Source: Microthyrium microscopicum (Eukaryota; Ascomycota; Dothideomycetes; Microthyriales; Microthyriaceae). From it: a DNA stretch of 64,000 bases. The position numbers were made by a program, and so were the translations under genes. Below, piece by piece: positions 1 through 64,000 of the stretch. The notes below the pieces were generated by a model. That model was not told the DNA's origin and ran no database searches. It saw only the letters and a program-made list of their open reading frames with translations. Location of the stretch: the NCBI GenBank assembly GCA_010405405.1, contig MU004233.1, positions 571,835 to 635,834 on the forward strand, read 5' to 3'. The stretch's first letter is position 1, and the number at the start of each line of letters is the position of its first letter.

Positions 1-1070
1 GAATTCTAATAGGCTTAATAGCTATATATAACTATAGTAATAAGGAAGATATATTAATTATTAATATAGAGTTTTTAAGGTTTATAAGATTTAAACCTAC
101 TCTAATTATTTTATATAATATCTTAGTAGAAAGTAAACTACTATAGAGCTAGAAGCTTTAGTTATTATATACCTATAGAGAAATTAATAGTAGAAGGAGT
201 AGTTTTAACGTTAAATTAGCTAAAGTAAGTAGTTTTTAAAAAGGCTTAGAACTTACTTTTAAAGCTTTATAGATACCTATTACTCTTAATTAAGTCTATA
301 GAATAGTATATAGTAAGTACGTTATTTAGAACTATATAATAACTCTCTACTATTAGATAATACTAATGCTATATAATAAGGTTAGAGTCTTAATTATTTA
401 TACTAACCTAGGTATTTAGAAACTTAATAAATATCTATAAAATTAACTAAATATATAATAATATTAACTTAAGCTTTTACTTAGTACTAAGTTACTAACT
501 ATACTAAATAGATAGAGAATAATAAGTATTATTTAATCCTAGTTCTTTATTATCCTCTTTACTACTTAATAGATTACTAATCTAGCTAGGTAAAGAGTAA
601 GGATTAGTAAGTAAACTAGAGTTTCTAGGCTATAGTAAGATATTAATAAATAATAATAGTAGTAACGTTAATATAGAAGGTAAACTAGATAGCTTTTTAG
701 ACTAAAATTACTATTATAGCTACGTTAAAGATATTAATAATTATATTACGAAACTAAGTAGCTTACTAGTATTAGGACTATAATAAGCCTAATACTTAGA
801 ACTAGTATAATACTTTTAAGTAGACATAGTAAAAATAAATAATAAAGATAAAGAAGATAAGTAAGTAAATATAGAAATAAACGTAATAGTATATATAGTT
901 ATAGAGATAATATAGTTTAAAAAGGATATATTCTTTTATATAAAGTTAATAGGGCCCTTACTAAAACTCTATAAGAGTTACTTAGACGTAGTAAGTTACT
1001 TTAAAATTACGCATATCCTAAAATATCTAATTAGCTAAGGGCAAACCTAGTTCTATATAGGATAGCTAGG
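1..1070. repeat. AT-rich RIP-degraded repeat relic
   Basis: Very AT-rich stretch in which CpA and TpG dinucleotides are nearly absent while TpA is abundant, the signature of repeat-induced point mutation on a former transposable element. It contains no open frame of useful length and no terminal repeats that I can define, and it runs off the left edge of the window. Composition changes abruptly to normal genic sequence near 1050-1100. The original element family cannot be named from what is left; it is an old, inactive fossil. Confidence 0.75.
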
Positions 1071-1958
1071 GACACTTAGTTAGCAAAAGCCAAAGGCTCT
1101 CTAACTAAGCAGGGAGCTAAAGGCGACCTATTTTTGAAGCAGCTTACTACGTCTAAGAAACTAAGATAACGTACACGGAGGGAAAATAATTCTATACCCG
1201 ACAAATATCTCACGTATGCTTTCAGTCTAATAAAAAACTGGGGTTTCCGGCGCTTTATCAAACATCGTTCTCTCAGCTTTTGTTATCTAGACTGCCTAAT
1301 CATTGCAGGGAAAACATGGTTCGTTTTGTGAACAATTCAAGACAGAAAAGACAGCTACGCTATGGCTCATGCCCGTCTTGATTACATCAGAAACTGAAAG
1401 TATGAATCAATCTACCTGCCTGGCAAGCGATTAAGCAGTACTTCGAGCTTTAACGGCCATCCAGGGACAAATTTGTGGAGCACATAAGAGGAATGGTTGC
1501 TTTACAGTAGGCCAAATCATCATCCAGATGCGACAGGCCTTACGGTAGAATCCTACATTCTCTTTGACATGTAAATCAGCTTGCTCAATAAAAATAATGA
1601 TCTTAGTGCCCTTGGGTAATCAGGTGGGTGCAACGACAAGTCTACCGATATCTGCATTTGCTTTGACGGAATGAGTATGAGACTGGATAAACAACAACTT
1701 CAGTGTGGCTGCAGACGCTAACATTGATATTACATACAAACAGCCGTCCCTTTCCCGCCAGGCTTGAGGATATGACAAAGCCCAGCATCACAACCTGATA
1801 CATGACTTGCCCACATGCTGCAGTTCATAAAGCTTTTATGCTGTAATCGCCACTGAATCCAGCATGCAAGAGTGTTCCCAGTCGACTCTTTGGCAACATG
1901 ATGCGCAGCAGGCAGATGCACAACTTTCGCTCTGGCGCGACCAAGTATCCCCATCCGA
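1071..1958. other. Intergenic, no gene seen
   Basis: Normal-composition sequence between the RIP block and the F-box-like gene. Short frames exist on the minus strand (1076-1261, 1730-1996) but have no recognisable motifs and no conserved gene structure. It probably includes the 3' untranslated region of the gene ending at 1959. Confidence 0.5.
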
Positions 1959-3086
1959 TCAAAATGAGGAAGAGATTTGAGCGGTTGGGGTCTCAATTGA
2001 TGTACCCGAGATCGCTGGCGAAATGGTATCGGGATTCATCTCAAAGTATTTGACCGCGATCTCGAAATCCTCAGCTTCTCCTCCATCTTTCTTCTCAGCC
2101 GTGAACTCCATGTTTTCAAACCGGAGAGTCACAGCCCTATGTATCTTTGCGGTCCATCTAGAGAATGTAGGCAGCTCAAACATACATTTGAAGAAAATTC
2201 GAACTGTAATGTTGTCTCGGCTCTCGTGGCCCCGAATGACTGGCATGATTCCATGACCTTCGGTGTCAGGGAAGTGGAACTCGTGAATGACAATCGTCAA
2301 GTGCTTGAAATGCACTTGCGTCTTATCTCCATATACCTCAGGGTCCCAGTCATTTTGCGAGACACCAGACAATTGTGGCCGGAAAACCGAGTTGACCACG
2401 GATTTCATCATACTTATGCAACGTGAGAACAACAACCAATCCAGGATCTCATTATCCGTCGATGGCTTAGCTTGGTAATCTGCAGCCGTACGAAGATCAT
2501 AAGCCGTGAACGACGAGGGCCCTTGATGCAATTTGGAACGCGGTTCTGAACGCAGCAGGTCCAGATCTCCAGGCTGTAGCTTGATATTGGCCGTTAATGA
2601 AGCGTAAGGCACCAATGAGTTTTCTTTCAATGGCAATGCACAAGGTAGCTGGGTCCAGCTCAGCTGGGACGTTATTTTAGTCCGCCTCAAGACAGATCGA
2701 TTGAGAAACGTGAGTCTGAAATGAAGAGCCGCAGGCTGAACGATGTGGAAATCATCGAGCATGCTTGACATTTCTTTTGAAGTTTGTCTAAGGACTGTCT
2801 CGTTTGCAACGGGCAGGTCGGTTGACAGTCGCGCTTCAGTAAAATGCTCGCCGTAACTGTTAGTTATTCTCAGGAGTGTCTTCACTCGCATGCCGCTCGG
2901 GATGCTAGAGTTGTTGATCGCTGCTTTTACGATAATGACCTTGATCTCCGCAGGAAGACGGGACCATAATTCAGGTTCCTGATTATTAGACGCTACGAGG
3001 TGGACAATTTGGCTTGTAGTCGCGCTGTCTGTATTTTCGCGTTCGTCAGCGAGGGACGCCTGAGTCGATTGTTCTGCGGGAGCCAT
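1959..3086 (-). CDS. Hypothetical F-box-like protein
   Basis: Intronless frame of 375 residues starting at an ATG (3084-3086) with a purine-poor but acceptable context. After a hydrophilic N-terminus of about 40 residues it has the pattern L-W-S-R-L-P-A-E-I-K-V-I-I-V-K, which resembles the start of a degenerate fungal F-box (L-P-x-E-I), followed by a mixed alpha/beta region without motifs I recognise. F-box proteins recruit substrates to SCF ubiquitin ligases, but that role is only an inference from the short N-terminal pattern. It is not obviously a member of the tandem family further right, since it lacks the C-I-H-x-Y-F motif. Neighbours are a RIP block downstream and a MITE upstream, so it sits at the edge of a repeat-rich zone. 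Confidence 0.65.
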   Translation of the reverse strand: MAPAEQSTQASLADERENTDSATTSQIVHLVASNNQEPELWSRLPAEIKVIIVKAAINNSSIPSGMRVKTLLRITNSYGEHFTEARLSTDLPVANETVLRQTSKEMSSMLDDFHIVQPAALHFRLTFLNRSVLRRTKITSQLSWTQLPCALPLKENSLVPYASLTANIKLQPGDLDLLRSEPRSKLHQGPSSFTAYDLRTAADYQAKPSTDNEILDWLLFSRCISMMKSVVNSVFRPQLSGVSQNDWDPEVYGDKTQVHFKHLTIVIHEFHFPDTEGHGIMPVIRGHESRDNITVRIFFKCMFELPTFSRWTAKIHRAVTLRFENMEFTAEKKDGGEAEDFEIAVKYFEMNPDTISPAISGTSIETPTAQISSSF

Positions 3087-3332
3087 GTTGGGTTTGAGCT
3101 GTTTTTGTGGAAAAGGTTGACAAGAGATAGATGATTGTCGTCTATGGAGTCCAACTGGGCTTTGGGAGTGGGTTGGATGATGAGGAAAGAAGATGGGGAG
3201 AGAATGAAGAACTGCGCGAGCCTGCTATGCTTTATTCTCTCAGCCTTCGAGCGGAGTGACTTCGCGTACAGGTGTTTTTAGGTGCCGAAGTCTGGCAGTG
3301 AAGCTCATATTCTAAACATTTCGTAGCGCATA

Positions 3333-3664
3333 CCGTAAGAAAGCAGCGAATTGAGCGCAGTGAAGCCATTAAGGTTCTACTAAATAGGGTAGGCGCTCAA
3401 AGGGGCGTCGAAAATACAGAGTTCATAAGCTATGATTTTCTACTCAACCTTTCAAAGATTGAAAACAGCAAGATTTTAAGCGATTTTAGTCTAGATTTTC
3501 GACGAGATCTATAAGGTTATAATAACAATTTTACTTACTAAATTTTAAGCATTTTTCTACGCCAAAAGGGAAGAAAATTAGAGAGATAGACGGTATATAG
3601 AAACCTCACAAAAACGCTAAACCCTTCCACATTTCACTGCGCTCAACTCGCTGCTGTCTTACGG
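3333..3664. mobile_element. MITE with 32 bp TIRs and TA target duplication
   Basis: Terminal inverted repeats of 32 bp at 3333-3364 and 3633-3664 agree at 30 of 32 positions (both begin CCGTAAGA or CCGTAAGA read inward). The element is flanked by TA on both sides (3331-3332 and 3665-3666), as expected for Tc1/mariner-type insertion. The 332 bp body is AT-rich and has no coding potential, so it is a non-autonomous element. It lies upstream of the F-box-like gene, within about 250 bp of its start codon, where it could influence transcription. Confidence 0.85.
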
Positions 3665-3666
3665 TA

Positions 3667-4360
3667 AACTTATAGAGGTGACTCCCGGCACTTGTAACCT
3701 GACTAGGTACCTAGATAGTCACTGCCCATCGCCTCCACCTGAAGTCACCTGCGGGTGTATCGAGGTGCCGGTTGGTGAACGCTTGACCTTGACTAGATGT
3801 GATGGTACAACGCTGGTATCTGGGTAATAGGAACGGCCAGTGTATTCATTTGACCGAACTAAGCTCCCTCCATTTAGCAAACACTTATATGTACCTACCC
3901 TCCAAGTCGGAATTTTTACCATCAGGCTGAGTGCAAGGCTGAGGACAAGGCTGAGGACAAGGCTGAGGACAAGGCTGAGAACCAAGCTGAAGCAAGGCTA
4001 GAACATCACAAAGAAACCATATATATGGAATAACAAAGAATACATAAAACCAGCGCTAAAATGCCATCTATTGTACGTCTATAATGCTACAAATAACGAA
4101 CTTCGTAAAAACGTCCCTCCAATCCAAAAACAACACACGCCCGCATCGCCAGCAAAATAATTCCAATGTGGGTATCAAGTGCCAACATAACGCGGTCCAT
4201 ATACCATGCGAGAGTACACACACAAGCAACACAAGCAACATCCATTCACAGGACACATCGGTAGCACACGCCAAGAGCACACATCAAAAGTAATACCACC
4301 CCCGACAGGAGACATGCCAATGCCAGCCCCATACACCCATCATAATGCATCGAATATCCA
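3667..4360. other. Intergenic, downstream of the histidine kinase
   Basis: Holds the 12 bp tandem repeat at 3923-3990 and the presumed 3' untranslated region of the histidine kinase. Short frames here have no recognisable product. Confidence 0.5.
3923..3990. repeat. 12 bp tandem repeat (AAGGCTGAGGAC)
   Basis: Unit AAGGCTGAGGAC is repeated exactly at 3935-3946, 3947-3958 and 3959-3970, with a partial copy to 3978 and degenerate copies on both sides. A two-copy version of a closely related unit occurs at 43907-43930. Confidence 0.85.
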
Positions 4361-6596
4361 TCATGAAGCCGACTTTACTACCGGCGATGGTGATGGGTCA
4401 CTGCTCTTATCAGCGTCCCTAACCAGCGTTGCAGTAGATTCCGACCTCAGCGAAGGTTTGGCCAGCGCAACTTTACTCAACGCCTTATCGATCTTCGTCA
4501 CAGTCTCCTCGTCTGTCGGCGGAGTCGAAGGGGGATGCGTAGTAGGCGCGCTTGACACCGAGCTCATCCTTCTGCGCAGAGGATCTAGATATGATTCCAG
4601 TAAAGCTTTGAGCGTCTGGGGTCTATTGTTATCATTAGTATGTAATTCAGCAAGATGGGGTGCACATTTCGTGTGAGATAACTTACCGAACCGGTTTGGC
4701 CAAATAATCATTCATCCCCGCATCAATACACTTCTCCCGATCACCTTGAATCGCACTAGCCGTCATCGCGATGATGAGGATATCACGCACATTGATATCT
4801 CGATGCCGTCTGATTTCGCGGGTAGCATCATATCCATCGAGCACGGGCATTTGTACATCCATTAAACACACATGATAAGGTCTACCCGTACTCGAAGCAA
4901 GTTCAAGCGCCTCGATCGCCTTACGACCGTTGGCAAATGCATCACAGGAAAAGCCAAGTCGCTGCACGAACGAGATGGCGATTTTCTGGTTGATCATGTT
5001 GTCTTCCGCTATACACACGCGCAGCTCCTCGCGTGGGACTGTAGAGATGTCGGCGAAGTAGTGCGAAGAGGGCGTTGGTGGATCAGAGTTGAGGACGCGC
5101 GGTGGTGACTGATGGGGTGGATAGAGGGGGAAGGAAGTTGGTTGGGAACCTGGGCTGATTGGACCGGGACTGATGGGGAGACCTGGAGAGGGCGTAGCGA
5201 GGTTGGCGAGATCTTCTTTTGTGGCTTTGGGGAATTTGATGGTGAAGCTGACTTTTGTGCCTTGGCCTGGCACGCTGTCAAGCCAGATGCTGCCGCCCAT
5301 GAGACTTTCGACGAGGGCCTTGCAGATGCTGAGACCGAGACCGGTGCCGCCAAAGCTGCGGGAAGAATTGCTTTCGACTTGGCTGAAAGGCTGGAAAAGC
5401 TTAACGCGTTGTTCTTCCGGTATACCAATGCCGGTATCTTGAACGGTGACGGTGATGGAGATAGAGTCGGCATCTTCTTTGACAGGCACAGCGCGAACGG
5501 TAACACCGCCTTTAGATGTGAATTTGTAGCTGTTACTGAGGAGATTCATCAGAATTTGGTGGAGTCTCATTGAATCTCCAATGAGTAGCTGATCTGGATT
5601 AAGCTGTAAATCCAAATCCGTCTTGAGGCCCTTCTGGTTATTCTGAAAGCTCAGTGCTCTCACAACCTCTTTAATGACGGTTGAAAGATCAAGCGGATCC
5701 TTCTTTACACTCATCTTGCCTGCGTCCAATTTCGTGTAGTCTAGCAAGTCGTTGATAACCGCAAGAAGCGTATCGGCGCAGATTCTGATGTTGTCTGTGT
5801 ACTCTATTTGTCTGGTGGTAAGGCTTGTCGCTTTCAGCAACTCGCTCATGCCGAGAACACCGTTGAGTGGTGTGCGCAATTCGTGAGAAACATTGGCGAG
5901 AAACATGGACTTTGCTTTGGAGGCTTCTTCTTTGAGTCGCATGTTGTGCTCTGCGTCAGCTTGGGCGTCCTTAGCTTTGACCTCAGCAGCGCGTGCGAGA
6001 CCCAATGCTTTACGTTGAACGCCAACCATCGCCGCATTCTCAGCGCTGACCTTTTCAATCTTCTTCAGCACCAAGGCATTGGAAAGCGAGATGGAAATTT
6101 GGTTGACAAGTAGACGTAAGACCGTCAAGTTGCGCTCCGTGAATTTGTTCGGCGGTCCTTCAACATAGATCGCTCCAAGGAGTTTGTCGCCTCCATGAAT
6201 AATAGGCAGAGAAATGACCGCTTTGCCGCCAGGATTCTTGTCCAGGTATGATCGCGAGACACTAGAGAAACGATCATCCTCCAGCAGATTCTGAACAAAC
6301 ACAGCTTCCTTGAACCGGAGCACATACTTTGTGACATGCAATGCAAGAGCCTTGTCAATTTCTTCAGTCTCCATACTAATGCCCTCTGGAAAAGTCTGAA
6401 CACCATCAGGCGTACCAATCGCAGAGACGATGTATTCGCGACGGTCATCCTTGATGACAACACCCACTAGGTCAGCGGTCGAGATTTCTGTTATGATCTC
6501 AGCCATCTTGCCCATGAGTTTATCAATGCGCAGTTCAGAAGAGAGCAGTTGACTGGATTCGAGAATGCTCGCAAGGTCGATCATATCCAAACCCAT
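4361..6596 (-). CDS. Hybrid sensor histidine kinase, 5'-truncated
   Basis: Two exons, 6596-4687 and 4622-4361, joined across a 64 bp intron (GTAAGT...ACTAAT...TAG), give 723 residues. Order: GAF-like sensor (about 10-180), coiled coil (185-230), HisKA with phospho-acceptor His238 in S-H-E-L-R-T-P, HATPase with N box near 351 and G boxes D-T-G-I-G-I (387) and G-G-T-G-L-G-L (416), a proline/serine linker, then a receiver with E531/D532, phospho-acceptor Asp580 and Lys635. All phosphorelay residues are present. The arrangement matches the C-terminal half of fungal group-X hybrid kinases, which normally carry an N-terminal protein-kinase-like and ATPase region several times longer. That half is absent: the frame stays open without an ATG for about 33 codons upstream of 6596 and then ends beside a fold-back repeat at 6695. 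It is probably a truncated gene whose product, if made, would lack its N-terminal regulatory part. The chosen ATG is simply the first available. Confidence 0.85.
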
Positions 6597-6694
6597 GCCT
6601 GGAAACTCGTTGTGAAGGAGAGGATCCTCTTGTTGGGCAGCGTCAGCAGCCCAAATCGTGCCTACTCGGAAACTTCCGGGGGGTTTGATCCCTT

Positions 6695-6812
6695 CTTAAA
6701 GAGGTTAAGAAGCCAAAATGCTGCAAATGGCGCTAGAGCTCAGCAAAAGCGACTAACGCAGGATTTTTGCTGAATTTTGGCTTCGGGAGAGGCTTTCTCT
6801 AACCTCTTTAAG
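6695..6812. mobile_element. Fold-back (inverted repeat) element remnant
   Basis: The left arm 6695-6720 (CTTAAAGAGGTTAAGAAGCC...) is repeated in inverted orientation at about 6774-6812, except that the right arm carries 15 extra bases between the two matching blocks. The spacer is about 55 bp. It sits exactly where the open frame of the histidine kinase breaks off. It may be a MITE or the end of a larger degraded element; I see no clear target duplication. Confidence 0.55.
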
Positions 6813-7271
6813 GATAGCTTTGACTATCCTCTCTTGGCCTTTAGTTTGACTGGTTTAAAAGATACCGCTAGACTAGCTCACTCTTGTTCTAAAAATCAAG
6901 GAGGCTTGCTCTAAGCATAAGAGGCTCACGCTAAGGCTCTTTCAAGTTTAGCGACTACTTTTCGGATACAGTATTTTGGCAGCGGATGAAGGGCTGCTGA
7001 CGCTCCCCGTTTAGGTGATCTTTGTTCGTTTGGATCGCCTTGAGGGGCATCTGGTTGAAGCCAGGCTTCAGTCCGAGCTTCATTGTTCATCAAGGTGGCC
7101 TCTCCTTGTGGGAGCTTAAATGTGGGACTCGCGAGTAGTGACATCATACATGTCCGTCTGGCACCCGGTATCCACGGCATGGGCTTTGTTATCCTGCAAT
7201 ATCTGCGGGTACTTATCTTCAGAATAAAGACCTCGCAAAGGTTGATCTTGCATCCCGATTGATTAATGAAT
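6813..7271. other. Intergenic between kinase and helicase
   Basis: Includes the 3' untranslated region of the helicase. A minus-strand frame at 6926-7390 overlaps the last helicase exon in another frame and has no motifs, so it is not treated as a gene. Confidence 0.5.
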
Positions 7272-10200
7272 TTATTTCTTTTTGTATGGAACAATTGACG
7301 TCTCCTCGTCATCTGTAAACACTTCCTCAAAACGACCAGACTCTCCAGCCTCATCAATAACCTCAATTCCCGAACCAGCCTTTGCTTCAAAGAACAGCTT
7401 CAACGCATCGGCAACATTGCCATTTGCAATAGTCATGTATCTTGTCGCGTCTTGTGGAGTAGCATCCCGAGCTTTTTTCATGAACAGCATTGTCTGATTT
7501 GCGATCCATTGCTTGATCCAAGCAGCGTCCATTTTCTTGGGAGCAGACTTTGGATCTCTGACTGGAGGAGCAGGAGCTCTGCCGAATGAATCATTCGCTT
7601 GTTGGAAGGCTGTGGCTATCTCTTGTTCGGAAGCTTCGAAATTTGACCGGGCGATTTTGCATGAAGTATCTTTTATCAAGCATCCATCAATCTTGGCGTG
7701 ATCATATAGTACGGACCAGCCATTGCCCTCGCGCAGATTCTTGCCATCGCAGAAGCGCTCAGCACTGAGAACAATTCGCGCTATATATAGATTAGAGACT
7801 GGTCATTATTAGATATCAAAAGGAACATACCAGTTTTGGTTCGTGACAAGCCAACGTTGAATCGCCGTCTATCAGCACCCAGGAAACCCATTGATTCAGT
7901 AGGCTTCGCAGCTCCACCCATTGTGACTAGATCTACAAGCCCTATAGCTGATTCTTTGCCTTGACTGCTATCCACTGTGAGAACTTGGATACCATCCATA
8001 CTTGGACAGGAGGCAAAGATTGCTTTGAGGAACTTGACTTGATCTTTGTAGAAGCACAAGATTTGAATGTCACTGGGCTTGATGGAGAGCTGCGAACCTT
8101 GAGGAGCCGCATGATGAACAAGACCCCAAGCAATTCGACAAATGATATGAGCCGAATGAGGATTGAAGCGGGACATGTTACCAGTTCTTTGAGATGAGCC
8201 AAACTTGAAACCTGGCCGAGAGGTGAGACCGAGAATGAGAGCATGTAGAGGGCGGCCAAAGTGCTTGGTCATGAAGTCGAGGATGATATCATCCAGTTTG
8301 TGCTTGGGCGCGCAGTTGATCAATTGGTTGTCATAGCAGACCGCATTGCAAACTTTGGAGATCTCTGGATGCATGCGATATTGTCGTGTAAGCATGACTA
8401 CAGCAGGGTATCTCAATTTGACCACTCTCTCTAACCATGACATGATGCCTTGAGCTCTGAAAGGATTGAACTTGGCGGTAAGTGTGGGAGGAAGTTGCTC
8501 AGGATCACCAACAATCATGACTCGATCAAGTTTGCTGTCCTCATATGATGCGGCGAGAAGGATCGGAGCAATCAAGTCAACCTCTAGTGATTGCGAAGCC
8601 TCATCTACTAGTATCTGATGAGGTCTTGAACCGCCGCTCAATAGACCCAGTGCGCTAGCCGCAGTCATGTAAATGACTTTGGCTGAAGTGAGAAGTTCTT
8701 TTTTGAGGTTGCGAAGCAGTTTGGTGAGCAATTTTCGAAGGTCTATCAAATGTTAGTATCAAAATTCAATGAATGGAGTTTATCATCATATTTACCAAAG
8801 TGAGTGGATTCGTCTTCCCTTTCTTGTCTCGTAACACTGAGAATGCGGTTGCGAATGTCTCGCACTTTTTTGAGATCGGCCACTAGATGTTTTTCTGGTC
8901 CATTGCAATAAGCTCGGTTGTTCAAAAGCGTGAGTCTTTTCTTGATGGCCTCATTCAATGACATCATTCTGTTGGCTGGTAGATCAATTGAATTGGCGAA
9001 GAAATCACGAGAGAGCTTTGCGTTGGAATTTCCAGAGTCATCATCATTGTCAGCACCCCACAAACCCGAATCATCCTCCTCGAGCAAGGCTTCTATGTGC
9101 GATTGACGCACGCGATAGTATCCGTCTGGATTACTATCACCGAGCCGCTCGCAAGCCTTGGCAACCTGAACATCAAGAGGAACGTTGGCTGCGCAAATTA
9201 CCCAAGTGGTGCGTTTGCATTTGACGCCAAGCTCAACGATGGCTTCGGTGACTGTTGATTTGCCAGTACCAGGAGGACCAACAAGCGCAGAGAATTTGTT
9301 TTGAGCGAAGGTCTGTATAGCGAGCTTTTGTTCCGGATTGAATTTGCGGCCAGGGGGACGACTGTCGACGAATGATTCAAATTGCGGCTTTGTGCAGAGA
9401 GATTGTCCAGAGATTTTGCTTTCACGTGCGACTTTCTTGATATCGTGGGCCAGCAACAAGTCTCGCCAAAATCGAAGATTGCTTGAAATTGGGCGAAAGA
9501 ACAAATTGCAGACCTGCAGTTGCGCGGACAACAAGCGGCGACCGAAATGACCGAAATGGAAATCGGCTTCCTCCCAGGTATCATCCTCGGTAGTCAAGAT
9601 TTGACCACCACCAGATTCTGGGCGACGAGCCGAAACCGCGCAGTTGCATTGCCTAGATTTGAAGCCATCGGGAACAGCAATGACATTGCCAACCCAAGTT
9701 TCCTCGCCAATATCTTTGTCTAGAGTGATTTTAATGGTGACCAATTCGCCGATATCTGGTAGATGAGCTTCGGTGTTGACTGCGAGATCTTCAATGTCGT
9801 CCACTTCTTTGTCATCCGTTTTTGTTGATGGTATGACTAGATTGAGTAGGATGCCCACATTTCTTGTACCTCGAGCTTCGTCTTTGATGATCATACACTT
9901 TTGCTTGCCGTTGAAATAGTTCTCTGCACAACCCACAGTTGACAACTCCTCATACATTTGACAGCCAAGAGTTCTAGAGACGTACTCTCGCCCATCTATC
10001 ATAGATAAAAGTGGCGAAACACTACCGAACTTGGCGCCCTCCATGGAAAGAATTTGCAGAAGAGGTTCCGAATGAAACCCCTTGTTTCGCTGAGCAAAAG
10101 CTTGTTGAATCCATTTCGGGTAGCGCTGATATCGCGAGACTTCGAAATTGATTGGGAGGATCTTGGTGCCATCATCTGAAAGATTGAGACCGAATTCTTC

Positions 10201-11260
10201 GAGCCATGGCCAGTATGACGGACGCTGTTCTGGGACGGAGAGGAAGCGATTCAGAGTATGAACAATTTGGTGTCCATTGCTTGCAGCGACAATTACGCTC
10301 AGCTTATTTCCCTTTTTCGACAGAGCGCCAACGAACTTGTCCACCTTATCTCGAGCCAACTGGCCCAACGTAAAGTCAGGAACGGTTTTTTCGATGGGCA
10401 TAGTATGATCTATGATGGTGTATGAATCGGCTCGCCAACGGAGGTGACGATGGCTTTGGGGCTTGAAGTCTCGAAACGCCTGCGGCAACTCGCATTTGAT
10501 GACACTGGAGACATCGAGGTACTCTAGCTCTATGATGTTGTCCGAGAATGTATAGGCTCCGCGAGGTGATACTGGTGCTGTGCCTTGGACATAGGAGTAT
10601 GGCACAATTGGTCGGACTGTATCAAGACGATTGAGGTCCTCGTCTCTGTAAGCCTGGAAATAGATCTCGACTCGCTGTTCCATATACTTTGCTAGGCCTT
10701 CGAAATCTTTCGAACCAGCGAAAGGATGAGCGCAGACCTCTAGGCGAAATCCCATATTGATTGGATTTCCTTGGATTCCGAAGATTACCGGTTGAGCTAC
10801 ATCGTCGAAGAGCGTGGCTTGAACTCGTTCTTGTGGATCTAAGACCAGTGCGCGACACTTCCAGATTTCGACATGCGACTGATGGCTCTGCAAGTCCAGT
10901 GGTTTTTGGCTTCTGGAAGTCGGGAAGTGATGCACAAAAGCCCATGAGTCGAGTGGATCAGTGGCTACAACAGTTAGTTTTTGGTTCTCTAATAGTAAAG
11001 TATTTAGCCTTACCAAGTGAAGCCGCGGAAGTCATTGTTGGTGGTGGAGGTTGCGTATGGATGTTGCCACGACCGGAGCCGCGTCCACCGCCGCGAACAA
11101 TTTGTTGCGAATGTTGTCCTCGTCCGGATGGTGAAGGTGGAGGTGGAGCGTTGATTTGGCGCTGACCTGTTGGTACAGCTCTGCCCCGCCCGGTTGATGA
11201 AGGTGGAGGAATGGGGTTGTGGCTTTGATTGCCTCGAGGTCGATGAGGGAGGTGAGACAT
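7272..11260 (-). CDS. UPF1/NAM7-type superfamily 1 helicase with RGG N-terminus
   Basis: Four exons: 11260-11014, 10964-8796, 8742-7831 and 7780-7272, with introns of 49, 53 and 50 bp that all have GTA donors, CTAA-type branch sites and TAG acceptors; phases close and give 1278 residues. The N-terminus (first 80 residues) is proline- and glycine-rich with G-R-G-R and R-G-G-G-R-G-S-G-R-G, suggesting RNA binding. A long unassigned region follows, then a helicase core: Walker A G-P-P-G-T-G-K-S-T near residue 645, D-E-A-S near 852, G-D-P-E-Q-L-P-P near 880, R-Q-Y-R-M-H-P near 924, D-S-S-Q-G-K-E near 1065 and R-R-R-F-N-V-G-L-S-R near 1099. These are the SF1B motifs of the UPF1/SMG2/DNA2 group, so an ATP-dependent RNA or RNA/DNA helicase is expected. 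It lacks the cysteine-rich zinc domain of UPF1 itself, so it is not the UPF1 orthologue. The last 150 residues are helical and unassigned. Confidence 0.88.
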
Positions 11261-11269
11261 CTTGATGGT

Positions 11270-11455
11270 GAGAAAATGGAACGAAGTGACCGAAGCCGCA
11301 ACGTGATTAACTCGGATGAGAAAATTGAGCGAAGTGACCGAAGCCGCAACGCGATTAACTCGGGTGAGAAATAAAGCAAAGTGACCGAAGCCGCAATGCG
11401 AATAACTCGAAGGAAAGAATGAGAAACGAAGTGACCGAAGCCGCAACGTACTCGG
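11270..11455. repeat. 48 bp minisatellite in helicase leader
   Basis: Four units begin at 11270, 11318, 11366 and 11421. The first two are 48 bp and nearly identical; the third is longer and the last is partial. All share the core GAAGTGACCGAAGCCGCAA (with one or two changes). The array ends ten bases upstream of the helicase start codon, so on the minus strand it lies in the 5' leader or core promoter. Confidence 0.9.
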
Positions 11456-12158
11456 AATGCTAGAGGGATGTGCAATGTGCACATACAAGAACGAAAAAGC
11501 GTGTAGTAGAAAAACTTCAGTCGAAATCTAGCAAGGTCCAATACCTGGAGAGAGAAGAAGTAGATTTAGGCGGGCACTTTGCAAATATCGAGATAACGCA
11601 CACCAAACGCACAGACCTTGATTAGAAAGCAAACATTGAATTGCACCTATACACGTGCTAGGCGCCTTTTGTTGTTGCCTGTTTTCGAAGAGAATTAGGA
11701 AAGAGTGTTGTTGGGTGGGACTGGAGTGTTCAAAGGCAAGAGCGACGCAGCTTGAAGGCAAGTGCGAGCCTGGTCGTCAGCCTTGCGAGCCATACGGCTG
11801 AAATGATGGTCATGACCAATCAGATAATAAACATTTTACAGGGGGGTGGATCAACAGCCCGAGGTCTACATCAGGTGCTGTAGGCAGGGATCAGGCTCGC
11901 CTTTTCATGACATGATTGGCCGGAAGAACAAATGGCTCACATTTTTATGCAGATCAGAACACTGAACATGACTAGAAATACTTAAGAAATTGATTCGAGG
12001 GAAGAGAGACTCTCCAACCATGTTATGTACTGCTTACACGAGCCACATATGCAATTTCCACCCTGCGCCCAACTGCATTACCTCTCGAGCAACCCAAAAT
12101 GTCTACACCATACAATTTGACACGCGTCAATGAATCCTGCCATTCTCCTTCCGACGAT
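11456..12158. other. Intergenic between helicase and protease
   Basis: Presumed helicase promoter and the 3' untranslated region of the aspartyl protease gene. Minus-strand frames at 11528-11761 and 12023-12328 have no motif of their own; the second overlaps the protease exon in another frame. Confidence 0.5.
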
Positions 12159-13544
<1,386 letters not shown>

Positions 13545-14933
13545 ATTGAAATGTGGGAAAACGAGTAAGTAGACAAAAAGAGACTAAGTTGAGCAGGAAG
13601 ACAATGAGATGGAAATGGATGAAAGGAGATGAAGAGCTTCAGTTGTTGTGTCTGAAGGCTGCAGCTTGGTGACGATGGCGAGAGAACAGAGACAGTGACG
13701 GGAGCTTGGTGCTTGGGGGGTGATGCAGGGTCAGCAGGGCGGGCGGGTGGCTCCTGCTGCTGCACAGGCAACGCCTTCCTTGCCAGAGGCGAAGCACAAG
13801 CGCTGTATCACATTCTGCCTAGTCAGTGGCAATATTTGCCTGTCTTTGGTTAGCACTGTAACGTTAGTAGTCCCATGACAGTTTATCAGTCCCAGCTTTT
13901 CGGGCCGATATATCACAGCATTCGGGAACCCGATCCTTGTCGACGACTCCATCTCTAACTTCATTCCATTGTTTGCTGGGAAAATCACCTTTATACATGA
14001 CAATATTTGTGCTCAGTTGCTACCTACCTACTTATTTGTGCTCTGCTGGTGGGGCATGACCAGATAAGTTGACCCAGCCACATGACTTCGCTGTGTCATT
14101 TCTTGGGTCATTTCAGTCAAGAGGACTCTCTTACATCTCCCCTACACTTTGGCTATCGTCAAGTATACATATATTTAATACTATGCATCGTTCAGGTTTA
14201 CTAGCCATAGCCATAGCGGCTTCTTGTTGTAGTGACGCTTTAGATAGCTTCTGCTACCTGCCTACCTATATACACTCGACTGAGCGACTAAATATTTCGC
14301 GCGCTCTGACAACTATAATGTATCCCGCCGTAACGTCGAAAGAAGAGACGAGTTCTCAACGCCAGGGCCCGGAGGTTTTGCACGCCGGGAATGGAAGCAC
14401 GTAGCGATAAACATGAAGGTATCGTTCTTGTTAGGGGCACATTGGTTCGCTTGTTCGCCATGAGATCTTGATCTAGACTACGTGCACCTGAGAATTCTTG
14501 AGGTGGACTCGAAAAGAACCTTCTATATGTCCCTCACGCACCTAGAATGTAGGCGCCCAAATCGAATTGTAGGTTCTCAGCTTGAGCCAATGAAGCTAAG
14601 CTGTTTTGGAGGACTTGCTCATCGCTTCTCACCCCTACCATCTCTGAGCTTCATTCCAAAACTCATTCAGTAAACCTCATGGAGTTCACCGGCTTCCCTC
14701 GCACTTAGCTAATTTCATCACTCGCCTTTGGCATTTGAAGCTTCCGTCACTCTGCGCTACCGGCCCGCATTCACCATGCTTCTGGCTAACCCCTTCATTT
14801 GTTGCTATATAACTTCTCTACGCCTCTTACAGACCTCCATCGCCTTCCACGCCGCACACAAAATCATACCACGCTTTGCTATCAGCAGTTTGACCACAAG
14901 TACTCGCCCACTCTTCCGCTACCAAGCACGATC
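13545..14933. other. Divergent intergenic region, protease and copy A
   Basis: 1.4 kb between divergently transcribed genes, so it should hold both promoters. The sequence next to the protease start is CT/AG-rich. A plus-strand frame at 14069-14404 has no motifs and is not supported as a gene. Confidence 0.5.
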
Positions 14934-16886
14934 ATGTTACCAAGCATATCGCAAGCCTTAGCTCCGCCGGCGAGTGCCATGGAAGATACCACTCGCCTCA
15001 TCAATTGGCTCTCCAGAGCTCCTGGCGAGATCTCGGAACGAATACTTCTCGAGGTGTTCCACCCATTGGAGCCATTTGAGAACGACCAATTTGGAGAACA
15101 GCTTGCACAGTTTCAAAAGCAGATACAAGCGGCCGCTTCTTTCATCTCATGCTCTCCGCAGCTTCTTCAAGTCTTATGGGATATTCGCGGAAAACTTGCT
15201 CAAGCTCTTCTCACCTATCCTGCGGCCACACTTCTCCCAATGCAGTATCATAGGCCTGTTGAAAACGTTGCGACTCTTATGACAACTTCGAAGCCTGATC
15301 AGCAGTTCTTCATTCCCGATCTCAGATACTACACTGACCCTTTCTCGCTTTTCCTGCTGGACTCCACCAATCGCTCCACTGATCAGTCCATCGCTCACTT
15401 CAAAGTTGCTGCTGGCAGCTCACAACTGGCGAGTCTCATCACAAAGGTTGTGACAGAAAAGCCGACGATTTCTTCAATCATCATCCAATCCTCCTTAATG
15501 CCCACACCATCGTTCTTCGCCGAAGATCAAACCCTGCGACTTCAACATCGTTTGACCATGGCCATTTTTCGGCTTCATTTCTACGTTGCAATGACCAGAT
15601 GGACTCCAAAACTTTCCGACCAGGAAATTATCTACTGGTTATTTGACAACCCCCCGCAGGAACCTGAACTTCATGGACATGGAACACGAAGTCTCAGTAA
15701 GGAAGAAGTCCAAGAGGTACGGATCATTGTGAAATGGATAAGATATTTACATGGTCGGTTTTCGCATCTCCAACCCGCCAACGGATCTTTTGGAGTCATT
15801 GGACGGATTCTCCAATCAGATCTTGTCAAGTCGCTTTTTGGACCCAGTGTCTCAGTCTCAAGCCCACTCCGACCTCAAGAAGCTTCGCAATGGTCGGAAC
15901 AAGATCATTACCAGCTGCCCTTTTCTCAAAAGCTTCGGCCAGACATGCCACTAATAGATAGATTCGAAGACGATGTTGAAAACGAATTGGAGCTTGGCAA
16001 TAGATGGTCTCGCCTTGAGTACCCGAATGATGGCGACTTTCCTTTCGAGCTCTGCGAAATTGCTACAGATCGCCAGACCAAAGACTACAACCGAAATGTC
16101 GACGTTTGTATTCATCGCTTCTTTCCGGTTATCGATGCCTGCACTGGAAAGTATAAAGGCCAACACAGCGGAATCAAGCCCATCAACATTAATCGCACAG
16201 AACGAGCTGAGAACCTCCTTGAGTGGTGTGACAGAGGGTAAGTTCTTTCTGCGCTACAACACCTTCAATCTTTTCATCACCAAAGTCTCGTCATTAAATT
16301 TCTGCATATCATGTCGTGGCAATCTGAGACCACTTATGTGCTCTATTGTTAAGTCAAAGTATAATATGGCTCTGTCAGAGTCAGATCACCTCTTCTTCCC
16401 AGAGCCCATCCCCCTCCCAGCACAACATACTTCTCCAATCGCTTGCTAACAAATTCCAGTTATCATGATACTTTACATCAGGCGTCCTTCGACTCTCTAC
16501 CTGGTTGGAAGATCATCAAAAGAACCGTTGAAAAGCGCTTCAGCCTGCGCTTGGACCGCTACAAGCACTCCCAGTGTTTTGCCGTTTCTTGGAGCAGTCG
16601 TGGAATTGGTTGCCAATGCTTTAATCGCTGGACTTGGCCTTCCTTTCTCCCAATGAAACGTCCGAAGAGCCTTTCCCCTACAATTCACCAGCTACTCGAC
16701 GCAGAGCAGAAGGCTTTTAACAAACGTCAGCATACTCTGGAGATAGGATGGGGATTAGCGAAGCGCGACAAGAGATATGAGTGTTATCCGCAGGGCTACG
16801 ATACGTATAGGCAACCTTCGGGCATGTTGGTGGACGAGGTTGAGGATGATGATGAAGACCTATGGCAGGCTTTCGTTAGTTCGTAG
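14934..16886 (+). CDS. Tandem family copy A (F-box-like N-terminus)
   Basis: Exons 14934-16237 and 16460-16886, intron 222 bp; 576 residues. Start chosen at 14934 (ATG after ACGATC); another good ATG lies at 14979. The N-terminus reads L-S-R-A-P-G-E-I-S-E-R-I-L-L-E-V-F-H-P, an F-box-like opening, followed by helices rich in L and A. The middle has H-R-L-T-M-A-I-F-R-L-H-F-Y-V-A-M-T-R-W and E-I-I-Y-W-L-F. Then comes C-I-H-R-F-F-P-V-I-D-A-C-T-G-K-Y-K-G-Q-H-S-G-I-K-P, and after the intron L-L-D-A-E-Q...R-Q-H-T-L-E-I-G-W-G-L, ending in an acidic tail. These blocks recur in all neighbours to 47.6 kb. I do not recognise the family and assign no function; substrate recruitment through the F-box-like part is a guess. 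Confidence 0.82.
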
Positions 16887-18272
16887 GATTGTCAATCCTT
16901 GTGGACTTTGTAGATACAGACACACTTGCAGTCAATAGATAGAAAGTTTTTCACAATCAAGCAAGTATGATGAAGTTAGTCCTTTTCTGAAGGCCTGTGG
17001 GGGTCATCCAGGTCATCACGCGGGGATAGAGAAGATGGTTTCCTAGCTGATTTCTTCTGGCTTCAAATGCCAGCAAACTTTGGAGCATGCTTGGGGAATG
17101 GTGCGTGACCACTCGGGCAACAAATCTATGCTCCACGCTTCGATCCACATTCCTCGTTCAAGTACATGCTGCGGAGCGAAGACGAAAATAGTGTTGCAAA
17201 CTGGTGGTGTTTTGCCGTTCCTTCGAAAGCATGCTGATTGCGAAGGGCTTGACATTCAAAGGCAGGCTTGTAGTCAGTATCCACCCACACGGGTACCCCG
17301 GATAGATAGTCATTATAAAGTGACAAAACTACATTTCAAGCTTGTCGCGAGACTGCGAGATTGAGCATAAAGCATCGGCTGGGCAAGACGGACGTCGTAC
17401 CCTCATGTTCTTCGTCTAATGTCATGCTGCCACCTATTTTCTACGTGTCCTCTTCACATCATGTATGTAAATATATATACATATATATCTATCCGCTACT
17501 GAGAATAAGGATTTTATTGTTGGAACTTTTATATAACACACTACCTGCTAGCAACGAAAGCGGAGACAACAATTTCAAGGGGTCCTAGGTTCTCTAACTC
17601 TTTAGCGTTGTCTTTTTTTTGATCAACTTGTCCTTTAGAAGGGCAATTCATACTGACGTGACGTTTGTTTGGTAATATAAGATACTGCGGAAATTAAAAG
17701 TGTTCGACGACTCTCTGTCCGTTTTCCTTGCGTTGCTGCTCTGTTTCTCATAAGCTTCAGAAGTCTAGAATACTGGATATCGGTTGGCTCAGTGGCCAAT
17801 AGATACCTACCTCCTGAGGTAGGTAGAGAATGATATCAATTATGTTATTTCTAGTATCTGCCAAACTTCACATGCCTCCTGCTATAAATTGTACGCTAGA
17901 ACATTTTTGATGATGCCGCGTCGTCACTTCCTTCATAATCTTCAGGCTGGGGCCGACCACGAGAACTCACCTGCATCTGTCAAGTTTCTCTCCTCTCCTT
18001 TGTAACCATCTCGCCACTACGACTACGATTCATATTCCTTCACATCCTCAGAGTGGTACAACCGTTTATGAAACTGCGCGATAGACAAGATCTACAAACT
18101 GCTCAACATCTAAATACAACAAACCGCGAGAAAGAATAATCGATAATTTCACTTCGACCCTTTACCGATAGCCGTAGTGCTTTCCAACGAGAAGCCCGAG
18201 TCGCTCTTTCGTATAGACGCTTCAGCTCTTCATCCTTCCTTTAAAGCGCTCTTTACCCCATCAAAGGTCGAC
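16887..18272. other. Intergenic between copies A and B
   Basis: No gene recognised. Contains an AT dinucleotide-like microsatellite near 17468-17492 and a perfect 10 bp inverted repeat at 17804-17825 (arms TACCTACCTC/GAGGTAGGTA, 2 bp spacer). The part next to copy B is presumably its promoter and leader, with CT-rich sequence around 17990-18010. Confidence 0.5.
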
Positions 18273-20133
18273 ATGCCTTCCCAAACTGCGCCATCTTCGG
18301 TCTCGGATCCCAGTAAACCGCTATGCTCACGGCTTTGCAACACTCCAATAGAGGTTCAAATGAACGTAATTCGACAATGTTTTTACCACTACGAAGCATT
18401 TCCATGGAGTCCGCACAGTTCGTTTCATGCGGAGGGTGTGTTCCGACGACAAATCCACTCCGCTTTTGCTTTCATCACATCCTCTCCTATCCTCATGTCG
18501 GCTCTTTGGGAAGCGCGCCAATATGTGGTCGAAGCATGGCTTACGTACCCACCTGGTACTTTTCTGCCTTCAGAATGCGAAAAGATAACATCTACCGTTG
18601 TACTGCTCCAAAAGATGTCTGATGGTTGTGCTCTGCAAGTGTGGTTGAACCCGACGACCAGGAAGAAACGAGTTTGTCAAATGATAATGGATCGATGTGT
18701 GGAGTACTGGAAACCCTCGGTTAGAAGCCTTCCCATGTTAGAGGTAGGTCCCCCAAGCCCAAACTGTCAAGTACAACAAGCTATCAACGCATCTGGTGGC
18801 TCTCATAGTCCCCGTCGTCGTTCGAGTGCTATGGTTCCCACTATACGCAATGGTCTCCTGACCACATTTTATGATGTCGCCGCAAAAGGAATTTTTGGCA
18901 CCTTGAAGTCTAGCCGCTTTCGTGTCCATCTGGTTATCTCATACTCATCGAATATAGGTTATGATTGAAGCGTTCAGACTGGGCAGACTAGTCTGTCGGC
19001 TCGCGCTCGATCGCCCTGCGGTTTGTGGCATAATTCTCAATTCTCGCATAATGCCTATGCCCTCGAAGTGGGCTGAGGACAAACCGATTGTTCTCGGTCA
19101 TTGCATGACCCGAGCTGTTATACGATTACAGCTACTCGTGGCGCTGATCACTCGACTCCCGTTTCTATCTCCGGATGAGCTTTTTTGCATCTGGGATCTC
19201 CAGGATTGCCACGATTCCCACCCTACGCGACACATTGACATTTTGCAGATCGATGACGTGCACATCATGATTCGATGGTTTCAAGCTTTTCATCAGCTGT
19301 GCCAAGAAGGAAAAATGCTGGACTCTGGCGCAGGCGTGGCTGGAGCGATTCTTTCCACAAAGCTTCTGAAGTCGTTGTTCTCACCCTGCCAGCCGAAACT
19401 TCTCAACGCGGTGCATGGAAGCAATTGGTCCGAGACTCTGCATCACGAACTACCTTTCGCCGGACCCCTCAATCCAATGAGGACTCTGGCAGATTATTTA
19501 CAGTACTACCTGGCTGGCTACCTTGGCGGTAACCTGGACCAACATGCAAACGACCATAATTCAATTTCTCGCAGATTGCGGGATTGGCCATTTAGAATTT
19601 GTACCCTCCACCGGTATTGCATTCATCGATACTTTCCGGTTGTCGACGAAATCACTGGAAACCCGAAACCGCAGCATAGTGGCATCAAGCCTGTCTACAA
19701 CATACGACGTAAACCACTTCGTCCTCGAGCCGCACCAAGTCCTCAACCAACCTTAGATCTGTTCGAGGGATGGCGGAGCATTGAGACGAAAGTCCAAAAG
19801 CTGTCTCCTATTAGCCCACTTTCTGTTCGACCTACATACTGCCGCAAATGTAGATCTTGGTATCGACGTTACTGGGCGACATGTTGCCGTCGCTACACCT
19901 GGAGTCAGCAGCGGCTCTTTATTCCAGCTGGAGCTTCTGCCATTCTGAGAAATATACTGACCAAAGAACATGACACGGCACGTTTGATGCAAATGCCTCT
20001 GGATCTTTGCTGGGGAGTTGATCCTCTCAAACCCTCTCCCTCCGGTCCTTACTTTGCCTCTGCCGAATTCGTCAACGGTGCATACCCTCCTGGACTGGAC
20101 ACTTTCTTTGAGCTCGACACGTCGAGACCTTGA
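18273..20133 (+). CDS. Tandem family copy B
   Basis: Exons 18273-18743 and 18958-20133 with a 214 bp intron (GTAGGT...ATATAG) give 548 residues; the open frame extends upstream but only from a GTG, so the first ATG (18273) is used. Blocks in order: C-N-T-P-I-E-V-Q-M-N-V-I-R-Q-C-F (F-box-like), A-L-W-E-A-R-Q-Y-V-V-E-A-W-L-T-Y-P-P-G-T, C-M-T-R-A-V-I-R-L-Q-L-L-V-A, C-I-H-R-Y-F-P-V-V-D-E-I-T-G-N, H-S-G-I-K-P and a C-terminal W-G-V-D...Y-P-P-G-L-D-T-F. A cysteine cluster C-R-K-C followed ten residues later by C-C lies in the C-terminal third and may bind a metal; D and E have a related C-x2-C...C-x-C. The intron position differs from that of A, although the protein aligns throughout. Function unknown. 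Confidence 0.8.
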
Positions 20134-20930
20134 CGACTAGAACATGCGATGTTTGCCATCGAGGGATATGGCGCTTACGCCGTTTGATCTCTTCCAATTG
20201 TCCAGTGCGGATGTTTTATTCGCTGATTGCCATGAGAAACAATATCGTTTCCTCGTCAATACATCATGCCGTCTTTTCTTCGTGTGTTCAAGGTCGCGAA
20301 TGCCAGCCGCGAAAAGCAACAGGCACTTCTATCGATTCGGAACATACCTTGAAGACGGAATTCTCGTATTTAGCTACCAAAAACCGAAGCATTAGAAATT
20401 CAGACGTACTTCTGGTTGTTCCCGAGCTTAACAAGGGGAGGGTTACTTCAATGCTGACTTATGATGGTTGACAAACTCATTCAATCGACAAACTGTTCCA
20501 ATAATCAGATGATTCTTCTTATTGACATCTGAATCGTGATGATCTCATAAAATGTTTGACCTCCAAGTCTGATTTCGTTTAGCAAACTGATATCACAATC
20601 TGCTTCCTTTGTCATACTTCATATTTTTCAAATTGCTATAATGAGAAAGCAGCTCGCTCTATTTGTGCTTGCCTCATGTAAGGTTCTTTAATACTTAGCT
20701 TTTGGCATCTACAAGACTAGGTGTCTTCGTTCACTTTGAGACATCATAGGTAGTGGTTTCCTTGAGAACTTGAAGCCGAAATCCAGAATACTCACTGCTC
20801 TTGCAGACTTTCCAGATCTCCCTACCATTGAACAGCGTCGAGTGAACAGCGTCGAGGTGATTGACATATTACTTGAAGCTCTTAACTCCTGCTTTCGCTT
20901 GTGACACACTCAGACTTCCTGAGATCCAAT
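20134..20930. other. Intergenic between copies B and C
   Basis: No gene supported. Short overlapping frames in 20130-20471 have no motif. The last 200 bp are presumably the leader of copy C. Confidence 0.5.
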
Positions 20931-22628
20931 ATGAATTCATCACCACGCCCTTTGGATGACATGGCATTCATTGCTTTGTTATCTCGAACTCCAGTTGAGA
21001 TACAAATGCTAGTTCTCCGCGAATGTTTTCCACCATTTGAGCCGTACGAGCATGACCGAGAAGGATTCATGATTGACGATTTCAAATATCAGGTACAAAG
21101 CGCGCTTTCACTAATGAGCTCTTCTCCGCTCCTTTTGTCGGTTCTCTGGAGTGGAAGAAACTATCTTTGCACGTCAATTGCGATGTACCCCAGAGGGTAC
21201 CTCATTTCAGCGGAATATGAACCTTTGGCACATCTGACCTCACTGATCCTGACCGCTTCTCCGACAACTGCGGCCGACTTTACCTCGGAAGATTTTGGAA
21301 GTGGCCAGCCATCATTGTTCGGAAAATTCGTTGCTGCTCATATTGGCGATCACTCTCTGGAAAAGTCCCTTGCTTACGTAGATTCGGTCATTGAGGCTGT
21401 CTCACTTGGAAAATCGATTGCCAAGGTGATTTTAGATTACCCGCATGTTGGGTCAACGTACAGGTGTTTTGGTCAGCCAATTCGTAGTCACTTCACAGAA
21501 GACAAGCCAGTTGTTGTGACGCATCGCATCACCCGAGCGATCTTCCGAATTCAGCTTTATATCGCAATGACACAATGGGGCACCAGGCTCACGGACAAGC
21601 AAATCATTGATTGGACGTTTTTCAGCAATTTTATGCCTCATGCAACTTTATTTCACCGCTATTCTCAAGTTCGGGAGGTTTTAGAGTTGCTGGAATGGCT
21701 GCAATATCTACACATCCGCTTTGCAACGCCAAAGTTCATGGATGGCACAGGTGGTACCCTTCGCACAATTCTTTCAAGCAGGTTGAACGGATCACTCAAC
21801 AGGAGTCCCATCCCGGCTCCAAGGATACAGAACTCTGATGAACAACAGCCAAGATTCTCAACGGTGACTGATCGCCTTCATATTGAGCTTAGCAAATACA
21901 CAAAGAAGATTCGTTCCCTTTTCATTCCACCTCCGCATAGAAACCAGTTAGAATGGCCATTTGAGACTTGCCCAATTTCAAACATTCGCGGGACATCCGG
22001 TCACCTTGTGGGTCCTGGCCACTACTGTATTCATCGATATTTTCCGGTAATCAACAAGCGTTCAGGAAAACCAAAAGGTCCTCATGGAACTACACCTCCC
22101 ATCATAATCAATCGAGGTTCGCGATCGATACAAGAGCCCGAGGATGTCATTATTTCTGCACGAGACTTTGCATATCAACCGACATTTGATGGCTTTCTCG
22201 GATGGCAAGATATCAATACCCACGTGCAGGAAAGATTTGTGCTGAAAACGGCCCAGTATAAGCGTTGGATCAAAGTCCAAGGCCTAGAGTCATGGCCTGA
22301 TCAGCGTTATGGGAAGTTTGCCTGGTTTTACATGAAGCCTTTTAGACCACCTGAGCTGTCCTTGTCCCCTGCCTACCATAAGATACTCGACTTGGAGTTT
22401 GCCACTGGTATAATGCGCCAAAAGGCGCTGGAAGTGGCTTGGGGAGTTGATCACTTGGGAAAGTTCGCATCTGAAGGCTACCACGCTGGCCCTGATAGGT
22501 TTGAAGCGGTAGAGAACAGCGTAGACTCGACCCGCGATCGGTGGGATAGACCGCACTGGACGAGATCGAAGAGTTTATATGGGCTTGGAGAAAGGGACGC
22601 TGCTGGTGAAAGCGAGCCTCCATACTGA
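20931..22628 (+). CDS. Tandem family copy C (intronless)
   Basis: A single open frame from the ATG at 20931 gives 565 residues; the frame upstream begins with GTG only. It is the cleanest copy for defining the family because no splicing is needed. F-box-like opening L-S-R-T-P-V-E-I-Q-M-L-V-L-R-E-C-F-P-P; then Q-S-A-L-S-L-M-S-S-S-P-L-L-L-S-V-L-W; H-R-I-T-R-A-I-F-R-I-Q-L-Y-I-A-M-T-Q-W; C-I-H-R-Y-F-P-V-I-N-K-R-S-G-K-P-K-G-P-H-G; F-L-G-W-Q-D-I; and near the end L-D-L-E-F...Q-K-A-L-E-V-A-W-G-V-D, then G-Y-H-A-G-P-D-R-F-E. It lacks the paired-cysteine cluster seen in B, D and E. No function can be assigned. Confidence 0.88.
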   Translation: MNSSPRPLDDMAFIALLSRTPVEIQMLVLRECFPPFEPYEHDREGFMIDDFKYQVQSALSLMSSSPLLLSVLWSGRNYLCTSIAMYPRGYLISAEYEPLAHLTSLILTASPTTAADFTSEDFGSGQPSLFGKFVAAHIGDHSLEKSLAYVDSVIEAVSLGKSIAKVILDYPHVGSTYRCFGQPIRSHFTEDKPVVVTHRITRAIFRIQLYIAMTQWGTRLTDKQIIDWTFFSNFMPHATLFHRYSQVREVLELLEWLQYLHIRFATPKFMDGTGGTLRTILSSRLNGSLNRSPIPAPRIQNSDEQQPRFSTVTDRLHIELSKYTKKIRSLFIPPPHRNQLEWPFETCPISNIRGTSGHLVGPGHYCIHRYFPVINKRSGKPKGPHGTTPPIIINRGSRSIQEPEDVIISARDFAYQPTFDGFLGWQDINTHVQERFVLKTAQYKRWIKVQGLESWPDQRYGKFAWFYMKPFRPPELSLSPAYHKILDLEFATGIMRQKALEVAWGVDHLGKFASEGYHAGPDRFEAVENSVDSTRDRWDRPHWTRSKSLYGLGERDAAGESEPPY

Positions 22629-23413
22629 TCCAATCTTTAAGAGATCAATTGAAGACATCAGCTTCTACGTTTCATCTAAAAAGAGCCTTGATACCTTTAC
22701 GAGTCTCTACTGTGAGACTCCTGTAGAGCATTTCAAGTTACCATCATGTATATCGGTGATGACCATCTGGGAGGGATTATAGAAAAAACCTCTCAAAGTC
22801 ATATATACACCTCCCGCAATCTCAAATTTCTATATACATCTTCTGTGAGGAAGAAGCCTCTCAGTGTTGCTTCCGTATATGCCATCAGATAACGACCAGA
22901 TTGTTTGATTTTGTAAAGAGCTTCACCTGAAATCACCTCGCATACTTCACCTGAATCTATTTCACTATTCCGCAGAAGGATCTTTCACCTGGCTACTCTA
23001 TCATGTGGACAGGCTTTCGCCTGGTTGGACAATGCTCATGTTCTTTACGCTAATTGCTGAGCTTGACATCCATCACGTATCGCATATTTTGTTTCCGCCT
23101 TTTCCAATCTTCATCCGCCACCACCACGCACTTGCGCCGCTTGACATCACAGCCAGCCCGCCGTCTCCAACTCGCTTTCCATTTAGCCAGCCGCTAATCT
23201 GTGCTCTGCTCTTTTGTCTCGAATCTCTCACTCACGGCAGTATTGTTTCTTTTTGCGATTTGCTGCGAGCTATTTGGGCTTGACGGGAAGTTTTTAATCT
23301 CAGACCAAGCGCGTGCCTTCTATCGCTGCTCTCAGCGATAGTCGAGGGCTCAAAATCTACCAGACATCAGCACCGAGTCGCCTAATCACGTCGGATCGAT
23401 TTGGCACTTCATC
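22629..23413. other. Intergenic between copies C and D
   Basis: No gene supported. Frames at 23005-23283 and 23313-23531 show no family motif. Probably terminator of C and promoter/leader of D. Confidence 0.5.
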
Positions 23414-25615
23414 ATGTATCGATCGCGCGTTGCCCCAATTGTTTCGAAGACTTATGCTCGATCAAATGACCCGCTCTACACCTCAACACGCCCACTTGAG
23501 TGGCTGTTCAAGGAAGCTCCAATTGAGATAGCTCTACGCATTCTAGAAGAATGCTTTCCTGTTTTCGACGAACAAGTTTGCTACCCAGACGGAAAGCTCT
23601 ACGGCATCAAATCAAAAATGCGAACAGCTTTCGCTACGCTCGCAGCCTCTCCACATTTTCTCGAAATAACACAGGTAAGCATTACTCTGAGGATATATCA
23701 TGGGCCAATTTACCATGTCGGCAATTGCCAAGATCACACTCATCGCCGCTACCTAACAGGTATGGTCGTTGTGGCTACCGCAGTACCAATGTGGACCAGG
23801 CGCAACGTAAATTTCAGTTACTGTCCAGCCCAGAGGCAATTGAGTAGCTACGAGGCCTGCTCAACTTACGTTCGGCGATTACCTCCCCCTTAACATATTC
23901 TTCAACGTATTCTTCAGGTTAACAGCCGTCTAACATCAACCAGGGGCCACTTCCCGAGTCGCTGCTCCGCTCATGGACAAGCTACTCCACGGGAGGATTC
24001 TTCCTTGCTGCAGATACTGAGGGTATAGTCGAGACGAGCATGACGTTGCTGACTACTACATCTGATGTGAATTTCAGCATGTTTGAAGATATACCCGTCT
24101 GTCTAGGAATGGATAGCTTTGGATCCTACATCCGCGACTTCTGGTAAGTTCTTCAACACATAGTCCCTTTCTCCATGGGAGAACGACTTGGTACTTCCAA
24201 TATTCTGCGGTCATAGCATGATAGGCCTGTGGCGATCTTACGCAAGCCGAAAACACATTGCTTCATTTCGAAAGATGGCCTTACTCTCCCGGTGCCCTTT
24301 CTCGAAATATCTTACCCATTGCCCAAGTCCCGACCTTGTTGACAATCTTTCGCTAACAATGTAAAGTTATTACCAATCGCGCTCGTCCTCGGAAATTCAA
24401 GTTCATATCAAACTTGTCATCGAGGTTTTGAATCTTGGGCACCTCTTGGTCAAGGTTATTCGGGAGCAGCCTTCTATCTCTACCTTGGTGACGCAGTCCA
24501 CCATCATGCCAGCAGCGACCTATTCCGACGAAGACCAATTTCTTCTGCTGGAGCATCGAATATTGCGTGCTGTCGCTCATTTGCAGCTATACATCGCGAT
24601 GAAGAATTGGTCGTACGGCTTTTCGCGCCGGGAGATCATATACTGGCTTTTTGTTCGCCCACACGGTTGTGAACCACTGGAAGAGTCTGGTATTCACTAC
24701 GCAGACACGAAAATCGTTCTTCATTGGATGCAATATTTACACAAATTGTTTTCCAAGCTCCAAGTCAACGAGAATACTGGCGGCGTCTTTCAAGCCATCT
24801 TCCGAACAGAGGTGATGAAATCGCTTTTCAAGACCACACTAGGCAATGAAGGTCACGATTTGAAGTCATCTGGCAGCCAATGGTCTGAAGAACTCCATTA
24901 TGAACTCCCTTTTGCCAACAGTCTAACGCGATCCTCCATGAGCGTGGCCGATGGATTATGCGATGACATAGCCATTTATCTGGAAGATGCCGCGGGCTAT
25001 TCTTGCTTCACTAAGCCGTACCGAGCAGACCTGGCATATCGAGAGTCTCACGATTTTCTCATTGAAGAATGTGAAGCTTCACGTCGCCGCGACCGGCGAT
25101 CATGTCTGTCTAAGTACCCAGACGAGTACTGTCTCCACGAGATCTGGCCTCTCATTGACAAAACTACTGGAAAATATAAGGGTCAGCACCGTTTGATTTC
25201 TCCAGTGAACCTCCCTGAGGAATGGGAAAGTTATGGTGCGCAACAGTGGAGTAGTAGTACTCAATCCTTATGGACCCTGGGTCATTACCCACGATGGCGA
25301 GCGATTACTCCGACAGTAATCCAGCCATACACCCTCCTTAGAGACCCTCACATCTTTCCCCGGTGTTTCCGATGCTTTGACCGTCGTTGGGAATCTCGAT
25401 ACCACCAGTGCTCATGCATACCAGGCTTATGGCTCATTCTTCAGCCAGAGCGTCCTCACAATCTTTCGCAAGTTCTCCATCAGATGATCGATGCCGAGAT
25501 ACGCTCGTCTCGACTTTGTCAAACAACACTTGAGGTGATCTGGGGAATGGAAAAGCCTCGAGAAGGTTGTACAGGCGCATATGGACCTGGGATTGAGGTT
25601 GGACGGGGCGCTTGA
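23414..25615 (+). CDS. Tandem family copy D
   Basis: Exons 23414-23674, 23944-24143 and 24367-25615; introns 269 and 223 bp. The phases close to 569 residues. Blocks: L-F-K-E-A-P-I-E-I-A-L-R-I-L-E-E-C-F-P-V-F (F-box-like), R-T-A-F-A-T-L-A-A-S-P-H-F-L-E, the exon boundary after I-T-Q, L-E-H-R-I-L-R-A-V-A-H-L-Q-L-Y-I-A-M-K-N-W, E-I-I-Y-W-L-F, C-L-H-E-I-W-P-L-I-D-K-T-T-G-K-Y-K-G-Q-H, cysteine cluster C-F-R-C followed 11 residues later by C-S-C, and M-I-D-A-E-I...Q-T-T-L-E-V-I-W-G-M. Intron 1 and intron 2 fall at the same places as in copy E, supporting both models. The C-I-H-R-Y-F motif has drifted to C-L-H-E-I-W, shared with E, so D and E are sister copies. Function unknown. Confidence 0.8.
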
Positions 25616-26743
25616 GGGACTATTCGTTGCCTGGGATCTCCTCTAAGGGATCCGTTCTGACTCTGTGACTGTTTTTTAAGCTCCTGGAAGCCAAAGGTTT
25701 TGACGATACTTTGATATCCTTGAGCCATCATTCTTATTCTGTATCTATAGACTTTGAACAGCAGGGCCTGCACATAGAATTGAATTAATCATATGAACCA
25801 CACTTCCTCTCTTCTGAGCCTGTTGCTTCTACCTGGAATTCACATTAGAAAACCCAGGCGGGCTAGAACTGCGCGTAATTGTCTTTAAAAGCCAGTCTCC
25901 ACCCAGTCACGCCTGTTGTCTGAAGTCGTGGAGTTCAAACCCAAGAGTTCGCTGTAGTTGGCTGTCGCGCGAAAGAGGTACCTGCCTTATGGGTGATCTC
26001 TACCTCACCCGTTGTCTACTGAACAGTTCTGAGTCTAGCTCACCTCGTGCTCTGGTTATTCCTACCTCTATCTTGTCAGTTGTCAAACTTGCAAACTCAT
26101 AAACTCACAAACTCACAAACTTCTGATTGTTTAGACCTTCTTCCTCCCTCACTCTTCGACCTCTTAATCTCGCTGACCCTCAACTTCCTTGGAAGAACCT
26201 CCGCTTTCTTCTTAGTACCAGACGATAATCTTGGGCGAATCTTCGCTACTCTCATGTCACTTTCAAATCTCTTCTCGCCATCGCTCACTCGTTACCATCG
26301 CTCACTCGTTACCATCGCTCACTCGTTACCATCGCTCACTCGTTCCCATCGCTCACTCGTTCCCATCGCTCACCTTACCCCTAACACTACCTCCATACTG
26401 CCATATCATTCAAGCAAAATAGATTTGGCACCAAAATACATTGCTGTCTGCGCTCAGCGAATAGCACACAAAATCGTGCTACACCACTGTTATTCTCAAC
26501 AGCCTGCCGAATGTTACAACCTTCCCTTTATCCATACGTCCGGCTGCCACAGCTCTATTCTCGCCGTAATTAAGCCCAAACACCTTACGTCCTCTTTGGG
26601 GACAGAACGAGTGAGCCGTTCTGACGACGATTTTCATTGATGACGATGGCTGCCATAACACTTCTGGAAGAGCGACAACTTTAATTACCATTGTGTTCGA
26701 GGATCTGATGTAAGTTCTCTAAGCTAATGGGACTTGAAGCAGT
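25616..26743. other. Region between copy D and the relic
   Basis: No intact N-terminal family exon was found where one would be expected upstream of the relic at 26744. It holds the 17 bp tandem repeat at 26279-26374; a 197-residue frame (26047-26640) runs through that repeat and is low complexity. A preserved GTAAGT donor at 26711 and an acceptor CAG at 26741-26743 show that an exon once lay upstream. Confidence 0.5.
26279..26374. repeat. 17 bp tandem repeat
   Basis: Unit CATCGCTCACTCGTTAC occurs at 26279, 26296 and 26313; the next two units (26330, 26347) end in TCC instead of TAC; a partial sixth unit ends at 26374. The units are contiguous, without spacers, so this is a minisatellite and not a CRISPR array. 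Confidence 0.92.
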
Positions 26744-27943
26744 TTGTCCACGCAGAGATTGCTACAGAATCTTTGCTGCTTGGTCGACTGATGGCCAAGC
26801 TAATACTGGAACGTCTAAGGATCTGCAAGATGGTCACGGAGTCTTCCCTTATGCCACAAGCCGGTTACTGCTTTCATGAAGATCATTTCGTTCTTCTCAC
26901 TCATAGACTTACGCGGGCGACTCTCAGACTTCAACTATATGTTGCTTTGACCAAATGGAACGGGTTTTTGAGCGCCCAAGAGATCAACTTCTGGACATTT
27001 GCTAAGGAATTTGTCAATGACGAATATGCTGTGGACCTTCATCAAACTGAAGATGTTGGACCCGTTGTGGAGTTGCTTCAATTTCTTCACGGTCACTTCT
27101 CACACCTGCAAGCGGCAGACGGAGGAAATGGAATAATCTCTCAGATTTTATTGAGTAGGTTACTGAGCTCATTGTTTGCAGGCTGTCCTGCAGCAAAGAG
27201 TTCTCAACTTCGCAGAGAAGAGCGGTCAAAGTGGTCCTTCGAGCTTGACGCTGAGTTGCCATTTTGTCAACCCCAACCGATTTTGACGCTCGCAGATCAT
27301 CTGCAGTTTGACTTGGCTTCATCCTTCGCAGAGTTCCATTCTGAAATGGATTTCTGGTCCTACTACGATTGGCGAGATTGGCAAGATTGGCCATTCAAAC
27401 CCTGCCCAGTTTATATAGATCGCAAATGGGGAGGAAACAAAAACACAGGCATGCATTGTATTCACCGTTACTTTCCCGTTATCAGCAAAGTTACTGGGTC
27501 CAAACAGGCTCTCATAGCCTGATTTGCCCTCGTAGTACTATTAAAGGCATATCTCAGCGCTTTGAACCTTTGCCAATCTTGATCTCAGCTCGAGACTTTA
27601 CCCTCCAGTAAACATTTCATTCCCTGGTCGGCTGGCATGCCATTGAAACAACAGTACACAATCTTTTCACGCTCGACCTCGGGAAAAGAGGCTGCTGAAG
27701 TCAGAATCGCTGGTCTGATCGGTATACGCGATGTGATCGCCCTGAGCACAAGCTTCGGTGCGAACCTGAGCTTCGAATTCGCCCACATGGTCTATCTACT
27801 TGCCTCCGCAAGATGCTTGATGCTGAAGCACGCGGATTCCATCTACGCCAGGCAACTTTAGAGGTGTGCTGGGGTTTGAACAACCTGAAGAGGGGTTCAC
27901 AGGCGGGTATGCTCCAGGATTTGATACTTTTGAGAAAACGTAA
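26744..27943 (+). pseudogene. Degraded tandem family copy (5'-truncated)
   Basis: Begins right after an intact splice acceptor, at the position that corresponds to exon 3 of copy D, and stays open for about 255 residues with good family blocks: L-T-H-R-L-T-R-A-T-L-R-L-Q-L-Y-V-A-L-T-K-W and C-I-H-R-Y-F-P-V-I-S-K-V-T-G. The F-box-like N-terminal exon is missing. The frame then shifts near 27505; the other frame carries I-L-I-S-A-R-D-F (as in copy C) up to an in-frame TAA at 27609-27611, followed by L-V-G-W-H-A-I-E. Another frame later reads M-L-D-A-E...R-Q-A-T-L-E-V-C-W-G-L and a final shift gives the family ending G-Y-A-P-G-F-D-T-F. So it is a pseudogene with one lost exon, at least two shifts and one stop, most like copy C. 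Confidence 0.85.
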
Positions 27944-29177
27944 GGCCTTTTGCGGCCATGCCAAATCAAGTACGCCGGTTCGGCTTCCGTGACTTTGATG
28001 GATAATTGCCACACGCAACGCGGGCCTCTCGTCTGTTGGAAAGCGACACCTTTCTGACTTGAAATTCCGCCAAATAATGGTTCTTCCTCATCTTACACAT
28101 TCCCTTTATGCTAGCTCCTATGTCTATCACACAACGGCAGCTTCGAATCACAAGGACATTGGTCGACAATAACTGCTTGATCTTTCGTGATGCTGGAAGC
28201 TGAGAGGGTACCTTACAGCTATTACTGCATTTAAACACACCAATTGTATGTCTCGCTAATCAAATATAGCGCCAGATGTGGATGTTTCGAGATGTTACTT
28301 CTTCATTTTATAAGAACGGTATTCAATAGGGTCGTGGTTCACGTATAACTCCAACGAGCTGCTTCCACTTGAGCGCTCAAGGACGTTAGCTTCGTTCATT
28401 TTATTGTTATAACAACTCCCGTTGAGGCGAAACCTTCCAATCAGTCGAGTTTAGCTTAAGCTTCTTATATTCACGACCAGTAACGAAACACCCTTATTCA
28501 CTTCTATTGATCTAGCGGTCTCGTTTGTCATCAAGCCCTTCCAGGCTAGGAGAAAGAACTTGAAGCAATCGTCAAGATGCTTGTCTTAGCAAGATGAAAT
28601 GTAATGTGGTCATTCTTCAAGAAGCAGGCTCGATGGTATGCAGCCGCTTACTTGATAACCTGTGTGGGTGACCGCCTGGGGGCTCCTTCCCGACTATCAA
28701 AGCCCAACTTCGCAACTTCCTAGGAGGTACCACAACTCATAACTGCACCTCATATAAATCGTGAGTGATTGTAGCAACATTTCACCTCATAAAGCATTTC
28801 ACTCGCTCAGCCTCTCAAAGATTATATAATCGCATCCCTGAACATGTGCTTAAAGCTTTCTGCACTCTATGATAATATTCTGCACCACCCAAGTTTGCAA
28901 ACCGTCTCTCTACCCTTTCTCATTAAATCTCCATCTTCTGCGTTACATTCAACTCTGCAAGCTTTTATATTTTTCTAGCCGCCTCCGACGTTGCTCGAAA
29001 TTCAAACAGAGTTTGATCGCCGAAAAAACCTAAAATTGCTTTCATCCACTGCCATCTTCACATAGCGTAGCTCTACGACTACAAGTTCTACAACAACACA
29101 ACGTGTACCTAGAGCAAATTGCAACATCAAGATCACCACAACAACACCCAGTATTCTCATAGGATTCCTGCTTCATC
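27944..29177. other. Intergenic before copy E
   Basis: No gene supported; only short frames without motifs. The 150 bp before 29178 are presumably the leader of copy E. Confidence 0.5.
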
Positions 29178-30959
29178 ATGTTTCCGACCAAAATTACGCC
29201 CATGATCTCTTCACAATACACCCGACCCGAAAGCAATGTGGACCTCCCGCGGCTGCTTCAATGGTCGTTTCGAGAGGCGCCGATTGAGATCACATTAGAC
29301 ATTCTCGAAAAATGTTTTCCTCCGTGCCCACAGGTATATTATAAAGGGAACCGTCTCTTAAGCCACAAGCATGAGCTTGCACCAGAAACACAATCCGTAT
29401 TCGCTGTGCTCGCGACTTCACCGGATTTTCTGGCCGCTGTGCAGGTAAGTCTTCCTCCCTATGGACATATAAACCTTGAGTCATCGCTACGTAGCGTGAG
29501 GATCACCCCTAGTTCTGAGACCTTGCTAGCTGGCCTTTTGTGGTACATCGTATTGGAAGCATTCACTAATAGATTCCAGAGTCCATCGATTTCCAAGTCA
29601 CTGCTAGCGACATGGGAGACCTATTCATTTGGCCATCTGGTTCCTGGTGTATGCGAAGCCATGATTAGAACAGCTACAGTCATCATGAAAACAGCTCAAC
29701 CGGAGGAGGTGCTGCGCTTTGATCCCGATACTTACCAGGACAATGATGACTGGTTCGATGAATTTGGATACTTCCTCGACACATACCGGTAAGTCTACCC
29801 CTCACGTCGCAATATAACACCTACTCTATGAGCTTCGCATCAATGAATTTTACTCTACTAGTTCTATACTGATGCTTCTAGGCCATACACGGATGCTCCG
29901 CGTCGCTCCGTCTCACAGCTTTCTCACCACGCTGAGCTTGCAATCGAACTTTCTACTCTTACCAACTTCTCAATCAAGCTAATTCTCGAATGTCCTTCAA
30001 TTTGCAGCATCATCACAAGATCTTGTTTGATCCCACCAGCCGAGTACTCGAAAGAAAACCAGACAATGCTACTCCAACACCGCATATCGCGAGCTTTTGC
30101 GTATCTTCAGCTATACGTTGCGATGTCACGCTGGAAGCCTGAGCTCTCGGACAAGAAGATCATATACTGGCTTTTTGCTAACCCCATGGGATACAATTAC
30201 CGCGCGATTGATGGCCATCAATCTGAAGATGTCAAAACTGTTCTGGAATGGCTTTGCTACCTAGAGGAACGCTTTTCGTCGGCGGGATCACTACAACATT
30301 CCAGTAACATCCTCAAGCCGATTTTGTCCAGCAAACTAGTGAGATCACTGTGCAGTATTGAGCTAGATGAAGCTATCCTCAAGACACAAGAGCCTGAGAG
30401 TCAGTGGTCATCAGAGCTACATTATGCACTCCCATTCGCTACCACGCTCCGACCCGCTATAACCCTTGCCGAACGTCTAGAGGACAGCATGAAGAAACAT
30501 TTGAAGCAAGCCTTTGCGCTTGTTAAGGGAGCCGGGTGGTACAATATCGAATGGCGCAACTCGTCAGACTTACCCTTCGGTCTCTGTGAGGCTCCCGAGT
30601 ATCGGTGTCCTACTGATGGGCAAGCGCGACAGGCGATGTATTGTCTCCATCAGATCTGGCCTGTCATCGACAAACACACCAAGCATTACAAATGCCAAGA
30701 CAGCGCCATCGCTCCAACAAACGCAATCATCGACCCTTGGTACAAGCCTTACAACTCGAAAGTCTGCTACCAAGTAAAGCTTGCCTGGTTCGGCTGGCAC
30801 ACTCGGCTTTCTATTGTCCATCAGCCATATCTTTTGATAAATAGAGTTGATTCCCTCCGCGGGTGCCGTCGATGTGACATTTCCCGGGAATGGGAGAACA
30901 GGTATGTGAAGTGTTCGTGCCAGCGGAGGCTACGATGGCATCTGTATGACGGCTCATAA
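29178..30959 (+). CDS. Tandem family copy E, cut by a MITE
   Basis: Exons 29178-29444, 29580-29788 and 29882-30959; introns 135 and 93 bp. Reading ends at a TAA inside the MITE, giving 517 residues. The first intron is a multiple of three and has no stop, so retention would still be readable. Blocks: F-R-E-A-P-I-E-I-T-L-D-I-L-E-K-C-F-P-P, L-L-Q-H-R-I-S-R-A-F-A-Y-L-Q-L-Y-V-A-M-S-R-W, K-I-I-Y-W-L-F, C-L-H-Q-I-W-P-V-I-D-K and cysteine cluster C-R-R-C followed 12 residues later by C-S-C. The last residues are encoded by the inserted element. The missing C-terminus (D-A-D...Q-Q-T-L-E-V-A-W-G-L) lies intact beyond the insertion at 31519-31708. The closest copy is D, which has the same two intron positions. 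Probably a recently damaged gene; a shortened protein is still possible. Confidence 0.8.
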
Positions 30960-31518
30960 CGGCCACCCTGGCCACTTCACCAAAATCCAAAATCTAAAAA
31001 TCTATATGTTCACAAATTAGTTATTTACACCACAAAGAGCCCAAATTTGAGGATTCTAAAGAAGCCAAATAGTAAGTTGAATTTTTCTGCATTTTTGGGA
31101 TGTCTAAAAGTATTATATCTTTATGTTTTGACGCGAGGAGTGGGACTTTATAATTGTTGATATTTTTTGCTTTTTGATAAAAAGTGGAGCTTGACGAGGA
31201 TGCCCTTTTGCTCACTAAGTAGTTAGTAGGGTCTGTCCCTAAGTTAGTGAGGTAAGCGCCCTTAAATTAGCGAGTCCTTTATGCTCCAAAAATGCCAAGA
31301 AAAGATCATATTTCTTGAATTAAAGATTAGCTTCAACAATTATAATTAAATAGACTTTTCTAGCTCTTAAAAATTAAGTAAAAATCAACTTGCTATTTGG
31401 CTTCTTCAGAATGTCTAAATATGTGCTAGATTTGGTATAATAATTGCCTTTACATTTCTGTGTTTGTTGTACTTTTTGGTTTTGGTGAAGTGGCCAGGGT
31501 GGCCGTTATGAGCCGTCA
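30947..31518. mobile_element. MITE with 39 bp perfect TIRs inside copy E
   Basis: The 572 bp element begins TGACGGCTCATAACGG and ends with its exact inverse complement; the terminal inverted repeats are identical for 39 bp (30947-30985 and 31480-31518). Flanks are TA on both sides (30945-30946, 31519-31520), consistent with a Tc1/mariner-type target duplication. Further in, a second inverted pair (around 31060-31090 and 31378-31408, with the shared string AAGAAGCCAAAT) extends the fold-back. It has no coding capacity. Perfect termini suggest a recent insertion. Confidence 0.93.
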
Positions 31519-31708
31519 TAATCTGGCGCAAAGACCACGCGCCCCTTGGAACCCTTCTGCTGCTCTCAACCGCTTGATTGACGCTGATATGCAAGCACGA
31601 AGTCTCTGTCAACAGACGCTGGAAGTGGCCTGGGGATTGGAGCGGCCGAAAGAAGGGTTCACAGGAGCTTATTGTCCTGACCATTTTTATGCGTCGTCCT
31701 CGTCTTAG
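31519..31708 (+). pseudogene. Severed 3' end of copy E
   Basis: After the MITE, an open frame reads N-L-A-Q-R-P-R-A-P-W, then L-N-R-L-I-D-A-D and Q-Q-T-L-E-V-A-W-G-L-E-R-P-K-E-G-F-T-G-A-Y, which aligns with the last 60 residues of copy D. It ends at a TAG at 31706-31708. There is no start codon of its own at a sensible place, so it is the cut-off tail of copy E. Confidence 0.85.
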
Positions 31709-32837
31709 GAAAAAGAAACAGTGATTAGGTTCTGAAGTTCGAAAGAAGAGCTTGATGGTTGCGGTTCTATAGGACACTGCAGAAGTTGAATTTGTTCATA
31801 CTAATTGACTTCGAGCCTTCGATTTTCTCCTCATTTCCAAGTGCCTCTATGTAATTCTTGATTGATAGTGAACTAGACATAATGTACACTACCTATCAAC
31901 CACCAGATTCTCTTCTGTGTTTGCACTATAGGTTCCAGACTATATGGTAAGTTACATTACATGACCACGCGCTTTGAAGCGAGCTGCTAGCCACCCAGTT
32001 GAGATGGAACGTCGGCTGGCGATCGGGATTTGTTGTCTCAAGGCGCCCGTTTTGAAAATAAATAAAGATGGGAAAAGATGTCGCTAACTGACGACTTGCT
32101 AACCTTTCCATATTAGTACATTATTGGAGCTCAATGTCCCGGCTTCATCATGAGACAACAGATTGATTGAGGTCTAGAAAGATAACCACATTTTGATTGT
32201 AATTTCCTGTAGATTCCTCGCGACACGGCGATCAGGAAGTGCATAAATTGGTCTCGAACATGACAGGCCGACAGCACTTATAGGTTTTTCCAATACCTGT
32301 CCTGCTTAGCATATACTCTACAAGGTACATTCTCTCCCAGTTGAGGATGCGTCCTGTTCCTCGTGCCATGGATTCAGGCACGAACCTATATCGAGCGTGT
32401 GAGGTAGGAGCAAGCGGAACAATCCATTGCGGTCCATGATCAACCTTCAGCTCGTCCAATCCAGTGTAGTTATCGATCGAGGCCATTCGTGCCTTCCCCG
32501 TTGCTCTTACCAAAGTCTAAGTTCACCTCCATCAAACACTTCCACCACTCTTCAACCACCTCAAGGTATTTTTCAGGTCACTGCCCAGTTATATTGTTTC
32601 CATAAAAGGCATAATGAATTTTTAGAATGTGACGATTTACGCAATCCCACTACACGCCCATTTCACCTACCCTTCAGCGTCTCCATCAACCCTACTGTCC
32701 GCTGACTATCGCATTAATTGATCTACCCTTCAAGCCAGAAATATCGGTCATTTTCTACCTTGTCAGAATTGCTTCATCCTCAAAAGACAAACGTTCATTC
32801 TCAGAGAGTGCCAGTTTGCAAACTTTGCTACCCAATC
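31709..32837. other. Intergenic between subfamilies (E and F)
   Basis: No gene supported. Frames at 32232-32513 (minus) and 32427-32705 (plus) overlap each other and have no motifs. It marks the change from the A-E to the F-K subfamily. Confidence 0.5.
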
Positions 32838-35308
32838 ATGGCATCTTCTTCAATCGCCAATCTCGATCCCGCGCGACAGTTCTGTTACAATCTTAATCGA
32901 TTACCTCTGGAAGTGCGCGAATTGATTGTTCTGGAATGCTTCCCTACGTATCGACGTTCTGATGGCATTAGTCGAAATGTGTTCGAAGCATCTGTCACTG
33001 CAGCTTTCAACATGGTTATGTCCACAAAATCCCTTTTCGAAGCTTTCGAGCTCGCGCGCACCAAGATAGCAGAAGCCTTTCATACCTACGAACAAGCTCG
33101 TATGAATGTTGGTACTTATTTCTTCATCACGAGTGTTACCGCATTCGCTAGCACGGAAGGACCAATGGAGTCTTCAAAATCTGTTCCCACTGGGACCGCG
33201 GCGGTGGCTCTGATGCGTCTTGAAGGTTATCACCGAGTTTATTATTCACGTGAACCTCTCTTGGAGAATGACAACCAAGGCAGCCTTGCGCTGATGAGAC
33301 TCCTGGATCTTTCTATGGATACTTTCAAGGTTGCGATGGCTATTACTCGACTTCTAGATAATGCGCCGGATCTAAGCGCCGAGTTAGGCCAGATTGTTCC
33401 TCAAAGTCATCGATATCTTGCCACACCGAAAGCCGACCGCGACACCATAATCATCAACCGGATCACTCGTGTCTTGCACCATATCCAGCTGTTCGTCGCA
33501 ATCAAACGTTGGCTGCCTAAGGATACTGACGACGATGTCATTCAATCAGGCGTTGAAGCCGTTATGAGACGATCACATCGTTATCAAGGTCTCCTTGAAG
33601 TTAGCCACACATTATGTTTGATGAGATTTCTTCAAAGTCTAAGTCTAGAAGCAAACACATTTGGCAATACGAAGTAAGTTTTCCAGCATCTCGAGGCATA
33701 TCTTGGACACACCCACGGCCTCCCAAGCTCTTTTTGGCTCCCAACGTATGGTATTCATGAAGCGCATTGGGGGGTTGCGCTGAAGAAATCACATGGTCTA
33801 TCAGCGCGTGTGAGCTCAAAAAAGCACTATTTGTTCAACACTAATAAGAATTAGCAATCCATCAGTTTCAAGATTACTGAAGATCATCTCGGAGTCAGAG
33901 ATCGTTGGACAAATCCTTCAGCGAACGCTTGACGCAGTTCCAATTTCGGCTCCTGTTGGCCAGTCTTCGAATGCGTATCTGCCAGATCTTCCAGAATCTG
34001 TAGACTATACCTCTGCCAACATAGCGACTCGCATGCGAAAAGACTCCAGCATGTATATCCACAATTTTGTTGGCTCTCGTCTAAAGTACTTTTCGGCCGA
34101 GTTCTACAATCTGGGTACTGCCTTTTGCGGCGCATGTAACGAAGATGGCCCGAATTACCATCAACGACGCCAGCTGCACATTCATGACTATTATCATCCA
34201 TTAGACAGCAATGGCGATGTCAAGGTAGGTTTTCAAGACACAACAAGTTCCCTAACGAACTCGATAGCTCCAAGGCCATTGCTTCCTACCGAGTCCAATC
34301 GAAAGAAAGCTTTGAAGAATCTGTATACTGACAAATATAGGCATCAGCCCAATTACGGCCGCTTAGATCCCCTCGACGCTTCGGCGAGAATCTCCAGCCG
34401 CTTCTTCAGGTGACTTTCGATGCCATGCATATGTTGGAGTGGTGGGGTACTGGAGAGGTTCATTCTGTCAAGCGACCATACTTCATCAAAAAAGCCCGCC
34501 GTGACTACTGCAGCTCTATGAGATATGCCGAACAATGTCAACCCCTGCGACCTCGCCGGGAGGATTGCTCTCAAGCTCTGAACACCATATATGACGCTGA
34601 AAAAAAGGAGTATCGTCTGACCCAAAAGAGTCTGAATTGGGAATCTACGGTAAGCTCCCTAAATCCTGAACGCCGAAGATAATGGCAACCTCCTATGACA
34701 CCCAAAACATGTGATATTTATAATCATACGCCATCGTTGCCAAGATATATTTACCACACTGTCCCAAATCGCCATCTCTTCCCTACGCCACGTTTTGACA
34801 ACTCTATCTAACACGTTTCTAGGACGGTGGTGGCTGGAACCGGCGCAACATCATTGCTGAAAGCTGGGATGAGGTCAAAGTCCGCTGGATCACCGAAGAG
34901 CTCTACGAATTAGTCTGCCCCGATGAGGATACTACACAACCTGGCACAGACATTCGCACGCTAGAATTTGCTCATGTTTTTGCAGTCGAGGCTAGCGATG
35001 ACGATGAAGACTCGCAATCAGGAAATACTGGCGATGACTATGTCGACTATGGCGAATACTGGGTCCCAGACTATGGCGCTTGGGCAGACGATGACGCATA
35101 TGAAGACTGGGCTAATCCTTGGGGTGCTTGGGGATCGGACAGCGATGATGATATTAACGGAGCAGGCTTTCCTGTATGGGGAGGACGCGGACGAGGACAA
35201 TTTCGAGCCTCATTTCGCGGGCGAGGACAAGCTCTAGGACAGGGCGGCGGAGGACGGGGTGGTCAAGGTGCTCCGCGTCGGGGCCAACCCGATGCAAACG
35301 GCTGGTAA
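32838..35308 (+). CDS. Tandem family copy F with acidic and RGG tail
   Basis: Exons 32838-33673, 33855-34224, 34341-34649 and 34823-35308; introns 181, 116 and 173 bp. The phases close to 666 residues, the longest copy. F-box-like opening L-N-R-L-P-L-E-V-R-E-L-I-V-L-E-C-F-P; middle N-R-I-T-R-V-L-H-H-I-Q-L-F-V-A-I-K-R-W; the C-I-H motif has drifted to L-H-I-H-D-Y-Y-H-P; then I-Y-D-A-E-K-K-E-Y-R-L-T-Q-K-S-L-N-W-E. The last exon has no counterpart in A-E: about 60 residues rich in D, E, W and Y, then a glycine/arginine tail with G-R-G-R-G, F-R-G-R-G and G-G-R-G-G. Such RGG tails commonly bind RNA or are methylated on arginine; here that is inference. All four exon junctions have good consensus. 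Function unknown. Confidence 0.82.
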
Positions 35309-36052
35309 ACTAGGAAATACTTCCTTACGACGCCGGCATCATAACATCAAAGGTTTGACCACTTGTGGTTTGGTCGGGATACGGCTCAGTGACTTATCGC
35401 TATAAAGGGCCTCTATTTTCTTGACTAGATCCAGCAAGTAAGAGTAGAAAAGAATGTTTTAAACTTCGACAAAAGAGTTTATTGCTTGGATGTAGATTTC
35501 ATGACAGTATCAATCGTACTACTAACTATGGTGAATGATTGTCTGGGTCTCATAAAGCGGGATACTTGGATGATGAGTTCATGAATACTGCTCGCAAGGC
35601 TTGCTATAACGCTTATTGAAGTAGGCTGTTTGATGACCATCGAGTATGTTATACTTGATACAAGAAGCATCGGCCAAGGATAAAAATCGGTTTGAGTTTC
35701 CAAAAGCTAACCATATGTGCACACGTTACATCCCAATGAGAAATTCCTCTGAGGGCAAATGAGCATACTTACGAAGTACGTAGGTCTTGATTACTGACGC
35801 CGCTATTCGATGAAGAAATTTGATAACTTCTTTCGTTATACGAGTAATTTGACCATGTCAGTTGATTTGAGAGTCTAACCGAAGTAGCTCATGTTTGGAG
35901 CAATGATCCTCTGACATCCCACAATATCCAATACTTAGCCTTTCCCAATCTGTTGCAGACAAAAATGTCTCAACATCCTCCAGGCATTTGATCCTCTTCA
36001 GTCCAGATGTCGAACCTAGGTACTCTTCCAGCAGTACACAGACCAAGATTAC
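35309..36052. other. Convergent intergenic region between F and G
   Basis: Terminator regions of two convergent genes. A minus-strand frame (35858-36046) follows a GTAAGT directly at the end of copy G, so a further exon of G cannot be excluded; no family motif is seen in it. Confidence 0.45.
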
Positions 36053-37624
36053 TTACCCTTCTAACCCCTTCTTGAATCCCTTAGCCACGGTGATGAGGCA
36101 ATAAAGCATAACTCCCGCCCCCACGGCACTTCCAATTGACAAAATCCGTTGAGCCCGTCCATCCGACGTTATTTGTGCTTTCGTAATGCGATGTAGGAAG
36201 GCGGATGATGAGCTTCTAGAGACTTCAGCCCTTGAACCACGACCGCGATGTAACGTATAATAGAATCTACGAAGTGCGGACTCTTCATTAGCCCGTAGCA
36301 GCCAGGAATGAATCAGATCGTGCTGTCTATATCTTTGCTTTTCTTCTCGACGGTCTCTCTTTCTCCAGCCAACATGTTTTTTCGGTGGCAGCGGCTCAAT
36401 ATGAATTAGACTCGTCCCAAGGACAAGTCTATCGCTGTTGCTTGTGCGCTCAAAGTACTCGTGGATGCATGGCTGGCGTGGGCCAGGTGCACTCTTGTTC
36501 TGCAGATTGTTTACAGCACAAAATGGTTCGCCAATCTCATGGAAGCGCGTTGGCCGCATCACCGGGTTATGAGCGTGTATGGACCAGATCCAGTGGCTCT
36601 GATCAATCGGTATTCTGCGGATGTAGGAAGCCTTGTCTAGCTGGATTTTGCTTGCCAAGTCTCTATAGACCATGCTAGCGGTTTCACCAGCGCTCGTCAA
36701 AGGGGGGGCATTGATTTTGGAGAACAGTGCTTGGACAACCGGTGAAGCTATGATCGTATAAACATGTCGACTTGGAGAGGGAACTTTGCCATTGCTCCCT
36801 ACCCCCTTGAGAGTTCGACGCGTTTGTTCGGACAGATGGACTGTACGGAAGAAAACTATCAAAGCCATCGTATACGCCAGGTCTTTCTCGGTTGTAACTT
36901 TTCCACTTCTGACCAGCGTGCGGACCATGAATTCCTCGATCAGATCATCATGGACGGGATGTCCGGATAGCCATTCACGTACAGCAACGTAAAGCTGCAG
37001 ATGTTGCACAGTTCGCATCGCTCTATTGATGACTACCATGGCCCGATCAGATGCAGATGGGAATTGTTTTCGTGTAGGTATGAAGTCATCAATCAGACAT
37101 GCGCATAAGCTTGGAGCAGTCTCCGTCAGCTCAAGCACGGCGTATGAAATTGCAGAAGCCTCATAGTATAAGTCGAAGAATTTGTCGTAAGGTAGAGAGT
37201 TCCAATCAGGAGATACAAGCTTTCTCAAGACTGTGCATCTCTCATCAAGACCAGACAGTCCTTTCAATCTATTGAAGTCGTCAAGATCGAAAATCGGCTT
37301 CAAGCTCGCCTTAGCAGCGATCTTGGTAAGATCCGCGTAGAAGCCCAAATCGATTCTGTCAGCTTTAAAACTGTTGAACGACTCTATAAGCCATTTGCTT
37401 TCCATCATAAGAACAGCCCTTAAGCAAGGCGTGGCCAGAATCATCTGGAACGTACTGGAGATTTCCTTCTCAAATGTGCAGAGCTCAATCATCATCTCGT
37501 CAGGGCTGAAGGGCTGTAGGGAATAATGAAGAATTTTGATAAGGAGTTCATTAGGTAGTCGGTTAAGGTTGGCGGCCAGCCGGTCCACTAGAACTGCACT
37601 GGCGTTGTCTTTGAGAGCAGGCAT
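36053..37624 (-). CDS. Tandem family copy G (minus strand)
   Basis: A single open frame of 523 residues from the ATG at 37624. F-box-like opening L-N-R-L-P-N-E-L-L-I-K-I-L-H-Y-S-L-Q-P; middle I-N-R-A-M-R-T-V-Q-H-L-Q-L-Y-V-A-V-R-E-W; Y-T-I-I-A-S-P-V-V-Q-A-L-F-S; then C-I-H-E-Y-F-E-R-T. The C-terminal D-A-E/W-G block is not recognisable; instead there is a hydrophobic stretch (I-G-S-A-V-G-A-G-V-M-L-Y-C-L-I-T-V-A) followed by K-G-F-K-K, which looks like a C-terminal membrane anchor. The stop codon overlaps a GTAAGT donor, so an alternative spliced C-terminus is possible. Closest to copy H, its neighbour on the same strand. Function unknown. Confidence 0.8.
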   Translation of the reverse strand: MPALKDNASAVLVDRLAANLNRLPNELLIKILHYSLQPFSPDEMMIELCTFEKEISSTFQMILATPCLRAVLMMESKWLIESFNSFKADRIDLGFYADLTKIAAKASLKPIFDLDDFNRLKGLSGLDERCTVLRKLVSPDWNSLPYDKFFDLYYEASAISYAVLELTETAPSLCACLIDDFIPTRKQFPSASDRAMVVINRAMRTVQHLQLYVAVREWLSGHPVHDDLIEEFMVRTLVRSGKVTTEKDLAYTMALIVFFRTVHLSEQTRRTLKGVGSNGKVPSPSRHVYTIIASPVVQALFSKINAPPLTSAGETASMVYRDLASKIQLDKASYIRRIPIDQSHWIWSIHAHNPVMRPTRFHEIGEPFCAVNNLQNKSAPGPRQPCIHEYFERTSNSDRLVLGTSLIHIEPLPPKKHVGWRKRDRREEKQRYRQHDLIHSWLLRANEESALRRFYYTLHRGRGSRAEVSRSSSSAFLHRITKAQITSDGRAQRILSIGSAVGAGVMLYCLITVAKGFKKGLEG

Positions 37625-38390
37625 GACTCTAGTACAAATCGGACTAGATGTTGTCTCTTGTCTGTAGTAGTTTTGCGCTGTAGCGTATTCTTTGTGAAGC
37701 GTTCGTCTTCTTCGTAGGTCAAAATCGTTGGCTGACTAATGCCTGAAATAACAGAGAAGCAGTGATGCCAGGATACAGCAGTATTGGTTAAGCAGGCAAA
37801 CCGACAGCAAGAAGATCTGAGTTGATGGCTGTAGGAGGCTGGTAGACAGGTGGGTAAATGAGCATCAGAACATGGGAACATTTATATCTACAAAGAATTC
37901 AGCAACATGCGAAGCGAAGTGACTAGCCGGTTAGTTATTGTTTGAACCTGGTAACGTGCGCACAGGGGCAGCTCAAGCATACCTAGGTGGAGCGCAATAG
38001 CATATGCGAAGTCACTGACACGTTCAGGTGGACATTGAGGTAGCATTAGTCTTGAAATGATCATCAGAATACAGAAAGGTTTAACTAAATCGCCTGGTGA
38101 AGTAATTCAAGCATGGAATATTGTGCCTCTCCTCCGTAGCAAAAGCACTATCATGACTCCGTAGTGAAGTTGTGGAATAGATGACTGGAGCTTGAAAAAT
38201 ATTAGGAAAATTACGCATTATCTGGGTTCTCAATAACAGGCCATGACAACTCAAGAGCAAAGCTATAACAGAATATTCATAATCAGTGCCTCTAGTGAGT
38301 GTGAGAACCCCGTCCGTCGAACACATGACTCTTGCTGCAAAGGAAACAGGTTCACAGACCTTTTGTCAGATCCTGTGAAAGGTGAGGTAC
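37625..38390. other. Intergenic between copies G and H
   Basis: Should hold the promoter of G and the terminator of H, both on the minus strand. No gene or clear repeat seen. Confidence 0.5.
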
Positions 38391-40270
38391 TTAGTTCTCA
38401 AGAAAATGCAATGCTTCCCGCTGGGAAGAATCGCACATAGAATGGTAACCATGTCCATAGTAGAAATGAAAATTCTGCCATGGAGCGTAAGATTTAGGGT
38501 CGTAGACCAAATCCTTACCCCAAGCCAGATCCGAAAGCTTACGCTGACCAAGTTTCGAGTGTTTGGCTCTAGCATCCTGCATGCGACTGAGCGACATAGA
38601 TGGCTGATCTCTCGAGAATAGAGGCTGATTCAAGGCACTGACACTCGTTCCTTGGTCAGCCCAGGCTGAGGCATGCCATGGAAAATCACCTGGCTGATAG
38701 ATGTACCGCCACTCTTTCCAGTTCGAAAGCTGTTTGAATACGGTCTGTCTCCGCGTCAGGTCTCTCGTCGAGGGTCGCAATCTACCAGGTCGAGGCTTCC
38801 GAAACTCCATTTGACCAGAATCAAGTACTAGTCTCGCAGTGGTATTTGTACTCAAGTAGTATTCGTGAATGCAAGGCTCGCGTCGCGTCGGCGGTTTGTC
38901 GTAATGCCATCGTATGGACAGATTATAACGGTCGCAAAACGATTCTCCCGTTTCTAAGAAACGATTTGACACTTCGGTTTGGTAGCTGTCGTCCTTTGGT
39001 CCACCAAGCCGATGAACGTAGGAGGCTGGATCAATTCGAAGTCTATCCGCGACAGTGTGGTACTCTTTTCTAAACACTCCTTCAGCATCTGGTAGAAGCA
39101 CAGGCTCTGGAGTCAGGAATAGAGAGCTTATCAGTGCGCTTGAAGCAATTGTATGCGCGTAAGGATTGTATTCCGGTACTTCAGAGCCTTCAGCCATCAA
39201 CTCTCGGATATTCTGGGCTTTTTCCTTTGCGACGATGTCGTGAAAGAATTTGAGCAACGCAAAGGTGTGAAGGGGATCCTTATAGCTGCCAAACATGTCC
39301 GTGTAACGCAGCATATCAAACACTAATGCTTCGATGCGGACATCTGCCATGCGGCCTCGAAGCCAGTGGCGAAAAGCCTGTAAAGTGTTAACAAATGATT
39401 CAATGGCAGGTTCAGGGTTAGCACAAGCGTTGACAAGAATATATGGAATCTGGCGTCGAGATCCTATCCCCAAGAACTTACTTATGGAGATGACCAAGAG
39501 ATACCATAGATACCACTCGATAATTTGCACCCAGTATGCGTTTTTCGAGGGAGAAAACTTACGAGGTAAAGCTGAAGGTGTTGAACGACTCGCATTACTC
39601 GATTGATCACAACCGAGACATGATCGACGGAACACGGAAACTCCTTGGGCGCCGGTAAGAAGTTTTCTCCAAGCTGAGTGCAAAGTTCCGGCGCTGTCTC
39701 TGCAAGCTCAAGGACTGCAAAGGCAATGTTGTAGGCTTCTCTGTAGAGATGCGTAAAATGAGTGTGTCGAATACTGTCGGAAGTTGCCGCGAGAAGAATA
39801 GTCAACGGAAATTGACATGTCTTGACTTCTAAGAAATTGAGTTCTAGATCTGGTTTTGAGGAAGCAACAGCGGCGACGAGTGCAATGTATCCATAAGTGC
39901 CAAGTTCGATCGCCGATTGTCGATAGCTAGCGAAGGATGTTGCTAAGAATTTGTTGTCCATCAGAAACGCGGCGCTCAATGAAGGAATAGCTAGAGTCAT
40001 CTGAAAAGCAGCGGCAATGCATTTCTCGAATTTATACAACTCGAACAGATCGGCCCAAGGAGCTTCCTCGTATTTGCTCACTCCTGGGCGCCATATTTCG
40101 TATTCTTGCTCGCTCGCATGGTGTTGAATATAGCCATAGCTATCGACCGAAGCGGGAGCAAGGGGAAAGCAGTGGCGGATTATCTGTATAACTATCTCTG
40201 GCGGCATGCGGTTGAGATTTTTGACGAGGCGTCTCTCCTCAATGGCGTTATGATACTGTGATGGCGCCAT
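38391..40270 (-). CDS. Tandem family copy H (minus strand)
   Basis: Exons 40270-39563 and 39377-38391, intron 185 bp (GTAAGT...TTACAG), in phase 0; 564 residues. The intron falls inside the Q-H-L-Q-L-Y motif that is uninterrupted in copy G, where the protein continues directly into V-A-V-R-E-W (here A-F-R-H-W). Opening L-N-R-M-P-P-E-I-V-I-Q-I-I-R-H-C-F-P-L; an insertion of about 30 residues rich in E, Y and W follows. Later blocks: H-T-I-A-S-S-A-L-I-S-S-L-F, C-I-H-E-Y-Y-L-S-T, and M-Q-D-A-R...Q-R-K-L-S-D-L-A-W-G-K-D near the C-terminus. Function unknown. Confidence 0.82.
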
Positions 40271-41071
40271 TACTTTGATTCCTGTACGGGCAAGAGACTG
40301 CAGCTCAATAGTAGTTGCTGGGGTGTAATCGTGGTTTTGGATTGGTAGAGAGGTTGTAGCATGTAGTGAGAATGATTAGAATATCAACAAGATTGTAAAA
40401 GGTTTTCTTGATATCTTCGAGCTCTGCTTAGTGAAAGGCAAAGTGACCTAAGACTCGACCTCAGAAACTTGGTATAGGTGCAGGTATCTGCTTGACGTGA
40501 AGAGCGAAATCAACTAGTACTAGAAAGATACCTCTGAGGCCAGGGAAAAGTGAAATGTTTGAGAGCATCATGACCCGCAAAATGTGGGCAAAGAATTGAT
40601 CAGATCATGCCGTGTTGAAGATTTGTCTGGAAACATTAGATACCTACTTAGTGTTTGAACATGAGAATTGTTTGAATAATGTAGAGAATAGGCTCAATTC
40701 ATCAGTATTGAATGTGACCGGCCGGGTTGTCTTCGTGCCCAGTGAATTTATAGTATGTTTGACATCGCTCACACACTTATACTCTACAATTTGCCCAAGT
40801 ACGCCTACTGAAGATCAACATCACATTGGTTGCACCTGCCACTCTGGCGTTAGATGTCCCTGACTATATTTCTTGAGGAAGTCACACACCACATAATATC
40901 TGAGGCAGCAACGATTGCTCCTACTGTATCAGGCAATCGAACCAATGGCTAATTCGAAAATTCAAAGCTTGAAAAGTTCTCACTCCAAGGAACTTTGACT
41001 CTACTCAATTCTTCTGCCTCGGACTTTTGATTGCTCATATCTTAACCTCCAATTGAATACTGTCCGACGTC
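40271..41071. other. Divergent promoter region of copies H and I
   Basis: 0.8 kb between divergent family members; expected to hold both promoters. No gene supported; the 83-residue frame at 40612-40863 has no motif. Confidence 0.5.
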
Positions 41072-43201
41072 ATGGCTTCCAAAAGCCTCAAACATCTTCC
41101 CTTCTGCCGAGCACTTGACAGACTTATTCCTGACCTTCAGACCCAGATTCTGCGATTGTGTTTCGTGCCCATGTCTGCACTGCAAATTCAGCGACCCGAC
41201 AACAGCGATGACAATGAGGCCGCGGACATATACAAGGCCTTGGAAGTCCTTCTTTCTGCGCCGCTTCTACTAGAGACCTTCTGGAAAGATCCACAAATGT
41301 TGTCCAGTTTCCGAACTTACACACCGGGCCGTAGCATAGCGCCTTTTGACTCTACTGCACGTGTCACGATGGCACTACTAACTCACCCGAACATGTAAGA
41401 AATAATCTGCGCCTATTTCGTCTCAGCACCCATGGAGCATTCGAAAGCGAGACTAGCCTTCACTTTACCTGGAGCTTGCTGATCCTCCGTGATTGGTTTC
41501 CTCAGCCATTGCACCTCTCCATGACTAAGTTTCGATCACTTTGTTCACATTCACTGACAATTACTAGGCAAACGGACTACAGATTTGTCGACAAAACGAG
41601 CAAATGGGATGACGACGCCACACATGGGCTTTACTTATCGAGTCCTCGAAAGCTTTCTGTCTATGTTTCCGTCATGCATGAAATCTATATAATGGCGGTA
41701 TCAATTCTACGATTGACTGAAACGGCACCGGAGCTATGCACGGTGCTTTTCCAGTCCAAGATGATGCCGCTTGCCGGCCTACCTAAAGTGGATCAGCACA
41801 CCATTTTGGTCTATCGTCTTCGGCGAGTGCTTCATTCACTCAAGTTTTTCGTGACTGCCTGCGACCTTCATCCTAGATCTATGGTAAGCGGAGCTACACA
41901 AAACTTCCTCGAAATCTAGAATCTGTGGATGTCATGCTGACAGCTCCTAGTTTTTAAACTTGCTAGATGTTCTTCGAGGTATCATTGCTTTGAAGCGCCG
42001 ATATGGTTTTGCTGATAACGAAGAGCCAAACGGGTACGAAAAGGCACTGGTAATTCGATTTTTGCAAGATTTGGATCAGTTACCGCAGGTAGGTCAATCC
42101 GGTCACTCATATATGTTAAGAACGGTCTTGAGTGGCTACGCACGAAGCTGCCGTGCCGTTCGAGGGTTTGATAAATCCGTGACGTTACTATACTTACCGG
42201 CTCCAGAGTATCAAAACGCAGAACGCCGACGTCAATCGCATCATGTCCTCGGATTTGACCCAGAAAATCCTTTTTAGAGCTAAAACGTTGAACTTGGCCA
42301 CAAATACAAAATATGTCAACAAGGATCATCGCCGATTTGCCTACGAGTTTCCCCGCCCGCTATGCGATCAACATATGTGGCCTGAAGCCAATTGGACAGG
42401 CTGGAAACTTCACAAGTGAGATACTTTTACCCTGAACCCCATTCAATAAATGCCTCATTGACGGTTTTGACATTGCACAGGTCATTTTGCATCCATGTCC
42501 TTTTCCGACCTCTATGCGAGGTTACCCATCAACCGAAAGAATCATGCGCTCTCCGACGGCTCCGTGCCAGTTCATATCGGGCGATAACGGCTCCGGCCAA
42601 GAAGAGACAGCTCACCTTCAATGACTTCGCCGCCCAAGGCTGGCGAAATATTGACACAAAATACAGTCAGCGACCCTACTCTGTGTCACACATGTGTGCT
42701 CATCCAGAAGGACACTGTCCATATAGTCGATTCTCGCGACCCCTTTTCAGGCCTCCGGTGAAATATGGTGGCACCGAACATGATCTTGAGTCATTCAGAC
42801 CTGCACTGAGTGGAAGAAGTAAGCTGGAAGTACAGATGAGAGACAAGGAGGATAGCCCTGTGTGGCTGCGCGTGAACTTGAAGCCTTGTTCGGCGCGTCT
42901 GAATGATATCCTTATTGCCGAGGAGACTCAAGCATGGCTCAGCCAAACCACACTACACTGGAATGGGCAAAAGATCAAGCTCCCTACCGCTGACAGTCAG
43001 ATACCCTTGATTCGATATCGTCGAGGTAAAGAACTAGGTCATTTGGAGGTGTTCTTTGTCTCTGACCATATCTTCAAGTTTATGAATGATGAGGACATGC
43101 TTGAGTCAGATATGGGAAGCGCTCCGGTCAGTACGGAGCTAAATTTCAGGCTTGATTGGCAACGAGAGCTGGAGTATGAGACAGCTTTGATGGCCGTGTA
43201 G
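41072..43201 (+). CDS. Tandem family copy I, frame shifted at a T run
   Basis: Exons 41072-41394, 41568-41883, 41951-42415 and 42481-43201; introns 173, 67 and 65 bp. Opening L-D-R-L-I-P-D-L-Q-T-Q-I-L-R-L-C-F-V-P; middle V-Y-R-L-R-R-V-L-H-S-L-K-F-F-V-T-A. In exon 3 the frame ends at a TAG (42275-42277) directly after G-F-D-P-E-N-P-F; one T fewer in the run of five at 42271-42275 would keep the frame into A-K-T-L-N-L-A and on to the donor, and the phase at that donor then agrees exactly with the last exon (S-F-C-I-H-V-L-F). As it stands the protein stops at about 320 residues; otherwise 607. Either a sequencing error in a homopolymer or a first inactivating mutation. The C-terminal third has no recognised motif except a weak E-E-T-Q-A-W-L-S-Q-T-T-L-H-W block in the usual D-A-E/W-G place. 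Confidence 0.72.
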
Positions 43202-44307
43202 CCGCGACATAAACGTGGACAATTCACGCAGATTCGAGAAGACTTATTTTGGTCGGAGGAAAAAGAGGGGTTCATGCGCGGCGCGCGTTGCATTTGCAAG
43301 ATCCTAGGTCAGATGAGAACCAATAAGATCTGTTCACAGAGCCCACCAATCCTTGAGCAAAACCTTTGGTCTTGTTGCTGACGGACTCGTCTCACGTAAC
43401 ATGTTACTGCGAGACCATGCGATGACCTGATGTGCATGAGCAATGTTGTGATACAGATAGGCTCCAGAAATCCTAAGAGATGGGTACTTAAATCGTAAAC
43501 CGGACGAATACGACCGCGGTAGTGGGGCTGTTCTTTCTGTACATTTAAGTAATGGAAATAACCCCGTGCAATATAAGCCCTGCCTCTCAACCCACTTTGT
43601 TCAGCTTGACGAACCATGTAGTTGCTACACTGGCACGATTGAATGTATTGTTGGCATGAGGGAATGGAGTCGAGAAATACAAGCGCTAAGCCTTTTTCGT
43701 GCATATGGTTCCTCGCTGCAAGAGTTGCAGGCAACTTGCAGCATATGAGAATCTTATTAGGTCATATTTTCAGGTTTAATCTCCTACATATATTGAAGTA
43801 TCAACGTGTAGCGGGTCGAATCGCTCTGTTCTCATACAGGTAGCTACCTACCTGGTAATACACGCGGCATATCGCGGACAGTTGAAAAGGATCAATCAGT
43901 CTTGGCAAGGCTGAGCACAAGGCTGACGGACAGGGTTCAGCACCTTAAACCAACGACATCTCCTCAAAGCTCAGCAGGTCAACAAACCCCTTTAAATCTG
44001 CAACTCTTGAATATTTCAAGAAAGGAGCGGAGAAGTTGATGGTGGCTGCTACTTCCACATCCATGAGTACAACACTCTAGATATGAATTTTCGAGGAAAA
44101 CTCAGTAATTGAACGGTGTCAGTGTCTTTCACCTACCTAGGTATTCAGGCACTTTTAAAGGACATCCACCAGCAATTAGTTGACAACCGATGTCCTTACC
44201 TCTACCTCCGCATCCTCCTCCTCTGATATTCGAGCTTTTTACCTTGTTTTACAACCAAAACTTATCGAATAGCATCCGCTTTGGATTACGCTGTCGACAT
44301 TAGGATC
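43202..44307. other. Intergenic between copies I and J
   Basis: No gene supported; a minus-strand 141-residue frame (43309-43734) has no motif or family block. It contains two units of a 12 bp repeat at 43907-43930. Confidence 0.5.
43907..43930. repeat. Two copies of an AAGGCTGA-type 12-mer
   Basis: AAGGCTGAGCAC followed by AAGGCTGACGGA; same core as the tandem repeat at 3923-3990. Confidence 0.6.
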
Positions 44308-46475
44308 ATGGGCTTTTCGCCAACTTCCTTCCAGGAGCAGAGACAGCTTGCAATTTGTTTGCAACGGTAAGTCAATCTCCTAACTGGCGTGCTCCCATCT
44401 ATTTAAATGGCTCCCACGAAGGCTTCGAATCAACCACCGCTATGTTTTCCATCGCATTCGATAGACTGTGCCACTCTGAGCGCTCTTTATGGTATCTGTC
44501 GCACTCGATAGCAGAGCGTATCATCATATGAGCTACCGCATTCGATGAAATGCGCCAGCCCGAACGCCCTTCGTGGTATTTGACGCGCTCGATGTCGCAT
44601 CATTCCAAGTGGGAGCCATGAGAGTGGATGGGAGCACCCCAGTTCTTTGGTTCATCGGCTTTTCTTCTTCGTCGCACTAATGATCTACAGAATGCCTTTG
44701 GAGGTAACCTGCCAAATTGTCAGATTCCTCCTACCTGTTTGTCATCATCGAACCATTCCTGAGTTTTACGAGGAGCAAATTCAAATGGCTTTCCGAATGG
44801 TGAGTCGTCAAATCTCGACACACGGTGGAAGCTAACTGGACATATTCAGCTGGTGTCTTTACCTACGCTTATGGAAGCCTCCAGACTCGAAATTGGTTCA
44901 CTATTTCTGGCCTTGTCGAGCCACGAAAAACAAAACGTCAAGGTGATGCCCTGGATAGCGACTGTATCGAAGAGTCTTGCCTTTATCAATGGTCCGCCGA
45001 TATTTCATATTCAGCCTTCACTTAGATTTCCCCGTTTTTCATCCGACAAGCTTTCGAATTGGGTTTATGATGCCGAAACGTACCTAGATTCATATTTCGA
45101 AGAGAACGGAAAGATTCAAAGTCCTAAGGAAGCCGAATTGTTGTTGGAGCTCTGCCACGAAGTGTGCCATCCGGCAATACTTATTGTGGAATTAATCAGC
45201 GACTCCCCCGACCTTGGCAATCTGCTTTCTGTCATTCTTCCATCCCACCAGATGGCGAAAGCCGACCGGCATGCGATTGCCTTCTCTCGAATCACAAGAG
45301 CCCTCGTGGAGTTACAAGCCTATATCGTCATGCGCAGCACGCTTGTGCAATTCTCCACGGACCAGATTGATGCTCTGCATGGTAAATACATGGCAGAATA
45401 TGCTGGCCACCATTATAAGCACGCAGATCTCGGAACTTTAGGTGCAAAGCAACGCGTGCTGGCGCTAATGGAATTTCTGACCAGTATTCGTTCTACAATC
45501 TCCCGGACACAATCTCAAATGCACTTGATCGAGCTCATCCTATCAACAAACCTTGTGCGACGGATCACACTGTGTGGGTTGGATGAGTGCTGTCACCCTT
45601 TCGACTCGTGGTTAGGTTATTGCCTCGCCATGTATACTCGTCGATGTCGTGACAAGCCCAACCGGCGGTCTGATGGCCAAGGTCAACTTTCCGGTTGGAC
45701 GGTTCATGTTTGCCACTCACCAGAAAGTAGGAATCCCAAGCATCTATGCATTCATATGCATAGATTTCTTCCACTCGACAAAATCTCGAGGAGATTCAAA
45801 TCATCGGGTCGTCTCTTAAATACACCACGCATCTGGAGTCAGCGCGAGCAAAAGCCCAAGTTCTGCCAGGAGCCCGGACAAATCAGATTTGGTGACTCCT
45901 ATCTCAAGGGATGGAAATGCGACTATCCAGGTCTCAATCCTCGCGTGTGTCGCCGCATGTATCGCTACATACCCAAATGGCCAGCTCGCAGACCTTACGC
46001 CGTCTTACATGCATGTCCGACCATGAGACAGGAAGACCCATGTCGAAGCCATCGTATTTTCCGAGTGAGACCGCCACCACGACACTGTTCCTCAGCACTG
46101 GACGCCATGTTTGACGCGGAGGAAAAGCAAGCTCGATTACGACAATTGCGACTGGACTGGACTTGGGGTCTACAGTCAAAGCACCGATTCGCCAGGTCTA
46201 TGCCAGACGGTGCCATGATTGACCCGGCAGAGGTCAATGTGCCGGTGGTATGGGTGGGACATGACTTGTTTGTCTGGCCAGACGAGCTTGAGGAATACGA
46301 GTATCCTACTTTGTACGAGCGGCCCACATCTCGCACCAGCAGACATTACCCTGTACCTGCCGATGACCTATGCGAACACAAAGACCCTACAGCTCGCGAA
46401 TTTGGGACACTACGATTTCGGTATTGCGATCAGAAACATGAGTCAATGGCACGTGAGCAAGAGAGAAACTTCTGA
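44308..46475 (+). CDS. Tandem family copy J
   Basis: Exons 44308-44366, 44691-44799 and 44850-46475; introns 324 bp (contains a MITE) and 50 bp; 597 residues. The first exon encodes only 19 residues before the F-box-like opening R-M-P-L-E-V-T-C-Q-I-V-R-F-L-L-P, which starts the second exon; relic K has its first intron at the same place. Later blocks: S-R-I-T-R-A-L-V-E-L-Q-A-Y-I-V-M-R-S, C-I-H-M-H-R-F-L-P-L-D-K, and M-F-D-A-E-E-K-Q-A-R-L-R-Q-L-R-L-D-W-T-W-G-L, the best conserved form of the C-terminal block. The region between the last two blocks is rich in C, R and W. Function unknown. Confidence 0.82.
44382..44644. mobile_element. MITE in the first intron of copy J
   Basis: About 263 bp bounded by inverted repeats: left from 44382 (AACTGGCGTGCTCCCATC), right ending at 44644 with the matching inverse (GATGGGAGCACCCCAGTT); a further matching block (ATGGCTCCCAC/GTGGGAGCCAT) lies inside each end. 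The interior has a diverged direct duplication of about 65 bp (around 44453-44517 and 44531-44597, each with CGCATTCGAT and a CTC/CTT...GTGGTAT or ATGGTAT block). No coding capacity. The target duplication is not clear. Without it the intron would be about 61 bp. Confidence 0.8.
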
Positions 46476-47028
46476 GAGTGCGGTCTAGAGCTTTGCGGGA
46501 ACATATTTCGGGCGTCTTAAGTCCAGAACACGTAAAATTGATGGTTAAACCCTATATTTGGCTATGGCATAGGCCGGATGACTCTTCTATGCGACATTTT
46601 CTTCCATTCCGCTGTGAACAATTCGACGAGAGGAAGTTAAAACTGGGAATGGGAAACTAAGACAAGGTGCCTGTGTCAGTCAGAAAGCAGAGAAATGACA
46701 TAGAATCACATCATAGGCGTGCAATCCCACCAATGAGCTGTGAAGATTGTGAAATTTCCTCTGCAGCTTGAGTGTTCCAGGATTTATAGTATCATTTAGT
46801 AGCGGCCTACGCCGTTAGTAGCGGAGTTACTTTGCGACAAAATCATTGCTCGGTCATACGAGCCCAGATACAAAGCCCAGCACACTGCTAGATTGCCTGC
46901 AAAACATATTATCAGCTATATTGGTCAGCTCTCTCCATCTGTCGTCGCTAGCACTGAGCCTTCAAGCTTATTCCCTCCTACTCATCCTCTAACTGCATTG
47001 ATATTATCGTACCAGTCTGGCAGTCTTG
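46476..47028. other. Intergenic between copy J and relic K
   Basis: No gene seen; it should hold the J terminator and the leader of relic K. Confidence 0.5.
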
Positions 47029-47606
47029 ATGCGTACCACCAAAACGATGAAGGAGCGCGAGAAGGCAGCTCAAAGAGAGGCTGAGCTGTTAGCTCAGATG
47101 GCAGCAAAGTCCTCGCAAAGTTTCTCATACGGTTTGGAACGGTAAGATATCCTGACAGCCCAATCCTCACATTTACCATCAAATCCATTTACCGGGTTTG
47201 GTCATGAAGTTTGAAAACTAAAATGCTTGGTCTTGGTGAAGTTGATATTACGATGTCCAATCTATCAAAGTCTCTTTCTCTTGAATTTAATCAACTTTAG
47301 GCGACCATTAGAATTGATTCACTTGATTATTCGCTTTCTTTCTCCAATCCCACCCTCAGAAAGATTACCGCTTTGGCTCTTCGAGCGCAATTTCCAACGA
47401 AAGATTTAGACAGCATTTCATATGGTAGGTATCTCAAAGCTGCCATCGCGGTAAAGCCATGACGAAGGCCTATACTGACTAATTTATGCTAGGTATTGTT
47501 TTCACAACAGCTCATGCACGCTTCAATCTTTGAATCACGGTGGCTGTTGCGGGCAGACGGCCTCTATCGAATGGTCACTCAGTGCTACACAGACCATTCA
47601 AGTTGA
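47029..47606 (+). pseudogene. Truncated tandem family relic K
   Basis: Three N-terminal exons, 47029-47141, 47301-47424 and 47493-47606, join in phase with good splice sites (introns 158 and 68 bp). The first exon gives a charged, probably coiled helix (K-E-R-E-K-A-A-Q-R-E-A-E); the second gives R-P-L-E-L-I-H-L-I-I-R-F-L-S-P, the F-box-like block at the same exon position as in copy J. An in-frame TAG at 47407-47409 interrupts the second exon, and the third exon ends after 37 codons. Nothing of the middle or C-terminal blocks remains before the dynamin gene. It is the last, decayed member at the right edge of the array. Confidence 0.75.
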
Positions 47607-47719
47607 AAGGATATAGCCGAGTAGGGGGAGATAGCTTAGTAAAGTATAAATGGCTCGAAAAAGTTACAGATACAATGTATGGAGAGGAAAACTAAGTTCA
47701 ATTGGTTCTAATCATAACA

Positions 47720-50107
47720 TTAAGAAAGAACTTTCTTCCCTGCTTCAAGATCCAGGATCTTCTTAACGAGAGCCTTTCGTTTTCTTCGCAAAGCATTGTC
47801 TTCACCTGCAATCTCCATTAACTGGTCCTCCTTCAAGCCGGCGACGAACTCCGGAGAGAACAACCTTAAAGGCGACTCTGGACCTGGAATCTGTTAGCTA
47901 ACCTGACGATCAAAGTCCAAAGACTTCAAATTTGCTTGTGAACTTACCTGTGACCAAATAGTAATCCGCAGCTTGCATGCACAGATTATCTGTGAAACGC
48001 TTGCGAGCAACCTTGTAGTAAGACTCGAGGATGTCGTGGACTTCTTGCACAACATGCTGAACGTTGGACATAGATCGAGTCTCCACAATGTCTTCGATAC
48101 GCACAAGCGGGCCTCCACCGTGGGTGTCGCTTGTGAATGATTTTCCTTCAACACTTGCACGAACACGCTTTTGGCGACTGCAGGTGGTTACCAGTCAGTT
48201 CAGATATACTGGTTAAGCTTGTTCGGAGTTTACTTACCTCTTCTGCAAATTGTCGTTGAAGTAGTGGTTCAGTGTCGCGGGAGTGCCTCTCCTCTCAACA
48301 TGCAGCAGGAAACGTACATTTTCCAACGCCTTCTGATACCTCGGGAATAGCCCATCCATAAGAACTGAGAGTAGTCCATCTTGGACACGTCGATCTGGGC
48401 AAACTAAGCCCAACAGAGTCTTAATGAACCTATGCGCCATGCTGATGACGTCTTTGATGTAGCCCATCGCGATAGCTTCCCAATTGGATGATTGTGTCTT
48501 CATTGTCATCGCTAGAAGTGAGCTATCGAACGTGCCCAGCTCGAATCCTCGAGAGCCTTTGTAGACGTTGGTAAGCCATGGTATGATATCGCGGGCAGGC
48601 TCGTTTGGTATGGAGATAGTGTCGGCAGCTAACTCATCCAGCTCATCAAAGTTATCGTGGAAGCGCAGAACGACTTTCTTGGTCGCAAGCTCTTTCGGTT
48701 CATCTCCAGTAGTCTCGACAGACTTTTGGTCAGTTTTCGAATCGTTTTTGAATTGGTATGAATGGCCATGGCATCCAAGGATTGTCGCCACGACTTCATT
48801 GCGATTGACAATGTCTGTCGCGAAACGCAAATTCGGAAATTGATCAAACCAATCACTGCCTACATAATTCGCAGAAAGAGCAGAGTTCACAACTTTCTGG
48901 AAGGCCATGCTGATTTTCATAAGATAATGGATTTGCTGGGCGGCAGTCTCTCTTTCTCCGCCAAGCTCCTCGTGTTCATCGTTTGCCTTTTTGAGCATTT
49001 TATGGATCTCGGATTTGACCTGCAGTGACTGTAAGCAACAAGAATACTTTCAGTATTCTCAACATACCTTAGGAAATTCACTGCGAATTTTGTCGGCGAG
49101 AACTTCTTGCAATCGAACTTGCAGTGCCTCCACGCCAACTCTATCTTTGTCCAAAGTGTTCCAAGGAGCTCGATCCCGGAAAAAGCTCCTCTCAATGTCA
49201 ACCCGATCGCTCGTTCCATCTTCTATGTCCTTTTGGCCAGGATTGCGAAGAATGTACCAGCCCATTTCGAGCTTATGTCGGACGCCTTTGACAAGTTCCA
49301 TGACTGATTTCTCAGCGCCAGAATCGACCAGATCTGGCTTTGTCAAAACTCCAAGAGTTCGAACACCCTCTTCATCAACTTCTTCCGCCATTGTAAGAAT
49401 CTCTTGTGTGGCGATATCGACATTGGCGGGGACGACTGTAAGCATGATAGATCGAGGGTTCGCCATATATCGTTTGACCATGGCTAGAACAGTCTCCTGA
49501 TCTTGCTTCGTTGTCTCACCAGCAGTGGTTTTGCGGAAGATGCCAGGAACGTCGATAACAGAAAACAACTGCTCCGTAGGGCCGCAGATCTCGAGACACA
49601 GAACGTCCTCAGAGAAGGTGCCATGAGTGCCCTTTTGGTCGCCGTGTCCAAGGCCCATGACTTCATGTACCTGTATACACCAAATGCGATGAGCAAAAGA
49701 AGACTAGATAGCCGCTTACAGGTTCTGTCGGCACTTACCTCTTGCATAATCTGTGCGAACTTTGCAGGAGCCAACTCCTCCAAATCGGCCTTGGACCAAT
49801 TTTTGACCTCTTCCTGATGTTGCTCGCTGCTGCCACGGGAAGGAATAATCGAAACAGTGATCATTTTGGTGGGAGCCCGGCGGAATGTGATCTGAGTAGC
49901 AAACCGGGTGCATAGTCCGCTATCACGGGGAAAGGGAAGACCAGTGAGTCCTTCGAGGACGGAACTCTTGCCGCTTGACTGATCGCCAACGACTACAATC
50001 TGAGGAAGTGCAATGTGCTCGCCAACCCCAGTTGCGAAGAGCTTGTCAATTTTCTCCAACAGAATTGGATCAGCCATGTTGTCCATTGTAGGTCTCATGT
50101 CGCCCAT
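47720..50107 (-). CDS. Dynamin-like GTPase
   Basis: Five exons: 50107-49739, 49670-49068, 49019-48238, 48177-47948 and 47883-47720; introns 68, 48, 60 and 64 bp; the phases close to 715 residues. The GTPase domain has G1 G-D-Q-S-S-G-K-S-S near residue 40, the G2 threonine region (C-T-R), G3 D-V-P-G and G4 T-K-P-D. A middle/stalk region follows, and the C-terminus has the GTPase effector domain (around V-Q-H-V-V-Q-E-V-H-D-I-L-E-S-Y-Y-K-V-A), ending with a basic K-K-I-L-D-L-E helix. No PH domain or transmembrane segment is seen, so it resembles the Mx/Vps1-like fungal group of soluble dynamins but is more divergent than Vps1 or Dnm1; the expected role is membrane remodelling or an Mx-like activity. 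It forms the right border of the tandem family. Confidence 0.92.
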
Positions 50108-51246
50108 GACTGCAGTTGCTTTGGTTTTGATGGACGTGGGAGAAAAGATGTGAGTTAAGTTAGGAGGTAGATACCGTAACGCTCAGAATTATATGACAAC
50201 AAGGAGGTATTTAACAATTGTCTCCAACAAAGGCCGATTTAAACATTTTAGTTTTCTCTTTGAAAAGCGAGGCAACAATTACTCTAACGGCCACAATCAT
50301 GCGAAATGATTGGCCAGGATAGCTGCATTGAGCACGATAAGGCTGAGCCATCGGTCAGGCTCAGCCCGGCGGCAATGTCCAAATCCTACAATTCTGAGGC
50401 CTCAACTTGTTCCTAAATGATTGTCCGCCAGTAATTGCTATAGAATGAAGCCATAAAAGGCTGTGTTGGGCAATTCACATACGGATAACATCGGGCGTGC
50501 CGCTTGCCGTGTTGCATGAAGTGCCAGGATGCAAGAGGTACACGCCGCACGAAAAGGGAAAGTTTTGCAGATTTTGAGGCCTATGATATCCATGAGCCTA
50601 GTGTAAGCCACGCTCTGGTTTCTCGATAGATCGTAGTCAGTGGTTCGAATGATGGATCCATATGAAATACCCCTTTTTTCAGCCTGGTTGTCGTCGCCTC
50701 AGATGATTCAGCCAACGCTCATGTTGCTCGACATTTCTCATTCTTCTGAAAGCTTTTTTGCCGATCCCCTGTTCGCGTCCCTACTAGGAAGCATATTCTC
50801 TGTACACCATATAGTTTATCAACGCAGTCTAACCGTAACGAGCAACAGACATGGTGTTCAGCGACTTGACAACTGATCATATCCAGGTCAATCTTGGTCT
50901 TCAATCATAAAATCAGAAGCAGCATCAATACTCATCAATTCACCATAAGCATACACTAATACCTAAATCATGCATACCAGCATCCAATAACCCAAGTTCC
51001 ATTCCATACCCAAAGTTCCCATTTCCATACCCATAGTCCGGGGATATCAATCCATACCACTAACTCCAACCACAATACATGACAAAAGAAATACAAGATA
51101 CAAAAAAACAACTCCGCTGCAACCAAAAATCTGGAGGCAAAGACCCACCAAAATCCGATTCGTGAGCCAGAAGCATCTGTCAATACATCCACCCATCTGA
51201 CTCGTTACTAATGTCCCCTCCGTCTCCCAAGGTCATGCCCGAGCAA
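50108..51246. other. Intergenic, dynamin promoter and JmjC terminator
   Basis: 1.1 kb without a supported gene. The part near 50980-51060 repeats short CCATACCCA-like words (simple sequence). The two genes are on the same strand, so it holds the promoter of the dynamin gene and the 3' region of the JmjC gene. Confidence 0.5.
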
Positions 51247-54200
51247 CTAACTCCGCCGACTCTTACGGAGACCAAACTCCTCCGCCTGCAACTGCAGCGC
51301 GACTTTCAAGCTCGCCTCCTCTTCGGGACTTAATTCCACCGCCGGACTCAAGCGTGTGAGGGATGCAGTCCGCTGTTTGATGATTGGAGAAGCACTTTTG
51401 CCAACCGTCGTTGGGGAGGTGGATTTGCCGGTGGAAGAGGATGTGTTCTTGGTGCGTGTGAAGCTTGGCGAGGTTGTCGTCCGTTTTGACGCTGCTTTGG
51501 ACGCAGGTTTGGATGCAGATGGGGCAGGGTTGCTTATGTGTCTGGTGATGGGTTGTTTGGTGGGTAAGGAGGATCCATTGGGCAGTGGTGTGGGTGTTGG
51601 CGAAGCTGGTGGTGCGGCGGATGTGAGGAATGGATCAAGGGGCATGTCTGCTTCTGTCGAGTCCATGTCATCTGCGGCATCGAGAGGATGATGGGCTTCG
51701 ATGGACGTTTCAATGGACGTGGGATCATCGTCGAAGATATCCGAGGCGTCGAGGTCCATGCTATCTTCGCCATCCATAAAAAGTGCTGGATCGAATGCCA
51801 TGGCGTCGGAAGCAAGGCGTTTTGCAAGCGGCTCATCAGCAGCGGCGCCGCTAGATTTGCGCTTGCGGCGGCTCCGGGAGTTGAGCAGAACCATTTGCTT
51901 GTCAGGATCGATCTTGCCAGTCTCATCATGAATGCAGCGGCGCTTGCTTTTCCGGCAGTCCACGCAGGCCTTACCCCAGCGTCGCTTGCCATCGGAGTTT
52001 TGGCTCAACTTGCCCACCAATTCCTTGTCACGAACCTTCGCGACAACACCATCGCCAGGCTGACCACTCGTACTCCCATTAGGAGACGTTGTCGCAAGAC
52101 CAGCTAGAGTCTGTGGGTCGACGTGCTTGCAAGCGATCTTCTTCTCCCTACAGCTTTCGCACACAACCTTCTTCGGACCCAATCGATGGCTAGTACGCGC
52201 TTCTGCGGCGCTATTAGCCCGTCGTTCGGACTTGCGTGGCTCAACTGGAGTGGCAGCAGGTTTATCGGCTTTTTGATCGAGTCTCGTAGGTAGCACTGCG
52301 TCAGGATATGCCCACTCGGGAAGATTCTCGTTACCGCGTTTCCAAGCAACCCAACAAGCAAATCTGCGAGCTAGGTCAAGCGGTTCGCCATATCCCTTAG
52401 GAATGCTGCGCGTCACGGCCTGCTTGCTCTTTTGTGGAATTCCTTCTAATCGATCCAGAGAAATGAGTACTGTTCGGAAGATGAATTTGAGCAGTTCAGG
52501 CCAACCCTCGATTTCGGATTTCGCATAGTATTTGTGATTGAACAACTCCGGATTCGGTGTCGAGTTTTTACCAAAGGCATCAAACTCTTGCCAGATAGGC
52601 GTATCTCGTGGGAATTGGTTACCAGAAAGAAGGTCCTTCTCCACAGTGTCCGGAATCGGATCGAGTTCCAGGTACTTCAGCATGGTATACCACTGGACTT
52701 TTTGGAAGGACGGATATCGGTATTGCGGCGTGACTCCTGTCGTCTTTTCCAGTTCGTTGATTCGCAATTGCATATCGAGGTGTAGTTTCGTCAAGAAATT
52801 ACCGCCAACAACAAGACTATCCTCTGGAGTCCAGACCGAATGAATCCACCCAGAAGGAATAAGCATGGTATCACCAGCCTCCAAGTCAACCCGATAGCAT
52901 TCCTTGGTTTGGTCCGGGAAGAATGTCTCGTTCTGTGCCGGAGAAATACACCAGTCCTCGTACTTCTTCAAGTTCTGTTTCGTTGGAGGAACAAAGAAGA
53001 AGACCTTTTTGCCCTTCAGGACGTGGTAGAACACAGAAGATCCACCAAAGTCAATGTGAAAATCCGTATAGCAATCAGCGACTGACATGAGAACGTAGTA
53101 CTTGACAGCTTTTCGGGTCAAGTCTGTAGCTGGCCATACAGCATCCTGCAAATCTAGCTTCCGCACAACATCCGGCCTTTGTAAAAGTTTCCCCATAGGT
53201 GAGTAAGAGACCTCCAAGCTGATGACGTTTCGAATTGGCTTGTCTCCAGGTGATTCGTAGTAGTCTGCCCATCTCCCTAAAGTCCATTTCTTTCCCTTGT
53301 CGCCTTCTTGAGACTTTACATCAATAACGTTCAGGGGAGCACTGGGCCCATGTAATTCAGCGACGCGACGAACAGTAAGTCCTTCAGGAATAACCATGCC
53401 CAACTTGTCTTGAGCATGATCATTGACTAGTTCTTGAGCAAAATCATCTGCCTCTTCTGATTCCGGGATTTTCAGTTCACTGCCATCTTCAGAGTGATAA
53501 AATACGTTCTGCTCTTGGAATGGCCTGGGATTGAGGGCGCGAGGAACAACAATGGGTTCAGTCATTGCAGGCAAACGTTCCAGGTATTCCAAAGTAATAT
53601 CTTCTGGCGCCATCCGGGGAAATGTCTCCGGGAGAACATATTTAATGTTGCCGTTCTTGAATGCCTTGATGTATCGGTGTTCATGGTTTTCTTCCACGGT
53701 GCTAAAATGACCTTCATTCAAGCTGGAGTAGTCCACGTTCGTGCGAGCCCTGGCGGATTTGCGTACAAAAGTGCTAGGGCCAAACGTTGGCTTGCAGCCT
53801 TCACAATAAAATTTATCAATCAGTTGGATTTCCTTCGTGGTGATGTTGGCACATGCAAAGTGCAACCAATTCTGACAGCCATTGCATTGAAGCCAGTCCA
53901 CACTATCCCCTGTCAGCGAGTTGGCAAAGAATCCGCACCCAAGGCATTTTGTTTCCTCGTCCATTTTGGCGGCCTGGCTGTCCACTGCTTCCTGGGCGTC
54001 TTTGGTAGACAACGAAACATTTGGCACTGATTCGTCGAGCTCCATCTTGTCCGCGTTTGCTTCTACCAAAGGTATAGTATCTACAGCATCTATCGTTGCT
54101 TGGCTATCATCAATCGTTTCGACGGATATTCCGAGGCCTTGGTTTAACATATCAGGGTCCACTTTGACAGATACACTTGATTGTCCCTGTGTAACTTTCG

Positions 54201-55248
54201 ATTCTTCAAGTTCTGACGGTAGGCTTTGCGGCGAGTGTAAAGGGTTCTGCAATCGTGCTTGTGCTTTTGGTGCTTTCCTCTTTTTTGAAGATCGCGGCGG
54301 TTTGGTTAGTTTGGACCTGGTCGCAGAGCCTGCGCCTAGACCATTTATATCAGGTATGGCCATTGTAGCCGATGGATTCTGGTTTTGTGGTGACGCATCG
54401 TCGTCTTCGGGTGGAGTATGAGTTTGCACAGATGATGGTTGAAATGTCGAGGTACCTTCAGCAGGAAGATTCGGTGCCATTAGGTGGGTATCTAGAGAGG
54501 ATGCCTGATAATATCGATCTTGTGACTCCTCGTTCGTGTTGAGCGGCGCGTATGGGATGGATCTGCTCCATATACTACCCGCCGCAGATTCGTTTGGGGT
54601 TCGGGCAGCATCAAGTTGTGGTGTGGGATGGATTGAGCTCCCTGTAGGCGAAGACTGCCCATTGCTTCGAAACAGATTCAGAAGACCTTCCGCGACTTGC
54701 AGCTCTGACGCGTTGTACGAGGTATTTGGCGATTGTTGAGACAAAGTGGTCTCAATCGCGCCTTCCACATTACCACCCCATAACCCCGACGGTAGGTAGC
54801 TTGTCGCTGGCCGCGAAGAGCCAGAGGAGAAGTGATACTGGAACTGATGCGGGGATGGCAAGAGCTCAGAGCGGGCGCGCTTGGAAGGTCGTTCGGAGTT
54901 TGCAGAACTTTCCGCAGTTGCAACGGCTGCGAGGGTATCTATTGGCGAGAGTGGAACCGTTGAGATGCTGTGACGACTTTGATGCCAGGCATTGATAGGC
55001 GGAGGCCTCTGGCCGGCCGTATTGGTATTGGAAGCTCGAGGGCGACGTGTAGCGGGTCGGCGACGTGCATTTCGAGTTTGGAACGGTTGATCGGAGATTG
55101 ACGACGCGCGGGGTAGGGAAAGCGAATCGGCAATTGACTGTATGATCTTCGAGTTTGGCAGGAATTCGATAGCATGAGCTATTGGGGGAGGAGTCGAGGC
55201 ACGAGATTGCTGGTCGATAGAGTCGGGTCGGAATGGGTTGGCAGGCAT
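51247..55248 (-). CDS. PHD-JmjC histone lysine demethylase-like protein
   Basis: Intronless frame of 1333 residues from the ATG at 55248; the frame upstream starts only with TTG. The first 430 residues are disordered and rich in S, P and Q with basic clusters. A PHD finger with regular C-x2-C...C-x2-C...H-x2-C...C-x2-C spacing spans about 435-485. The JmjC domain lies at about 700-830, with the iron ligands H-I-D near 731-733 and a second histidine in G-W-I-H-S near 803, so all three metal ligands are present. This PHD plus JmjC order matches the JHD1/KDM2-KDM7 group, which demethylates histone H3 lysines in the nucleus. The C-terminal half has two cysteine-rich basic clusters (C-E-S-C-R-E-K-K and C-V-D-C-R-K-S-K-R-R-C) that may bind zinc or DNA, an acidic segment and a serine/threonine-rich tail. 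Enzyme activity is inferred from the ligands. Confidence 0.92.
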   Translation of the reverse strand: MPANPFRPDSIDQQSRASTPPPIAHAIEFLPNSKIIQSIADSLSLPRASSISDQPFQTRNARRRPATRRPRASNTNTAGQRPPPINAWHQSRHSISTVPLSPIDTLAAVATAESSANSERPSKRARSELLPSPHQFQYHFSSGSSRPATSYLPSGLWGGNVEGAIETTLSQQSPNTSYNASELQVAEGLLNLFRSNGQSSPTGSSIHPTPQLDAARTPNESAAGSIWSRSIPYAPLNTNEESQDRYYQASSLDTHLMAPNLPAEGTSTFQPSSVQTHTPPEDDDASPQNQNPSATMAIPDINGLGAGSATRSKLTKPPRSSKKRKAPKAQARLQNPLHSPQSLPSELEESKVTQGQSSVSVKVDPDMLNQGLGISVETIDDSQATIDAVDTIPLVEANADKMELDESVPNVSLSTKDAQEAVDSQAAKMDEETKCLGCGFFANSLTGDSVDWLQCNGCQNWLHFACANITTKEIQLIDKFYCEGCKPTFGPSTFVRKSARARTNVDYSSLNEGHFSTVEENHEHRYIKAFKNGNIKYVLPETFPRMAPEDITLEYLERLPAMTEPIVVPRALNPRPFQEQNVFYHSEDGSELKIPESEEADDFAQELVNDHAQDKLGMVIPEGLTVRRVAELHGPSAPLNVIDVKSQEGDKGKKWTLGRWADYYESPGDKPIRNVISLEVSYSPMGKLLQRPDVVRKLDLQDAVWPATDLTRKAVKYYVLMSVADCYTDFHIDFGGSSVFYHVLKGKKVFFFVPPTKQNLKKYEDWCISPAQNETFFPDQTKECYRVDLEAGDTMLIPSGWIHSVWTPEDSLVVGGNFLTKLHLDMQLRINELEKTTGVTPQYRYPSFQKVQWYTMLKYLELDPIPDTVEKDLLSGNQFPRDTPIWQEFDAFGKNSTPNPELFNHKYYAKSEIEGWPELLKFIFRTVLISLDRLEGIPQKSKQAVTRSIPKGYGEPLDLARRFACWVAWKRGNENLPEWAYPDAVLPTRLDQKADKPAATPVEPRKSERRANSAAEARTSHRLGPKKVVCESCREKKIACKHVDPQTLAGLATTSPNGSTSGQPGDGVVAKVRDKELVGKLSQNSDGKRRWGKACVDCRKSKRRCIHDETGKIDPDKQMVLLNSRSRRKRKSSGAAADEPLAKRLASDAMAFDPALFMDGEDSMDLDASDIFDDDPTSIETSIEAHHPLDAADDMDSTEADMPLDPFLTSAAPPASPTPTPLPNGSSLPTKQPITRHISNPAPSASKPASKAASKRTTTSPSFTRTKNTSSSTGKSTSPTTVGKSASPIIKQRTASLTRLSPAVELSPEEEASLKVALQLQAEEFGLRKSRRS

Positions 55249-56058
55249 GATGTTGTGGTGACTGGCGCTTTGAGGAAGCGGCAAGTTCAGCTCGCCAACC
55301 CAAGTTGTGATTGTTAGTACTGTGTATCGCAGCGAGGAGGATTTACAACGATCGGAGAGAGCATAATCTGAAGAGTCCTGACTGATAGGAGGAGCACAGG
55401 TAGGAGCAAGGGCAGGTGGAAGAATGGAGAGTGGTGGGTGTGAACGAGTTGTGGTTGCGGTAGAGCAGCGAGAACGAGTGGTGTTGAAGCTCCCAGTCTA
55501 CCTACTTTGGAGAGGGGACCTTATGTAAGCTGCCAAGCACTGCATACCAGTTGACTTTAACCACACCCGGCCTTTAATACGCAAATTCGAGCCTAAATCT
55601 CACTCATGGATATATTGCAGGCGCTTTCTGAAGCAATCTCCCAGCAATAACTCTTTACTCTGTGTTCATCTACAATGTCATGGTAGGTTTGGAATGGAAT
55701 ATGAGTGAATAATTGGTATTGATTCATGATAAGTGATCTATTCTTTTGCAATTCTCCACACTCGATGCCATATTTTTCGCGAACCGCCTTTCAAGGCGGC
55801 GCTTCTTCTTGGAGACCTTTCCTGCACTAACTCGATGGCCAACTGTTATTGAGAACCTACTACCTGATCAGTTGTCGTAGGTTCTCGCTCCATTCTGCAG
55901 CACGTGGTTGTAGGTCGTCGTATTGGGCATTTGCTGGTCCACGAAAGTTGAGAGAGCTCACATGGCGAAGTATCCAGAATGCGTTGCCTAATTGTATACA
56001 CTGGATTTCAACAAGCAGCCGGTTGGCTTCCGATAGCATGCCAATCTTTTCTGTTTTT
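55249..56058. other. Intergenic between JmjC and RRM genes
   Basis: Promoter of the JmjC gene and 3' region of the RRM gene, both minus strand. No additional gene supported; the 178-residue plus-strand frame at 55849-56385 is a shadow across the RRM gene. Confidence 0.5.
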
Positions 56059-57087
56059 TCAACCAAGAAGCTTCAATCCACCTTTTTTCTTCTGTTTCTT
56101 ATGTACTCCAGAGTTGGTATTGGCTCCCAAGTAACGACCACCGCCACTGCCTTTCTTGCCCTTGGACGCATCTGGGACGACGGACTTGATCTCGGTAGTG
56201 CTACGTTTGATCAGTACAGGATGACTACCAATATATTTGCCGTTCATGTCTTTGGCAGCCTGGAAATAATCGTCACTGTTGCGGAAGCTCACAAATCCAA
56301 ATCCTTTACTCTTCGAGCTTCTTTTGTCGCGAATGACTTTTGCTTTTTGGACCGACGAGTATTGAGAAAAGGCTTTGAGCAATGAGTCATCCGTAACTTC
56401 GCCAGCGAGATTGCCAATGAATAGACGCGGATGCGCTGGATCCCATTCAAGAAGTGATGGATCCTGCCATGTCTTGCCGCCTCCACTTCGCACAACAGTC
56501 TTTTGAGTCCCATCAGCACCAGACACGACTGCCGCAACACCAGAGTCAGGAGCCGTTGCATTCCCAACATCAATGTTACCTGACGGGCGAGGGCCTAGTG
56601 GGGTGTAATTCGCATTGCCTCCTGCTGCCACCCCATTCTTCGGCGCATTTGGGTCGTCCTTGGAAACGTATGCACTTTGCCATTGCGCGATTTGTGCGTC
56701 AAGATCTGGATCTGGAGCGGCATATGGGCCTGTAGCTTGTGGCGGCGATGCATAGGCACCAGGTTGTGGATATGCGCCCATGGATGGCTGAGCGTAGTAT
56801 TGTCCTGTATAGCCAGATTGTTGGTAACCAGTTGAGGGTACTGGATTCGCTGAAACGGCCGGTGTATATTGTTGTTGCCATCCTGAAGCGGCTGGTTGAG
56901 TCGCAACGGAGCGAGGCATAAAGCTCATGGAGGACGCATAGCCACCGCGACCGCCACCATTTGTATTTCCATTTTTATATGCCGGAAGAGGGTTTGCTGG
57001 CGCAGGAGGGCGGGCGGGTAGTGATGGATGAGTCGATGTCGACTGAGAATTTTTGTTCAGCGGTGGAGGGTTTGGATAGTGAGACAT
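56059..57087 (-). CDS. RBM42-like RNA-binding protein
   Basis: Intronless frame of 342 residues from the ATG at 57087 (the open frame continues upstream only from a GTG). The N-terminal 130 residues are low complexity, rich in P, G, Q, Y and S. A conserved helix D-A-Q-I-A-Q-W-Q-S-A-Y follows. A single RRM lies at about 220-297 with RNP2 L-F-I-G-N-L and RNP1 K-G-F-G-F-V-S-F, preceded by W-D-P-A-H-P-R. The end is basic and glycine-rich (H-K-K-Q-K-K-K-G-G). The layout of a P/Q-rich N-terminus and a single C-terminal RRM matches the RBM42 family, which is linked to pre-mRNA splicing. A GTAAGT lies about 65 bp upstream of the start on the minus strand, so a leader intron is possible. Confidence 0.9.
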   Translation of the reverse strand: MSHYPNPPPLNKNSQSTSTHPSLPARPPAPANPLPAYKNGNTNGGGRGGYASSMSFMPRSVATQPAASGWQQQYTPAVSANPVPSTGYQQSGYTGQYYAQPSMGAYPQPGAYASPPQATGPYAAPDPDLDAQIAQWQSAYVSKDDPNAPKNGVAAGGNANYTPLGPRPSGNIDVGNATAPDSGVAAVVSGADGTQKTVVRSGGGKTWQDPSLLEWDPAHPRLFIGNLAGEVTDDSLLKAFSQYSSVQKAKVIRDKRSSKSKGFGFVSFRNSDDYFQAAKDMNGKYIGSHPVLIKRSTTEIKSVVPDASKGKKGSGGGRYLGANTNSGVHKKQKKKGGLKLLG

Positions 57088-58389
57088 ATTGGATATGGGA
57101 GGAGAGCGACAAGGCACAGATGTCGGGAAGCTTAAAAGGGTGAAACTTACGTAGCCGACGAAGCAGGTCTAGTTCGCGTACAGTGTCTGCAGATTGACCA
57201 AGACAGCACAGAGAAGTATTGTATGAGACAGGCTCAGCTTGAAGGGGATTGTGATTCTGATGAGGTTGTGGTAGTTGACGGTTTAAGAGAAAGTTGTTGA
57301 GGAAATCAAGTGACAAGTTTGGTGAAAGAAATGCCAAGGCTGGTCAGGTGACCAGGCTCATCTCATCAAGCTTTGACTCCTTAAAATTTTGACCTTAACG
57401 ACAACACCAAGAGTCTTTTGTCACACTTCATTCAAACTGCTATTTTCGGCTTATATCATGGCGACCATCGTGAAATGTCCGTCAGCTACGAGGAAACGGA
57501 CGTACAGTTCATATCAAGAGCTACAGCATCCAAAGTTACAGGCCAGCGGCGCGTCCTGGATATTTGTCAGGCTCACTTCCCTCTCAAGCCGCTAATACGT
57601 CCATGTATGGCATAGAAGTAATCATTTGTTTATCCGAGGACGCAATTTGAGGATATATTGATGTCGCTGGCATGTTGATGTTTTTGCTTTTTCTGGGCTG
57701 GTCACTGGTGACAGCCTTGCGGCCAGCCGGAAACCGCGGGGAAAATGAGGGGCATTTGTTTCCAAACATTCAACATTGAATTCATCGTTGATCTCTTGAG
57801 CATTGAGAATCGAGAACACACCAACTTACTTCTTGTCACTGCTGGTACTCGTCTCTTATGCTATCAAGGAACTGGTAGGCCGGAGGAAGAAATGATTCGT
57901 AATCTATCAAATTCGACTGTCTTTTAGTAGCAGTTAAGCTAGCAATCCAGGTCATAATGCTTACACACATGTTCCCTCCAATGTGTTATGGTATTGTCCA
58001 ATGCTAGACCGTGAAGCAGCCAGGAATATGCACTTGCAAGCGGAAAAGGCTGATAAAGAAACAATTGTATGGAATTAACCACTCAAGCTTCTCACTGACG
58101 GCTAGCTACAGCCTACAGCAGCTTCCGCGGCCTTTAGCAAGGCAAATCATAAGCAAGCATCTCCTTGGTGCTCGTCTGTCATCAATTGATCCATCCTCAA
58201 ACACCCCACTCTCTGCTTGCTTTGCTGCCGTCAAAATATCTGCCCCATATTTCTTCGGCTGCTTTACCCACCTCTTCTTCTCCCTCTTCGTCGTCTTCGT
58301 CATTTACCAACTCATTCCCTTCCTAAACCTATCTCTTCCTTGAGAGATACCTATATAGCCTCCAACCAGCAACAACACATTTCGTAATC
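57088..58389. other. Divergent promoter region, RRM gene and GND1
   Basis: 1.3 kb between divergent genes. No supported gene; frames of 60-110 residues on both strands overlap each other and lack motifs. The last 100 bp before 58390 are CT-rich, as is common for strongly expressed fungal genes. Confidence 0.5.
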
Positions 58390-60384
58390 ATGGCTGAACC
58401 AAAGTAAGCTACCCCACCATGTCTCCGCCTCCTCCGAGCCTCGCATTATCCGCTCAAAAGCTCGTGAGCTTCAAGGCGCGGACACATTGGCTCATGAAAA
58501 TATGCTTGGAGCTTCACCAAGCACAAACCAGAGCTCAATCATACATTACAATGCTAACACTAGCTCAGAGGAGACTTTGGCCTCATTGGCCTCGCCGTCA
58601 TGGGTCAGAATCTAATCCTCAACATGGCTGACCACGGCTTCACTGTTATTGCATTCAACCGAACCGTCGCCAAAGTCGACCGCTTCATAGAAAACGAGGC
58701 CAAAGGCAAATCCATCATTGGTGTACACTCCATCAAGGAGTTTGTCCAAAACCTCAAGAAGCCCCGACGAATGATGATGCTCGTCCAAGCCGGCCAAGCC
58801 GTTGACGACTTTATTGAGCATATCATCACTGGTATAGCATGACTAATCCGACTACTCAAAGACAAGCATGCTAACTGCAGACAGAGGGTGGAGCTGAGCC
58901 TGGCGACATTATCATCGATGGCGGCAACTCTCACTTTCCCGACTCTAACCGACGCGCCCAATACCTTGCGGGAAAAGGCTTCCGCTTTGTAGGAACTGGT
59001 GTTTCTGGTGGTGAGGAAGGTGCTCGTTATGGCCCTTCGATTATGCCAGGTGGTAATGAGGAGGCATGGCCATATGTCAAGGATGTTCTCCAGTCCATCT
59101 CTGCAAAGAGCGACGGCGAGCCTTGCTGTCAATGGGTCGGCGATGGTTAGTCATGATGTCAAATGTGCTTTGACGATTGCTAACAAAGTCTCAGATGGTG
59201 CTGGCCACTACGTCAAGATGGTCCACAACGGTATCGAATACGGTGACATGCAACTCATTTCCGAAGTACTGATCCCATAATCAGAATAACTCGGTTACTA
59301 ATCATTTCAGGCCTATGATATCATGAAGCGTGGTCTAGGCTTGTCCAACAAGGAGATGGGAGATGTCTTTACCAAATGGAACAAGGGTGTGCTAGACTCT
59401 TTCCTGATTGAGATTACCCGCGACATCGTAAGCGACCCAGAATAACTCTTCGGATACCGATACTAATCATAAAACAGATGTACTTTAATGATGACGATGG
59501 CAAGGCAAGGCGCAGCTTTGAACCTACTGATTTTGACATCACTGACTCTTTTTAGCCCCTTCTCGAGAAGATCCTCGATTCCGCTGGACAAAAGGGTACC
59601 GGCAAGGTAAGTATTACAACTAGGTTCGGGAACTGGCCTAACAGCTTGACAGTGGACAGCCATCAACGCCCTCGATCTCGGTATGCCAGTCACCCTGATC
59701 GGAGAAGCCGTCTTCGCCCGCTGCCTAAGCTCCGTCAAGCCAGAACGTGTACGCGCCTCCAAGATTCTCTCCGGCCCTACACCCAACTTCACCGGTGACA
59801 AACAAGAATTCCTCGACAACCTCGAGCAAGCTCTCTACGCATCCAAGATCATCTCATATGCCCAAGGCTTCATGTTGATCCAGGACGCGGCCAAGGAGTA
59901 CAAGTGGAAGCTCAACAAGCCAGAAATCGCACTCATGTGGCGTGGAGGCTGTATCATCCGCTCTGTCTTCCTCAAGGACATCACCAAGGCATACCGTTCT
60001 AACCCAGATCTTGAGAACCTACTGTTCGACAAGTTCTTCACTGACGCCATTAACAAGGCTCAGCCAGGCTGGCGTGACGTTGTCTCCAAGGCCGCAATCT
60101 GGGGTATTCCACTGCCAGCTTTCAGCACTGCGTTGTCTTTCTACGACGGATACCGCACTGCTGATTTGCCTGCCAACCTTCTACAAGCTCAACGTGATTA
60201 CTTCGGCGCCCACACCTTCCTCGTCAAGCCAGAAGCCGCCAACGAAAAGTATCCAGAAGGCAAACATATTCACGGTAAGTTCACCTAGCCCTCCATCATA
60301 TAGCAACACAGAGCTAATAATTCGTCTCTAGTCAACTGGACCGGTCGTGGTGGTGAGGTAAGCGCGAGTACCTACAATGCTTAA
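58390..60384 (+). CDS. GND1: 6-phosphogluconate dehydrogenase, decarboxylating
   Basis: Nine exons: 58390-58403, 58569-58831, 58885-59145, 59195-59265, 59311-59427, 59478-59504, 59556-59606, 59653-60274 and 60332-60384; the phases close to 492 residues, the usual size. It catalyses the NADP-dependent oxidative decarboxylation of 6-phosphogluconate to ribulose 5-phosphate in the cytosolic pentose phosphate pathway. Evidence: the dinucleotide-binding N-terminus [11 protein letters not shown], the substrate motif [30 protein letters not shown], the catalytic lysine region [12 protein letters not shown], and a C-terminus ending N-W-T-G-R-G-G. The first exon codes for under five residues, the first intron is 165 bp and the other seven are 45-57 bp. 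The intron 59505-59555 starts with GC, not GT (AAG|GCAAGG). Confidence 0.96.
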
Positions 60385-61394
60385 GTTGCCATAAAAAAAG
60401 AAGAAAAGTCTGCTGTCATAAAACAACATGTATGTTGCTTGAAAACGAAACAATTCTTTTGGTCACCCTTTTACCTTTTTTCCCTAGCTCTTTCCGAGCA
60501 TTCATTTGCTTCGTTTCCGTTTTATGTGCAGGCCCTCATTCTTTTCTGTGTTAGATAGTCGATGGCCTCTATAGAACGGATCTCGATCGCCCTGGCGCCA
60601 GTACGGTCGACGATAAAAATAAGATCAAGGGTCGGTTGTGAGGAGTGCTGGATGGGAAGGCAAATGGGAGATAGAAATAATTTGATTGCTGTTTATGATG
60701 ATTTTGAGACTGTGATGTGAATTGAGTGCCATGCGAAAGAAATCGTCTGGTCTCTGTGGTAGCCTTTAATTTCGGCCCCTATTGACTCCTTTAGACCCTA
60801 TGTAAACCGCTAGATCTCCAGTATTGAACACAATCCATAAACTTCCTACAAAGGTGGTTTACCCCAAAGACTGCGTTTAGATTTCAAGTGTCCATCGACT
60901 TGGATACTCCTATATTTCGAGCTTGTCTCAAAAAGGTTAGACAAAACATATTACCACCCTAGCGCCCGCTGACACAGCAGGACCCTGGTCTCTGAATTGG
61001 GAACAACTTGAACTCCCCGTTTGCATCTGATCGCCCTACAGAGCGACGCAACATCATCTCCTCCTCTTGAACACTTCTCCCTCCTCTTTCCCCTTCTTGT
61101 CTCTCCTTGGCGGTGCTGTGTGAACAACAATTTCTGGGGCAGCATTACCAGGTGTCTATTTGGGACCTGCCATCTATTACCTGCTGCTCGCGTGCATGCG
61201 TGGATAAAAGTTACGCGCCCATCCGTCGCTCGGGGGCTGTTTCGAGAAGTAAGAGCAAGAGCAAGAGCAAGAGCACGAAGCAGAACGGGGTGTGACAGCT
61301 GTTGCTGTAGAACGAAGCATTGGGCCAAAATCGTCCTCGAACATTCCGATAGATACGAATACTGCTTCCAAAACACCAAGGCTGACCCAAGACG
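60385..61394. other. Intergenic between GND1 and LSM12-like gene
   Basis: GND1 3' region and promoter of the next gene. Minus-strand and plus-strand frames of 90-174 residues here overlap one another and run through the hexamer repeat at 61251-61274; none has a motif. Confidence 0.5.
61251..61274. repeat. AAGAGC hexamer microsatellite
   Basis: Four exact units of AAGAGC, about 120 bp upstream of the LSM12-like start codon. Confidence 0.9.
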
Positions 61395-62228
61395 ATGGAC
61401 CAAAAGCGCAATTCGGTAGTTGGCCGCGTCGCAACTCCAAAAGCTGGCGCTACGGGCGGATTGGGTGCACCTCAAAGCATGACTGAGCTCGACGCTGCCT
61501 TGCCTAAGGCCATTGGAGGCCGGTAAGTTCCAAAGTCACGACACCACTCCTATCAAACTAATATGTCGCTAGCATCCGCCTCACAACCTCCCAACCAAAC
61601 GCTACTTCTCTCGAGGGACTCCTCTTCACCGCCTGCCCAATTACGAACTTGCTCGTCATTAACACTGCTGCCGCGAATGCGCCAGGCGATTTCCACGTTA
61701 TCCCCGTCGCACAAGTCGCCAGCTACCAAATCCTATCCATCAACGACACCACCCCCTCCACCGACGCCACACCCACCATCAGCCGTCCCGAAATGGACGC
61801 CCTGCGCGCCCGCGAGGAAGATACGATTCGTAAGATGAAAGAATATGACAGCTCGCGCGGCAAAGGGGTGAGCAAAGAAGCGCAAGAAGTCTTTGACTGG
61901 TTCCGCCGGACGTAAGAGATTTCACCTCCCCATCTCTGCGGTAACGATGGCACAACTAGCTAACAAATCTCATAGTCTCCCAGTCCGTTGGAATAACCAG
62001 CAAATTGTGGTCAACGATGCTGTTGTCGTGAATCCTCCATACGCTGTTGAGGATTGCCGTGCGCCAAAGGATAAGCAGGCGGCGGAAAGCCAGATTAAGC
62101 GAGTGCTGGAGGGCTTCTATGCGAAGAAAAAGGGTGGTCATGTGGGCAGTAATGCGAATAGTGGTGCGAATACACCTGTGCCGGGCGGAAACCGACCGGT
62201 TCCTGCGTTACCGCGTAAGGGAGGCTGA
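61395..62228 (+). CDS. LSM12: LSM12-like protein (anticodon-binding-like domain)
   Basis: Exons 61395-61522, 61573-61911 and 61976-62228; introns 50 and 64 bp; the phases close to 239 residues. The N-terminal half has an LSM-like strand pattern (I-R-L-T-T-S-Q-P-N-A-T-S-L-E-G-L-L-F-T-A-C, then L-L-V-I-N-T), and the second half has the AD domain found in LSM12: E-A-Q-E-V-F-D-W-F-R-R-T-L-P-V-R-W and V-V-N-P-P-Y with A-E-S-Q-I-K-R-V-L-E-G-F-Y. The tail is glycine- and proline-rich. Members bind RNA and ataxin-2/Pbp1-type complexes in the cytoplasm. Domain order and length fit the fungal LSM12 well. Confidence 0.88.
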
Positions 62229-62831
62229 TGTTTTGACTGTACAAGCGATCGCATCGCATTATCTGAATGGGATAGCTCTCTGCTTACAGAGGGTGATTGA
62301 GATACCAGGTACTTGCTGTTAGCCGTGGCAAAATCAAATTTGATACCCCTAATTATGCAGCGCCTGTTGCTTCTATGTGCGGCAATCTTTGAATGGCCCA
62401 TACTAACTCTGGAGCGCAACTCATAAAGCTAATCACTAGCGACTTTCGGCACTAGCTTTTGGCAGACTGGAACTGAGCTCTGGTACTGTGGGCGACTATT
62501 GGAGAGGGTCGGTAGCTGAATCCTGAATTTTGTGAGATTAATGTCGGACTCCAGCGAACTGGGCAACCCCTTTGGATTATTAGAAGCTTACTAGAGTAGC
62601 TTATATTTCAAGACTTTACTTATAAAGGGATCGGGAACTAGCTATCAATACTGACTAAAATTGACTATAACTATATATTCCCACAAAAGGCGCTGTCGTA
62701 GTACATTAGGCCAAATGTTAGATTTTTGTCAGAGTATAAAATACCTAATAATGGCAAGATCCGAGCCTGACGGAAACAGGACGAGCTGAATGCCGACCCT
62801 CTCCATTGACCCAACAGAACTTCGAGTATGA
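62229..62831. other. Intergenic before the last gene
   Basis: 3' region of the LSM12-like gene and presumably the unlocated 5' part of the next gene. No repeats or further genes recognised. Confidence 0.45.
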
Positions 62832-64000
62832 TTGAAACTATGGGTGCCTAGAAAAAGTCCTCCTTGCACTAAGGTACTTGTAAACAACAATTCCGATACC
62901 TATCTGTGGTCGTGTCTGCGAGCAATTGTCTTCCACAAATTACAAGTACCTCAGGATCTACCACTCGGAATCTTACAACATATCCAGACGCTTACAATCT
63001 CCAACTGTGAGGATGGCCACTACCGGAGATGCCTACTGCCATGCCCTCCACCGTCAACCGGTTCACCAAGATCAACCAGACAGCCTTCGGGTACTCACAG
63101 GTAACAGGACCGTCTGTTGTCTCAACGTATTACCACCGCATGTATGGCTTCGCCTACGAGATCTGGAATTGTGTTTCCATCATTGTGGAAACGATGCATG
63201 TCACTGTGACCAAATGCATCAATGGTGGTCTGAAATCTGCACGTTTCTCTCAGAAAAACTACATCATCATGAGAGATTGCAGTGTATTGAACTAAAGATA
63301 AACTTTGGAGAACACAATACACTGTGGGAAATTGAAAAGCTCCTTTCGTCACTGAAAACTTTCCCGCCCCTTGCCGGTGTTCGATTGGAGGGTGGGACTT
63401 CTCTCACAATGTCCCTGCAAAAGGCTGCTATTCATGGAACGCTTGAAGAGGTCATGAACATTTTCAAGGCATACGGACAGAGGCTCACTTCACCGAGAAA
63501 GCCATCTACGACATTCAGTAAAGGTGGCTCTTTCCCGTTCGAAAGATTGCCCACCGAGATTCAAACAGTGGTTCTATCACACTGCACATTGGTCTGCGCC
63601 CCGAAAAGTTATCCACTATATGCTCTGGCCGACAAATCCTATTCCTGCTGCGGATTTTGTTCGGCAGACCAATGCTTCTGTCGAAGCATAAATCTCGACC
63701 CGCAATGGGTCTCATACTCAACTGCCTGCCAGTGCAGTCCTCCTCGGACATCGCCTTTGTTTGCTGTCAATTCAACCGTACGACGACTAGCATCCGAGTT
63801 ATTCTATGGCCAAAACAAATTCGTATGTGAAGGCACAATGACGACAATATCAGAGCAGATTGACACTGTTAAACCTGTATATCTGGCGCTGATCAAATCG
63901 ATTTCCATTCGTTTAGCACCATCGGGGCACACACCTGACGATGTAAGCATCTACCATGCATCACAACGACAGAAACTACTGGAGCTGTTGCAAAAGATCA
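62832..64000 (+). CDS. F-box-like protein, incomplete in window
   Basis: An open frame from 62832 to 63006, then an intron 63007-63100 (GTGAGG...CTCACAG), then an open frame from 63101 to the window end. No ATG is found in the first part, which begins right after a stop, so the true start lies in an upstream exon I could not locate. The first part has leucine-rich-like spacing (Q-T-L-T-I-S-N-C, then L-R-D-L-E-L-C-F). Further on comes F-P-F-E-R-L-P-T-E-I-Q-T-V-V-L-S-H-C, an F-box-like motif, then a cysteine-rich segment (C-C-G-F-C, Q-C-F-C) and N-S-T-V-R-R-L-A-S-E-L-F-Y-G, a phrase common in fungal F-box-type proteins. It could be a substrate receptor; it is not obviously in the tandem family. 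The 3' end is outside the window. Confidence 0.6.

What the first reader, a model, noticed from the sequence alone, without database searches (positions are those of the whole stretch)
14934..47606. A 33 kb tandem expansion of an unrecognised fungal protein family with an F-box-like N-terminus
Twelve related units (A, B, C, D, relic, E, F, G, H, I, J, relic K) sit side by side between two conserved single-copy genes. Seen directly: the same ordered blocks in each, namely R/P-x-E-I...I-L...C-F-P near the N-terminus, H-R-I-T-R-A...L-Q-L-Y-V-A in the middle, C-I-H-(R/E)-Y-F-P and a C-terminal D-A-E...Q..L...W-G. Known: F-box families often expand rapidly in fungi. Inference: the N-terminus may bind Skp1 and the rest may be a fast-evolving recognition module. 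I know no named family with this architecture.
Basis: partly seen in the sequence, partly recalled or inferred. Interest (0 to 1): 0.85.

Follow-up and report, generated by a model that had tools for sequence, protein, structure and literature searches.

The report
Tandem array of unassigned fungal genes
A filamentous fungus carries, in a row, about ten old and very different copies of one gene (plus remnants) whose protein belongs to no family we could match; a possible link to the protein-disposal machinery rests on one short helix and is unproven.

Summary
Between an aspartyl-protease gene and a dynamin-like gene lie ten related genes (A-J; E broken, I uncertain), one clear relic (26728-27989) and one marginal relic (K). 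Nearer copies are more alike, as tandem duplication gives. Over longer stretches copies share about 21-46% protein identity, with third codon positions near random: old duplications. Unit E is split by a 576-bp terminal-inverted-repeat element. Window 1-1000 looks RIP-mutated; the array does not.

The F-box reading is only partly supported. Helix 1 (P-x-E-I...I-L) matches F-box helix 1 better than all 200 shuffled profiles, but helices 2-3 do not (23 of 200 shuffles as good; score 7.7 against 19-45 for eight real F-boxes). No Pfam model reached its cut-off in the pieces scanned. Two structure predictions give a similar helical core of about 300 residues without a significant solved match. I do not file it as F-box. 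The likeliest specific mechanism is a diverged Skp1-type adaptor (0.35). Ordinary kind of event, unassigned family: interest 0.3.

The parts
14934..16886 (+). Unit A, exons about 14934-16225 and 16460-16886 (intron 16226-16459 with a weak donor, GTGTGA); no internal stop in this model
18273..20133 (+). Unit B, exons about 18273-18743 and 18958-20133 (intron GTAGGT..TAG)
20931..22628 (+). Unit C, single-exon gene of 565 aa
23414..25615 (+). Unit D; intron 24144-24366 at the place and phase of E's 29789-29881; the first intron is uncertain (23675-23958, 23783-23925)
26728..27989 (+). Relic R: middle and C-terminal blocks with one frameshift and two in-frame stops; no N-terminal block found
29178..31708 (+). 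Unit E: coding parts 29178-29788 (possibly with an in-frame intron 29445-29597) and 29882-30944, then an inserted element, then the C-terminal block 31521-31708; broken by the insert
30945..31520 (.). 576-bp element with terminal inverted repeats inside E (outer 48-nt arms 96% complementary, 87-nt inner arms 74%), flanked by ATCTG on both sides
   Evidence: the ATCTG repeat was read by eye
32838..35308 (+). Unit F, modelled as four exons (introns 33674-33854, 34225-34340, 34650-34822, the last weakly supported); the last exon ends in an RG/RGG-rich tail
36053..37624 (-). Unit G, single-exon gene of 523 aa; the C-terminal W-G block is lost and the protein ends in a hydrophobic segment followed by basic residues
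38391..40270 (-). Unit H, two exons (intron 39562-39378 on the - strand, GTAAGT..CAG)
41057..43201 (+). Unit I, strongly diverged; several introns needed, model uncertain
44308..46475 (+). Unit J, exons about 44308-44366, 44691-44799 and 44850-46475
47299..47555 (+). Relic K: possible N-terminal remnant with one stop; marginal

Best explanation
An old tandem array of a fast-diverging family of mostly helical proteins, without an obvious secretion signal (judged by eye), in a filamentous ascomycete. The array grew by local duplication: nearer copies are more alike, D and E share an intron position, and a relic lies within the array. The copies then diverged while keeping a common protein pattern. 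The likeliest specific mechanism (inferred) is that the N-terminal domain is a strongly diverged F-box-type docking module, keeping only helix 1 in recognisable form. It would hold the protein on Skp1 or a similar hub, while the helical middle part and the changeable C-terminus recognise different partners.
For: Homology of the units. Tandem origin: similarity falls with distance along the array (Spearman -0.59; 5 of 2000 permutations as extreme; nine genes and the relic, I left out, mostly single exons). Protein pattern kept: identity at codon positions 2 > 1 > 3 in 14 of 14 pairs examined, third position 0.26-0.37. Shared D/E intron place and phase. Helix 1 resembles F-box helix 1: 0 of 200 column shuffles as good, score 16.2, inside the 14.1-29.5 range of eight real F-boxes. 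PF12937 F-box-like touches G residues 20-34 at E 0.022, below cut-off. Two models, with largely the same alignment rows, give the same helix order over residues 1-300. C-termini differ: RGG tail in F, hydrophobic tail in G.
Against: F-box helices 2-3 are not detectable: score 7.7, 23 of 200 shuffles as good, real F-boxes 19-45. Whole-domain profile comparison with F-boxes aligns 13 columns, probability 3.7%. No Pfam model reaches its cut-off in the pieces scanned. No PDB match at E <= 0.001. The leucine before the proline, usual in F-boxes (recalled), is A, T or M in seven of ten genes. The helix-1 motif is also shared, more strongly, with the 2EXR-like neighbour. No known substrate-binding repeat was found. 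The codon-position pattern is also seen in the three pairs that include the relic, and comes from protein-made alignments, so it does not show that every copy works.
Confidence: 0.35

Rival explanations
1. The proteins are a separate all-helical family that does not act through Skp1; P-x-E-I is just the cap of the first helix of a larger helical domain. They might be regulators, scaffolds or recognition proteins whose diversity is the point, such as allorecognition.
For: Both models show helix 1 as part of a run of helices over about 300 residues rather than a clearly separate small domain. Only helix 1 resembles F-boxes or the 2EXR-like neighbour.
Against: Helix 1 is among the most constant parts of the N-terminal block, which fits a docking role. 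No alternative function has positive evidence; PDB and viral fold matches are all E >= 0.08.
Confidence: 0.45
2. The array is mainly a decaying remnant: duplicates drift, are hit by a transposable element and become relics, with few or no working copies left.
For: One relic has two stops and a frameshift, E is split by an insert, K is at most a fragment, and gene models of I and F need several introns. The codon-position pattern does not set the relic apart from the others.
Against: A, B, C, D, G, H and J can be modelled without internal stops, C and G in one exon. Open frames of 500 codons and more in copies this old are hard to keep without selection (inference).
Confidence: 0.12
3. The family belongs to, or derives from, the fungal 2EXR family (PF20150).
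For: The N-terminal family profile matches the 2EXR-like ORF at 62884-63999 with score 26.8, 0 of 200 shuffles as good. That ORF itself matches 2EXR at E 0.013, below the cut-off.
Against: Without helix 1 the match vanishes (score 9.2, 4 columns). No family piece matches PF20150.
Confidence: 0.08

Closest known systems
F-box / F-box-like domain (PF00646, PF12937)
   Same: First helix with P-x-[ED]-[ILV]...[IVL]-[LIVF] near the N-terminus; variable remainder. Species-specific F-box families are reported in fungi: 14 such families in Ochroconis mirabilis (PMC4738786, passages)
   Different: Helices 2-3 not recognisable, a longer loop after helix 1, no model above cut-off, no known substrate-binding repeats. 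Not every fungus shows such expansion: no duplication among 31 F-box proteins of Macrophomina phaseolina (PMC7991009, passages)
2EXR family (PF20150)
   Same: Similar first helix (PTEIQTVVLSHC in the neighbour against PVEIQMLVLREC in C)
   Different: Similarity ends with helix 1; no member matches the model
F-box gene expansions of plants and nematodes
   Same: Many diverging paralogues, often in tandem (recalled; papers seen only as search listings)
   Different: Those carry a recognisable F-box; here the copies have at most its first helix

Membership tests
F-box (PF00646/PF12937) | Significant match to an F-box profile | tested here: not met
   Best is PF12937, E 0.022, 15.0 bits against a 24.3-bit cut-off, profile positions 1-15 of 47, in G only, of 10 N-terminal segments scanned
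F-box (PF00646/PF12937) | Helix 1 motif (LPxE[LI]xxxI[LF]) | tested here: met
   Score 16.2, 0 of 200 column shuffles as good; real F-boxes 14.1-29.5. The leucine itself is kept only in F and G of ten genes
F-box (PF00646/PF12937) | Helices 2-3 with the VC..W and LW-type pattern | tested here: not met
   Score 7.7, 1 column, 23 of 200 shuffles as good; eight of eight real F-boxes 19.3-45.1
F-box (PF00646/PF12937) | Three-helix F-box fold | tested here: inconclusive
   Models show helices at 22-32, 46-64, 66-74 (C) and 25-35, 46-64, 66-74 (G), block pLDDT 60-90 there; no coordinates for superposition; no F-box-named chain in the 50 of 332 and 50 of 480 matches shown
F-box (PF00646/PF12937) | Binding to Skp1 in an SCF complex | not testable with these tools
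   Needs an experiment or a complex prediction
F-box (PF00646/PF12937) | Known substrate-binding part (WD40, LRR, Kelch; common but not universal) | tested here: not met
   No such Pfam match in the ORF pieces scanned
2EXR (PF20150) | Match to the PF20150 profile | tested here: not met
   No family piece matches; only the separate gene at 62884 does, E 0.013, 17 bits against a 24.8-bit cut-off
Tandemly duplicated gene family | Adjacent paralogues, nearer copies more alike | tested here: met

The most novel reading that the evidence does not exclude
A new, all-helical fungal protein family outside the libraries searched, in which only the first helix of an F-box-like docking site is kept. It is built out as a local arsenal of highly diversified receptors, with some copies given new ends (an RGG-rich tail in F, a possible membrane anchor in G), in a genome where RIP would be expected to mutate young duplicates.
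Probability: 0.2. Interest if true: 0.55.

Novelty: new member of a known kind. Interest (0 to 1): 0.3.

Why it matters
Tandem gene families without a domain name are a common unexplained part of fungal genomes (recalled). If this one docks on Skp1 it would show how far an F-box can decay and still work, and would mean that profile-based F-box counts in fungi are too low. It is also a tandem array in a genome that appears to use RIP, where linked duplicates should be mutated (recalled from the RIP literature); the copies are now too diverged to be RIP targets, so the array could help to date duplication against RIP. If none of this holds, it is one more orphan tandem family.

Tried and rejected
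Relatives elsewhere: a scan of bacterial and archaeal genome contigs with unit A's first exon (430 aa, one member only) gave 16 pattern matches, none a relative; a scan of viral contigs gave none. Neither collection is meant to hold fungi, so this says little. No fungal proteome was available.

Nuclear-receptor ligand-binding domains appear repeatedly among the Foldseek matches of G, but at E >= 0.43 and rmsd of 14 or more; rejected as noise. Designed helical proteins match the N-terminal profile at E 1.9e-5; rejected because the score is summed over four repeats that are each insignificant (best i-Evalue 3.9). Sub-threshold Pfam hits (FlgD, TraW_N, IgaA, Cmr2_Zn-bd and others) rejected as chance. 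Not scanned against Pfam: the C-terminal pieces of A, E and F (16461-16883, 31523-31705, 34341-34679), the second part of I and the later part of H's first exon; A's and E's pieces were in the NCBIfam scan. The ORF at 1959-3224 matches the family's N-terminal profile only in helix 1 (3 of 200 shuffles as good) and is not among the profile hits; not counted as a member.

Introns proposed by the aligner at 15855-15914 (A), 19503-19574 and 18617-18661 (B) and 24944-25015 (D) were dropped because the frame is open through them and they only skip extra sequence. The one at 29445-29597 (E, GTAAGT..AAG) also skips open frame, but it falls where D has a proposed intron, so it is left as possible.

Tests not possible: selection by dN/dS (third positions near random); comparison between isolates; number of copies elsewhere in the genome.
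Full report
What is there. The window is nuclear DNA of a filamentous ascomycete (inferred from intron-bearing genes and a RIP-like stretch). Around the array are a hybrid histidine kinase, a helicase-like gene, an aspartyl protease, a dynamin-like gene, a PHD/JmjC gene, an RRM gene and 6-phosphogluconate dehydrogenase. No genome is held for the window, so the species, the copy number elsewhere and the single-copy status of the flanks are unknown. Window 1-1000 looks strongly RIP-mutated (GC 0.218, TpA/ApT 1.84, (CpA+TpG)/(ApC+GpT) 0.02); that the genome uses RIP is inferred from this one stretch.

The array. An all-against-all comparison of 843 ORFs and a profile search built from 18 family segments recover A, B, C, D, a relic at 26.7-28.0 kb, E, F, G, H, I and J between 14.9 and 46.5 kb. 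The profile contains most of those segments, so its E-values (3.4e-188 to 0.0096) are inflated; the pairwise results are the independent evidence. With the N-terminal profile alone, the 2EXR-like ORF at 62884 (E 0.00057, best single piece 0.049) ranks above J's second exon (0.0019), so that exon is weakly supported by this test. K, an N-terminal remnant at 47.3-47.6 kb, is marginal: 1 of 200 shuffles as good with one query, 3 of 200 with another. The N-terminus of I gives 3 of 200 pairwise against G, but a strong profile match; the N-terminus of J gives 0 of 200.

Gene models. I wrote a spliced protein-to-DNA aligner. C and G are single-exon genes. A, B and H need one intron each, J two, and F and I several. 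D and E share an intron at the same place and phase (24144-24366 and 29789-29881), and perhaps a second one upstream (23675-23958 and 29445-29597), though another alignment puts D's first intron at 23783-23925. These models have no transcript support. A, B, C, D, G, H and J can be modelled without internal stops. The relic has one frameshift and two stops. E is interrupted at 30945 by a 576-bp element whose outer 48-nt ends are inverted repeats (96% complementary) and which is flanked by ATCTG on both sides (read by eye). The C-terminal block of E continues beyond it at 31521-31708.

How it arose. Protein identity is 27-46% in the 14 pairs of pieces examined; other pairs go down to 21%, and short C-terminal stretches up to 52%. 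In those 14 pairs identity at codon positions 1, 2 and 3 is 0.38-0.58, 0.53-0.66 and 0.26-0.37, with 2 > 1 > 3 in all 14. So the copies are old, and third positions are close to random. The pattern fits protein-level constraint, but three of the pairs include the relic and the alignments were made on protein, so it does not show that each copy is functional. Over ten units (nine genes and the relic, I left out, mostly single exons) similarity falls with distance along the chromosome (Spearman -0.59; 5 of 2000 permutations as extreme), with an A-E group and an F-G-H group. That is what local duplication gives. The longest ungapped direct repeat found between units is 32 nt (seeds of 12), so the copies should now be invisible to RIP as I recall its thresholds. 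Composite RIP index values of the 32 one-kb steps from 15001 to 47000 are all negative.

What the proteins are. No family piece scanned matches Pfam above cut-off (pieces not scanned are listed under tried and rejected) or NCBIfam (18 members, two names below threshold). In the PDB sequence search the N-terminal profile's best matches are designed proteins, through summed repeats; the middle block gives one match at E 1.3. AlphaFold2 on shallow alignments (18 and 15 rows) gives for C mean pLDDT 58.6, pTM 0.55 and for G 63.5, pTM 0.61. In both, residues 1-300 form nearly the same series of helices. In G the ten-residue blocks there are mostly at pLDDT 60-94; in C residues 92-127 are below 50. 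The C-terminal part is undetermined in both. The two models share most of their alignment rows, so they are not independent. Foldseek finds no match at E <= 0.001 in the PDB for either model, or in the viral library for G.

Is it an F-box? The whole-domain comparison aligns 13 columns, helix 1, with probability 3.7%; a control with the family's middle block gave P 0.56. Against column shuffles the whole-domain score (17.1) and the helix-1 score (16.2) are each reached by 0 of 200, the helix 2-3 score (7.7) by 23 of 200. As a positive control, each of the eight F-boxes against the other seven scores 14.1-29.5 on helix 1, 19.3-45.1 on helices 2-3 and 33.3-67.5 on the whole domain (single sequences, and no shuffles were run for them). 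So helix 1 is F-box-like beyond chance, and the rest is not recognisable. Column shuffles are a lenient null for an amphipathic helix, so 0 of 200 is not strong proof of common origin. The 2EXR-like gene at the right end shares helix 1 even better, and nothing beyond it.

How it probably works. Shown: a tandemly duplicated family with one N-terminal helix of F-box or 2EXR type, a common predicted helical core, and variable ends. F's last modelled exon has an RG/RGG-rich tail. G ends in a hydrophobic 19-residue stretch (Kyte-Doolittle mean 1.92, the highest of 16 pieces; the next are 1.65 and 1.63, so this is suggestive only) followed by basic residues. Inferred: the N-terminus docks on a shared partner, most plausibly Skp1, and the rest recognises varied partners. 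I give this 0.35, and 0.45 to the broader rival that the domain has nothing to do with Skp1. The rival is a collection of possibilities without positive evidence for any one, so the adaptor remains the single likeliest specific mechanism.

Novelty. The listings shown name no family that I could recognise as this one, but papers cannot be searched by sequence and most lists were cut, so this is not evidence that it is undescribed. Of papers I read passages only: PMC7991009 (31 F-box proteins in Macrophomina phaseolina, no duplication found), PMC4738786 (14 species-specific F-box families) and PMC11412873 (F-box among families contracted in cold-adapted fungi). All others were seen as search listings. 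Species-specific F-box families are reported in fungi, hence new member of a known kind and interest 0.3.

Noticed in passing
window 1-1000: Extreme RIP-like composition: GC 0.218, composite RIP index 1.82; the other 63 one-kb steps are at or below 0.09.
   Followed up: partly
window 30945-31520: 576-bp element with terminal inverted repeats and an apparent 5-bp target-site duplication (ATCTG), probably non-autonomous, inserted in unit E; the one-kb step holding most of it has a negative RIP index, -0.24.
   Followed up: partly
window 62884-63999: Open ORF running off the window with a weak 2EXR match (E 0.013), sharing the first-helix motif with the array family.
   Followed up: yes
window 1959-3224 (- strand): 421-aa ORF without a Pfam match at E 0.01 containing an LPAEIKVII helix; another possible F-box-like orphan.
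   Followed up: partly
window 34823-35308: Last modelled exon of F ends in an RG/RGG-rich tail like those of RNA-binding disordered regions.
   Followed up: no
window 36056-36145 (- strand): G ends in a hydrophobic stretch followed by KGFKKGLEG, like a tail anchor.
   Followed up: no
window 25300-25430 and 30860-30945: D and E carry a C-x-x-C ... C-x-C pattern after the CLH block (RCFRCF...CSC; GCRRCD...CSC), possibly a metal site; B has a related cysteine cluster.
   Followed up: no
window 11269-11448 and 26278-26373: Minisatellites of 48-bp (3.7 copies) and 17-bp (5.6 copies) units.
   Followed up: no
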